Shown here piece by piece: positions 1-64,000 of a stretch of DNA of 64,000 nucleotides (position 1 is its first letter; every line of letters starts with the position of its first letter). A program made the translations under genes and the position numbers. The stretch spans positions 21,431,001-21,495,000 of the forward strand of contig CM073325.1 in the NCBI GenBank assembly GCA_037043015.1, read 5' to 3'. The notes beneath the pieces were generated by a model. That model saw only the letters and a program-made list of their open reading frames with translations. It searched no databases and was not told the origin of the DNA. The stretch is from Bryum argenteum (taxonomy: Eukaryota > Streptophyta > Bryopsida > Bryales > Bryaceae).

Positions 1-78
1 GAAGAAATGAATGTGAATCCATGGGAGCTTGCAATACTAGCACTCACCACTATGAACTATGATGAAACCACCTAAATG
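1..78 (+). CDS. possible last exon of an unknown gene (partial)
   Basis: The frame starting at base 1 is open for 25 codons (starts EEMNVNPWELAIL, ends in several polar residues) and stops at TAA 76-78. It reads like the C-terminus of a gene that begins left of the window. It is too short to assign to a family, and it could be chance coding. Confidence 0.25.
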
Positions 79-926
79 CGGGAGGCAAAGATTCTTGGCT
101 TTATAAAGATCTCACCTCCCGTGCATTTACATTATGCGTACATATTTAGGGTGCCCGCCTTTAGGCTTCTCCTTATAAAATTTGTATTTCTTTATGTGTG
201 TGCTTTAAAAAAGCACATAACTAGGGTTAGCTTGTCTTTCTCTATTTCCTATCCGTGAAAAATAGTAACCCACTCCTTTCTCACACCAAGTATATAGATT
301 CCCTCAATTTTCCTTAAGTGCACGAGAATAGGTGGTTTCACTATAAAGGGGCTATGTCCAATACTTTTGGATATAGTTTATAATTTCAACCATAGGATCT
401 TGAGTAAACTACCATATGTAGTAGTGTGAAATCTTCAACCGTTGGATCATCACTAGATGCGAGATCATAACATTTGAAATTGAATATGAAACATTTTTTG
501 GCCGTGACGATAAAAGACGAAATGGTGGCCATGGTTGTTAAGGTGTTAAGGAAGAATAATTCCAAAAAATAAAAAATAAAAAATAAATGTGTACAAAAAA
601 AAAACATGGACTCTAGTTAATAATAAGAATTGGCCCCATGGCCTTGGCTCTCCTTCTAGACATGGGCTTCAACTCCAAAGGACTTCACGACTCGGAAAAT
701 TGGCCCCACTAAATTGGTTGTTAAATGTATTGTTCAATTAAAGCTAATTGGGCAACATAACTCAAAAAGTGCGTGAATTGGCTTGGAGATTTGTTGGCCT
801 TCCATCCTCTTGCAAAGAGTCCCTTATTATAGATTTATTTAAAGCCGATAGTATCTTTGTCATAAAACATTCCCGTTTATGACGAAAAGACATTCCCCAC
901 ATTCCCTGGTCAGAACATTCCCTGTC
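79..926. other. AT-rich flank outside element 1, no gene seen
   Basis: No open frame with coding character is visible on either strand. The stretch contains short AATTGGCCCCA-like segments near 632 and 700 that resemble the interior of the small element at 36010-36515, so part of it is probably old transposon debris. Confidence 0.4.
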
Positions 927-937
927 CTTATTTAGAC
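927..937. repeat. left target-site duplication of element 1
   Basis: CTTATTTAGAC occurs here and again, exact and in the same orientation, at 36815-36825. It lies about 12 bp outside the GTGCGAGC box of the left end, and the right copy lies at the matching place. Eleven bases is within the 9-11 bp range known for MULE insertions. Confidence 0.75.
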
Positions 938-1260
938 AGGATTGCAGCTGTGCGAGCAGTGAGCAGAAACCAATGAGCAGTGAGCAGACTTTTCCGCTCA
1001 TTGAGCAGATTTTTAATGACTATTTTAACATTTGGAAGTCATCAAAGTGTATCCAAATTTTGTAAAAAAAGATAAAGAAGTGGTGTGCAATTCCGTGGAA
1101 TGTCCTAAACCCGTGGAAATGGAGGTCAAAATCATCTTGATAAAAATGTGTTGCAAACAGAAATTTAGTACCTCGTGGCACCGGCAAGTAGTTCAGGTCA
1201 TTTGGAAATTGTATTGGAGGGACGAAATTAGGGCTGACGTTATCAATCAGACGAGATTTT
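938..1260 (+). repeat. left terminal region of element 1
   Basis: The end starts with about 12 bp, then GTGCGAGC at 950-957, then diverged GTGAGCAG/TGAGCAG heptamers to about 1012. Inside come CCGTGG/CCCGTGG boxes near 1095-1120 and the segment ATTAGGGCTGACGTTATCA near 1228. The last segment recurs near 38665 and, inverted, near 48603 in element 2, which ties the two elements to one family. Confidence 0.65.
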
Positions 1261-2452
1261 TAGTTTAGGGTCTAGGGGTTGCGAGGCGTGCTCTCTTGAA
1301 TTGGCCACGCTGCCGGATGTGTATATCCGACATTGTGTGCTGCTGCTACTTTGTGCCATCAATACGCTGTCCTAGGGCATATTTTCTTTGAGAGTAAACC
1401 AGACTGAAATATGAACACGGAGACAATCAAGCACTTGGTATGAACTGGTAGAGTGTAACGATGATCAAGAACAGTAGGGGCGACGGTTGTGGCGTAAGAG
1501 TGGGAATGTGTGAACTTTATGTGGAGTTCAGGGATGAGGCGATTTGGACAAAGGTAAGTCAAATATTCTGCTCATTTGTGAATGTTCATTTGAGTCTTGA
1601 GTTTTTTTTCATGGAATTTTGTCCTGTGGACAGGTCCACAAAAGATGCAAGTTATGGAGCCCGTATCGTGGGCTTACAAGAAGTCGGCTTGTTCCATGTA
1701 AGCAATCGAACGCAGATAGAAACAGCTTAAATGTCGAGAAGATGCATTGTCACCTCACAATCAATTGAAATGTGAACGAGTATTGTTTGGGGGAGAGTAA
1801 TCTAAAAAATAGTGGTAGAAATCTGATGTACATGCATAAGATTGGAGGATCGATGTAAGGAATTATTTATGGTACTCAAAGAAAAATGCTATTGTAAGGT
1901 AGTCGTCAGCCACATTGATGTCAGTCGCCCTTGAAGCATGCATCGAGGTGACAGCCACCTCTCCCATGCTCATCTCCGACATGTCAATGTCGCACATATG
2001 GCGTACCATAGGATGGTCAATAGCATGTGCCGGCTTTCAGTTTCGTGGGGTGGTTGTTGCGGCTCTCATTATGTGGTCAATGTTGAAAACTTGACTCTAG
2101 ATTACAGTCAACACGAATTGGGGGACTCATTGGTTTGCGTTGTATATGTTGGAAATCCAGCATAACTAGATGTGCTCGAATTTGAACTGGACTTCTTCAC
2201 ATTCTTCGTGTACTAAGTTGGTCGAAATTTAGGAGAGGTATGAAGTCGCAAGCGCAGTTGCTTCTCGACATAGAATCTGTTAGGACTGTAGCGAGCACAC
2301 TAAATATCTTGTGAGGGATGGTCAATTGTCGACGTAGGTCGTAGAACCTTTAAACTCGCACTTGGGATATTGGATGGTTGATTGACGATGTGTTTGTAGC
2401 AGTCCGGCTCACTTAGAAGCTCGGGTTGTGTTTGCAGGTACTTATTTTGACA
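1261..2452. other. spacer before the first ADD gene
   Basis: Small open frames occur but none shows a recognisable motif or conserved splice pattern. A TTTGCAG acceptor at about 2430-2436 lies just before the ADD gene start, so a 5' untranslated exon may lie in this stretch. Confidence 0.35.
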
Positions 2453-2958
2453 ATGGCGGAGAGGACACTAACATGCACAGCTTGTGGGGAAGAAATAGAA
2501 AGTTTGGACAACCTAGATTTTCATGCGGAACTCGACGTTGTAATGTGTGTTGTGTGCGTGCCATTTTTGGAGCATCGGATTGAGAGGAGCAACGACGTTC
2601 AGAAGCATGTAAGTACGTCTTGTGGTTCACATAAAACGGTGGTGAGGTTTGAGTTCAATTAAGTCTGAGGTGCTTATGATTTGGAATTGGTTATGGGTAG
2701 GCGAAAGATGTCGATACGTGCTATTGGTGTGGAAAGACAGACGATCTCATTGTGTGCAGTTGCTGCGAATTATGTTGGTGCGCGACGTGCATCATACGTA
2801 ATTATGGTGACGACATAATCGAAGAAGTGATAGCGGACGGAGACATCTGCTGGACTTGTTTCGTATGCTTTCCCGAACATATGCATGGTCACTTAGATGA
2901 GGCGGCATTCCAAAAGGGATATATTGCGCTTGATCAAACGGATAGTAGTACGTCATGA
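2453..2958 (+). CDS. small ADD/PHD-type zinc-finger protein 1
   Basis: Two exons, 2453-2608 and 2701-2958, join in phase 0 (donor CAT|GTAAGT, acceptor GGGTAG) to give about 137 residues. Exon 1 holds a CxxC...CxxC GATA-like finger (CTACGEEI, CVVC). Exon 2 holds a PHD-like set (CYWCG, CSCCELCWCATCI, CWTCFVC). The order of a GATA-like finger, then a PHD finger with RNxGDD spacing, is that of ADD domains (ATRX, DNMT3), which in known cases read unmodified histone H3 tails. No catalytic domain is attached. It lies between the left end of element 1 and gene A and is related to the genes at 33494-34077 and 35434-35934. The ADD assignment rests on cysteine spacing only. Confidence 0.6.
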
Positions 2959-3509
2959 AGCTTTGAAAGAAGGTGGTAAAGTTCTGTGAAACGAATTTAG
3001 ACAATGTGGTTGACGACTCTAAGCAATGAAAATGACTGGTAATGATTGAGTACGGCCTTGTGCGAATAAGATGATCTGAATGTTTTGAGGTTTGGGTATA
3101 GTGCGGTTAAAACGTGATCGGAAACTTGTTGGAATACAATGAGACATGGCATATTTGAACACAAGAAAGCTTGTTTTGAATATGGTGATGATGTTTAAAT
3201 TACATGTCGAGTGCTGATGTCTAAATTACATCCAGCGCTGCCTCGTTCGACAATGCTAGAATAATACGATTTATGACATCGAGTGCATGCTTCTCAACTT
3301 CCTCGTGCAGTGCCTTTCTTGTAGAAATAGAGAGTTTAGACCTTCTTCGTAGCAGTGGTAGTAGTGCGCTGTCACACGGAAAAGGTGAGTTTAATAACAG
3401 TAGAACTATATACATTTGGATTCTTTAGTCTCAAGCAATGTAGTATGAACTGCGGTATGAGATAAGAAATAACACATAATACTGAATAGTAAACTCAAAA
3501 ACAACATGC
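2959..3509. other. spacer between the ADD gene and gene A
   Basis: The region holds the 3' flanks of two converging genes. A minus-strand frame at 3221-3415 is open and basic and follows an AG, so an extra downstream exon of gene A is possible, but gene A already ends in a stop at 3510 that matches its paralogues. Confidence 0.3.
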
Positions 3510-6500
3510 TCAGGAGTCTGACTCCGAGGCGCTCAAGTCCAAGTAGCGCTTCACCCCCGGATGATACCGAGGCCATCGCGGAACAATATCCGGGGAGGAG
3601 TCTGAGGAAACTATGGCGTAAGCCTCTGCTAGGCCTTCTGCGTACGAGGGAAGACTAAAAGATACTGGAGGACTAATTTGAAGCGACGAGAGTCTATCAA
3701 AGACACTCACTAAACTGCACAAAAAAGCACACAAGATGATTAGAATAATGAAAGAAGGACTTATCAAATTCAAAAAACAATCAGACAGTTGAGTGGCACT
3801 CACAAAATCCATCACGATGTTCAGCACGGATTGGAGAGTCGTCGCCATTGCCTGCGTTTGATGGAATCGGTGTGTTTGGTGGTGGCAGCGCTAGGACGGT
3901 CAGTGGTAATAGAACCTCAGTGTAAATCTCGCGGTCCCCCTCCAGAGCGAGAATGTTGCGGTTGAGAGACCGCGCTGCCTGTACTGATGCGCCTGCGGTT
4001 AGATCAGAGTCAAAGTTAGAATAAGTCATTGAATTCAAAGAATGACACTTAGTAAGAAAGATGCAAATTAGAAAATGCAAGCGATCACTTACCAGTCGAA
4101 GCTGCGAAGTCCAATACTAAGCCTCGCTCTGGACACATTCCGTAAATCAAGGGCTTGAAGAAAAGCTCAATGCGCTGTTTCGGACCCCGCCATGGCTTGC
4201 CATCTGACTTCCTCCGAAGAATACTCTGCTCGTCGATGGCGTTGAAGAGCATGTCTTGCTTGTTCAGGTCAAGGGCTGGTGTGAATGGATTGAGTTTGAT
4301 GTCAAGCGGGATAGGCTGACGACGACAAGAAGATGGCAGCGCCCGCACCATAACGACGGCCTTGGAGATATAGGTCTGCACATCATAGAAAATCACAGGA
4401 TATGATATAGTACTGACACACGGAAAGCAATTAATAATAAAAAGTCAATCATCCCTTTAATACAAACTTGCAACAAGAATTCCTATTGCTCGGCAAATGA
4501 GCATTAGGGCCGGCAGTGCCAAATGAAGTGTCAACGCCAGCAAGAAAACGGCAGTCTTGGTGTCGCGACTGCTCATTGCCAAAACCTGCGCTGAAATGGT
4601 CAGCTCAAGGTGGGACTCGAGAGCCTTCAGGAGAGCCGGCACTTCCCCTTGGAACAGCCAATGCTGAACCACGTGATGCCGCATTCCAAACTGTTGTTGG
4701 AAGTGGGTGACCCCCGCAGCCGACACGGCAGCACACATCGCAACCCACAGCACAGCATAGAAGTTGCAACGGCGACCTTAAGATAGCGCGGACATCGGTC
4801 ACACTTCTAGCTGCCGGGGCTGCGGCCTTCAAGATAGCGTTGCGACCGGCAGAGGCTCAAAGCGAGGTGGTGAATCTGTTGACACAAATGATGCCCGGCC
4901 TCACGTGGCTTCAGGGCTTCCGTCACTTCAGTGCTGTCGCAACTACAATACCGACGGACTGGAGGGGCTTCGATTCGGCCTGTTAATGACCTTCGAGGCA
5001 CGGCGGGGTCATCACGTGGACTGCCGTCACTGCAATTGTAACGCCGCCACCGGCAGAGTCTGTCTGGGTTATGACGAACGATGCCCAGGCTCACTGTTTT
5101 TGAGTGCTGCCACGGCGGCCGGGGCTTCAATGAATCCTGCCGGGGCTGTCGGGACTCAAGCTGCCGAGGCTTCACCTCCGACTGACTGAATGGGGTTGAG
5201 GACTCAAGCTATGCCGGGGCTTCAGGAAATCCGAGGTCGGGACTCAAGCTATGCCGGGGCTTCAGGGGGAACTGCCGGCGATGACAAAGCAACGCCGACG
5301 CCGGCAGAGGGTCAAGACGCAGTGGTGTGTCGATCAAAACGAACGCTAACGGGGAGCCGGGGTTAAGGGTTGCCGAGGCTGCCGGGGCATCAAGGCCGCC
5401 GGGGCTGGCGGGACAGCGCTCCCGGGGCTGCACGCCCCATGGAATGGGGGAGCACCAGGACGGCCTGCGATTTCAAACCATACGGACTGGAGGTGGTTCG
5501 GGAAGGCCTACGAATCGTCTACGCAGTGCCGGACCTTCGGGGGGGAATGCCGGCACTTCCACAGCAACGCCGCCACCGGCAGAGGGTCACTACGAGGCTG
5601 TTCGTCAGTCATCACGAACGATGACGGGTTGCCGGGGCTTCAGGGCTGTCGAGGCTTGAGAGTATTCTCGGCAAGTCCCAAAACTCGAACAAACAGGTTT
5701 CAATCGGAGCCCAGCTTCCGCCGATTCTTGATTCCTGTTTCAGTACAAGGACCTACACATTCATAACAGAAATAGAAAGCAAACTAATTGAGGAAATTAC
5801 CGATCGTGCAGGGTTCAGTGGGCTGCAAAGAGGAAGCGAGTTGAGGATGTTCCACTCGAGCGCAATCTTGAGGTTGAAGTTTGAAGTGAACGCCTCGATC
5901 TTCTTACGCACGGCATACGATTCCGGGTAAAAGATTACAATTGCCCCATCGTCATGCAGGTATCTGTACGCGAACTCGGCGATTGTCTTCAAAAACGTTT
6001 CTTGATCAGCATTCCAGCGAGGAATCTGGTGCTCGGGATCGGAGACTCCTGGAACACGTAGTCCATCTGGGTACTCCGCTAGCATCAAATCGATGCCAGG
6101 CCGACCGACTTCGGGTACGCCTTTGAAATACAAGCGGCGACCCACGGAAACCTGGGATTCAAAGATATTAGTAAACACCAAGATTTCATTCGAATACAAG
6201 TATCAGATCTCAACAAGGAAGAGTAAGTTTACCTCGGAGAGGAAGCTCTTTGCAACCTCGAACTCCTCAGGGAAGGAGCCTGTCATCTTCTTCAGATCCC
6301 ACCATCGCACTAACGTGTTGTTGATTATTTTTACGCGAGCGCCAGTAGGAGCCCCTATTGGATGAATATCAAGCATCATCCCACGAATAGCAGAAGGAAG
6401 CATGGAACTCTCGGCTGCAATCATGGTGTTGGTGGCGTTTGAGGACTTCCCTGAAACATGAGCAAGGCGAGCTTTCTTGTGCAGCGAACCACGTTCATTG

Positions 6501-9500
6501 TGAGCAGGACTGCTCTCAAAGTGGTTCTCAATGAGCAAATCGACGTCAACAGGGAACTTGGCCTGTCTTTCATCTCCCAGAGCAGCGTCCTTCGGAATGG
6601 CTTGATTATCGTCGTCAACCTTCGCATCCTGAGGGGCGGCAGCAGGTGCGGACACCACGGGAGGACGGAGTTTGCGCTTACGCCGACTCGTGGTGGCCTG
6701 ACTGTCGTCAAGATTGATGACGGCCTTAAACTTCATAAGCTCGGGCTCAAGCTTGGAAATGAGGTCCTCTTCGAACTCGGGGAACATACCCTTGGGCATG
6801 TCCATGTACCATCCACATGGTACATAGTGGTGCTTCTTGTACTCCTTAAGCTGTGCAGCAGTATACATACACTTCTCATCGCTCGTATTCGTGTAGTTGA
6901 CAAAACTCGTAGGAGACTTCGAAATAGCCTTCGCCGGGAGGAGAACGTGCTTCACATACCGGTAAAGGACTCTCGAAGAGGCCTTTTTGAAATTTGGCTG
7001 CTTCTCAGGAGGGTTGTTCTTGTGAACGCCCTTTCCTCCCCCTTCCTTGTTCAGCTCCTTGTCTTTGATTGAGAACTCCCTGAAAAATGCGTTTTCCCAT
7101 AACGCGATTCGCATTCTCTCGACATACTCGGTTACGGTGTCGATCGGCTCCTCTGCACCCGGTAGGTTGTAATTAATCTCCTGTCTGCCCATGTCCATCT
7201 CGTCTTCAAAATCTTTGGCAACTGCATTGGATAGCTGCGCACGGCACGTCACAAGAAATGTTAAAGTAAAAACGGCATCAACAAAAGTCCAAACTGAATT
7301 GCAAATGGGTCAAATGCATACCTGAGACCACCACGTCGCCTTGTTCAGGAAATTGAGGTATGTCTGCTCACTGAACCCAACCTTGGGAAACCGCTGATTC
7401 TCGCGGAACTTGGGCGGCTTGTTCCACCGTTCCAACCAAAGCAGCTTCGTGTCGATGTCCATCGCTGAGATTGCAAAATACCACAGTTTCTCTTGGGACA
7501 TCTCAATCTCCCTGAACGTCTCGTAATGCTCCTTGACGAGTTTGAGAAACCTAGGAGTATTGTCGGGGTGGCAAATCGGTAACTGCTTTCTTAACTCGCT
7601 CAATAGCGAAGTTTTCTTCTCTTGCACTCGTTTGTTTACGCATCGTGAATACTTGCTGCTGTAAACTTGCCTGCTTGACAATCACGCCTAAAATCTGAGG
7701 CAGCCTTCGCCGCCTCTTGAGCAAACTCCGTCTGATAAACTTTCCCAAGTAAGTCAAGCAGTTCAATTAACTCCGTTGTCAATCAAATTCAAAGACACGT
7801 ACCTGATACAGGACGTTGCAAAGTGCACTGGCGGTGAGTTTAAACCATGTTGACTTCGTAAGGTTTTTGAGGTTGGATGCTGCTTCTTCCTCCGGTGTTA
7901 TTATCCCTTTGAAGTACGACACATCTTGCCGCCCAATCCTCTGCACCCGGTAGAGTTTGTGCACAAGGTTCAACTGAACATGACTATTCTCCACTCGCCT
8001 GCACATGGATCAAATTAGATCAAAATATAAGGATTTTGCGAGTAAACTATCACAACCAGGTCGTGGTCGAATACACACGCAACATAATTAGCGCGAGCAA
8101 GATGAAAATAATGTAGGGTATGTGACTTACCATTTAATTTCGTGGAGCGCGGTCAACGCGGTCATGTTGTCACCTTTAAGGTCAAGCAAGATGCAATCGA
8201 CCGTGAAATGCCATGATGGATCATGGGATTTCTCTGCGTTGATGTATGGGTACCAAGCCTCCAACCGGTGGTTTCCGTCCCAGACGTGAAACATTTTCCC
8301 TGAAAACTTCTGAAGATCAGGATCAGCTTGCAAAAATTCTTCGAATTCGGCATTTACCTTTACCCAATTAGGGCTCCAGGAGGCGATGGTTTCTGCCGTC
8401 ACGTCCACTGTCTTCACCTTGCCTGGCTCTTTGTTGTCGTTCTCGATCGCCACATAGAAGACTCCTTGACCTTCGACGTAGCCGACATCTCGAAAGTGAT
8501 CCTGGAGTCTGGCTATGTCGGATTTCATCGCTGGTCTTACAACTGGCAGCCCCAACATTCGACAAAGCGGGATACACATCCGCGATTTTTGAACTGGTTG
8601 AAAGCGCAATTGTTGAATTTTAGAGACACTCTTGGCAGCTTCCGAACTGACAAGGTTGTTCACCTCCTTATTGACATCGGCCTCCGAAAGCACGTCAGCA
8701 TCCGCTTGCTCTTCTTCTTCTACCTCGAGGGCTGGGAATTCGTCTGGAGGACATCCTTCCTCCGCAACGTCGGTCCCCTTTGGGACGTTGCCGTCAGCGT
8801 CCTCCATGGCGTCATCACCAACGATACGTCCATCTGCAAGATAACAAGATCAGATTGTTAGAAGTACATATAAGCATATCCATTAGGTGCAAAATGGGGT
8901 CTCGAAAAGGCCGTGTAAGCCTGCCCTTTCTAGGTGAACATCCTGCCCAAATGCGGCACTGTCGCTGGCAGCGGGTGCCAGGATCGCTGCCCGCAGAGTT
9001 AATAGGGCGGTTTAATGGTCTCGAGATGGGGTTGCGGGGTGGGGTCGGTGTGCCTAGTGGCGCCGAGGTGGCTGCCTTGTTTGGTGAACCACGCCTTCTC
9101 GCATTGACTGCCCATGAAGCACGATTCGAAGGAGAGATGACGGGAGATTGGTGTCAACCGTTACAAGATTCAAAGTTTGCTGCCACAACGGGAAGAAGCC
9201 ATGGAGCTCGGTCGACACTAGGTTGGTCTCCCCACCTGGGAATGGGGAGAATAGAAGTTGGGTGCGTAGAATTTGGGTGTTGCAGGACCAACGACCCAAT
9301 TTGCAGGTGGAATTCGAGAGAGTCAAGGGAAATTGTGACAACTAAACCAGTGAGCATGATTGTACAGATACGCGCTGGCAGCAGTCACAAATTTGAGCAG
9401 CAAGCATTCGAAGGGTGTTCTTGCAACACCTACTACCGTGGACTGAAGAGGTTGTCTAAGTGTCGATTTCTCTATGACAAGTTTGGGTCGTGCATTTGTA

Positions 9501-12500
9501 CATTGCATGCTATTCATTTGATCCTGCAATTTCCTTGAGTGGCTATGGTATAGGGTTTGGTTGTTGTGAACTCTGCAGTTTTGGGTATTTGGCAATCTTA
9601 AAAACGTTTATCTACATACTTCCAGGCCGACCCGGGGCATTGAGAGCTTGAAGCACTACTTCGGAATTCTGGACTCACGATGGCAGCAGGAGTGGCAGAG
9701 TCTTCAAGCTACCGTTCCTCAGTTTTGCTTGATGCACGCTACGCACCACTTGTTAGAAGAGGTTCAATGAGATCCGAGCAACCCTGCCCATCAACATTTC
9801 CTGGACGGAGGGCAGCCGGGGATACAAACATTGATTTGTGGATCGATGGCAGCATTTACCCGGTTGATCCAGGAACAGGGAGGCCACCTCCATTCAAAAC
9901 TCTTCGACATTGCCTGGAATTCATATGTCATGGAGAGCAAGGTCTGTATGGATATGCACGCAGATTGGGTCTCGTTGATGGAGGAGGACCTACACGGCGT
10001 GAGATGGAAATGCAGTGCCGACATTTAGAAGAAGAACTCGGCAAGGTGAGAGACGACCTTGCTGGCAGCAGAGAAAGGCTCGACCATAATAGGGACATTG
10101 AGGATACATGCATGCAATTGCGGATTGAATTGGAGACTATTCGAACCGAGATGAGCAGCATGGAGAGAAATCATAGAGTGACGGTGCAGGGCTTGGAGAC
10201 CGAGGTTCGTCGCTGGCAGCAAGCAAGTGAGCGCGTACAGGAGGGGCCTAGCCCTTTGAAGGACACGCCTATGGGGATGCGACGTAGGGCTCGATCGCTC
10301 AGGGGGATTCATGAGTTGAATCATGGATCAGGGTGGGCAAAACGCAGAGTGAAGCTCGTTAGGATGCATTTGCAACCTCATCTCGTGGATGCTGTCAACG
10401 ACAACAACCGGGTCAACCATGAGAAGCAGCGACTTCATGGGGATAAAGCTTCCCAAACAGTAACTGCTATAGCGTTAGCAAAGATATTTCAAAAACTTCG
10501 GCACTCACTCATCGTCGGTGGAGGAGGTAGGTGGTCGGACTCGTAATTTCCTCGTTCAAAGTGCTAGCAGAAACTTTGCTGACATGAGCAGGCCGGCTCG
10601 GGATCCGGTCCTTGCTCCGCCAGTCCGCTGCCAGCCCGGCACTGTAGATGTGCCCTCCACACGCCTCGTGGGGAGGTCATTGGTTCGAGCCCCCGTGGCG
10701 GTTGCTGGCACCACGGTGGCATGTGCGGTGCCATGTCAAAAAGCACGCGGGCAGCGCTCGTTTTTTTCTCTCACGTGCCGCTTACACGGCCTTTTCCAGA
10801 CCCCATTTTGCACCTAATGCAATAGCCAGAATTGGCGTCCGCTGTGTCGTGAAGGTGGTTCTTGATGATGTGTGCTGAGATGCGGGGCTTAAGCAGTCGA
10901 GGGCCAGGTCCACGAGCTCCTTTCAAACTTCACAGCACAATCAAAGCAGTCAATATCAGCACTAAGAAGCTAATAGAGCTAAGATGGGAAGAGGGAAGGG
11001 TAGAGCTAATGACGTTGAGCTAACGAAATATAAGCTGCAAACTGTGCAAGAGACAGCGGTGCGTGACTGGCGCACCTCGTTGACCATCGTCATAAAGAGT
11101 ACGCCATGCTGTGCGTGGTTCCCGGCTCCTGTTTCGTCAAGAACCATAAGAGTGGCATCATGAGCTCCTCCCACCGTCATATCGTTTGGCATATTCGTGC
11201 ATCTTACTGCAGCATCATCACACAGGAATTTATTTTTAGACGTGTTGCCATATCCGCGATACTCAACACTCAGGTACGTACTGACGTTCACATTCTTATG
11301 TACTTACTCACAATCACAGACAGGTAGAAACTTCGGTAGCGAGGTCCAAAACATAAGCCATACATGATACATACCTGGATTCTATGATCGAGCTCCCAGC
11401 AGTCGATGCCTACTTGGTATCGTGCTTGATCCACGGGAATGGACAGGACTCTCTCATGGTGAGTCCACGACAACCAAAGCTCATCAAAGACATTGCTACT
11501 AGCCTGCATTCAGCTTGCACGACAATTGCCTCGCAGATAGTGTCACGGATCGAGTAGGAGAGACCCAGTGTGACTGTGCCGCTACAATTGTCCCGCCACG
11601 AGCGTTGCACCATGTCAATCCCAGTGCGAGTCTCTCACAAATCGTGTCCCAATGCTTAAGCGGCTTCCCTGCGACGAGTGTCCCGGTCATCAAAGTTCCC
11701 TTCCTGCACGGATCAACAATCCAGGTTCAGCATCTTAATGTAACGGCCTATCAAAAGTGAAGCTCATCACATTAGTCGACAAAGTGAAAGCCAAGCAACT
11801 CGTGCGTATATACAAGGAAGCCGTGTTCGAGAGTCCCATTGCAGTTCGACTGCCCCACTTCAAGTGAGGGTGTCCCCGTGCTGGATTGCCGCCACATGTG
11901 GCCTGTCACCAGCGTCCCACCACGACTGTACGTGTGCGAAGGTCCCAAGTCGAGTATCCAAATACGAGTGGGTGATCGAGTGTCACGGCGAATGCGAATG
12001 TGCCCTTGCTTGTGTGCTGCCACTATTGCCCCCCCAACTGCGTCCCACCACGGCTGGTCCAATGCAAGGGACCCAGTTCGATTGATACATTACGCTGCCA
12101 GTGCAAGTGTCCCAGTGTGGTTGCAAGTGGTTCCGTGCGGGGGTGCCCCCACGAGTTACCTGCTAAAATTGTCCCACCACGACGAGTGAGCAACGGCAAG
12201 TTGCCCAATATGTGTTTAACTGCGAGTGCTACAGTTCTGCGAGGTGTGTGTCCGGGTCATCCCAATTCTCGTCCTGCGCAAATCGATAATCCAGCTTGAG
12301 CAAGTCTATTCAACAAAGTATCAATTAGCAACAATGAAAGCAAATTGCATAAGAGAAAGGAGGATAGACTAACTAACCATAGCACTTGCGTCAAGACCAG
12401 GTGCTTGTGAATGTCTCGGAAGTGCGAGTGTGTCATTGAGGGTACAACCCGACCGATTCACGGATTCACCATGGCATGGTTGTGCCTGTTTGAGGGTCAA

Positions 12501-15500
12501 AGTGTCAGAGTCAAAGAAAGAGTGCGAGAGCGTGAGGCTCGGCGAGTGTCTAGGTGTGGGTGTGCCGCCACAACTGCTATTCCCGGAGCTTCACTCAACG
12601 ACTGTGCCTATCTGAGGGTCCCATTTTGAGTGACATAGTAAGAGTGCCAGTGCGTGTGTCGCCACAAGTGCCCTCTGCAAGCGTTCCAGCACGGCTTCCA
12701 GGGATCAAGTTCGAGTGTCAGAGAACAATGCAAATGCGAGAGTCCCGTGTGCTTGCGAGTCGCCCCGTGCAGGTGTGCTGCCACAAAGGACCTGCTACGA
12801 TCGTCCCGACCTGATCACGAGTTTCATTGCGAGTGCGACCGATCCGATCATCGAATCTCAAGTCCTGCAGAGATCATTAATCCAAGCTTAGATACTCGAT
12901 TTCACAATGTATAATTATGCGAGAGTGCTAGCATATAACAAAAGTCGAGAGGAAAAATAGCAGTAAATCCGGAGCATTTGCTTACAGGAGAGAAGGCCAG
13001 GATTCGCAGGTGTATGTGTTGTCCCGGCGAGTGCGAGTGTTCGTGCGGGTGTGCCGCCACAACTGGTTTCCCCGGAGCGTCACTCTACGACATTGACTGT
13101 CTGAGGATCCCGGTTCCAGTGTCATAGTATGAGTGCGACTACGAATGTCCCGGATAGTACGAGTGCTCCCTTGCGGGTGTACCGCCACAAGTGGGTCTCC
13201 ACGAGCATCTCACTACTGCTGTGTTAGTGCCAGGGACCAGATCGAATTCTAGAGTCCGATGCAAACGGGAGAGTCCCGGTGTGGTAACAAGTGGCATCGT
13301 TCGGGTGTGCCGCCACGAGAGTCTCAAATAGAGTGAGCCAGTGCAGATTCCCAGATCGAACAGTTTCAGTGCGAGAGGGACCATTTTGCAGCGTGTGTCG
13401 CGCACATCAAATTCTTCGTCCTTCACGTATCGCATATTCAACAATGTATCAGTATGCAACAAGGCAAGCATATTTCGACAGTCGAGAGGTCAGAAAGCAA
13501 ACAAGCCAAAGAACTCGCTTACAGACCATTTGGCCCGGATTCGCAGATCTACTTGATTCTTGATTCGCAGGTCATCTTGATTGGTGCCTGCCCCAGACGA
13601 TCCACCATGAAGGTGCCTGTGCAAGTTACAAGTGTGATTGAGAGAGATGAAGTGCCAGTGACTCGGCGAGTGCCGCCACTCCTGGCCTTTCTCGAGGCTC
13701 TTACGACGAGTGCCTAATGAAAGTCTGCCGCCACTTATGGCCATGCAGAGACCGTACCTTTCATGTGTGTGGGTGCTGGAGTAGGTGTGCCGGCGCCTAA
13801 GGTGTGTATGTTCCAGCCGGCATGTGAATTTTTTGATTTTTAACGGGCGCCACAAGTCCATCGGCTCAAAATCACTCTCGAATGGCGCACAGAAGCCTGA
13901 TGCCGGCACTACGGACTGGTCTGCCGGCATCCAGCGAGTCTTGCCGCTACCGGCACCCCTTCAGATGACCCCCCGGTCGGTGGGTGTGCCGGCACTTATA
14001 GGGAGGCTGCCGCTGCCGGCGCCCGAAGAGGTGAGCCGGCGTAGAGTGACTCGATCACTCTGCTGTGGGTGTGCCGGCACTTAGTGGATGGCTGCCGCTG
14101 CCGGCGCCCGAAGAGGTGGGCCGGCGTGGGGGCGATGTTTACAGGCTGCTGTGTGGGTGTGCCGCGACTTTTGTGCTGGAAATCCATGTGTATGAAGCTT
14201 GACTGCGATTTCAAACCACATAGCATGTCAGTCCCACGAGAGTGCTTAGGCTATCTTGTGACAACTTCACCATCCCACCTCTTCGCAAGCTTTCAACCAG
14301 CACACCCAGCCATGAAACTAGCCGGGTAATCCAAACCTTCTCTGCATTCTATCCGTTACAAATCAACTCAGCAATGCACGTACCTGAGGGGGATAACCAA
14401 GCCATGCAGCTCACGAGTGCTGGTGTGCCGCCACGAATTGTCACACACGATCGGTCCATCAATATTGTCGCAGTACAATTTCCCGAGTACGAGTGTCAGT
14501 GCGAATTTCCATGTGTGTTTGCGTGCGTCCTTGTGCTGGTGTGCCGCCATGAATGACATTTGACGAGCGTCCCACCACGAGTGTCGCAGTGCGGGGGAGT
14601 CGGGACGAGTGGCCCGCAATGATAATCCCAATGTGTATGTGCCGCCACGAAGGACCTGCCCAGAGTGTCTCACCGAGACTGTTCAACTGCGACAGTCCCA
14701 GTACTACGGGTCCAACTTCGAGATTTCTATATTGAATACGAATGTACTCAGACGAGTTTCACAGCGCGACTGTGGGTGTGCCGCGACTTGTTTGCTGGAA
14801 ACAACGATGTGTATGAAGCTTGACTGCGATTTCAAACCACACAGCATGTCAGTCCCATGAGAGCGTGTTACCCGACTGACGTCATCGGGTAACCACGGCG
14901 GCCAAAGCGGGAGCAGCAGCGGCAACGGGGATAGCAGTACTTTTCGGTGGAGGTAGCAGCAGTTAACTGCAGATGCCTCGGCAGTCGATAAGAGGCACCG
15001 TTCGGGTTCAGGGATATCCGCGGCAGCCGTAGTATAAAAGGTTGTAGAAAATAGGAGAAGGGGACTCGTTTTTTGGGGTAGTCATCGTAGAAACATAGTT
15101 GCGCTATACACTGAGCACACACACTCACTTGTATTCCGATCTGATGTTTGAATAAAACAGGCCAAGAGCCGAAACCTTCCTCTCCCATATCTGTACTGTG
15201 AAGCTCTCTCTTTTTCTCTCTCACTCACTCGATCTGCTATCAAGGAATATCGTGGTCAGCTTCGATCAGAACCCTAACACATCTGCAAGACTGTGTGACT
15301 TTTGGGTGTCTGACTGTGTGGAGATATCCACGGTTATCATAAGTTAGCATGGACAGATACCCGAGCCCACGGCACAGCCTCGGAGGCCTTCAGTAGCCCG
15401 GAGTTTCGAGACTTGTGCATTACCACGCTATTGACCGCTGGGTTAACACCTCTCCACCTCGGTATCAGTATTAACCGTGGTTGCCATGGCAGGGCCTCTA

Positions 15501-18500
15501 TCTTCCACGACCGTCCCCTGAAGTCAACTCTTGCCCTCTTGGGTAGACTGAGCAAGGCTCAGCCCCCCCCTCTTTTCGGCTATCTAAAAGTACAGAAGGA
15601 TATCTTCGGCATCCGAGCTCGTAAAGCATTCCATCCTTCGTTAACCAAGGATAACATTTTGGCGACCATGCTGGGGATGGAATGTTGAGTCGGCCCGAAG
15701 AACAGGAAATAAAAACACCAAACAGAACACAATGCCTCCACGAAAAGCAACCGAAAAAGCTACGGAACCTGAGGAGGCCGCACCCCAAGATGACCAAGAT
15801 ACCACGAGGGAATTGCTCCAGTGGATGAAACAACAAATGACAGATTTGGCGGCAAAAAACGATGCCACAAATGCCAAGATTGAGTTACTAAACTCACAGT
15901 ATCTCCAAGGGGTGGGAACCTCTACAACTGCTCCACCCATCGTCAACCTGGCCGGACCATCACAGCTACCGCCAATTGACCCAGCCATGACCGCTTCTAT
16001 GGCATCCAGAGAACGAGAACGACTAATCAAGTTGCCAAAGATACCCTACCCAGTCTTTGACGACTCCGGTGACCCTGATTGGCACGTACGCAGATTTAAG
16101 GTGATAGCACGGACCAACGGTGTCACCAGCACCGAAGACTTACAGAATATCTTCGGAACCACACTCCAAGGTAATCACATCAATTGGTACATCGATTTTG
16201 AGACCGAGCATTTGCTACCAATATGGGAAGAAATGGAGCGTAGCTTTTTGCAGAAATTCCGAAAACTAAAGACAAGCTCGGCAATACTTCGAGCTTTAGG
16301 CAACATGCAGCAAGAAAGAAATGAACCTGTCGACAAGTTTTATGACAGATTCAAGCAGCTGGCCGACAAACTCAGCCAACGGCCTGAAGAAGACTACCTA
16401 TGTGAATGGTTCAAAAAGGGCTTGCTACCGTGGATACAACAAGGCATCATTATCCGCGGTGTCAAAACATTACAGGACATACTCACAGCTGCCAATGACA
16501 TCAGTAGGGAATTTAGCGTCATCGATAAAACACAGGCACCATTGCTTCCACTGCCAACACCAAGAATGCCTAGCCGGGCAGCAACGACACCATGTGCTAC
16601 CTGCGGCAAACTCCATGCAGGGCGCTGTTGGTTTGCAAATGCGCCCGTCAGGACGGAAGATACTCGGCCCACACGAACTAAGGCAGCGTCCATGTATCCA
16701 GAGGAAGTCGACGTGGACGCCTTTCAGCCTGGCAGAAACGATGGGTGTTGGGAATGCGGATCCCCACACCACAGACGAAGCCAATGCCCTGTGTTGAGAC
16801 AGCGTTGGGCCAACACCCGTGCTACCGCGGACACCAAAACTCACCCCGGAAGCACCGACGCTAATGTAGGCAACAGAAGGGGGGGAGTTACACTCACCGA
16901 AGTCCACGGCACTAACGTGGCCACCATAAGCACCGCCGCGGTAACCACAAGATCTAAAGCTACCTCAGATGAAGCAGATAAACATGTCATAGAACATCGC
17001 AAGCCATTCGCAGGACAACATTGGGAACGACTGAACAATCTGCGAACACAAATTCAAACCGACCTTGAAACAGCGGTGGTCCCAGATCTGCAACAGGTAT
17101 TAGAAAAAACCGATGTGCGCATCACATTAGCTGATCTGTTGAAAATCAGCCCGGAATTGCAAACATACCTGCAAAATATGCACAAAATCTCGACCACGGC
17201 CACGACAACCGTGGAAATTAATGCGACAACCATAGACACCGATGCCGCCGTCATACATGTCCGATTAGGACAACACCAGTTAACCAATGTATTAGTTGAT
17301 GGAGGCTCCGGAGTCAACGTTATCAGCGATCACCTAAGACAACAGTTGGGACTACCCCACCCCATGACAGCACAGTTCGTCTTGAGAATGGCAAATGATG
17401 CCCCGGTGACCCCATTAGGGATACTTTCCACCGTGGCCATCACAACTCACGGTATCTCTACACCGGCAACCTTCGTCGTTATCGACATGCCGGACAGCAG
17501 CAATTTCCCTATGATTTTGGGCCGACCTTGGTTAAGAGACATGAATGCAATTCATGACTGGGCCAGAAATCAGATCAGAATTCGAAGATACGGGAAAACG
17601 ATGATCATTCCCGTGGACAGCTGTATCACTCGAGAAAGAGTCAAACAGATCAGGAATCAGGCTGGCACGGCCTGGGGGAAAGGTCTCACGCACGAGCAAG
17701 AAGCTTTGGTGTTCCACGCCGACCCTGATCTAATCCCACTGGCAGAGATCCACTTCGCCACCGTAGTTTCAGAAGAAGATACCCTCAATATCCCACCCAG
17801 GTTCACCACCGAGGTATCCGAAGAAGTCATCATTGATAAAACCCCGGCAACCGAAGCTTTAAGTAAACAAATAGTAACTGGATGGACACATGGGTCCACG
17901 GAGCAGGTACAGTTGGTCAACCTTGGCACCAAAAACGAACCAAAGAATGTCAAGATCAACGCCGACGCACCGCATGATATCAAACAAGCGACTATAGCGC
18001 TCTTCAAAGAATACCGCGATATTTTTGCCTGGTCGCATGAAGACTTAAAGGGGATACCAAAGACTATAGCCGAGCACACCATAGATCTGGTACCAAATGC
18101 TCACCCAGTGCAACAACGCAGATACCGCATGAACCCGAACTATGCTGTCAAGGTCAAAGCAGAGCTAGAAAAGCTGCTTGAGGCCAAGTTTATATCACCG
18201 GTAGACTCGGCACCATGGCTGTCTCCGATGGTCATCATTCCCAAAAAGAATGGCGCCTTACGAATCTGTGTGGATTTTCGTAAACTTAATGCGGCAACCA
18301 AAAAGGATCACTACCCTTTACCATACATGGAAGAAATTATTGACGAAGTAGCGGGACATGAGATGTATTCATTTCTGGATTGTTTTTCCGGCTACTATCA
18401 AGTCGCAATGGCAGAGCAAGACAAGAGCAAAACCGCGTTTTCCACGGAGTGGGGTCCCTACCAATTCGAGAGAATGCCTTTTGGAGCAAAAAACGCACCC

Positions 18501-21500
18501 ATGACATTTCAACGTGTCATGGAGTTGATTTTTCGCCCTTACTTGAAGAAATTCTTCCGCATATATCTAGATGATGGCACGGTGTACGGGCGAATGCAAG
18601 ACCATGTTTGCCAATTAAGACAAATTTTTCAGGCATGCAGGGAAAACGGGGTAAGCCTAAATGCCGACAAATGCATGTTTCTTTTCTTCGCAGGAGTCAT
18701 CTTAGGCTATATTGTTTGCAAATATGGCAAACTCCCCGACCCATCCAAGATCCAAGATATCCTAGACATGACTCCACCTAAAGGTCAAAAGGGTGTCCAG
18801 AGATTGCTTGGTGTCTCACAATTCAACAGAATGTACATCGAAAAGCTAGCACACCTGATGGCACCGATAGCTGCCTTAAATCATGCGGGGTATTCCTACC
18901 CCCGAGATTGGACCCCGGCAGCACAGACAGCGCTGGATAAAATTAAACAGACATATTCCCAGGCACCGATACTACTGGCTCCTAACTGGGCCAAGCCTTT
19001 CCACGTCCACACAGATGCCTCCAAGATTGCCGTGGGAGTAATGTTGGCACAAAATATCAACGGCAAACATGATCAACCGGTGGCATACGCTAGCAGGTTA
19101 TTGAACCAAGCAGAGCGGAATTATTCAACCACGGAGAGAGAAGCGCTAGCGATGGTCTACGCAGTCAAGAAATTTCGACATTACTTGTTAGGAAACAAGT
19201 TCAGATTCATGGTGGATCATCACAGTTTATCTTACTTGGTAAACCAGCCTTTGATCACCGGAAGAGTCGCTCGGTGGATCATGATTCTCATGGAATATGA
19301 CTTCGAAGTAGTTTTTGTGCCAGGAAAACGACATATCGTCGCAGATTACCTCTCCCGCGACACCAATGCTACCGAAGAAGGCATTGATGATTCATTTAAT
19401 GAGCCTTATATACAAGCTGCCTCACTGCAGGCCCCCATGGTTACCGCGGAAGCACCGATCAACTACAGAAGTGACATCATGGCTTACTTAAGCCAAGGGC
19501 GGATTCCCAATGGGATCACAGGTACCCATAAAGTCAACTTTGTGCGAACTACGCTACCCTATACAATGATTGACAATAAACTGTATCGCAAAGGTGCCGA
19601 TCTGGAAATCAGGCTCTGCGTACCCACCGGGGAACAGCAACAAGTCGTCGATAATCTCCACGCTGGCCCCGCGGGCGGACATCAAGGACCGGACACAACA
19701 ATTCAGAAAATACTTGCTGCCAAATATTGGTGGCCCACGTTACACAAGGATGTCCACGCATACATTAAAAATTGCCACGTATGCCAAACAGCAACCACCA
19801 ACTTTCAGCATCAAGGAAAAGTACCACTCAAATCGATACCACCGTTGGGACCATTTCAGCGATGGGGCCTGGATTTTGTCGGTCCAATTAAACCAGCCAC
19901 AAAGCAGGGATACAAGTATATTTTGGTAGCCACGGATTACACCACCAAATGGGTAGAGGCAAAACCGTTACGTAACAATACTGCGGTGGTAACAGCAATT
20001 TTCCTCTATGAAAACATCATTACCCGTTTCGGGTGCCCCTTAGAGATTGTCTCAGACCAAGGCACACATTTCGTCAACACAGACATCGAAGATCTTATGA
20101 ACAACCATCTCATCAAACACAGGACAAGTACAGTATACTACCCTCAGGGAAATGGACAAGCAGAGTCAACCAATAAGACCATTTTAACCATGCTGCGCAA
20201 ATTTGTATTGGCTAACCAGGGGGATTGGGATGACTGTCTACCCGCTGCGCTGTGGGCCTACCGAGTGGCTACTAAAGCAGCCACCCAGCACAGCCCATTC
20301 GAGTTAGTTTATGGAGTGCAGCCGCTGTTACCGACAGAGTACATTGTACCGACATTCCAGTCCATACAACCTCGGGATTATCAGCCTCACCGCGTCTTGG
20401 CAGCACGTATACAGGATCTACACCGACTTGAAGAATTCCGGGGAGATGCGAGGCTCAACATCCTACGAAGACAGGAACTTAGTGCCAAGTATTTCCAAGG
20501 TACTAAGCCTCCTCGGATATTCCAAAAAGGAGATATGGTACTATGGTGTCCAAGAGATCCAAAAATTCGAAAATCCAAATTAGGAACAATTTGGCACGGA
20601 CCCTACAGGGTACAATTAGTTCTGCCAAATAATACAGTACTTTTGGTCAACAACAACAACTACGATAGCCAGGCAACCATTGTTAACGCAGCGAAATTAA
20701 AACAATACCATGCCAACACCCCAGACCAACAACCAATTGTTAGTCTGGGTCAATTACAACATTTGCTGTCTATGGAGTCCAAAGGGCAGAATTCGCAGCA
20801 GGACATCACTGATTCAACAGACCCCGTGGACACCAAAGATGCCGCTGTTAGCACAATTACCCAAGGGGCAAGTATGCCCCTTATTTACGTAAATCACATT
20901 CAAGTGGCCTTTTTTGACAAACAAAGCCAGGATAACTGTAATAATAACAGGGATACCGTGGAAATCATTAGCCAAGGAGGCGACCCCCTCGAAATGCATA
21001 GGCTAGCCACCAGAGGCCATCAAAGGCCTTACACAGCCGCCAAAATAGCCTTTGGCCGATGGCCACTGGTAGTCATAAATCCCACTCAGCCGCCAATTAC
21101 TCCAACTACCGCGGAAACCGAGGATGACAAATGGCCGTTGCAGACCCATTGTCCTCATTTGAGAACACACACAGTGCAACACTGCCTCACTGCCCATCCT
21201 TCTCTACCGCGCCGCCTTTGCTCTCCACTGTTTTCCGCTGTGCAGGTTGAGCTACACAACTCCGACACACCACGATTTTCCTCGGTAACCATGGCTGCTC
21301 GCAATGTGACTCCGCAGAAGGGGAAGCCCGCGGCGCCCTTCTTCATGCCGCGGCACCTCCTCGATTGGCGCAGCAGGATCGATGGTGTATGGACGCAGAA
21401 CACCGGCCTTCACAAATTTTGGGAAGATATGAAGACCTGGAAGCTCAACGTTCACCATTGCAGGCAATTTGTGGATTCCATGAAGCCGCAGAGCTGCGGA

Positions 21501-24500
21501 GGGCCTTACCCGACCGGCACCGTGGATGGCGTTGAAGTACAGATATCCGCGGCATATCTGTATCACCAATATGGGTGGGACGGCACCGGCATCACACAGT
21601 GGACAGAGGACTGTGGCTTTCAAAAGCCCGACATAGCACGGAGGATACCGGGGTTGGAGCCAAGGGAAAAGGATATGACACATACGCAGTAGGAGCAATG
21701 CTCAAGGAACCCTGGTTTTCACGCATCCGCGGCATCATCAGTCAGATATACTGTCGGTGCAATTGCAATTACATTTTGCCCGCACAGTTGGAACTGCTTT
21801 TCCTCGCAGATGCAGGAGCCAAGGTGAACTGGGGGATGCTTTTCGAGGATCACCTGGGTTTGGAGCTGCAAAATCATCAGAGGTTCACGGAGTACTCCAG
21901 CCCCATTGGTCCATTCTTGTCCACCTACATCATGCGCTATCTTCAGTATCACAAGATAAACGGTAAATTGCCACCTATGGCAACTTTCGTGGAAATCCAA
22001 CGCCGCAAGTTACCATCACCCATGAAAGCCATCAGGGACACCGCGGCACCAAACCCGAACAAGAGACAGCGAGCAGATGACGAGGGCCCCTCCACCCACG
22101 CAGGCACACTCGCAGGTCAACTCGATGCACAAGCATCGGCCATGGCAGCGTGTGTGGATAAAGTGCTGCGACACTTACAAGCTACCGAGGGACAGCAGAG
22201 GCAGCTACAGGAGGAGAAGGACCGTCACTCCAAAGCCACACAGGACCTACACACGCAATTGCACAAAAAGGAGGAGGAATTAGGTCAAGCAAACAAGAGG
22301 GTAGAAGAGGCTAACCGCGCTACCCAGATGCTGCAGAGTCAGCTAGCAGCAAAACAGATCGACATTCAGTCGATGACATCCACGCTTGAAGGAGTCACCA
22401 AAGAAAGAGACAGTGCGAAGGAACATCTGACATCCCTGTTAGCCCAGAACAAGGAACTGCGGCAGCAGTGCCGGAATTTGATTGATACTAATCCTTCGAA
22501 TCCTGAGGCACAAAGTCTGGAGGAGAGGCGCAAAACTTTGGTTATCGAGGAGGAAAACTTTGAAGCCAATAAGCAGGCTTGGGTCCACGATGCCGCGGCA
22601 GTATTGGGAGAGATATTGTTCAGGGCAATCCAACGAGAGCCTCCGCAGACAGACGACATCGCAGTCAACATGGTAGCAGCCTGCATCGAGGAGACACTCA
22701 CAAAATTACAGCTGAACGCGGATTACGAGGGAGAATGGCAAGAGTCCAGCCATGAAGACACCAATCTGCCCACGGATACCACGGTCACCGAGCAACATCA
22801 GCCTCCACAGCAGGTGACCGCGGCACCAGACTTCCCCGAGATAGTGGCCCAGGATGACACCGCAGGTACCGAGCAGGAGCATCAGCAAGATCAAGGTATG
22901 GACATACCGGAGGAGCAGTTACAGGATCGCGTGCACATCCCGGAACACCTTACCGACACCGAGCAGACACCACAGGCATCGCCGAGGGTAGCCGAGGAGA
23001 AGGAGCAATCACCAGCACACCCGCCGACATCCACAACGACGTCCACGGCACAGCCATCAACCATGGTAACCCCTAAGATTTCATTTGCATCTCACCGACA
23101 GGCGTTGATACAGTTATCAGATGATAACACATGGCATGTGGAACCTGAGAATGACAGCGATGCCGATGAGGAGTACCAGGATGCGCACGATGAAGTTCAA
23201 AAGTACTTCAACAACAACCCGGATTTGGCCCAGCGTTTTGCAGATCACACGGCTAGCGACGTGCAGTGTCCAGGTTGTAACAAAATGCTGGGCAAAACGG
23301 TCCACGATATCCATGAACATGCCAACACAATTCGAAACCGTCGTTTGCTTCACAGGGGCATTGCCGCGGCCATCCGATCGTTGTACGATGACCAGCCTCC
23401 ACCACGCCGACAACAACAATGGCCACGGGAACAGACTCGTCCCGACCGGCGACCAGCGGAGCGACGTGCCCGGCACTGAGCAATCCGGGACGGATTGCGC
23501 TCTCACAGGGAGGGCAAAATGTTACCCGACTGACGTCATCGGGTAACCACGGCGGCCAAAGCGGGAGCAGCAGCGGCAACGGGGATAGCAGTACTTTTCG
23601 GTGGAGGTAGCAGCAGTTAACTGCAGATGCCTCGGCAGTCGATAAGAGGCACCGTTCGGGTTCAGGGATATCCGCGGCAGCCGTAGTATAAAAGGTTGTA
23701 GAAAATAGGAGAAGGGGACTCGTTTTTTGGGGTAGTCATCGTAGAAACATAGTTGCGCTATACACTGAGCACACACACTCACTTGTATTCCGATCTGATG
23801 TTTGAATAAAACAGGCCAAGAGCCGAAACCTTCCTCTCCCATATCTGTACTGTGAAGCTCTCTCTTTTTCTCTCTCACTCACTCGATCTGCTATCAAGGA
23901 ATATCGTGGTCAGCTTCGATCAGAACCCTAACACATCTGCAAGACTGTGTGACTTTTGGGTGTCTGACTGTGTGGAGATATCCACGGTTATCATAAGTTA
24001 GCATGGACAGATACCCGAGCCCACGGCACAGCCTCGGAGGCCTTCAGTAGCCCGGAGTTTCGAGACTTGTGCATTACCACGCTATTGACCGCTGGGTTAA
24101 CACCTCTCCACCTCGGTATCAGTATTAACCGTGGTTGCCATGGCAGGGCCTCTATCTTCCACGACCGTCCCCTGAAGTCAACTCTTGCCCTCTTGGGTAG
24201 ACTGAGCAAGGCTCAGCCCCCCCCTCTTTTCGGCTATCTAAAAGTACAGAAGGATATCTTCGGCATCCGAGCTCGTAAAGCATTCCATCCTTCGTTAACC
24301 CAGGATAACAGAGCGCTTAGGCTATCTTGTGACAACTTCACCATCCCACCTCTTCGCAAGCTTCCAGCTAGCACACTCAGCCATCAAACAAGCCAGTTAC
24401 TCCAAACCTTCTCTGCATTCTATCCGTTGCTAATAAACTCAGCCATGCACTTACCTGAGGGGGATAACCAAGCCATGCAGCTCTTGAGTGCTGGTGTGCC

Positions 24501-27500
24501 GCCACGAATTGTCACACACGCTCGGTCCATCAATATTGTCGCAATACAAGTTCCCGAGTACGAGTGTCAGTGCGAATTTCCATGTGTGTTTGCGTGCGTC
24601 CTTGTGCTGGTGTGCCGCCATGAATGGCAGTTGACGAGCGTCCCACCACGAGTGTCGCAGTACGGGGGAGTCGGGACGAGTGGCCCGCAATGATAATCCC
24701 AATGTGTATGTGCCGCCACGAAGAACCTGCCCAGAGCGTCCCACCGAGACTGTTCAAGTGCGATAGTCCCAGTACAACGGGTCCAACTACGAGATTTCTA
24801 TAATGAGTACTAGTTTCACAGCGCGACTGTGGGTGTGCCGCGACTTGTGTGCTGGAAACATCGATGTGTATGAAGCTTGACTGCGATTTCAAACCACACA
24901 GCAGGTCAGTCCCATGAGAGCGCTTAGGCTATCTCGTGACAGCTTCACCATCCCCCTCTTCGCAAGCTTTCAGCCAGCACACTCAGCCATCAAACAAGCC
25001 GGTTACTCCAAACCTTCTCCGTTGCTAATCAACTCAAACATGCACGTACCTGAGAGGGATAACAAAGCCATGCAGCTCACGAGTGCTGGTGTGCCGCACC
25101 GAATTGACGATCGTCCCATCATTAGCAATTCAGTACAAGTTCCCGAGTACGAGTGTCAGTGCGACTGTCCATGTGTTCGTGTGCGTCCTTGTGCTGGTGT
25201 GCCGCCTTGAATGACAGTTGACGTGCGTCCCACCACGAGTGTCTCTGTGCGGGTGAGTCGGGACGAGTGGGCCGCAAAGATAGTCACAATTTGTGTGCCG
25301 CCACGAAGGACCTGCCAAGAGCGTCCCGCCGAGGCTTTTAAAGTGCGACGGTCCCAATACAGCAGGTCCAACTTCGAGAATTCTCGGTTGAATACGAACG
25401 TACTCAGACGAGTATCACAACGCGACAGCGGGTGTGCCGCGACTTGTGTGCTGGAATAAACGATGTGACTGAAGCTTGACTGCGATTTCAATCCATACAT
25501 CATGTGAATGCGCTTAGGCTATCATGTGACAACTTCACCATCCCTCCTCTTCGCAAAGCATTCAGCCAGCACAACCAGCCATCAAACAAGCCCTTCAGAT
25601 TCTCTAATCAACTCAGCCATGCAAGTACCTGAGATGGATAACAAGGCCATGCAGCTCACGAGTGCTGTTGTGTTGCAACGAATTGACACACGATCGTCCC
25701 ATCATTAGCGTCTCTGTACCAGTTCCCGAATACGAGTGTCAGTGCGAATCTGAGTTTGCGTGCGTCCTGGGGCCGGTGTGCCGCCATGATGGACCGCCAC
25801 GAGCATATCACCTCGAGTGTCCTCGTGCAGGTGTACCACAACAATGGCCGGATTAACCATACCTTAGAGTTTTGGCTGCTGGTGCCACAGATCGTCGCCG
25901 ACTCGCAGTCCCACTAGTGTGCCGCCCCGAGAGACGTACCACGAGTTTCCAACGACGTCTGTGCCTGCACAAGCGTCGCACTTCGAGTGTCCCAATGCGG
26001 GGTACCACTGCGGATGCATCAACGGAGTGCATGTAGAAGGGACCCAGTACTCCTGCGCCGCCACATGATACCCCTAAGACCATACCATCACAAGTTTCAT
26101 AATGCGAGTGGCCAAGAGCAATTGTGCAGCATCGAGTGTCCACAGGTGACCATATTCGAAATGAAATTTTTCAAAGGAATGATGGACAATACAGCAGAAG
26201 CTAACATTTCTGGGTGACCATGAAATGAGCAATTACCTTGTCAAAGAGCCCTTGCCACAAAACTTTCGAAGCATACGGAATGTGGTTGTCGAGAAAGTGC
26301 TTGGTGATCTTGGAGAAGCCGAACTTAGAAATCCGGACCGTGTCAATGGTGACGTGCATTCACAAGAGCAGAGCCGTTGTCCAGCCACGAGTGCCGATTA
26401 GAGAGCCGCCGTGAGTTTCATCTGGTCCGGCGTGGCCAACCTCACACTGATCGTACGAAGCAGACCGTTGCAGACGTTTAAATGCCCCCGCTCCCATAAT
26501 CCAACGCCCGGATAGCAGTTCGACCCCGACGCCCGAATTGCTCAGTCCCGAAGTGGCGGAGTCTCATATGGTCTCCGATCCCGGCAACATTCCCAGCGAT
26601 CTATATATAAAAAAACAGTAGAGAAAAGACATGGATTATTTCAAAGCACTTACCAGGGGTAGTATCTGGCGAGTCTTGAAGGCAAATGACTCCACGTGGG
26701 ACAGGTGTAGCTGCTCCAGGTGAGCAAATTTCTGCGGCGTCCTCTCCCGACATGGCAGGCGATCCCAAAGATGGATTCTTTGACGTGGCTGGATCTTCAT
26801 CAATCGGCGACCCCTGCGTCATAGCTTGACCTGTATAGAAGTCAACGGTGCTATTTAATTCGCCCATTAAAACATACACGGTCACTCAACTACTTTTTCG
26901 CGACACTCAACACCAGGTCACACAACTACTTATTCGCGGCACTCAACTCTCGCTCGAAACCTGCAGAGCAACGCATAAACATCAGCTAAGAGCCCAAGTA
27001 TGATGTCAATGTCCGAAAAGATCCAATGCTTCCGACTCAAACTTGCGAAGTGCTGCACGATTTAAACCTTGCGAAGTGCTGTGCTTTACCTAAAACGGCA
27101 GATATGCACCGACAAGGAGAGGAAGATGCCGAACCGCCGGCTACAGCACCATCGCCGGGTTACACACCGCCACGGTAATGAACTCCACAACTGCCGGGAG
27201 AGGAACTGCTCGACTATCGATCAAACAGCGCCGCCGTTAATGGTGATCGACCAGAGCTTCGACACTGCCGGCGCCAGCTTCAACACCGAAAGCGATGCCG
27301 ATGGCTCACCGCGGTAAGGCAATCAACTGCCTCCTCGAGAGCGCCGCTTTAACAGACTGCTCGACTGGGCCGCCGCTTTTACGGTGGATGGTGAGCACGA
27401 AAGCACGAAAGCAGGTTTCTGCATCCAAAACCCTACTCCAAAACTGCTCCACGACACGACGACCGCAAGAACCTTGGTCGCAGCTAGGGCGTGCCGCGAA

Positions 27501-28175
27501 GAAAATGTTTAGACCCCGATGGACGTAGGGTGAGCTGCCGTTGAGACCTCGACGGACCTACTACTCAGTTGACCTCTCTGCACTCGAAGAAGCTACTCCT
27601 TCAAGGACTGCCGTGGCACTAATGGTGCACCCTCTCATTGCCATGAACGGAGCTTCGACCTCCGCCACCTCGAATCGTGCTACTATCCTACTTGTTTCAA
27701 AATAAACCAAGCTATGTGCTCACCTTCAACATCGTCGTCGTTGTCGCTGCTTGCCACTTTTTCATTCTCCCAATTGAGATTACTGGTTTCATCTTCTTGA
27801 TTCTCCATGTTGAGACTGTTCTCAGGTTCAACAACACTATCCTGCATATCCTTTATCATATTAGCATAATATTACTAACAATTAATCCCATAAATTAGAC
27901 AATAGGAGCAGTCATGCCTGATTCTTGCGCCTGGTGTAGGTGGATCGTGCGCGCCCCATCAGTGAATCCGACCCAAAGTTCTCTAGAATCGGAAGTAAAG
28001 CTTTTGCTGTATCGCCTAGATCGACTGAGCTGCCCCGACTGTCTTTGTTCTTCATCTGCCTCGCACTCGATCGCTTTTTTGAGAAATACAAGCGACCCCC
28101 AGGTACTCTCTTTTTCCGCTTCTTACTTCTAGCACTCTTGCTACTTTGATCATACTCAGCTGTATTTCGCGGCAT
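3510..28175 (-). CDS. gene A: ParB/Srx-like domain fused to DNA methyltransferase-like domain
   Basis: Predicted exons (high to low): 28175-27918, 27841-27724, 26830-26654, 8833-8131, 7998-7803, 7731-7322, 7234-6233, 6151-5801, 4375-4093, 3992-3804, 3709-3510, about 1295 codons. Phases match at each junction. Exon 1 is basic (nuclear-signal-like KKRKKR) with an apparent GC donor; exons 2-3 are acidic. Exon 4 carries the ParB/sulfiredoxin-like motif DGNHRLEAW. The C-terminal third has a methyltransferase layout in beta-class order: a motif IV-like stretch ([12 protein letters not shown]), then a motif I-like stretch ([15 protein letters not shown], then LALEGD). Exon 7731-7322 equals two exons of gene C joined (410 versus 411 nt) but needs a 1-nt shift, so it is either damaged or mis-modelled there. 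Attaching exons 1-3 across a 17.8-kb intron is an inference from phase and composition. Enzyme activity is not shown. Confidence 0.55.
4376..5800. repeat. GC-rich insert in an intron of gene A
   Basis: The intron between the motif IV and motif I exons is filled from about 4500 to 5700 by GC-rich sequence with recurring GCCGGGGCTTCAGG and GCCGGCACTT segments, including a near-exact tandem copy at about 5202-5268 (GACTCAAGCTATGCCGGGGC twice). Paralogues B and C have introns of only about 90 bp here, so this looks like an insertion. Open frames on both strands are composition artefacts. Confidence 0.5.
8881..10819. mobile_element. 1.94-kb DNA transposon with 40-bp inverted ends
   Basis: Left end 8881-8920 and right end 10780-10819 are inverted copies with about one mismatch (CATTAGGTGCAAAATGGGGT at the tip). 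Left subterminal sequence contains GCGGGTGCCAGG and CGCTGCCCGC arms that can pair, and the right subterminal part is also GC-rich. A tRNA-type B box (GGTTCGAGCC near 10682) lies near the right end. No clean target duplication is seen; GCATATCC versus GCAATAGCC at the flanks is at best degenerate. No transposase is present, so it is non-autonomous. Superfamily is unsettled. Confidence 0.6.
9680..10546 (+). CDS. coiled-coil protein of unknown function inside the 1.94-kb element
   Basis: An uninterrupted 288-codon frame fills most of the small transposon. Residues about 110-185 form a strong coiled coil (heptads rich in E, R, L, M), preceded by a region with [12 protein letters not shown] and followed by a basic segment (GMRRRARS). 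I do not recognise the family. It may be a captured gene fragment, as in Pack-MULE-like elements, or an accessory protein. The unbroken frame is longer than expected by chance at this base composition. Confidence 0.4.
   Translation: MAAGVAESSSYRSSVLLDARYAPLVRRGSMRSEQPCPSTFPGRRAAGDTNIDLWIDGSIYPVDPGTGRPPPFKTLRHCLEFICHGEQGLYGYARRLGLVDGGGPTRREMEMQCRHLEEELGKVRDDLAGSRERLDHNRDIEDTCMQLRIELETIRTEMSSMERNHRVTVQGLETEVRRWQQASERVQEGPSPLKDTPMGMRRRARSLRGIHELNHGSGWAKRRVKLVRMHLQPHLVDAVNDNNRVNHEKQRLHGDKASQTVTAIALAKIFQKLRHSLIVGGGGRWSDS
10820..11349. other. no gene seen
   Basis: Mixed sequence between the small transposon and the repeat array. Small frames on both strands overlap each other and have no motif. 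Confidence 0.35.
11350..14195. repeat. degenerate tandem-like array with GTGTGCCGCCACRA core
   Basis: The stretch is built from imperfect units that keep returning to GTGTGCCGCCACAA/GA, CCCAGTGCGAGTGTC and TCCCACCACGA segments, for example near 12556, 13050, 13175 and 13308. Spacing varies, so it is a decayed array rather than a neat satellite. The portion 13770-14150 is a GC-rich insert with two copies of a block containing GTGTGCCGGCACTTA (about 13960 and 14068) and CCGGCGCCCGAAGAGGTG. No protein-coding signal survives. Confidence 0.55.
14196..14865. repeat. ~605-bp tandem repeat, units 1 and start of 2
   Basis: Units begin GAAGCTTGACTGCGATTTCA at about 14196, 14816, 24871 and 25474. Unit 1 is about 620 bp. 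Unit 2 starts at 14816 and is split by the gypsy insertion after base 14865, resuming at 24316. Each unit holds several GTGCCGCCACGA cores and the segment GCTTAGGCTATCTTGTGACA. Confidence 0.7.
14866..15656 (+). repeat. 5' LTR of the gypsy element
   Basis: Starts TGTTACCCGACTGACG and ends GGATAACA. A TATA-like GTATAAAAGG lies near 15031, a likely start region for the element's RNA, and AATAAAAC near 15152 is a possible polyadenylation signal. Confidence 0.9.
15732..21692 (+). CDS. gypsy gag-pol polyprotein (1986 codons)
   Basis: A single frame starts at ATG 15732. Gag occupies about residues 1-400, with a gag core near 150-230 and two Cys/His knuckles ([13 protein letters not shown] and [14 protein letters not shown]). 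The protease has [10 protein letters not shown] near residue 524. Reverse transcriptase includes [13 protein letters not shown] and YLDDGTVYG near residue 948. RNase H includes [13 protein letters not shown]. Integrase has the HHCC finger (GGHQG...CHVC) and the catalytic blocks LDFVGPI, SDQGTHF and GNGQAEST. Copia-type order is excluded because integrase follows RNase H. These are the usual parts of a Ty3/gypsy polyprotein. Confidence 0.9.
21575..23479 (+). CDS. second open frame of the gypsy element, coiled-coil protein
   Basis: A 634-codon frame lies after pol and before the 3' LTR. Its middle (about residues 200-310) is a long coiled coil rich in Q, E and K. The C-terminal half is low complexity and acidic (TEQHQPPQQ-like), with a CPGC pair near residue 567. 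Extra open frames at this place are known in plant Tat/Athila-type elements, but this one shows no recognised enzyme domain. Confidence 0.6.
23520..24310 (+). repeat. 3' LTR of the gypsy element
   Basis: Nearly identical to the 5' LTR and preceded by the purine-rich AGGGAGGGCAAAA tract. It is followed directly by the second copy of GAGCG. Confidence 0.9.
24316..25860. repeat. ~605-bp tandem repeat, rest of unit 2, unit 3, partial unit 4
   Basis: Unit 2 resumes at 24316 (CTTAGGCTATCTTGTGACA). Unit 3 runs 24871-25473 and unit 4 starts at 25474 and decays by about 25860. Units 1-3 are close to each other; unit 4 is more diverged. This gives about 3.5 copies of a long unit that is itself built from the shorter GTGCCGCCACGA subrepeat. 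Confidence 0.65.
25861..26653. other. decayed end of the array, then intron sequence; no gene seen
   Basis: A few GTGTGCCGCC cores persist to about 25930. After that no repeat or coding signal is apparent up to the predicted donor of gene A exon 3. Confidence 0.35.
26831..27723. other. intron of gene A with a GC-rich insert
   Basis: Between predicted exons 3 and 2. From about 27070 to 27670 the sequence is rich in CCGCCGGC/GCCGGGAG-type segments, like those in the insert at 4500-5700. Frames on the plus strand here are composition artefacts. Confidence 0.4.
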
Positions 28176-28854
28176 CACTAAGACATACCTCCTAATTTGC
28201 GAATTTCGGCGGATGCACCAATTTTTAACTCTAGGAGGTGCCTAATAAGGATTACTGACACTATGGGAACTGGAGCCTTAAATTCGTTGCACGTTTTAAA
28301 AAAACATGCCGCAGTTTTCTTATTAGTTAAGAAGCGTCCTTGTAACAAACCGCCGTCTCTCTTACTAAACTCTCATTAACCCTTAAACGTCAGTGAATGC
28401 CCCTTGGGCTTGCTTTCCAGTGTATTTTCAGAGGGCCATGTCATTTAAGGGTTAACACTTCAAAGTAGCCGTCTTTGTCCGGAAGCCCTCAATATCTTAT
28501 TCTCTGCATACCGGGCCATCAATGGCTGGATAGGACATGAAACCGCCCATGGGATTTATTGAGTCATAGTATCCCACATCCTCTATTTTTTCCATAGACC
28601 CTTTATTACCTTTGCCGGCCCATGCTTATTTCTGTGATCTGTCAGTTTACTAGAATGACGTCCATTGAGTATGCTTCCAAGGCCATCAATGTCAGTGGAG
28701 ACTCCACTTCGATAGTTCATAGTACTACCACTTATAGCACTTATTATCCTTGTCAGCTACTATTATTCTGAATTTGAACCGGTTTCGATTGAACTGCATA
28801 CTTGTCTACGTAGTGCTTGTTCCATGCCTTGTTGGTGTCTTTTGTTTCTCACGA
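28176..28854. promoter_or_regulatory. shared divergent upstream region of gene A and the transposase
   Basis: About 680 bp separates the two predicted start codons, which point away from each other. It holds an inverted repeat TTAACCCTTAAA (about 28376) / TTTAAGGGTTAA (about 28443) that could form a hairpin or be a dimeric binding site. A two-codon upstream frame (ATG TCT TAG) lies just before the gene A start on the minus strand. A common promoter is an inference from geometry. Confidence 0.4.
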
Positions 28855-31800
28855 ATGGCAACGATTCGAGTAGATGCTGGGCGAGCCCCATTACGTGTAC
28901 TACCGCAATCTGATGGTCGCATTGTCGTGACTGCTAGAATGTTGGCTGCAAAGTTCAATTTGGGACTAGATTCGATTTTCCTAGAGGAAGAAGTCATGGA
29001 TGATGTAGGCAAGTTGTCTTACAGTGTGCACATGGAGCCCATCGTTGAGAAAGATGTATACTGAATATTACAATCCTCGCAGTATCGTGTTCAGGGTGCT
29101 GTCATCCAATCTCATCCGGTAGTTACAACGTCCGTGTCGGAGTGCGAGGTCGTCCCGTCATGTGCAACGATGACCCCTATTATCAAGCTAGATGATAGTG
29201 ATGTTGAGTCTTCAAAAGAGACGGTTGTTCCAGCTTCCCAGGATTCTCACCTACTAAAGACTAATCGGACTATGTCGGTAACACATTCTCCTTCTAAGTC
29301 CGAGAGTTTAAGCAAGAAGCCTCCGCGTCCACCATCAATCAAGGAATCTGTCAGTGCTGTCACATGTATTCGGAATCTGCAGTTCAGAAAGGGGGCCAAG
29401 AGCGAACTCTGTAGGTTAGATCTAAGTATGTATCAGTACTCATTTGTTCAGTTCTTGCCGCCCCAGTATGACGGCAATGTTATTTTCGAGTTTCCGCCCC
29501 CACCTCTGGACGCCAAGACAAACTCTGCGAAGAGACTGTTGGGGATGGACAAGCAATACGACGGTCACACATGGTGCCATTTGCTGACTCGAAATATTCA
29601 AAACGACCATGGTCTTACGTTCAGCACAGCTTCTTGTGCTGGTCATTTGCGATGTGAGAATCCAGAGTGCGGATTTCTTCACAGGCCCGGGCGAGCGGAC
29701 GAGATAAATGAGAAGTTGTGGGATGGCTTTGCAAAGAAGCCGTTCCTTGGGAAATGCCCAGACTCTGAGTCGACACTGATGTGCGCTATATGCAAGGCAA
29801 AACCGACTTGTATTCTGCAATGCTCTGCTATCATGTATTATGTCACAGGTGATACCAATACAACCAAAGCATGTATCCACATTGGATCCCACAATCACCC
29901 GGTAGGACAAGGTACATGTAGGCAGTCCTTAGAGCTCCGTGACCAATTGTTAAAGGGTGCGCTTGAAAGATCACCGAAGGCCTCACCCTCTGCGATTGCA
30001 CTGTCTGCAAGCACTGAGTTCCTTGGAGATTACCTATTGAAGAAGGATGGCGAGTGTTACCGTAGCCAACGTTGCCAACAGGGTGGTCGCGGCCAAGTCG
30101 GGAGGATAGGCGCCACCGAACGGCAGCATGGACTTCGGGAGCAGCGGCTACTTAAAGAGCGTAGTCAACAGGATAGAGGTCGGTTGTTGTAGTAGCATTG
30201 AGACAGGGATTAGGTGCAAATGCAAATGTACTCTCATTTCCTTATCAATACAAACGGCCATGGCCGATCTTCCTTCCCTATCTACGTATTCTGTTTGGCA
30301 ATGATCAGGAACTCTAACCGATTTTACTTATCTCTCTTGCATAACCGTTGCTCCTTGCCCTCCCTGCACTCCGTCACCTTCGTCTCCCACACAGGCCCTT
30401 GCCGAGACAGAGAGGCTCCCCTCCCGTGTGCTCCACACCGCTCCAGCATTGGACAGCATAAGGCGACATCGGTGACCTTGACACTTCTCTCCTGAGTCTC
30501 AGCCCTTAGCCTCGTCATTCCCCGCCGATTGTCGGTACCTCCTCAGAGGTTCCTACCCCTCCTTGAGGGACTCGCTGCCATCGCTGTCCATTGTTGCTAT
30601 TCTCCCTCCACCCGCTGACTAAAGTCAACAGTGAGTTACTGTGCAGGCCCCCTCCTGCTTCATTAGCCAGTCAACGTTGATTTCCGGTGGCACAGTTAGA
30701 CCCCTGGTGTTTGTTAAACACCAGCTTCCTCCCAGGCCTTGACTCCTCCCAGAACAAAAACAACCTGTTGCCTTCAGACACCCTCCGAACTAAGGTCGAC
30801 TTAAGGTAGTCTCGTAAAGCGCCTCCATACATACCCGGCTAACAGCGAGTCCCAATCATTCTTAACGGAATCTGAAATGCAGGATGTTATGTTCAAGTTC
30901 GAGAGCTTCACAAGTCCCACTATTCGACACAATGTTTCTCACTTCAGAAGGATGGGAAAGAAGGGCATAATCGATGGAGTGTGCGAATTGAGAGGCACCT
31001 CTCGGTGGCCCTATGTGCAGGAGAACAGATTTCCTGGCCAAGGTAGTAAGACCGACAAGGTGTTCTTCTTCAAAATGTCGGAGATTGGACCGGGATCTGG
31101 CGTTGATCTCGTTAAGAGAATGCAACCTGGAGGGGATTTGGAGCATGCATGGGTGATGTTCGATCACATCAAGCGCATCAAACGGTACACAACTTTTGCC
31201 TGCCACGTTTATGACTCAGCGTATCGCAAGGTGATGACGATTGCAATCTGGGATATGATGTCCGAAACCCAAGATGCTCAATCATACCTGTGGAGAGGGA
31301 TCAATGCTGTCATGGCTGAGCACGGGGTTCACAACGTTAATTTCGCGGGATTCATGGCTGACAGCGCGCAGGCTAACTGGAATGCTGTCCGAGAGATCTA
31401 CGGTTCAGGTGATAAAACCGTTCCAATGCCTAATAAGGAACGCTCATGTCTACTACATTGGACTACTTGCATGCAAAGAGCAACAAACTCTTACATTAAG
31501 CCCGAACTTCGAGACGAGCACAAGCGAATCTGTACCCAGTACAAGGACGCGCGCACAGCTGATGAAGCGGAGTCCCGATTCATGGCGATTCGTTCATGGT
31601 GGTCTACGAGTGGAGCAGCAAGTGACTCTGACATTCGTGCGCTAGACAACTGGTTGGCATGGTGGCACTTTCGATATTGGCAGTGGGGCGGATACATGAA
31701 CATGGTATGTTCTATCTTGTTTCATCATTTCTTTTTTAATAATCTGTCATTTCAACGTGACTTTAAATTACCGTCCCGTGTTTCCAGTTCACTTACTCCA

Positions 31801-33274
31801 TATTGTCATCTTCGATTTGATATTGCAGAATCTTACAGAGGAACAAAGGGCGGAGATGCCGATGTGCAACTTGTCAGAGACTGTGCATGCCTCATGGAGC
31901 AAGCAATCTGGCAAAGCTTGTGATAACATTTTCGAAGCTACTATTGAAGACTATTGCCGTGCCTTTGTTCAGTGCACCCGGTACAATGCCTACGACAAAG
32001 GTCGAGGATCGGGTACTGGTCCCACCAAAGAGGAGTTGCGGTTCCGCGCGGCAACTCGCTCTGCTACTACGACTGGTAATTTGAAGTCAGTATATCGGGC
32101 AATGGACCTCATCCCTGGAGCGGAGAAATTTCTTAGTGGAGCCGCATCGTTCGCAGGAGAAGAGATTTTTGGATCCACGAAGCTGAGGCTCGATGCCGAA
32201 CCAGGCTGCGACGACGACTCTCACCGGTTCGACAAGGTCAACTTTTCGCAACCAAAGACAATGAAGACCCGACAACAAGGTACGCCTTCAACTCCCATTC
32301 GGCTCAAAGATAACGGTGACGACGACGATGATGACCATGTTGTAGAGGAGACAACACATGTTCCATCACGACCGGTGGAGCACGTCACGAAGGTTTTGGA
32401 AGAGGACTGCTCACCAAAGATGTGGCACATTCGCCGCCTGTCTTCAGTGGGTTCCCGGATTTGTACCGCCATAATTCCCGACTCCAACAGAAAGTGCAAT
32501 TGTGGGCTTCGAAATGGTGATCCTGCTCCTGCATACCACGGCGTGAAGCATGTCCGCTCTAAGAACAAGAATTATGCACAATTCTTCTATTTTTGTGCAG
32601 ATAATGTCGCAGGGTGCGTAGCGGGGAAGCGCCGGAGGTGGTTCCCTGATTCGCCCTTGGTTCCACGTATCTGGCCAGTATTAAAGGGAACTAACCTCAC
32701 GACGCGCGAGATTTTGACTTTGGAGGATGCAGGATTCCAGCTGCAACAGAGACCACCTATGCCAAGCGAGAGGCAGTTCGGCGATGACATGGCGATTGCC
32801 GCGAGTATTGCAAGCATTCCAGCACCGGAGAAACCCGATAAGTTCCTCAACATACGAAGCTCTCGTCCTTGTCGTCGCAACGCTACAAAGAGGGTGGCAA
32901 CTGAGCAGTTAAACAAGTGGGAATCGGCAATGCTACTCGATGTCCAGCTGACACGGATTATGTTGGTGCCAAGCCCGGGACTCGGCGCCGTCATTGATTT
33001 CATTTCCAAGAAGGGTCCCGATCAAGATGCTCAGAAATACAAGGTCAGCATTGGTACATTTCCTGAGTGTACTTGCCCTAGCTTTACAAGCATGTACGTC
33101 AAGTTCAAGTCGCGTGGATCCTATGCTAATTGCAAGCACCTGTACTACATTTACCGTGTGGTTTGTGGCCTTGATCGTGAGAGAGATCGGTTTGTCCATG
33201 CTCCGACTCTTAGCTTCAACGAGATCAAGCGACTTCTCCTAGGTGGAATTGTCCAATGTGTTCCGCGCACTTGA
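28855..33274 (+). CDS. MULE-like transposase with GRF-like and SWIM zinc fingers
   Basis: Exons 28855-29055 and 29083 to about 30050 join in phase 0; further exons are about 30878-31704 and 31829-33274. The interval 30050-30877 has no clear donor and may be an intron with an insertion. The catalytic core shows HVYDSAYRKVMTIAIWDM and GFMADSAQANWNAV, matching the two Asp blocks of MULE transposases, followed by CLLHWTTCMQRA, like their C/H block. A GRF-like segment has CNCGLRNG...FFYFCAD near 32500. A SWIM finger (CTCPSF...CKHLYYIYR) lies near 33070-33150. An N-terminal Cys/His-rich stretch (CENPECGFLH, CAICKAKPTC) may bind DNA. This is the likely mover of element 1. Integrity of the joined gene is unproven. 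Confidence 0.65.
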
Positions 33275-33493
33275 TGCTCTTCTAGAGGTTACGTATGGCA
33301 ATGTAGAGAGCTTTAAGTTGATACTGTGGTTTAAACAACATTCCACATTAAAAGTAAAATGTTGCGCCTGATTTGTAATGGGGTTAGCTCATACCTGACA
33401 TATATAAATATATATATATATCAATATATCGAGCCATACTATTCTATGTCTACAGACATACTTCACACCTCTACATTCACATTGAAATTATAC
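33275..33493. other. 3' intergenic stretch between converging genes
   Basis: AT-rich with a short TATA run near 33405-33425. Nothing else seen. Confidence 0.3.
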
Positions 33494-34077
33494 TCACCAA
33501 CGGTTACTATTATCTTCACTACATTCCTCTACGGCATCTTCCCAAATGGATGGTGATAGTGGAGGGTCGTACTTCTTTGCAGTGTCTCGGAACTCTTCCC
33601 ATGTCTTGGTCAATTCGGTGTACGTGCTGTTGTCACAACTGAAGCACTTCCAAATCTCTGCAGAGCGTTGGATCTCTACTAAGTACTCGTCACCTTTGTT
33701 GTTCGATACACAACCAGTACACCACACCTTCGGACAAGCTCCACAGCTAATCATATTGTAGTGATGGTCGAAGCACCAACTGCAGTACTCTTCCTTCCCA
33801 GCCTCATTCTGCCATACACAAGTGGAACACGAATGGCACCCATTGTGAGAGATCATTATATTGAACAGAAACTGTAACATCAGAAAACATGACGTCTACA
33901 ACACATTCCATTCTGTGACATTCCTACCTTAGTCCACTTCTTCTTTGCGTAGTCTGCACGGCATTCACAACAGAGACCAACTGCAAGACGGGGGTGCTGC
34001 TGAAAGGAAATCTGAAACCTAGTATCCCCACAAGCGGAACAATCGTAGGTTGGACCACTGAGGGTGACCGAAGCCAT
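33494..34077 (-). CDS. small ADD/PHD-type zinc-finger protein 2
   Basis: Two exons, 34077-33928 and 33808-33494, join in phase 0 (donor AAG|GTAGGA, acceptor TATGGCAG). The first codes MASVTLSG... with CSACG and GLCCECR; the second codes CSWC, CGACPKVWCTGCV, NNKGDEY and CFSCD. This is the GATA-like plus PHD-like order of an ADD domain. An acidic tail follows (VEECSEDNSN). HPRLAVGLC here and HPRLGVGIC in the gene at 35434 show that the two are close relatives. It lies between the transposase and the right end of element 1. Confidence 0.65.
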
Positions 34078-34254
34078 ACTAAAGAATCCCAGCGTTCTAG
34101 CACCAAGAGCACACAAAAATGAACATTCCGTGGCCACTCTATATACTTATGTAATATGATCTCTCAACCACTCCTTTGTCAGACAATATCTACTTGTCAG
34201 TAGATCATAATCTCCCACGAAGATTTCTAGAATTTTCAAGTGCACTACGTCCAA

Positions 34255-34740
34255 AGCCTTGTGTGCCGGCCCCACCATGTGCCGGCCCCACCAACACGCG
34301 CTAGGTCCACCGCGCCGGCCCCACCAACAAGCGCTACATCCATCGCATTGTGCGCCGGCCCCACCAACAAGCGCTACGTCCATCGCCTTGTGCGCCGGTC
34401 CCTTCAACAGATCTTGCCGTGGCCACGATGGGCTTCGCCGGAGCAAGCTTAGGGTCCGCCGGTGTCATAAATGGTGAGCCGGCGCCGGTGGGTTCCACAT
34501 TTGGGTGCTCCCCGCACTTTGCCGGCCCGTGACCACTCGCGGCGGGTGCTGGGCTGGTGGCAGAAGACATGTGGAGGTGCCGGCGGTGCATGCTCGGCCC
34601 CCTCTCACGGCCACTGCCGGCACTTTGCTGCACAGCCGGATTATCAGATGGCCACATTGCCGAGACTTCAGCAACACCACTTTATGGATGCCGGGACTTA
34701 TGATGTGCTAGGTCTTGCTGAAATGCCAAACTCGACTGAC
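34255..34740. repeat. GC-rich short tandem repeat block
   Basis: About 50-bp units with GCGCCGGCCCCACCAACAAG and GCGCTACRTCCATCGC repeat from about 34262 to 34410. Then comes GC-rich sequence with GCCGGCACTTTGC near 34616, which links it to the GC-rich inserts in gene A introns. Frames on both strands are not credible genes. Confidence 0.55.
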
Positions 34741-35433
34741 GTCCAGCACATGCTAATATTGGCCGGGTAGGCGCGTGCCAAGGCAGAAACATGTGCGTCC
34801 AGAAATGCTTTGATTGTGTCCGTAATTAACACGCAATTGAAAATATGGTAACACAAAGTGTGGTGCTGTGGCAATACAGTTTGAGCAGCTGTATCATGAC
34901 ATGAGAGCATTGGGACTTACCGTACCCAATGAGGCTAGCATTCCCAAGTTCAAAAGCAGTGTTATCAGACCTTCATAGTTGAAGTATGCCGAATTCATCT
35001 ACTAGGAAGGAGCTGCTAACTTCCTCCCTGGCTTCTTGAAATACAAGCCTCTTGAAAATCATCTCGATTTTCCGAAATACTTACCATCCCCATTCACTCT
35101 CCTCCAGGTACCGTCATTCTTCCTATGTGGATTCTTAGCCAGTCAAGCAAGGGTCCTCGCAGTGCCGATGTCTGTAATTCGTATTTTAACATTCTAGCAC
35201 ATTCAAAGCCAACACACATTCCAAATGTAAGCCGTGACCATACAACTACTTACTATCAAACAGAAAAAAGCCGCGGTGGACTTGAACTTTACAGCATCGG
35301 GTCAAGCAGTCAAGGAGGAGTCCTCAGCAATGCTGTAGACTGAAACTTGTATTTAGAAATCCGAGCACATTCAAAGCCAACTCTCAATCCAAGTGTGAGT
35401 CGTTGCCATACAACTACTATAACTATCAAACAG
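34741..35433. repeat. spacer with a diverged direct duplication
   Basis: A stretch ending CATACAACTACTTACTATCA near 35265 is repeated near 35430 (about 165 bp apart, both containing ATTCAAAGCCAAC). The second copy abuts the stop of the third ADD gene. No gene seen. Confidence 0.4.
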
Positions 35434-35934
35434 CTAGTCGTAGTTGGAATCATTGTCAGAATCACTGCTGTTGCGATCACCAGCTTCTGAAGTGAATTCT
35501 AGGAAATCCTCCCAAATCGTCTGCAGAGGCACTATCTCATACTTGTTGCAGCTGAAGCACCCCCAATTTTTGCCCGTCATGTCCTTCAGGTAGTCGTCTC
35601 CCTTGTTCCGTGCGATACACGCTGCACACCACACCTTGTTACAATAATCACATGGGATCACAAACTGAATTCCCCCACACCAATTGCATTGCTCATCATC
35701 GTACTGAGCGTTCTTCGTGAATACAACGTCGTCCAACACAAGTTTGCACGAAATGCATATGCCAACACCGAGACGAGGATGCTCCAACAAACAAGCACGG
35801 ATTTTTTTCTCCCTACAGGCAGTGCAAGAATACAAATACAAGGGATCGAAATCGGCCGAATGATCCAGAACAGCAAGAGTAAGAATTTTCGAAGTGTGAG
35901 CTTGTCGGTAGTCTGTATAACTTGAAAAATTCAC
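35434..35934 (-). CDS. small ADD/PHD-type zinc-finger protein 3
   Basis: A single open exon of about 166 codons holds CTAC, HPRLGVGICISCK (GATA-like part), then CNWCGG, IPCDYCNKVWCAACIAR, NKGDDYL and CFSCN (PHD-like part), and an acidic Ser/Asp tail. The PHD core resembles the CDxCxxxFCxxCI pattern of DNMT3/ATRX ADD domains. No ATG precedes the fingers in this exon, so an upstream exon or a missed start is likely to the right of 35934. Function is inferred only from the fold pattern: possible histone H3 tail reading. Confidence 0.6.
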   Translation of the reverse strand: MNFSSYTDYRQAHTSKILTLAVLDHSADFDPLYLYSCTACREKKIRACLLEHPRLGVGICISCKLVLDDVVFTKNAQYDDEQCNWCGGIQFVIPCDYCNKVWCAACIARNKGDDYLKDMTGKNWGCFSCNKYEIVPLQTIWEDFLEFTSEAGDRNSSDSDNDSNYD

Positions 35935-36009
35935 GCAGTGCCCTCCACTGTCATGCAGCCCTCAAAATCAGGCTTGGCCTAAAAGGGTCGATAAGCAAAC
36001 AGCTGATTC

Positions 36010-36515
36010 AGGGCCGATTTACACCTAGGGGCCGGGCCAAGTTTTCTTGGGGCCAATTGCTTGAAATTTCAGCCCGTTTTTGGGTTGGGGCCGGCCTCAA
36101 GTCCTCATTATAATATGATTAGAATGGGGGCTGATTTTCCCATATGTAATGGCCTTCGGGCCAAGAAGCCAGGCCAATTCAATAAAGTCCAAAAAAATTC
36201 AGCACTTCTCAAAAAATGGACGGATTTGATTTGGTGAAAAAAAATTGTTAAAAAAAAAAAAAGGTTTTTTTAGACAAATCTGACATTGGCCCCAAGGCCA
36301 AGAATTGGCTTTCCATTCTTGGTGCACCCAATTCACCGAGCTCGGGCCATGTCAGAGCTTGCATTTCTTGATTAAAAAAATTCTGCCACGAAATTGGCCC
36401 GGCCTTTAGGTGTAAGGGGGTTCAGCCTAATTTTTGCCTTTCGGCCAATCACGACTGAGGATTTCAGCCCTCAAACGGGCTAAATTGGCCCGTCCCCTAG
36501 GTGTAAATCGACCCT
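36010..36515. mobile_element. 506-bp MITE
   Basis: The ends are inverted copies about 29 bp long (AGGGCCGATTTACACCTAGG at the left, the complement at the right, two mismatches). The interior is rich in AATTGGCCCC-type words. No coding capacity. No clear target duplication. It is nested near the right end of element 1. Confidence 0.6.
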
Positions 36516-36814
36516 CATAGAGGCAAATTGCCACGGTTGTAGGGTTTGGATTGGAATTTAAACCTTAAAACTGTGGCGTTTTGACAATTGGTCTAAATTC
36601 CAATTCCAATTCACCACGGTTGTAGGGTCTAAATTGTTATGTACCGGCACCGTTCCCACGGTTATAGGGGTACACTCATACAAATTTTGTTCAAATAAAA
36701 TCATTTTATATTCACTTTTGGACAAGAATATTCCTTCAAAATCTGCTCAATGAGCGTAAAAATCTGCTCACTGCTCACCGCTCACCGCTCACCGCTCGCA
36801 CCGTAATCACATTG
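36516..36814 (-). repeat. right terminal region of element 1
   Basis: Inverted relative to the left end. CCACGGTT boxes occur near 36530, 36613 and 36657, then GCTCAATGAGCG, CTGCTCACTG, CACCGCT heptamers to about 36797, GCTCGCAC, and about 15 bp to the tip. Confidence 0.65.
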
Positions 36815-36825
36815 CTTATTTAGAC
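36815..36825. repeat. right target-site duplication of element 1
   Basis: Exact copy of CTTATTTAGAC at 927-937. Confidence 0.75.
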
Positions 36826-36949
36826 GCCACGTGGACCGAACAGGCTAAATATAGAACTTTTAAAAATGCAGATATGCAAGGCGAGGAAGTGATCGAAGTT
36901 GTGCAAACGGGGAGTTTTGGGGTGAGGCGAGAGGAGGAGGGGAAGGGGG

Positions 36950-37313
36950 GACGCGGGAGGAGCGACCGACCGGTTGCCCGGGGGACGCGGTCGGTCGCCG
37001 GCCCGGTCGTCGGTCTCCGGCCCGGTCGGATGGCCGGATGCCGGTCGCCAGACCGGGCGACCGACCTGTCGCCGGTCGCCAGGCCGGTCGGCCGGGATCG
37101 GCGGCCCCGATCGACCGATCGGCCGCGCCATCGGACGACCCCGATCGACCGATCGGTCGTGCGACCCCGATCGGTCGTACCGGCCGGTCGCCGGCCGCCG
37201 GATCGCCGATTTGACGGCTGCCGGCCGGGATCGGACGGCCAGTACCAGCTGGCCAATGGCGTCCGATCCCGGTCGGCATAAATAGAAGGGGAGGGGCTCA
37301 TTGTCCCTCACTC
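36950..37313 (+). promoter_or_regulatory. GC-rich CGGTCGGCC block and TATA promoter of the interrupted host gene
   Basis: About 330 bp consist almost only of permutations of CGGTCGG, CCGATCGG and GGCCGG. It ends at a TATA-like CATAAATAG (37277-37285), followed about 20 bp later by CCCTCACTC (37305-37313). The same layout stands before the kinase gene (52201-52620, minus) and the RING gene (59800-60118). The long frames on both strands in this block come from its composition. Confidence 0.55.
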
Positions 37314-37798
37314 TGGTGAACGAGCTTTACGTTGCGGCTTTTTTTAAAGCTGCATCGACTGCGTTACTCAGAGTCCGCGTGGGTCACCCACGCCCACACT
37401 GTGCATACTTATCGCTGCTGGAAATGGCGCCGAAGTTTTCACGTTGGAGGGGCGAGGCCAAGTCTCCACGACCAAAGGGCGACCCTCCAAAAATGGATTG
37501 GGAAGCATGGAGTGACCCAAACTGTGTTGCAGAGCCGGGTTGGTGAGAGGAGAGGGCGGACATTTGGAATTGCACCATGTGCAAGAAGTACGTGAAGATG
37601 TACCACATAATGAAGTTATGGCCGCGGCACGAAGCAGAGAAATATGGTCCTCGTCGCGAAGGCCCAGTGGAGAGTTGCAAGAGCGACCATTTTGCGCACA
37701 GATATCACGAAGTCACAATTGCAGTTGGAATCAAGAACACAAGGCCAGAATTGATGTTGTATTCTACCATGGCCATGGTGTGGGCTGAAATAGTCCTG

Positions 37799-37808
37799 CA
37801 CAAGGACA
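37799..37808. repeat. left target-site duplication of element 2
   Basis: CACAAGGACA here is repeated exactly at 49017-49026. The host reading frame continues from one to the other, which confirms the duplication. Confidence 0.85.
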
Positions 37809-37821
37809 GGACGTTGCTACC

Positions 37822-38395
37822 GTGTGAGCGTTGAGCGGTGAGCGGTGAGCGGTGAGCGGTAAGATTTTGAATTTTTAGGACCGAGTTTGTATTATTAGCA
37901 AAAAAATATCTAAAAATAGATTAATTTTTGGTTTTACGGAATTATTTTCGAATATTCTCAGGAATATTCGGATATTCCTGACTTATTACCGTGGATTTAT
38001 TGACCCAAACCCGTGGAAATAAGGCTTAAATTATCCGAATTTGGTTGGACTTGAGCGGTTTTGGTCGACAGTAAATCACAATTTGAAAATTACAAGAGGT
38101 TCACAAGGAAATATTTCTAAGTGAATAGTACTCCAAGTTTGACAAATTGGCAAGGTTTGTTGTACATGTAGGTACTGATATAATTATTTTTAATAAGTTG
38201 TGAAACAATATCACATACAATGTGGAGCACCTACTCATAGGACTAACATATAGCGTATGTAGATGAGGAGATTTAATCCAAACTAATCTGTAGCATGGTC
38301 TAGGATTGGGGAAACCACCGGTGTGAGCGTTGAGCGGTGAGCGGTGAGCGGTGAGCGGTGAGCGGTGAGCGGTAAAGTTTGAGCGGTAAGAAATA
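37822..38395 (+). repeat. two successive left ends of element 2
   Basis: Heptamer arrays of GAGCGGT occur at 37826-37861 (about 4-5 copies) and 38325-38385 (about 7 copies plus a detached copy). Each is followed by AT-rich sequence with CCGTGG boxes. The first is the one next to the target duplication. The second pairs with the right end. Confidence 0.65.
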
Positions 38396-39151
38396 AATTT
38401 TTTCAAAGTTAATGGCCCTATTACCATGGTATGAGTGGTGGTGAAATTTTGAAATGGTTATTTTTTGGCATAAAAGTACCCAAAACCGTGGATATAGGTC
38501 CTTTATGCATTTCTATACGTGGTATTAAGGTCCTATAGTATTTCATAAATATTCCACATTTGTAAGTTTAAGTACAAGTTAAATAAATTTGGGTTGACAT
38601 CATCATATGTAACCCATACAATTCAAAAAATTTACTTTAACTATTTTAAACTATAGATTATAATTAGGGCTGACGTCATCAATTTTGTATTACATTTCTA
38701 ACAATTATCTGTAAATGCTTCGGTATATATAATCTGAAGTTTATAACTTCAAGTCGTCTTTCTGTGTCTCCTTCTAAGGTGTCCACTAAGACATTGACGT
38801 GGCATTGTAGTGGTCCGAGTTCGATTCTCCTCGGCATCGTTTGAGCGTTGCAGTGCGTCGTGAAGATGCTATCCTGAGCTATACCAATACGAAACTAGAG
38901 CCCCTACCAACATTGGCTAGATTCAATCACTCCAATTGAAAATAAAGAAATGTTCTGAAACTTTTACTTTGCATTGTGTTTAAAACTACAACATTTAGAT
39001 ATAAAAAAAGAAAGCGTTAAACGTTCATGATAAGTAGGTATACGTCATATATAGATATAAAAACATATAATAAAACCACATATATGACTAATGTCGCAAG
39101 GCAACTATATGACCTTACGTAGTCCAAACCAAACTAGGAAAATAAAAACAT
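38396..39151. repeat. left subterminal arm of element 2
   Basis: Inverted match to 48117-48950. It carries AAAACCGTGGATA, AGGGCTGACGTCATCAA near 38667 and a perfect tRNA-type B box (GTTCGATTC, 38819-38827) in AGTGGTCCGAGTTCGATTC. The B box is conserved in the right arm (48448-48456, complement). Confidence 0.55.
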
Positions 39152-42100
39152 CTACGAAGCTGATGGTGAACGACCATTAAAGTGTTGGTCACACTGATCA
39201 GCCTCATCGTCTATAAACGCAAGCACTCTCGAGCTAAAGCGTCGACGTATACTAGTGTCCGATAAGACGGGAGAAGGAGCAGCAACAAATTCCTGAGCTA
39301 TCCGCTCCGCATAAGATGGCAGGGTGAAGGTTTGTGGAGGACTGTTGTAGAGACTTCCGTCGCCAATTAAGCGTCGATTGGAACCTGCGATCCTAAAAGT
39401 ACAGAAAAAGTCAATACCAATGAAATATTAGCAAGTGAAAGTGACAATAGAAGGGGGGATAGTAAGAGATAAGTACGCACAAAATGTTGGGCGTTGCTTC
39501 TTCTTTTGCGGTTCAGAAGTGTCACTGTCGTAGTCATAAACTGGAACCGAATCGCCACTTTCTTCCTCAAAAGCGGTACCATCCACGTATGCCGATAAAA
39601 GTTCGTCAAAAATCTCTTCATCAGCTTCAACAGCAATGAGATGACGGTTCGATCGCGCGCATGCAATCACAGAAGCACCTACATACCGGCAACCAACATC
39701 AGAACTACACTATTGAATAAGTTGAATGACATGTAGATTGTAGCAACAACTAACCTGTACTAGGGCTCCAATCAAAGACGATTCCCCGCTCGTCTGTGAG
39801 AGAATCAATGAAACATTGGATGAAGGAGGGGTCCTTCTCTCGCGAGCCACGCCACGGAGTACCATCTTCTCTCTTGCGAATGGAGTCATTGCTCGCAAAA
39901 TTGAAAACATGGTCCTCCACGTCAGGGAGAATGGGCACACCTGCATACTCCTTTGCAACCTGTCGTATAGAGAATCTCGTGGCAAAAGACTTGCGTACAA
40001 AGACCTTAATGTGAAAGTTGTGAGTCTGCAAAATTCAATACATGAGAGAGATTAAAAAAAACGTTGAAAATAATCAAGAATGATGAATTGAATGTAAAAT
40101 AAAGACCATACCGATATCACATGGGGGTTCGCCGAGGCCATTGGCATGGGATTATATCCCCACCAATCTCGCACCATTCGGAATTCGAAAGCCCGTGACT
40201 CAACATCTAAACCTTTCTCGACGCGACGGTCCTTGGGATGCATAACAAGTATCGCACCCTCATCTGTCAAGTTGTAGAAAGCAAAAAAAAACAAACTTTC
40301 GAAGTAGTTTTTCTCTCGCTTGTTCCATGAAGGGATTTCGACAAGCGAAACGTCAGGCACAGGCAAATTTTCGGGAACGTCAGCGTAGATGAGATCAATG
40401 CCGGCATGCGGGTGTTTTGTGCCCATCTCCTTACATGGATACTTCCTGTCATTGCCAATCTTCGAAAATAACAGTAAATTAGACACATTGTAAACAATGT
40501 GTTCTTATCTAAATTTAAGAATGAAAAAAATGTTATAATAGATTCAAGACATAATACCTTTTTGATGTGGCTGATGATGTCCATGACTTGCGAGTCCCAG
40601 TCCTTTGTTTCGTGAGCTGCCTTTTGAACAGAAGCTCCAATGTTCCCTTTTTCCAAATACATTGGGAGAGAAATAGTAATCTCAGATGAAGAGCATTGTC
40701 CAACATGCTTCGGTTCAAAAAATGGGAGTGAAGCAAACTTCTTTCCGGAGTGGTGATCGACTGTGAGTGATTGTGGAGGGGATCCCGCGTTCGTAAGAGC
40801 GCCAGCAGAAATCTGAGTCAATTGTCGACCGCGTCTACGTGCATTGTTGGTCGCTCCATCAGAAGCCTGAGTCAAATCAGCTTCTTCTCGAGCTGCAATG
40901 TCTTCGTGAAGTGGAGCGATTTCATCCGGTTCTTGTTCAAGTTCAACTACATGCTCTGCCGCACCGATGCGTCGCTTTCTGTTTGCTCGGGTTCTGGGCT
41001 GTGGAATCGGAGAAGAAGGTTCCGAGAGTGAGAGAGGCGCGCTTGGTAAAATGGAGACGTCTTCATTGTCATCGTCGTCGATCTCCAAAGGTGCATGGTT
41101 TGGTGCGTTTGAACTGAGGTTCCGAAGAAGATGTCTCTCTTCCTTGTGCACAAAGTTATCGTTGCACTCAAGGAACCAACCACCGGTCAACAACTGCGAC
41201 ATGGAGAACCGTGTCCGTTGGGCTTCGGAGAAGATGCTGGATGGATCATTTGAGACGCTTACGTCATCGAGCTCAGTTGGAATGGACCAAGAAGCCAAGG
41301 CTTCTTTGCTGAGAAGCTCTTGTTTCAGGTACCTAGAGTCAAGAAATCACATTAAATGACTCTAGCATACAATATTGATTTGGTACTTTGCATATACACT
41401 AAGAGAAGAAAAACTAAATGAATACATACCGGAATAAGAGCCGTTTAATTGTTAGCTTGCCACCACTAATCTTACGAATATCAGATCCTTTTAAGAACTT
41501 CGGGATGGCATTTTGAGCGAGGTAGTTCCCGAAGGCCTTTTCCCATAAAAGCATTCTCCATTTCTCAACGTACGCAGATGGCGTTAGTACCGCATCCGAC
41601 CACTGAATGTCGATTTTGCCATCCTCCACAAGTTGTTGAATTTGAGTTTCGAGAGATTGTTGTAAGTGCAATAATGTAGACCACGTTAAGAGGAAGTACA
41701 TAGCAGATGGAGGGAGTGCGAGAATGCCAAAAGTTAAGTATTATATACCTGAGCCCAAAGAGAAGCGCGATGCAAAAATGCTAGCAATGTTTTATCCTTC
41801 ATAGGGCGCTCAACGGGGAAGTGGACGGACTGGCGTACATCATCTGGCGCATTCCACCATTGGAGCCACTTTCCCTTAAAATCAAAATGGACATTAGTGG
41901 TGGCAACCATTTGCAACCGTTCGATTGTCATATCGGGCTTCAGGTTTTGGCTGTAGTGAGAATAGATCTGCACATATAAGAAATAAAAGTGGTTAATTTA
42001 AGTATAAATCAAGCATAGTAATGTGTATCATTACAAACTAAGTAAATAGAGTTAGTTACCTCTTTCGGGAACACTTTGCCAAGTTGGATATTGGCCACAG

Positions 42101-43062
42101 CAACCATTTTGTCGAACTGTTTGCCACGGATAGATTTGATTTCCGCTTTGATGGCGCTATCCATGGCACTCCAAACTCTTGGCCCCGTTTGCTTTTCTTT
42201 AGGGGTGGAGGCGTAATAAGTAGCTTCGGCATTATCCGAAGCTTTCGCTAACCTCCTCTATGTCGCACAGAAGTAGAGGTAAGTAATTGTTAAAAAATTG
42301 TACAAGATAGCAGTTTTTAGCACGTATGAAACAGTCTTACCGCATATAAGAACTTGACAAAGACGTCCACTGTGACAGGATACCATGTTTCTTTTTTTGC
42401 TTTAGCTTTTAGGCAAATTTGGTAATCCTCCGGAGTGATGAGATCCTTGAAATCTTCAAGTCTCAACTTTCCAAACTTTCGCATTCGTTGCAGCTTTGCA
42501 CATAAACTGTCCTCGACATGGTCATGCTCGGTAGACCTAAGCATCAAAAACTAATTTGAGATTCGGACGATGTCAGGTCGACGTTGCAAAGTTTTGAAAT
42601 AAAATTAGTGTAACAAATGTTTCAAGTACTTACCAATTGATGTCATTCATGGCGTCGAGAAGGAGATTGCTTTGTCCGCGAGCATCGAGAACGATGCAAT
42701 CAACTGCGATGTACCATGATGGATCCAGTTGGTGGTACTTCTCAATGTGACGCATCCACGCCGTCACACGGTGGTTACCTTCGTATACGTAGAAGTATTT
42801 GCCACTGAGATCATGAAGATCAGGATCTGACAACAAAGTCTTCTCAAACTCTTCATTTGCATCTCTCCATAGCGGATTCTCCCACACGCCGTCTCCTGCA
42901 TCAACCTTTTTTTCTCTTCCTTTCCTATCGAAAGGAGATACATACATTACCCGATCTCCTTCACGGTAACCTTTATTGAACTCATTCTCAAGTTTCCGGA
43001 CATCTTGTTCAGAGATAGGTCGAACCTTTGGGTAACACACCAAACGGCACAACGGAAGGTAC
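39152..43062 (-). pseudogene. gene B: 5'-truncated ParB-methyltransferase paralogue
   Basis: Exons 43062-42634 (truncated), 42536-42341, 42257-42060, 41967-41749, about 41659-41430, 41332-40558, 40459-40112, 40025-39755, 39678-39481 and 39384-39152 follow gene C one for one, and several have exactly the same length (198, 348, 271, 198, 233 nt). The ParB motif YEGNHRVTAW, the motif IV-like DLIYADVPENLPVPD and the motif I-like FDWSPSTGASVIACA are all kept. Homology to C ends abruptly at about 43062, so the N-terminal acidic exon and start are missing. The acceptor before exon 5 reads CTTACAA instead of an AG. The remaining frames are open. It is probably a formerly functional copy that lost its 5' end. 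Confidence 0.65.
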
Positions 43063-43879
43063 CTTCAAAGAGCTCTACCTGCACTTATGCATGCTGGTGG
43101 ATTCAGCAAGGCTCACCCTCGGTGATGGCCGATTGTGGTTAATTGGTTTTTGTTGTTGGTGAGCTTTTTCCTGCTTGGTAGAATTATTTTATTCGGGATG
43201 AGTCTGAAACTGGGATTCAAGCTTGCTTGTTGAATGTGACGCTTGCTTTCGAAACAGGTAGTGAGGCCGGTACCTTCGATTAGCTCCTCCTGCGCTTGTG
43301 CATGCTGTTGGGTTTAGCAATGCTCACTCTTGGTGATGTCCAGTACAGGCCAAGAAATTGGCGTCGTTTAAAACCGGCTTTTTAATTTTGGTTTTCTTGG
43401 TTATTGTGGTTATTGTGTTTTTTGTGCTTTTCCTTGGTTCTTGAATTTGTTACTAAGGATCTATCTGAAATTTGTAATAAACATCCTACCACCTACTTGT
43501 GGAATTGTATATATTGATTTTTTATATGTTTTTGCAGATTATTCACATTGAGTTGAAGAGAAACAATGAGGATGAATCGGATTGTGAAAGTGACATTTTA
43601 GCATTGTGCGCTCGTGTACATGAAGCAAGAAAGGCATATCAATTGTCATAATTTGCAATTGTGAATGCCCGTCGGATCCAAGCTAGAGCGATTGCGAATG
43701 TGTCTCTTTAGTGATCACATGTACAGAAGTTTATGTATTTAGTTTAAACTTGATCTACAGTTGCTACAGGATTGTATTACAATATCACATTATATATTGT
43801 CATAATTTGTTTTATGTTATTTTGCCGGATCCCCTTTTAATATACATATATGTCTCTGTTCGCTATTTGAATTTAACAG
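43063..43879. other. central spacer of element 2
   Basis: A segment GGTACCTTC...CTCACYCTYGGTGATG occurs twice in direct order (about 43055-43130 and 43272-43350), right at the truncation of gene B. An exon-like piece at 43540-43651 follows TTTTTGCAG and codes IIHIELKRNNEDESD... to a TAA. It could be the end of another gene or a 5' exon of C in another frame. Either way this stretch would have to drive gene C. Confidence 0.35.
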
Positions 43880-46800
43880 ATGCGGGTTCCCGACGATTCT
43901 CAATTCAAGGAAGAGGCCGCTCGTGAACCGTCATCGCCGGCTGCACCAATTCTCCTTTCCCCCGGCAGTGAGGAGATGCTTCCAACCGATGAGCCTCAAG
44001 AAATTCCCACTGGTGACAATGACTCCGGGGGATGTGACCCATTGCTCAATCAGCCTCTTCCGACTGAGGCGCCAACTCAAGAGCGCTCACGAATCGAAGA
44101 TACGTATGTTGAATGCCATGATGGGGCTCCTCTGCCCGATTCCGATGACGTGGAGGGCTTCAAAATGCCGGACCATCTTAAGGGCAAGGACGCCGGATGG
44201 ATTGGAGAAGAGATGAGACAATTGCACAAAGGCGAGCACATCCATGTCATCAACCGGCTTCGGAACAAACCGGTAAACAAATCACGCTTCAACATTCCTT
44301 TGTGTCGATTAAAAACTCATCCGAAGGTCCGCCCGATCATTGACGTTGATGTCGATAAACTCATGAAAGAGTTTAACATGGGGTACCGGGAAGGTGATCG
44401 TGTGCTCTACGTTTCCCTCTACTCTACGAAGGCGGAGATGTGTCATGTAAAACCGACTGATGATTTTCTCCAAAATCCTCACTGGAAAGCGGTTAATGAC
44501 GAGTTTAAGGAGATCTTGATGGCTGATCCGGACCTCCACCAATTCAGCGACAAGTACTTCTACGTTTATGAAGGAAATCATAGAGTAACGGCATGGAGGA
44601 GGCACATCGAGCGGTACCATGCTGATGAAAAGCCATGGTACATTTCCGTGGATTGCATCATTCTTGACGGTCGACATGAAAGAAATGTTCTGCTCAATGC
44701 AATGGCCGATATTAATTGGTGAGCTTCTCAAAGACTCTTGTTCTCTATTTCTTTATTTGCACTACATTCAATCTTTCTCTCACTCAATGGTTTCAACAGG
44801 TCTACCGAGAATGCCCATGTCGAAGATAACTTCTGCTTCCAACTCCAACGCATGCGGAAATTCGGGAAACTGAAGCTCACGGACTTCAAAGATCTAATCA
44901 GCAAAGAGGATTATAAGACTTCCAAAAGAGTGCAGGAGAAGAAGAAGGAGAAATGGTACCCTCTTGCGATAGACGTGTTCGTGAAGTTCCTATACGCGGT
45001 ATGATTTTTTGAATCTTCCCTACCTTTTCCAAATCGTTTTTCAATCGATTAATTTTTTTGCTTACGTTTTTTACATACATTTCTTGTAGAGGAAAATTGC
45101 TAAGGCATCAGACGAGGCAGAAGCAGAATATTATGCCGAAACTCCCATCGATAAACGCACTGCATCGGGAGTCTGGACTGCCATGGACACTGCCCGAAAA
45201 TTGGAAATTAGGAAAATCTGCTCGAAGGAATTCGATAAGATGTTGGGCGTTGCAAACAAAGAGCTTGGAGGGAAATGGGCCAAAGAGGTATGCTATTGAA
45301 GTACATTTGAAATCCAAAAGTTTAATGACATCTATTCATTCTGACATTTTTTGCGGTCCATCACATTTGCAGATATACTCCCACTACAGCAAAAACTTGA
45401 TCCCGGAGTTCACTTTGGACCGCTTGTACTTGATTGCAACGACGAATTGCCACAAGGATTTCAAGACACAATGGCTTCAATGGTGGAATTCTTCGTTTGA
45501 AGTGCGCGAGGCCAACCATTTCCCTGTGCCTGTCCAGAATAAACCTCTAAGTGTCTGGCTGAACCGCGCCTCTCTATGGGCACAGGTAACCACATAAACG
45601 TCCTTCAGTTATTGAATCCACAATTGTATTTCTAACTTCTGATCTAACATTTCTTATCTACTTGCAGCTGGCCAAATACTTGGAAGATAAGATTGCAGAA
45701 TTGCAAAAAACATTCCTCATTACCTGGAATGACAGCATTCTCAAGCCTCTTGACTACGTCGAGAAATGGAGGCTTATTCTCTGGGATAAAGCCTTCGAAA
45801 ACTACCTTGGACCCAATGCGAGCCCCAAGTTCCTTAAAGGCTCCAAACTGGAGAAAATTGCGGGTGGCGAAGAGACCGGAAATCGCTTGGTTTTTAGGTG
45901 TGTTTCAATTTCAAATCCTACTTTTCATGCATTTTCTCGTTTCATTTGGTTACAAGCGTTCAAAATTTTACTTCCACGTGTAGGTACATCAAGCATGAGC
46001 TTGTATTCAAGGGAGGCCTCGCCGCCGCTCGCATTCCGGAAGAATTTAAAGACGTTGTAGTCGAGGAAGATCCAGACACACTCTTTTCTGCTCACCAGCA
46101 GAACCGTTTTCCCAATGCTCAATTGATGACAGGAGGTTGGTTTCTAGAATGTCACGACAACTTCGTCCATCGAGACGAGAAGCATCTCGTTCAATATCCT
46201 TATTCGGCCGTTGGTACCGAAGCAATGATCGAGGACGACGACAACGACTTCTCGATCTTGCCTGGTGCGCCTACCCCTCCGCCCGTATCTGCACTACCAC
46301 CAGCCGAAGCCCCTGCACAACCTTTGGCGAAGGGAAAGAAACGCAAGAATGCTGCTGCCAATGTCCCTGATGTAGGTGTTGGTGAGCCAATTGTGACTCA
46401 ACATTCTCATGGAGCTGTTGGAAATCGTCGGAGCCTTGCTGCAAATTCGACTCAGATCTCGACAGGTGGTGTTACAAATATTTCATCACCACCGCCTTCG
46501 AGTTCGTTCGACCTCAACTCCGGAAAGAAGTTCGCTTCCCTCCCTTTTCTCGAAGCCAAACATGTAGGAGATTGCTTGTCTTCTGAGATTAGTATTCATC
46601 TCCCAATGTATTTGGAAAAAGGAGATATTGGAGCCTCTGTGCAGAAGGCAGCTCATGATACTAAAGACTGGGACACGCAAGTCCTGGACATCATCAACCA
46701 CATCAGAAAGGTAATACTTCTTATATTTTTTTGTACATTATTTTCTTTCTGAAATTCTGAATGAAACACTTTGCTTTTAACATGTCTAACTTTCTGTGGT

Positions 46801-48116
46801 TTTTACAGATTGGGAAGGACAGAAAGTACCCATGTAAGGAGATGGGCACGAAACACCCGCATCCCGGCATTGATCTCATCTACGCAGACGTTCCGGAGAA
46901 CTTACCCGTGCCCGACGTGTCGCCCGTCGAGATCCCTTCATGGAACAAGCGAGAGAAGAGCTACTTCGAGAGTGTGTTCTTCTTTGGTTTCTACAACTTG
47001 ACGGACGAGGGTGCGATACTTGTAATGCACCCCAAGGACCGTCGTGTCGAGAAAGCTCTGGATACGGAATCAAAGGCTTTTGATTTCCGGATGGTTCGAG
47101 ATTGGTGGGGATATAATCCCATGCCAATGGCCTCAACGAACCCTCACGTGAAAACGGTATGGCCTCCATTCTGCATTCAAATCAGTAGTACTTAACTTAT
47201 TTATAACATTTTTTTAAATCGTTGGAATGGATTGAATTTTGCAGACCCACAACTTTCACATCAAGGTCTTTGTTCGGAAGTCTTTCGCCACCAGATTCAC
47301 CATCAAGCAGGTTTCGAAAGAGTATGCAGGTGTGCCGATTCTTCCCGACGAGGAGGACCATGTTTTCAACTTCGCGAGCAAAGACTCCATTCGTAAGAAG
47401 GAAGATGGTACCCCGTGGCGTGGCTCGCGTGAGAAGGATCCATCCTTCATCCAATGCTTTGTTGATTCTCTCACTGACGAGCATGGAATCGTCTTTGACT
47501 GGAGCCCTAGTACAGGTTTGTTCTTGCTACTTCCAACTCTCATTCATATTATTTAATATTGTAGTTCTAATGTTGGTTGCTTGTATGTAGGTGCTTCCGT
47601 GATTGCGTGCGCGCGGTCAAACCGTCATCTAATTGCAGTTGAAGCTGACGAAGAGATATTTGACGGTCTTTTATCGGCATACGTGGATGGTACCGCTTTT
47701 GAGGAAGAAAGCGGCGATTCGATTCCGGATTATGACTACGACAGTGACAGTTCTGAACCGCTTCCGAAAAAGCAACGCCCAACATTTTGTGCGTAATAAT
47801 CTCTTACTTGCTTTCCTTTTATTGTCACTTTCAGTTGCCAATTATTTGTTGGTACTGACTTTTTCTGTACTTTAGAATCGCAGGTTCAGATCGACGTTTG
47901 ATTGCCGACGGAAGTCTCTACAGCAGTCCTCCGCAAAGTTTCACTCTACCATCTTATGCGGAGATGATAGCTCAGGATTTCGTCGCTGCCCCTTCTCCCG
48001 TGATATCCGACAGTAGTAAACGTCAACGCTTTAGCTCGAGAGTGCTTGCGTTTATAGACGTTGAGGCTGATCAGTGTGACCAACACTTTAATGGTCGTTC
48101 ACCATCAGCTTCATAG
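43880..48116 (+). CDS. gene C: intact ParB/Srx-like - DNA methyltransferase-like fusion
   Basis: Ten exons: 43880-44718, 44800-44998, 45090-45287, 45373-45585, 45668-45897, 45984-46710, 46809-47156, 47245-47515, 47591-47788, 47884-48116. All junctions are GT-AG and in phase, giving 1151 residues. Residues 1-120 are acidic and Pro-rich. A ParB/sulfiredoxin-like domain follows at about 130-280, with YEGNHRVTAW near 230. A helical middle (about 280-560) and a low-complexity linker (about 600-720) come next. The C-terminus has DLIYADVPENLPVPD near 825, GAILVMHPKDRR near 870 and VFDWSPSTGASVIACARS near 1002 followed by AVEADEEIF. This is the motif IV-before-I order of beta-class N4C/N6A methyltransferases. 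The usual DPPY is ADVPE, so activity is uncertain. An AG directly precedes the ATG, so an upstream exon is possible. ParB-methyltransferase fusions are otherwise familiar from phages and prokaryotes. Confidence 0.7.
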
Positions 48117-49016
48117 GTGATTTTATTATCCTAGTTTTGGTTTGGACCATGTAGGGTCATATATCTATAGTTGGCCTACAGCATTGGTCATACGTGTGGT
48201 TTTGCTATACTATTTTATATATATATATGACGTTTATCTATTACTTATTAACGTTTTACAATTTCTTAATTCATGTAAATGTTAAACGTTTAAACTCAAT
48301 GGAAACTAAATGTATTCAAAACGTTTCTTTATTTTCAGTGGGGATTATTTGAATCTTGCCAATGATGATACGGGTTGTAGTACAGTATTTGTATAGCTCA
48401 GGATAGCTGCTTTAGGAGGCAGTGCAACGCTCTAACGGGGCCGAGGAGAATCGAACCCGGACCACTACAAGGCCACGTAAAATCATGAATGTCTTTCTGT
48501 TCACCTTTCAAGGAGACACGGAAAGACGACATGTAGTTTTAAATTTCAAATTATATAAACTGAAGCATTTACATATAATTCTAACATGTGTAATAGGAAA
48601 TTGATGACGTCAGCCCTAATTAGTCTCTACATCTTAAAATCGATAAATGAAACTTATTGATTACCGAAAGGGCCATCCCAACTTTTGGTTTATATTTTGT
48701 ATTTGATTTGAATTGAATTAGATACAAATGATGATGCGAGCCCATAATTTAATTGACTTTTATTTAAATTTGCAAATGTGGATTAATTCTGTAATATTTT
48801 CGGACCCCATTACATTTTATATCGAAATGGATAGAGGACCCTATGTCCACGGTTTTGGGTACTTTTATGCCTAAAAATAACCATTTCAAAATTTTAAAAC
48901 CACCCATTCCATGGTAATAGGGCCATTAACTTTTAAAATTTTTATTTCTTACCGCTCCAACTTTACCGCTCACCGCTCACCGCTCACCGCTCAACGCTCA
49001 CACCGGTGGTTTCCCC
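48117..49016 (-). repeat. right terminal and subterminal arm of element 2
   Basis: Inverted counterpart of 38308-39151. It contains the complement of the tRNA-type B box at 48448-48456, TGATGACGTCAGCCCTAATT at 48602, CCACGGTTTTGGGTAC at 48848, CACCGCT heptamers at 48953-49000 and CACCGGTGGTTTCCCC at the tip. Confidence 0.75.
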
Positions 49017-49026
49017 CACAAGGACA
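49017..49026. repeat. right target-site duplication of element 2
   Basis: Exact copy of CACAAGGACA at 37799-37808; host coding sequence continues after it. Confidence 0.85.
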
Positions 49027-49858
49027 TTGACTGGACCACTGTGATAGGTTTGAACGTGCATTTATTGGATCGCAGCAACCGATTCATTCCCACAAATTGG
49101 ATGGGACCAAGCGATTGTTATATTACGTATTCAGAACGTTCAGCTGATATGGATGCCCAACTTCAACAACATGGAACTCCAAGGGCATGTGGGGGCACTC
49201 AGCAAGACTCAAACCATGACGATCGTCAAGCACCAGTATCCTTTAGCATAGGAAGTGAGGGGTATTACCATGGAAACCACCAATTCAGTACTCCGGTGAG
49301 TTATATGCCACCTCATCAGCAAAACACGTACGGAGCCGAACGCGAGTACGGTAGAGGTGGATCTAGTTCGAACTACCCATCTCCAATGTATACAGGAGGT
49401 ACACATGGTTTAGGAGGTGAGCACGGTAGCGGATCCAATGCTCAATGCAAGTCAAGCCCAACTCATCCGATAAACCCATACAATCCTGGGAACCAATACG
49501 GTACAACATTCGGAAGTCCCGAGTACCGTAGGCCATCACACCCGAAGAAAACATACCAGTATGGAGGTCAATATGATAGAAGATCAGACATTGTTGGGTA
49601 CACAAATTATGGATATGGTCAGAATGCATACGGAAGTAACGACATGCCTTCAGCACCTTATCTATCTCCGGAGGACGAAGAGGCGAGGTACCAACAAGAT
49701 CTGCAACAAGCCACACTTCTAAGTTAGCAGGAATACATTGAACAGCTTGAAGCCGAAAGAAACTTTAGGCAAACGTACTTGTTAGGAGAATCTTCTCGAG
49801 GACCACCTTCTTACGGCGCTGCACCAAGTCGTAAACACGATGATGAAGAATCGGATTA

Positions 49859-50577
49859 AGAATGACAAATCATCATACATATTGTCATTATAGTGAAGGT
49901 TATGTAGTTTTTGGCAACGGATAATGTCTACACCATTATCGCCTTGCTAGGGCCAATTTTGAGGATACAGAAATCCATGTTTTGTTTATGAATGGATTAT
50001 CCAATATCGGACTATATCATTGTATATTAATATACTATGCAATTTGTTATTTTAAGGATTTTATCGCAATGTCTTTGTATTTTATACTATAAGTTCACTT
50101 GGTGGTAATAATTTCTTCTGTTTGGCTTTAAGCTTTTTTTCAGAGTCTCACACTCTCACCTAACATATAATATGTTCATCAATTCATTCAAAAAAAAAAG
50201 CATATGTAAGAAAAGTCATATTATGATTGACTTGACTTCGGACAAACCATTAATATCGCAACTACACAAGGTTGATGTAATGAAGAAGTTCCACAATTCA
50301 TTATACATTCTCAAATATTGTTCATGAAGATTTGAAGATATTTCTATTGAAGGTAAGAAGTAATAAAATAAAATAACAAACAATGGAGAAGAAGTCATTC
50401 ATTAGAATCAATGCATGGTATATATAAACACGAATGTACTTGAAGCCGATACATATAGAAGGCATGTAATACATTTTACTACAAAAAATTTGCCTACATC
50501 TACATCAGAACTTCAATGAAGAATCTAAAAATCTAATAAAGCCGCAAGAACTAAAAGAAATCCGCACAACTAATTTG
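49859..50577. other. AT-rich 3' spacer between two converging genes
   Basis: No open frame of note. Probably the 3' untranslated regions of the split host gene and of the kinase gene. Confidence 0.35.
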
Positions 50578-52064
50578 CTAATCATACTTGGTGCGATAAT
50601 GATCATTTGGCACCGGCCAATGGAATGATTCCATGAAGCGGTTGACAACGTGGGTCAACGTATACTTTGCATCAGCCACCATCTCCAAGTATTGGTCAAA
50701 AGCATTTGCCAAGTCTTGATTGCACCACCGGTCAGGCCCCGTTGTACTTTGGCAATTCTCGTAGACCTTCGACATGCTCTTCTTGAGGATGCGTTGTGCT
50801 ATTCGTGCCGTAGCAAACTCCTCCGAAGCGCAATCAAGAAAGGGAATAACGTGAATGTCATCACTTCGTTTGTACAAGTACGCCACCCGAGGATCTACCC
50901 AATATCGTGCTTGTAGAGTATCAATTCGCTCTTGGGGTTTTGTGAACGTATACAAGGACCTCATTTTATCATCCATGCTCGTACTTAGCCCCAATCACAT
51001 ACTCCAATATACACCCGTGATTCATCTTGAGGGAAGTGAAGAAGTATGTTCTCTGGAGACACATCGTTGTGGAGGTAGTTCAACCGGTGGACTTCACACA
51101 TGATATGCACTAAAGCCCAAGAAAGCTCTGTTCGTTTTTTGCGGAACCGGACCAACTGCCAAGCTCGAATAAGCTCATCATCAGAATGAGGTGAGAGTCC
51201 GATCTCTCCATGAACATCATCTCCATATCTTGCATCAAGGGCCAACATCGATCGAATCGTGCCGCCATTCCACCAATACGTATAGCCTTGGAATTTATTT
51301 GCATGAATGGCTATAAAACGAATAACACCTGGATGTTGTATCCTCACAAAGAAGCACCTCATTCGATGCTCCACCTTGGCCAAGTCGGTCGTGTCACAAA
51401 GATGGATGGGAGTCTTTGCAAAGAAATTCCCAAAACTCTTCAATACCCACAACCCCTCTTATGTGAACTTTGGAAATTGTGCCGTATCCTCCCCTTAGAG
51501 TCCTCTTCTCAAGCTCGATGATACGGGCCGTCATAGGAATTACTACCAAATTATTCACGAATCGGCCATTAACCTTCCTTGTTCCGTGCGCCACCATCCT
51601 ATGGAACCAACCCGGTTTTTATTATTGGAATACGGCCTCATCGCTTCTTGAAAAGCCTCCGCCCTCAATACCACATCCCTGAACTCCTCATCACCCGCTC
51701 GAGTGGTTCTCTCGTACCTCTTCAAAATGTCGACAGCATTCCAGAGAGCATCAATTAATCTATCCTCCATCCAGTCCGTAAAACCACGCTTATCGGTCTC
51801 CGTTCTCCACACCGGATCTTGGAGCGCTTCCATCATGAGGTCCATCATGCCGTCCTTGAATTTGGCCACAGCTTCCTCTTTGTATCTCACGTATTTGCTG
51901 AACAAACGTAGAAGACTCTTAGCCTCATAAAATCGCACAATTACATTCTCCCGAAGAAAGTTCTTGCACTTATTCGATGGGTGCTCCCACTTCTCCAAAT
52001 GTCTCACAACCCTTGGTCTCCGACCTCGATTCCCCCCACTACCCCCAGCCCCATGTTTGGGCAT
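50578..52064 (-). pseudogene. decayed protein-kinase-like gene
   Basis: Reading from 52064: a basic start (MPKHGAGGSGGNRGRRPR), a helical region, then a kinase fold. The Gly-rich loop is GGYGTISKV, a Lys-containing VLKSF follows, the catalytic loop is YLHNDVSPENILL (HxD-type, as HND), and the metal site is CDWG in place of DFG. The C-lobe ends YRTKYD. The parts lie in different frames at about 51590, 51430 and 50990, with a small shift just after CDWG, so the gene seems broken at least three times. No introns are needed. Pseudokinase ancestry or recent loss of an active kinase are both possible. The promoter block at 52201-52620 is shared in type with two other host genes. Confidence 0.6.
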
Positions 52065-52200
52065 CTTTGTGAAAAAACAAACAAAATCTCCCCCCTTACA
52101 GACGAAAAGACTTCTTTCCTCCGCAGGATAAGGAGCCAGTAGATGAAAATTAAAAAACTTTCCAACTTACAGCTACTCCGCACCCTGAAAACGAAGGAAA

Positions 52201-52620
52201 GAAGTGAGGAGAGTGGAGGACCGGTCGGCCTTATATAGGCCGCGGTCGCATGGCCGACCGGCGACCTAGATCGGACGGCCGATGGCCGACCGGCCCGACC
52301 GATCTGACGGCCGGCGCCGACCGGCGCGACGGATCAGCCGCGGCCGACCGATCGGACGGCCGGCGCCGACCGGCCCGACCGATCGGCCCGGCCGACCGAC
52401 CGATCACCGGCGGCCGACCCGACCGATCGGCGGCGCTGCCGGCCGGCCGGTCGCGGCCGATCGGACGGCCGACGCCGACCGGGGCCCATCCGACGGCCGA
52501 CCGAAACCGCGACCGATCGGACGGCCGGCGGCCGATCCAGCGACCGATCCGTCGGCTGCGACCGATCCGCCGGTCGGTCGGCAAGGCCAATCGGACGGTC
52601 CTGGGCCGCCCGATTGAATC
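52201..52620 (-). promoter_or_regulatory. GC-rich CCGATCGG block and TATA promoter of the kinase gene
   Basis: On the minus strand a GC-rich block of CGGTCGGCC/CCGATCGG permutations (52620 down to about 52245) leads to CCTATATAAGG (52229-52239), then about 20 bp on to CCTCACTTC (near 52201-52208). The arrangement matches 36950-37313 and 59800-60118. Confidence 0.55.
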
Positions 52621-53095
52621 CAGCGATAATCACCTACCCTCACAACACTATTTGAACGGCTACGATGCGATTTTCAATACGATCTGACGGTTAAAAAATT
52701 TACTACATGCATAGTAATTCGGATTTACCCCCCGGACGGACGGACGTCCGTCCGACCAAAAAATCCCAAAAGACGTCCGGATTGACATCCCTGGTTAGTG
52801 GAGAGTTTAGAGCCGTCCAGTTTCGACAAAATAAAAACTACACTGAAACAGGATATGCTTACAAAAGCATGGCACACCAAACAGGGGGAGGATCTGAAGG
52901 CCAAGCAGGTCGCGATCAAACTGCGATCCGTAGTCTCCGCTCTCACACACGCTGACATTATGGCGAAGACTATACACCTGAAAGGGATCTGGGCTGACTG
53001 CAACCGGGAGCGGCGTACAGAGCAGGACCCCAACGCGCCCGCAACGTGCAACTAGGCCTACCCCAACAACCACCACGACTACAGACTCGCCTGTA
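52621..53095 (+). other. upstream region of gene D, possibly with a further exon
   Basis: Contains a self-complementary CGGACGGACGTCCGTCCG near 52738. A plus-strand frame at 52798-53055 codes a helical peptide and could be a 5' exon. The frame of gene D itself also stays open upstream of its first ATG (Thr/Pro-rich), so the true start is unsettled. Confidence 0.35.
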
Positions 53096-56000
53096 ATGAG
53101 GAGAGAAGCTCCCGTGAAGAAATCGACCGAGGCGAAAAAGAAAAAGAATATGCTCATCCCAGAAGAGGATGCTTTAACTGCTTTGAACGATGCTATTCAA
53201 TGCATTCCAAAGAACGTTAATACCGTGGAGGAGATCGACTTCGAGAACGTCAACCTAATCTATCAGAAGTTCTTCACGGACTGTCAGGACTGTTTCGTCT
53301 TTCCGAAACCTGACACAAAGATAGAGGTCGACACGATGAGTATGATCGAGTCCCCTCCCGAATGGACCATTCGGGCTTTCAAGAAGAAGGGCAAAACGGA
53401 CCTGATGAATTATCTCATCAATATGCCCGACAGGTCACAGAAGCAAACGCTCTGCGTCATGCCGAAACTGGATGTGAAGCCGAACGGCCTGGAAGATATG
53501 CAGGACTGCGAGTTTTGGATCATCAACGGCCAACACAACGTTGCCGCCTCAAAGCAGATGCTTGAGTCCAAAGTCCCAGAAACAATCCGCAAAGACTTCC
53601 GGGTATGGTCAGCTTTCGTAGTTTGGACAAAGGATGAAGCCAAGCTCCGCAAGATATCGGCGTTTTATAACAGAGTGAACCACTTCACTCCATTTAAGCC
53701 GACATGGGCATCGAACATCCTCGCCGCCCGCATAGTGTGGGAGAACTACGGGCGCCCAGCGAACAGACATGCAGCAGCTGGGGTGGCGGATAAGCGTCTG
53801 CGAACAAAGCGAGTTGTGTCACAGTTCGCAAATTTTGACGTAAGTAGTACCTCATGTTGCATCACATCTATTTTCTATCAAAGCAAATTGTTCCCCGTAA
53901 CAGTTTAGCTCGACTCGAGCTAAACTGAAATTGCAGTTTACCTCGACACGACCTAAACTGAAATTACAGTTTAGCTCGAGTCGAGCTAAACTGTCATTGC
54001 AGTTTAGCTCGAGTCGAGCTAAACTGTCGTTTCTACTTAATAAACTAAAGATATTTACAGCTATTGAATTCCATATGCACACGAAAGCTAAAGTTTCCGC
54101 TCTCTTCCACTCTGACATCTTACATGTGGCATTGCAGAAATTCGTGGACTCCATTCGACATAGGTTCGCCATGATTGATGTTGCCAAGGCCCAAGGAGAG
54201 GTGAAGCACAAGGTCTTGTCCCTTACGAATGAGCTGAAGATTATCACCTTCCCTGAAGATCTCTGGAACCTGTGGGCAGAGTTGATTGGAAGTGTCGCCC
54301 AAGGGACCCTTATCGACCCCTACTCTTTGAGGCAGTTGTGTGACAAGCCAGGGTTTAAACCAGACAGCGATCAAACCTTGTCGAGGGAATTTTTTAAGAA
54401 CCTCGGCAACCTTTCAGAGTCAGACCATAGAAAACTCTGTTCACATATGTTGAATAGGTCAGGTCCGTCACGAAAACTGGAGTACCCGAAGGTTACTCTC
54501 AAACAACCGGTAACCCTTCTTGAAGATTGCTACTCCGTGAAGGAGTACGTTGAACGGTTGAAGCGTAAGGCGACCGCCCAGCTTCAGATCCACAAGATCA
54601 GACCTGAATTGGGAATCTTCAAGAACAACGAGTTCGACGTGGATGCGTGGAAGAAATTCAAGAAAGACTTCCACGTCACGAAGGCCTCAAAGCGCGCACT
54701 CCTGGAATGGGGGATTCCTGATAAGTACTACGCAGATCAGAGGCAAACCCAGCACAGGAATACCAGCTGCGAAGATCTCTCTCCCTACGCGAAGAGGTTC
54801 TTCGAGGTGTTTCTGGAAAAGCGCGAAAAGTTTACTGGCCCTGTTGGTACTCTCATATTCCGTTCCTTCGAGCGCAAAACACCACAGAGGCTGAAAGATT
54901 GGCCTGAGAACAAATGGCCAGAACCTGCACCCGAGATGAACGTCGGAATCATGGACTTCAGATTGGTTCCGGGTAGTTGTAGTTCCTCAGCTGATTCCTC
55001 GACTGACCACCCATTCTTCGAAATGTTCATGGCGATCTTATCGTCCCAGAACAAGCCAGCTCTGAAAGATGTTCCCTATTGGTTATTTATTTGCGGGGGT
55101 GAGAGTGAATACGCGCAAGTTGAGGCGTTCGCGACAAATCCTGCATTCTTCCCAGGGAATTATAAGCTGATCCCGTCGATGTACTATCCATCCCCGCAGG
55201 AACGGCTCGCTGGATACAACGCAAAAGCGAAGCAAGCCTCAGAGCCTGTGCGTCTTCTCTTCATGATCAGGGGGAACGTGAACCTTGCGCGTATGCCTCA
55301 GGCCGAGTATCGCGCTCCAAAGCACGCGCTTTACGAGAAGCCGCGGAAATACAACAAGTCACGGTACCACATGTACCCGATCGAGTTGAGGATGGATTTT
55401 TATTTGCAGGTCATACAGCTATTCTGTCAAGAGCAAGAGAACATTTTTCTTGTCTACGCCGGCGGGAAAGCAGTCTGCGCAAGCATGGTAAGCTTCGCTG
55501 TAGTAAAACTCGGTTATCCTCGCTCGCATAGGAACCCCTGCAGTTTAGCTCGACTCGAGCTAAACCGTCAAGCTTGTTTTCAAACCATTTCCGCTTTAGT
55601 TACAGATGTTTTCAGTTCTTGAAGCTGCACTGTTTTCTTTGTAGATGTTGTCTCTCGACGCTTACGCTATATTCGACGCCGAAGATAGAGAGGACATCGA
55701 CCAGGCGTATGATGAAGGGCTTACTCTTGATCCTACTGACTTCTCCGTGAACGGGTATTTTGTCAACAAAGTCGAGTTCCCGGAGGTTGGCACCATGCTC
55801 TTGAAAGGCAAGCGCAAAGCTGTTATGTCTTTGGATGACGAGGCCCTCGACGATGAGGCGGACGTCCCTGACCAGGAGGACTCTGGGTCAAGTGGAAGGC
55901 AACTGCACGGTGAAGGCAGCACTTACAGCCTTGGTTCCGGAGGGGATGACGAAGAGCATTTCATAGAAATCGACACGACCCCTCGAACACCGCAAGAGTC

Positions 56001-56460
56001 GCGTACCGCTTCCGGGCGAGGAGGAGGCAGAGGGAGTGCAAAGCGGAAACGTAACCCCCTGTCAAGGGACTCACCCTCAAGTAGGTTCAAGGCCGAGGAG
56101 AGTGCTGAATTGGCAGCACTACAGCGCAAGGTTGAGGAGGAGATGGCACACCGGAAAAAGTTGGAAGAGCTCCTAAAACAGCAGAACCTTGAGCAGCGGG
56201 AACGCGAAAAGAGGGAACAGGAACGCCATGACAGGGTGATGCAGATGATGGAGACTTTAACTGCCGGCCATGCATTAACTTCGGTGCGGACAATGGCAAC
56301 CACTCCTGCTACACAGGCTATACCCACTTCTCTGCAACCACTCATGTCCCTGCTGCCTCCAACTATTGAGCCTCCCGCGTCTGCGCCTTCCTCTCCTCTG
56401 CCTGACATACGACCTGTGGGTGACGAAGAAGAAGAATCTCCAGGTCCTCCTTCAACTTAG
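53096..56460 (+). CDS. gene D: divergent ParB/Srx-like - methyltransferase-like protein
   Basis: Exons 53096-53838, about 54136-55489 and 55646-56460 join with GT-AG borders. A Lys-rich start precedes a ParB-like core with WIINGQHNVAASKQML (GQHNVAA in place of GNHRVTA). A helical middle follows, then MNVGIMDFRLVPG (motif IV position), VRLLFMIRGNV, and NIFLVYAGGKAVCASM joined by splicing to LSLDAYAIFDAEDRED (motif I position plus acidic residue). The same domain order as genes A-C makes it a distant family member, and the catalytic motifs are further eroded. The C-terminus is acidic, then a Glu/Arg/Gln-rich coiled coil (about 56080-56240), then a Pro-rich tail. A weak donor (CCAG|GTCCTC near 56441) would join in phase to the exon at 56700, so it may continue into the phosphatase gene. 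Confidence 0.55.
53901..54026. repeat. four 27-bp palindromes at a 33-bp period, intron 1 of gene D
   Basis: Copies start at 53901, 53934, 53967 and 54000, exactly 33 bp apart. Each is CAGTTTAGCTCGA plus its mirror around one central base; copy 2 has a few changes. Short linkers (AAATTG, AAATTA, TCATTG) separate them. Each can fold into a 13-bp hairpin. Confidence 0.85.
55541..55567. repeat. 27-bp palindrome, intron 2 of gene D
   Basis: Same palindrome as at 53901, with one mismatch in the right arm (TAAACCG). Confidence 0.85.
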
Positions 56461-56576
56461 ATTTTGGATCGAGTGTATAGTATTTAAGCTGTAAATGCCG
56501 GTAAACACATATACATGTGAAATTTTGTATCAAACTCGACATTTTTTTGTAATTAATACAGGCCTTTACTATTCTG

Positions 56577-56603
56577 CAGTTTAGCTCGACTCGAGCTAAA
56601 CTG
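56577..56603. repeat. 27-bp palindrome after gene D
   Basis: A perfect copy of the palindrome at 53901, between gene D and the phosphatase exon. If these are one transcription unit, this copy is intronic like the others. Confidence 0.85.
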
Positions 56604-56699
56604 TTAGCCCTTTTGCTTATCTGCTTCTTGTTGGCTCTCATATTATATTTCCGCCATCGTATTGTTTCCTGATTCCATGAATTTGTATTGCGCTGCCAG

Positions 56700-57842
56700 A
56701 TGTTAATTTGGATGACGAAGCAATCGATGTTCCAGTCATGGATGATGTCACGCTTGAATGTTATCACCATGAGCGGGTTCCATCGGTGGAGGACACAGTC
56801 AAAATGCATGATGTCTCACATACACAGAATGTTGTTGCTGTCCGTGATGAGATAGATTGCACTGACCAGTCACTCGGGTTAATGGGTGTCCAAGTTGACT
56901 TAGAGGAGAGCAATTATGATAATCAGGTATTTTCTGTTCCACAAACACTGCTCTCACTTATGCCTTCGTTACGATGTGTTTTATGTTTCTGACCTTGAAT
57001 TCATCGCACCAGTGACGAAAGCTCCCCAGTAATTTTGTCGTGGTGCGTCGTTTTCATTTCAGGTCAACGAAGCATCGGTCCATGATTTAATTTCTAGAGA
57101 AGACATAGGTCGGGTTCCAAGCAAATCCTCCGGTACTTGGTTAAATGTTGTTCTCGACCTCAATGGTATCCTCTGCAGTTGTTCCCCATTTTGGGAAGCT
57201 AAAGGATACAGAAATCGTGACTTCCATATTCACTCGGCCACGTTGCCAACCGAGGTGGGGAAGAAGCTTGTGTGGGTGAGGCCCAATTGTAAGGACTTCC
57301 TCTCTCGGGTGGCATCGTTTGCTACCATCACGGTTTGGAGTTCGATGATGAGATCAACCACAGAATCCATTTGTGATTTTCTCTTCGGTCCTATAAACCC
57401 TATAATACCACTACGAATTCTTGGTCAAGAAGACTGTGACATGATTCCCTTGAAATCTGGTGGGAGCAGACCATTGTTCATGAAGGAACCGGGAACTCAG
57501 AAGTCTATCTTCCTTACGACCTTGTCAGCTCATCTCTTCAATAGCTTTGATGGTTTTTATACAGAGGCTAATACGCTCATCATAGATGATAGTCCGGTGA
57601 AGCACGTGCTTAATCAGCGGGAAAATGTTATTTTACTACCATCCTGGTCTCACAAGGACAATAGGGCACACGAGGATTCTATTTTGTTAGATGAGGTTTT
57701 GCCGTATCTGTTAGAGCTCCATGAGTTTGACGGTTCTCTTAGCAAGTTTCGGTCATCGTTACCATTTGGACGTGCCATGATATATGATGATCGTGCATCA
57801 TTAGATCTGTATAATGATATACAAAAGGCATTAATAGAATGA
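56700..57842 (+). CDS. FCP1/NIF-like (HAD) phosphatase-domain protein
   Basis: Exons 56700-56926 and 57063-57842 join in phase 0. Exon 1 begins after CGCTGCCAG in phase 1, so at least one exon lies upstream (possibly gene D). It is acidic (DVNLDDEAIDVPVMDDV). Exon 2 holds the HAD motif as VVLDLNGILCSC, then KLVWVRPNCKDFL, ITVWSSMM (the usual Thr/Ser motif) and LIIDDSPVKHVL near the C-terminal Asp motif. This order is that of FCP1/SCP-like CTD phosphatases. The second Asp of the DxDGT motif is Asn (DLNGI), which would weaken or abolish catalysis by the known mechanism. About 335 residues are seen. Confidence 0.6.
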
Positions 57843-57988
57843 AAAATTATTTTATATTCTATTGTCAAGTAATTTTCGACTCTTTGATTTTAATTGAATT
57901 TGTATCCTAGGATGTGAACATCCCGTAGTATCTTTGTAGGTCTTTTCATTGTTTTCTGAATTTTCAATTTGAAAAATTGTTGAAATAG

Positions 57989-58749
57989 ATTACGCAGGGT
58001 GATTGTCGTGCTTCTGTGGATTCTCTGATGAATGCTGCGGATTTTGGGCCTTCCCTTCGGAGTAGAGGACAATTAATGCAGTCTGCTGAAACGGCTCAAT
58101 CTACCATGGATTATTCAACAATGGCAATAGAAGATGGAGTAGTTAACAGCCCTGTCACTAAGTCAACACCTCCAAAGGTGTTGCAATCAGCTTCCCCTGT
58201 GTCGCCTCAAAGAATAAATCAGAATGGTTCTCCTCTTCAAATTACATGTACGCCTACGAAGCGTATGTTATACGACATTGACGCGGATATTTCTGATGAA
58301 GCTTTTGTAAAGGTTTGTTCCACTATACATTTAGTGCTTTTGAGTTAAGTATTTGCAAGAACGAATAATTATTTGTAGATCTACTGCTATACACTCTTAT
58401 ACGTTACACAATTCTTAGACGTTGTACTCATATGCTACCTATTGCATGTATGTATCTATTCGCTCGTTCACTTATAAGAAATGCCATTGTTTCATTTTTT
58501 TTTTAGGATCCTGTTTTAGAGAGTCCAAATGCATGTCCTTTGAAGTCTACGGAACAACGAGCAATCAAGCCTTTGTCAGAAAACCGCCGTCACTCGCTAC
58601 CTAAGTCAAGCATTGAGGACCGGCGTCGCGAAAGACTGCAACGCCTTCTTGATAGTCCATTGATGCAAGACAATGATTCTAGCTGGACACGACGGCGTCA
58701 ACGAGCTTTCATCCAATCTCGTATTGTTGCTTATGGTGGAACTCCGTAG
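57989..58749 (+). CDS. alternative 3' exons, Ser/Arg-rich protein
   Basis: Exon 57989-58312 follows TTGAAATAG and exon 58507-58749 follows TTTTTTAG. Both are phase 0 and open, ending at TAG 58749. Residues are Ser/Pro/Thr-rich (TPPKVLQSASPVSPQ), then a basic helix (EDRRRERLQRLL). Because the phosphatase exon has its own stop, these exons could be used only by skipping it: exon 56700-56926 ends in phase 0 and fits directly. They could instead be a separate gene. No known domain is seen. Confidence 0.45.
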
Positions 58750-59799
58750 TAGTTACATCTATTAACTACAGAAGTAATTTTGTATAGATTTGATAGTCAT
58801 CACTCTTGTATGGCATATTTTGTGAATCATGATTGATACTTACAAGCGAATAAATGGAATAATCTTTTATTCCCATCCTTTTTTTATTGTTTGTTCAAAG
58901 CTATGTCTCTTTTTACATATATTCATATCATGTTTGATGAATGATCTAGTACTTTATGCTTAACATTCATAGATATTTCAGATAATTCTCTTCTCTTAAA
59001 ACTCCCAAAATCCTGCATATTTCCCAATATAACGAATATGGGGTTAAGGGAAATATAGGACTCGTGTATGTATGGTGTAGTTCTCAATTATATTTTAAAT
59101 GGATAACAATTGCACTATTGTACATCGCATAGTTATTATGTGCAAAATAATCTATTTTGTATTTATCATTTTTGATGAAGATGTTATTGACATGGAATAA
59201 ATCACACATTTATTGCAAAGAATATACTGGTACAATATTGAACATTCAACATTCAACATAGAATTTAGGATTATAGAGTCTTCAATCTCATAGCCTATTT
59301 TTAACCAAATGACGTTGTTCGAAAATAAGTGTCCTATATTAAAATGAGGATACTCGAATTGACATTCTCAACCATGCAATATTGGAATAGAGTTACTGTT
59401 GTAGGTCATGTGGTTCAAAGTTTGATTCATAAAGCCAATGGTGAATTAATTTACAAAAGGAAAATAGAGAAGAAAGACACTCATTGGAACCAAATGAATG
59501 CCTCATGTTTGAAACAGCTATGAATTTGTGAAGATTTACACTTTAAAGAGTCCACTCAAAATGGTTATGAACTTAAAATTTAAAGTTAAGATGTATCCGT
59601 GAAAAAAGAATATATAGCATTTCACAAATCAACATAGGATTCCTTTTTTCATTGTGTAATGATCACTGAGAATCGAATAACACAAATCTTTGAGGAATAA
59701 AAAAGGATCCTATGCAATTTTGTAAGATTTCTGTAGTATATATATATTTTTTTTAAAATTTTAAAAAATATTAGAAAAAAAATCTAAAGAATAAAACCC
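58750..59799. other. AT-rich intergenic stretch, no gene seen
   Basis: No frame with coding character. Probable 3' untranslated sequence near 58850 (AATAAATGGAATAA). A short T-rich/A-rich tract occurs at 59735-59790. Confidence 0.4.
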
Positions 59800-60118
59800 G
59801 CAGCGGCCGCCGAGATCTGTCGGCCGCCTTGGTCGACCGGCATCGGTCGGCCGACATCGAGCGGCCATGATCGGCCGGCCACATCGGTCGGCCGATCGTG
59901 GCCGGTCGGCCGCGACCGGTCGGCGCGAACGACCGGCCACGATCGGCCGGCCTCAATCGGTCGACCGGATCGACCGGCCACGATCCGTCGGCCCGACCGG
60001 CCGGCCAGCATCGGTCGTGGCCGTAATTGGCCGAGCGACCGGTCCGTGCGGCCGGTCTCTAGGGTTGGGAAATGGGGGGGATAAAAGGCCTTTGGGGCCT
60101 CATTTCCCCTCACTTCTT
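59800..60118 (+). promoter_or_regulatory. GC-rich CGGTCGGCC block and TATA promoter of the RING gene
   Basis: About 255 bp of CGGTCGGCC/CGATCGGCCGG permutations, then GATAAAAGG (60080-60088), then CCCCTCACTTCT (60107-60118). The start codon follows at 60239. Same layout as at 36950-37313 and, inverted, 52201-52620. Confidence 0.55.
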
Positions 60119-60238
60119 CTCGTATTCATCCACCTCAACTGAGCTGCAACCGTGGGCATTAGCTTCTCGTGTGCTGCATTTGTGGTGGCGGGGGGAAGTC
60201 AGCGCGAACACCCTAAACCCTAAATCGATAACACGAAC

Positions 60239-63200
60239 ATGGAGGCTGATTCCCAACAGACCTTGAGGTCACCTGCGACAGAAAATACAAATGCAGGATT
60301 GGTGGGGACTAAGTTGGTTTTACAGGAGACACCGCTAAAGAGAGTGAAACCAAAAGGAGCGAGACATGAGTTGCACTACGAGATCTTGGATAATGAGGCC
60401 ATCAAAGCTGCGAGCGGTTGGGCCAATGAAACGGAGGAATACTGGAGATTTGCGACGTGCAAGAAATATGTGAAGATGTATCACATTGGGAAACTTTGGC
60501 CTCGAGAATGTCACAAAGTTAATACCAATAATTTTACTTGCAATCCACAAACATGCAAGGATGATCACTTCCTTCATCGTGCTGAAGAAGTTTGGGTGGC
60601 ATTGTTTGGAACTCGTCCCAAGATCAAAGGTTACTTTTCCTATACGCTTTTGAGCATGGTGTATGCTGAGCTGATAATGAAGGGTAAGGTGAACTAGAGC
60701 ACATTCACGGCAAGTAGTGCATTTCCTCTTTGAATCGGGTGAAATCAGAAGGATATCCCAGATATGTTTGATCCAGAATCAAACTCTACAAAGGCCTTAT
60801 TGCAGCACTTGAGGAGGAAAACTCATGAGACGGCGGTGAAGGATTCTCCTCCAACAACCACGACACAGCAGGAGGATGGAAGGAATATGGTTGCCACGGA
60901 TGCCCCAATCGTAGAACCGACTATAACTGATAGGCTCGAAAGTGCAAACGTAGTTGAAGAACCTCATGTAACCTTGGTACCAACATCAGAGGAGGCAGGG
61001 CTAAGTGAACCACGGGAAACCAGAGCACCAACTGATGCCATGGATGACATGGATCCCGATTCGGGTATGGCGCCAAATTTCGAGGAGTATCTGCGTAGGG
61101 TACTAAGGAATAACAAATTGGATGAGTGGCTGAAAACCGCAGAAAGATTGGCAGATTGGTGCAATGAGGTAGATAAAGAGCAAGGTTTGCCAGGGAATGA
61201 TTGGGAAGTTACTTCGGCTAAAAAGATAGGTGCTCTAGGGATGAACTTGAAGGCGGGGTCAGAAATACTTGCGGAAATGGCTCCTCGTTTTGTGGAGATG
61301 GCTCACACTTTTGCAGGTATCAGGCCCAACGTTCTACTGGCTGCCATAAATTTTGAGGCACTCGTAGATCGGTTTGATCCTCTACTAAAGGACCGGGTGA
61401 AAGATCATCGGATCATTCTCAAAATGCACGAACAACACCAAATTACGGAACGTCTCCTTGACGAGTTTTATAGGGAATTGCGGTTGTTTGGCCAAGGTCC
61501 AGCTAGCGAGTATGAGGCAAAGTACCAAGAAGCAATGCGCCAAAAGGATGCGGTAGAAGACTTAGAAGATAATGACAAGTTTGTTCCATTACAAAATGAC
61601 ACTCAGGGGGCTTCATGTAGTCATGTTGTTCCAGAATGTGATGCGGGTGATAAAGAGGATGGTAAAGAGGATGGTGAAAAGGATGGTAATAAAGATAAGG
61701 GGAAGACCATTATCGGGACTTCTGATAGTCTTTTTCTTTCACAATTTGATGCGGGTGGTAAAGAGGATGGTGAAGAAGATAAGGGAAAGATTTATATTAG
61801 GGATTTATCTCCTCTTAAAGAGGTTGGTGAAGAGGATGGTAAAGAAGATAAGGGAAAAACCATTATCGATATAGACGATGATGACGATGATGAAATTCCA
61901 GGGGAAAAGAAGTTGGAAATAGCACAAAAGGAGAGAGCTGATGCACAGGTTGAGCGACAACGAGCATGGGCGATGAAGTTCGCAACAGTGAAGAAGGAGA
62001 GAGATGTTACAGTTGGAGGAGGAAGCAAAAGCATGCTCAATCAAGTTGGAGGCTACAAGTAAAGAGAGAGAGATGAGGCAGTCGCTTAATTGGAGGCATT
62101 ACGGAAAACCTTCAAAACGGTAGATTCTACAGAGGCAACAATCCAACTACGCATACTACCATTGTTGGAATGGGTTCATCGACTTCAAGATAGGAGGAGC
62201 TTGGTTTCGAGGGCAAATGAAGATCTGAAATCGATTGCATCTACATCAAAAGAATCACGTGAAGTTGTAGATGCTTCATTGGAGAAGTTTTGTACGAACA
62301 TATCGAAAAAACGATATGACCCTGTAGAGGTCACTTTTTGGGGGGATATCGAAGAGATGATGGAGCGTACAAACTACTCTAAGATGGGGCGAAACAATGA
62401 TGTTGATTGGACTTTGGAGATAGAGGAAGGATGGGCGCCGTACAGTAGATTCTCATCGCACCTACAAGAGTCAGCTCGCATTGTAATCAACACATGCGAC
62501 CCTCCTCCCGCAATACTTAAAGACAAATGTGCGGTGTGCCTACATCATTTTGGTCCAGAGGGCGCATACACGTTGGGCCAATGTGGCCATAACTTCCATG
62601 TTACTTGCATATGTCGATATGCGATGACAAAATCGGTATGTCCGGTATGTCACTCCCCATTTAGCACGAGATTCTACAAGATGATGGGCATACGAGACCT
62701 TATGCCACGAGGGCACGAGTTCAACCGATGGAATCTTCCACTGGATCAATACCCAAAGAAATTTCTAAAGTACTCTGATTGGGGAAATGCACTTAACTGG
62801 AGTACGTCCGAATCAAAACACCAACTAGCCATTCAATTTGGTGGGGAGCATGATCAGTTATTTTGGATGACACGAGATTACGAAATAGAGGTAAGGGCGA
62901 GGAATATTGAAGGTGATGAGCAACAAAAGTTGTTCTGTCGTAATTTTAGAGGGCATTGGAGCATCGAACACAACCGTTTCTTTCGATTTCCTCCAAAGAG
63001 AGTGGAAAAGGGAGAAAATGGTTCGTGGCACGAAATAACCGATTCAACCAGCTTTGGTGAGGAGTACAAGAAGTACGATCATACTCCAATTGGAAGAGCT
63101 ATGGTCCTTGCAAAATTGGAGTAGGCCGCAATATACCGGACTTTGATACCGGAAAATTCTTTTGAAGATGTGGAGGTCTCTTATTGGGATGCGGTGAAGA

Positions 63201-63550
63201 AGTTTGATGTGCGTATCGATGACGCCATTTCAGTTTGGAGAGAATGTCTTTTAAACCCAAAAGACACACAACTTCTATTACTGGATGAGTTCGAAGGTGT
63301 TGTACAGGATGTCGTTGCAAAGATCGAGAAGGCCATGGAAATCTTACGTAACAAACAAGTGGATCCTAGCAAAAAGCGGAAGAGGCAATCAGGCGAAGAT
63401 GGGGAGGATAGTTAGCAGGCGGAGATGAGAGTCGAAATTGCAGCCGTGGATCGAGAGTATGAAGAGGGCGGTCGAATTGCCCGTCCAAGTCAAAGACCGC
63501 GTACTCGTAGTATAGCTCAGATTGGCCAATCGGATGGATCTTCAGTTTGA
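60239..63550 (+). pseudogene. decayed RING-H2 finger gene
   Basis: Starts MEADSQQTLR at 60239. A TCKKYVKMYHIGKLWPR segment matches the host gene split by element 2. An intron fits at about 60684-60757 (AAGG|GTAAGG, CCCAG acceptor), leading into an acidic/coiled region with Glu/Asp/Gly/Lys repeats (KEDGKEDGEKDGNKDKGK) near 61650-61850. The coiled coil passes through more than one frame at about 62000-62095. A RING-H2 finger follows at 62527-62660 (CAVC...CGHNFHVTC...CPVC), typical of E3 ubiquitin ligases. In-frame TAGs at 63122 and 63413 are followed by open sequence to TGA 63550. At least three breaks suggest a pseudogene, though a functional shorter form cannot be ruled out. Confidence 0.6.
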
Positions 63551-63587
63551 AGTTAGAACGGATGTTGGACTTTAAGTTGCACGTATA

Positions 63588-63629
<42 letters not shown>

Positions 63630-63951
63630 TTCTAGGTTGTATGGATGTTGTTTTAAAAATGATGAAAATGCCACCATTGATCCATGGGGCCTTATTTTTG
63701 AAGTAAAGGGTTACAATCTTTTTGATTTAATGTGCATTTCTTCTCTTTGCTTGAGAGTGAAGACTATCGTACGACAAGTATGTAAAAATATATGTAATAT
63801 TTTTCAACACATTAAATGTAGTCGTGTAGACAATATAATCTCCAAATGCATTTGGAGTATAACAATAAAGTACTACAATAAACTATAGCTACAATTTCTA
63901 TAATAAGTATAAGTCCTATGAACCTATACTACATAAAGATGCCAAATTCAA
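63551..63951. repeat. AT-rich tail with a (TA)n microsatellite
   Basis: A TA dinucleotide run lies at about 63590-63627. The rest is AT-rich with nothing else seen. Confidence 0.6.
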
Positions 63952-64000
63952 CTACTCATCAGGACCAGAGGATTGCTCATAATCGCTATCTCCCTTCACT
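63952..64000 (-). CDS. possible last exon of a gene beyond the window
   Basis: The minus strand reads ...VKGDSDYEQSSGPDE and then TAG at 63952-63954. The Ser/Asp-rich acidic end resembles the tails of the ADD proteins at 33494 and 35434, so a fourth ADD gene may begin outside the window. Sixteen codons are too few to be sure. Confidence 0.25.
   Translation of the reverse strand, partial: VKGDSDYEQSSGPDE

Follow-up and report, generated by a model that had tools for sequence, protein, structure and literature searches.

Fusions in which a ParB domain is followed by a permuted beta-class methylase (ParB-N6_N4_Mtase) are encoded by bacteria and phages, and among eukaryotic mobile elements Lanisha, of the CMCT group, has been described from a moss. 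Target duplications are 8-11 bp long for MULEs (PMC6446971) and 2-5 bp for CMCT elements (PMC12730594); VANDAL MULEs carry an extra gene, VANC, that acts on their own silencing, and their non-coding tandem repeats differ between related elements (PMC5735166); MULE-Phytophthora_1 and HarbingerS carry SET, and fungal transposons carry TET/JBP (PMC6446971, PMC12730594); and DNMT- and Dam-bearing retrotransposons encode DNA methyltransferases (PMC5890265). Neither accessory genes in MULEs nor epigenetic enzymes encoded by mobile elements are new. Our searches of open-licence PMC papers, however, uncovered no MULE of ~25 kb in which a transposase, a ParB-methyltransferase and three ADD proteins occur together.

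The element described here belongs to a family of giant DNA transposons, most likely Mutator-like and moved by their own DDE transposase, and lies in a 64,000-nucleotide stretch of Bryum argenteum DNA analysed as a whole (the window; Table 1). Comparison of ends across the family sets its borders at 937-36814, with CAGGATTGCAG at the first element base, and yields a target duplication of 10 bp (CTTATTTAGA). The preliminary description had proposed a start at 938 and an 11-bp duplication; both values are rejected as one base out, the agreement at base 11 (C) being a coincidence. The inverted ends with GTGAGC heptamers that it had recognised were recovered as imperfect terminal inverted repeats of ~88 bp, identical at 63 of 75 positions in the aligned part, and both contain GTGCGAGC and GTGAGC-type heptamers.

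Table 1. Features of the element and its flanks in the window (exon limits of the ParB-methyltransferase gene from alignment and splice motifs)
Feature	Position	Strand	Details
Left target site duplication	927-936	.	10 bp, CTTATTTAGA
Left terminal inverted repeat	937-1024	+	CAGGATTGCAG..., with GTGCGAGC and GTGAGC motifs
ADD1 (small zinc-finger gene of ADD type)	2453-2958	+	Two exons: 2453-2608, 2704-2958
Predicted ParB-methyltransferase gene	3511-8831	-	Exons about 8831-8131 (ParB domain), 7998-7803, 7731-7322 (1-bp frameshift in window copy), 7234-6233, 6151-5801, 4375-4093, 3992-3800; probable last near 3511-3722
Nested young Ty3/Gypsy LTR retrotransposon	14866-24310	+	Not a native part of the element
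DDE transposase gene, most likely Mutator-like	28855-33274	+	Exons up to 30054; 30845-31704 (first two D); 31832-33271 (E, SWIM-like C/H pattern)
Solo-LTR-like insertion in transposase gene	30055-30844	.	TG..CA ends, 5-bp duplication GCGAG
ADD2	33497-34077	-	Two exons: 34077-33928, 33811-33497
ADD3	35437-35961	-	ATRX-like ADD domain
Right terminal inverted repeat	36727-36814	-	Tandem GTGAGCG-type heptamers at 36766-36797
Right target site duplication	36815-36824	.	10 bp

Both ends are sharp family borders. Among the matches listed, window excluded, at least 32 of 39 left-end matches start no more than 1 base from 937, and at least 30 of 39 right-end matches stop at 36813-36816; the searches covered the best 40 of 262 left and the best 40 of 244 right candidates, making these counts lower bounds. 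From the ends listed, 21 left/right pairs were matched by place, and the 10-bp duplication is exact in 17, near in 3 and absent in 1. It is exact in 7 of the 8 fully compared elements, with the eighth matching at 9 of 10 bases, and in 9 of the 13 further pairs. In the remaining four, end-pair comparison gave one match at 9 of 10 bases and one that is exact given a 1-bp shift, a C2 pair becomes exact once its right end is joined with another left end 10.5 kb on, and the pair C1:40377903/40420915, which has no matching duplication, may combine ends from different copies. As a control, none of 400 mismatched end pairs shared 9 or more bases (maximum 6). An insertion-free site with a single duplication, proposed earlier as a check on the borders, was also found: a repeat that occurs at 39 or more further places with 97-99% identity makes up the left flank, and all six fetched paralogues of this repeat carry a single CTTATTTAGA at a junction without a gap. 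A second empty site lies within a transposase exon of a relative.

The locus had initially been read as a 36-kb unit. It is one mobile unit, but 36 kb is rejected as its native size, which nested insertions inflate. The Ty3/Gypsy element has LTRs (14866-15656 and 23520-24310) identical at 790 of 791 positions and is flanked by the 5-bp duplication GAGCG; for the 790 bp inserted into the transposase gene, the term solo-LTR-like is based solely on the ends and the duplication. Relatives carrying the gene kit are 22.8-25.3 kb long, and the native length is about 23-26 kb.

Nine of the 21 pairs were compared over their full length: those of the window copy, of seven further elements and of C6:3930180. 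In line with the check first proposed, other copies have duplications, of 10 bp, and the same gene order, namely ADD1, ParB-methyltransferase, transposase, ADD2 and ADD3. Five of the nine have the transposase, all five with exons for the ParB-methylase (exons 6-7 are missing from e8), and the other four (e2, e7, e11 and e13) form a non-autonomous subfamily. Ends standing alone without shared cargo, the case that had been set against a single unit, occur only in this ordinary form, as these four copies keep the ends and cargo remnants. Deletion derivatives lacking the transposase have spread as well, presumably in trans, and since non-autonomous copies spread without intact cargo, the cargo is dispensable in cis. 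The insertion in its transposase gene and a 1-bp frameshift in methylase exon 3 break the window copy; frameshifting gaps or stops affect transposase exons of e17, e8 and e16 and ADD2 of e17, and one transposase exon of the C6 copy changes frame, so that no intact copy was established among those examined.

The transposase model, judged over residues 46-275 (the rest being of low confidence), has an RNase-H-like DDE fold with its best match to ISCth4, which we take to be IS256/Mutator kin. This fold and the 10-bp duplications make a transposase of the Mutator/MULE kind most likely, as first proposed, with none of 47 homologues matching the Pfam MULE domain (PF10551) at E up to 1. A SWIM match fell under the cut-off (E 0.76), and the C/H pattern was noted by eye. 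Searched against PDB sequences, the transposase profile gave three matches, none meaningful (E 0.18-1.5), and no relatives turned up in viral contigs when P0109 or the alignments of ParB and transposase served as queries.

The cargo genes reported initially, a ParB-methyltransferase fusion and three ADD genes, are all present. In the predicted structure, the ParB half has a ParB-type fold matching ParB structures (Foldseek best E 0.011, none at or below 0.001), with no Pfam or NCBIfam match. The methylase half is, judging by its motifs, a permuted beta-class enzyme: a well-kept motif I (FxGxG-like) lies in exons after motif IV, and Pfam PF01555 matches at E 2.5e-5 (24.8 bits, just under the cut-off of 26.7). 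Its motif IV is an unusual [DE]YPD, reading EYPD in the window, e8 and e17 and DYPD in e16 and the C9 locus; the C4 locus has DVPT, and the far homologue P0109 is also non-canonical. The motif thus departs from the canonical beta-class [DNS]PP[YFW], and base methylation may therefore be lost or altered. As for the ADD genes, ADD3 matches the ATRX ADD domain (2lbm) at E 6.6e-13, and, in the window, ADD1 is 35% identical to ADD3 (E 1e-11) and ADD2 37% (E 3e-23). Pfam ADD_ATRX values were under cut-off for both ADD1 exon 1 (0.00067) and ADD3 (0.023), and sequence comparison found the ATRX-like C2C2 plus PHD zinc pattern in the ADD genes; ADD3 is absent from e16.

All five genes have dN/dS below 1 between copies. 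Constraint is strong on the motif IV exon (0.07 window to e17, 0.24 e17 to e8) and no more than moderate on ADD2 exon 2 and ADD3. In the genome, matches to the ParB exon lie at 136 or more places, 76 of them on contig C1 versus 23 expected by length, and among 93 weaker ParB places an ADD partner was detected in only 4. Two divergent ParB-methylase loci have a related transposase ~7 kb away, and no ends resembling those of the family were found there. P0127, from the Ceratodon purpureus U chromosome, aligns with 61% of the ParB exon query at 47% identity. In e16, identity is 54% for ParB and 44% for exon 4, 86, 76 and 68% for methylase exons 5-7, and 82-98% for the transposase pieces.

This selection-preserved cargo suggests that the element controls its own marking or silencing by the host, and we consider element-encoded epigenetic self-control the best mechanism, with a probability of roughly 0.45. 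The ParB-methyltransferase and the three small ADD proteins would act jointly on the chromatin of the element itself. There, the ADD proteins would sense the histone H3 tail state of the copies, while the ParB domain would bring the methyltransferase to element DNA, with the non-coding tandem repeats or the end heptamers as candidate targets. There the enzyme would add a base mark or compete with host silencing, and expression of the transposase gene would be maintained. DNA methylation, histone binding, targeting and anti-silencing are all functions that we infer from homology and selection. Counting against this reading are the altered motif IV, the sub-threshold Pfam methylase score, the weak Foldseek and absent Pfam and NCBIfam matches of the ParB half, the damage in the copies examined, the spread of non-autonomous copies, the loss of ADD3 in e16, the moderate constraint on ADD2 exon 2 and ADD3 and the few ADD partners at the weaker ParB places. 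In a bolder version, which we hold only tentatively and regard as doubtful, a clade of DNA transposons, probably from mosses, would possess a complete self-epigenetic kit: a ParB-guided methyltransferase with a new [DE]YPD active-site motif that gives the DNA of the element an uncommon base mark, ADD proteins reading H3 on the same copies, and a ParB half swapped between subfamilies as a specificity module, in keeping with the uneven identities in e16. If so, the family would have a writer-reader pair of its own, heritable and not dependent on host silencing.

Dam methylation gates Tn10, and the methyltransferase here might similarly time transposition by methylating the heptamer-rich ends, the transposase acting on one methylation state only and the ADD proteins choosing when or where. 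Arrays of the same heptamer at the element ends, the ParB-methylase exons in all five copies with a transposase and the nearby related transposase at the two divergent loci are consistent with such gating, but the methylase-less e2, e7, e11 and e13 have spread well, which supply in trans would also explain; we consider it unlikely. Silencing can also be countered by a protein without catalysis, as VANC induces loss of methylation and is itself no demethylase. The ParB-methyltransferase may likewise have lost methylation, leaving a [DE]YPD protein that would serve as a DNA- and AdoMet-binding scaffold displacing host silencing. The non-canonical motif IV, shared by the window, e8, e17, e16, the two divergent loci and P0109 in an exon nonetheless under strong constraint, points this way, whereas the well-kept motif I and an acidic residue at the position of the DPPY aspartate suggest that the protein may still be catalytic; we consider this reading, too, unlikely.

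Integration steered by the ADD proteins to chromatin of a given H3 state, with silencing protection secondary, is improbable. It would fit the resemblance of ADD3 to the ATRX ADD domain, the presence of three ADD paralogues within a single element and the excess of ParB places on C1, but this excess could equally reflect retention in a poorly recombining chromosome. Moreover, the two of eight flank-fetched elements that sit inside related transposase genes represent nested insertion, not clear targeting, and across 18 duplications no position has one base in more than 9. That the cargo is host-captured passenger DNA with no role for the element, as the capture of host genes by MULEs (PMC6431247) might suggest, is very improbable given multi-exon genes in a common order, dN/dS below 1 and ParB and ADD matches at more than 100 places each, many with open frames.

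If the cargo works as proposed under epigenetic self-control, plants harbour selfish elements that encode a DNA writer and a histone reader of their own, and transposon evasion or use of silencing becomes directly testable. Of further interest are the unusual active site of the methyltransferase and the possibility that DNA-recognition and catalytic halves are exchanged naturally as modules.

Compared with known systems, the element resembles MULEs in its 10-bp duplications, inverted ends and RNase-H-like DDE transposase with ISCth4 as best fold match, but differs in its native 23-26 kb, its five genes and the missing Pfam MULE domain match. Pack-MULEs carry gene fragments only and depend on transposase in trans, whereas this element has its own transposase and constrained multi-exon cargo genes. 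It shares CA..TG termini with Lanisha, but identity with that CMCT element is rejected, the duplication being 10 bp and not 2-5 bp. The domain order of the bacterial and phage ParB-N6_N4_Mtase fusions recurs here in a eukaryotic gene of seven or eight exons, with [DE]YPD as motif IV, inside a transposon. DNMT and Dam retrotransposons likewise encode DNA methyltransferases, but are retroelements with cytosine DNMT or Dam-like enzymes, and the available part of their description names no ParB fusion or ADD genes. As in VANDAL elements, a MULE bears extra genes, with a proposed silencing role, and non-coding tandem repeats that differ between relatives; the accessory genes here are instead a ParB-methyltransferase and ADD genes, a contrast of gene kinds and not of VANC sequence. 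Finally, the SET and TET/JBP transposons are also DNA transposons bearing epigenetic enzymes, but with other enzymes and in other hosts, whereas here writer-like and reader-like genes are combined in one element.

We put at about 95% the probability that the giant, most likely Mutator-like (MULE) element in the window is one mobile unit carrying three ADD genes and a ParB-methyltransferase gene beside its DDE transposase, as the preliminary description had proposed; this reading is firm, with ends, duplications, empty sites and copies in agreement. When the eukaryotic, 258.8-Mb host assembly was searched with each end (40 matches listed each, of 262 left and 244 right candidates), 32 of the 39 non-window matches listed for the left end started at 937 or one base to either side, while for the right end 30 of the 39 listed stopped at 36813–36816. 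Seven further whole elements, and later an eighth, were fetched for comparison. The window copy and the first seven of these all start with CAGGATTGCAG and finish with CCGTAATCACATTG; among these eight elements the 10-bp duplication is exact in seven and matches at 9 of 10 bases in the remaining one. Thirteen further pairs, compared at their ends only, gave an exact duplication in nine cases, a 9-of-10 match in one, an exact match after a 1-bp shift in one and, in another, an exact match once paired with a different left end 10.5 kb on; one pair had no matching duplication. None of 400 swapped end pairs, used as a control, had at least nine bases in common, and among 18 duplications tabulated the commonest base at any position occurred at most nine times. 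Other copies with the same ends and target duplications were thus found, the duplication being exact in most pairs checked; its length in the compared elements is 10 bp instead of the 11 first given.

Empty sites were seen in two independent settings. The left flank of the window copy is itself a repeat, present in at least 39 other places at 97–99%, and all six fetched paralogues of this repeat contain a single CTTATTTAGA, with the junction free of gaps. Another copy, e11, has inserted into the transposase gene of a diverged relative, within coding sequence of one exon, and joining the flanks of e11 minus one duplication copy yields an unbroken 227-residue frame that is 77% identical, ungapped, to two public homologues. 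Checks of this kind, on further copies and on empty sites, were those proposed in the preliminary description.

Coordinates of the element, its insertions and neighboring or related features
Feature	Sequence	Coordinates	Remarks
Window	C5	21431001–21495000	
Element	Window	937–36814	
Repeat hosting the element	Window	637–936 and 36825–37124	Right part extremely GC-rich, CGGTCG-type motifs
Nested Ty3/Gypsy element	Window	14866–24310	791-bp LTRs, one base different; 5-bp duplication
647-aa open frame	Window	21536–23479	Weak coiled-coil match; inside nested Ty3/Gypsy, after polyprotein
Solo-LTR-like insertion	Window		790 bp, within transposase gene
RING-H2 finger open frame	Window	62090–63124	Outside the element
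e16	C1	35660976–35683783	Flanked by pieces of a diverged transposase gene: second insertion into a relative
191-bp unit arrays	L014 (14-kb non-autonomous subfamily)	4875–7244 and 7813–8268	Both orientations

The original unit size of 36 kb had to be revised, as two insertions inflate it: without both, the window copy measures ~25.6 kb, and relatives with transposase and ParB-methylase measure 22.8 (e16), 23.1 (e8), 23.7 (e17) and 25.3 kb (the copy on contig C6). The gene order of the window copy, ADD1 (+), ParB-methyltransferase (-), transposase (+), ADD2 (-), ADD3 (-), recurs in e17, e8 and the C6 copy, and e16 has every gene except ADD3. No examined copy is demonstrably intact, because the window copy has an interrupted transposase gene and a 1-bp frameshift in methylase exon 3; e17 has an altered splice donor after exon 6; e8 apparently lacks methylase exons 6–7, in a region where the assembly is interrupted by 100 N; frameshifting gaps or stops occur in the transposase exons of e17, e8 and e16 and in ADD2 exon 2 of e17; and in the C6 copy the reading frame changes within the transposase exon bearing the catalytic E. 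Four other elements, e2, e7 and e11 (14.2–14.9 kb) and e13 (22.1 kb, insertion included), have common ends, a truncated ADD1, a broken ADD3 and a methylase remnant, and transposase and ParB are absent from them. With e7 92–97% identical to each of the others in the longest pieces, the four are, judging by sequence, a non-autonomous subfamily.

Between the window copy and e17, Nei-Gojobori dN/dS was 0.10 for ParB, zero for methyltransferase exon 2 (13 changes, all synonymous), 0.025 and 0.030 on either side of the frameshift in exon 3, and 0.13, 0.07 and 0.08 for exons 4, 5 and 6–7; exons 1–5 of e17 and e8 gave 0.15, 0, 0.02, 0.26 and 0.24. The three large transposase exons gave 0.05–0.27, ADD1 0.08–0.22, ADD3 (against transposase-bearing copies) 0.29–0.37 and ADD2 exon 2 0.22–0.43, the ADD2 counts being small and its exon 1 unchanged in two of three comparisons. 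A non-coding control gave 1.46, 1.69 and 0.61. Divergence is uneven along the element (window versus e17, dS ~0.4 in ParB, 0.1 in transposase, 0 in ADD2 exon 1), and e16 shows mixed identities (ParB 54%, exon 4 44%, methylase exons 5–7 86, 76 and 68%, transposase pieces 82–98%); the elements are therefore mosaics. The ParB half of e16 is a diverged module. ADD3 matches the ATRX ADD domain across the zinc fingers (E 6.6e-13), including the DEQC stretch, which we take to contact the H3 tail, and ADD1 and ADD2 are its paralogues.

Genome-wide, the ParB exon has at least 141 matches, obtained by scoring 137 of 1085 candidates. For ADD3 there are at least 150, out of 301 candidates, and many of the matches keep an open frame. 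The linkage set comprised 136 ParB, 93 ADD3-like and 36 ADD2-like places. Excluded were five second fragments among the ParB matches and 21 ADD matches that were short, weak or likewise second fragments; roughly half of these 21 represent separate places. An ADD2 or ADD3 gene lies within 45 kb on the expected strand and side at 31 of 136 ParB places, compared with one on the same strand and wrong side, and seven and one on the opposite strand; linkage was found for 27 of the 43 best ParB matches versus 4 of the other 93. Two of these weaker loci were fetched, and both have a related transposase ~7 kb off (58% and 61%, N-terminal part); one contains every methylase piece queried, the other motif IV only, and element ends were looked for at both and not found. 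The neighboring transposases suggest that the ParB-methylase may have long accompanied this clade of transposases. Contig C1 holds 76 of 136 ParB and 53 of 93 ADD3 places, where 23 and 16 are expected by length, and is perhaps a poorly recombining (sex) chromosome. It comprises 44.1 of 258.8 Mb, and many of its ParB and ADD3 places have stop codons. The Ceratodon ParB homologue is located on the U chromosome.

As to function, we favor, by analogy, a mechanism in which the cargo would serve epigenetic self-control by the element, although the cargo is not all-or-none, with e16 keeping its transposase without ADD3, which speaks against a simple form of this picture. Rival explanations are that the cargo gates transposition, that the ParB-methyltransferase is a non-catalytic scaffold, or that the cargo targets integration. 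Self-control is preferred over these because of a likeness to VANDAL elements and because epigenetic enzymes are known in other transposable elements. VANC proteins of VANDAL elements remove silencing, and their targets are often tandem repeats (PMC5735166); the likeness lies in purifying selection, repeated gene association and the tandem repeats found in the element's non-coding central part (481 bp in e8, 191 bp in e7). DNA methylases are carried by some retroelements (PMC5890265), and SET or TET/JBP genes by some DNA transposons (PMC6446971, PMC12730594).
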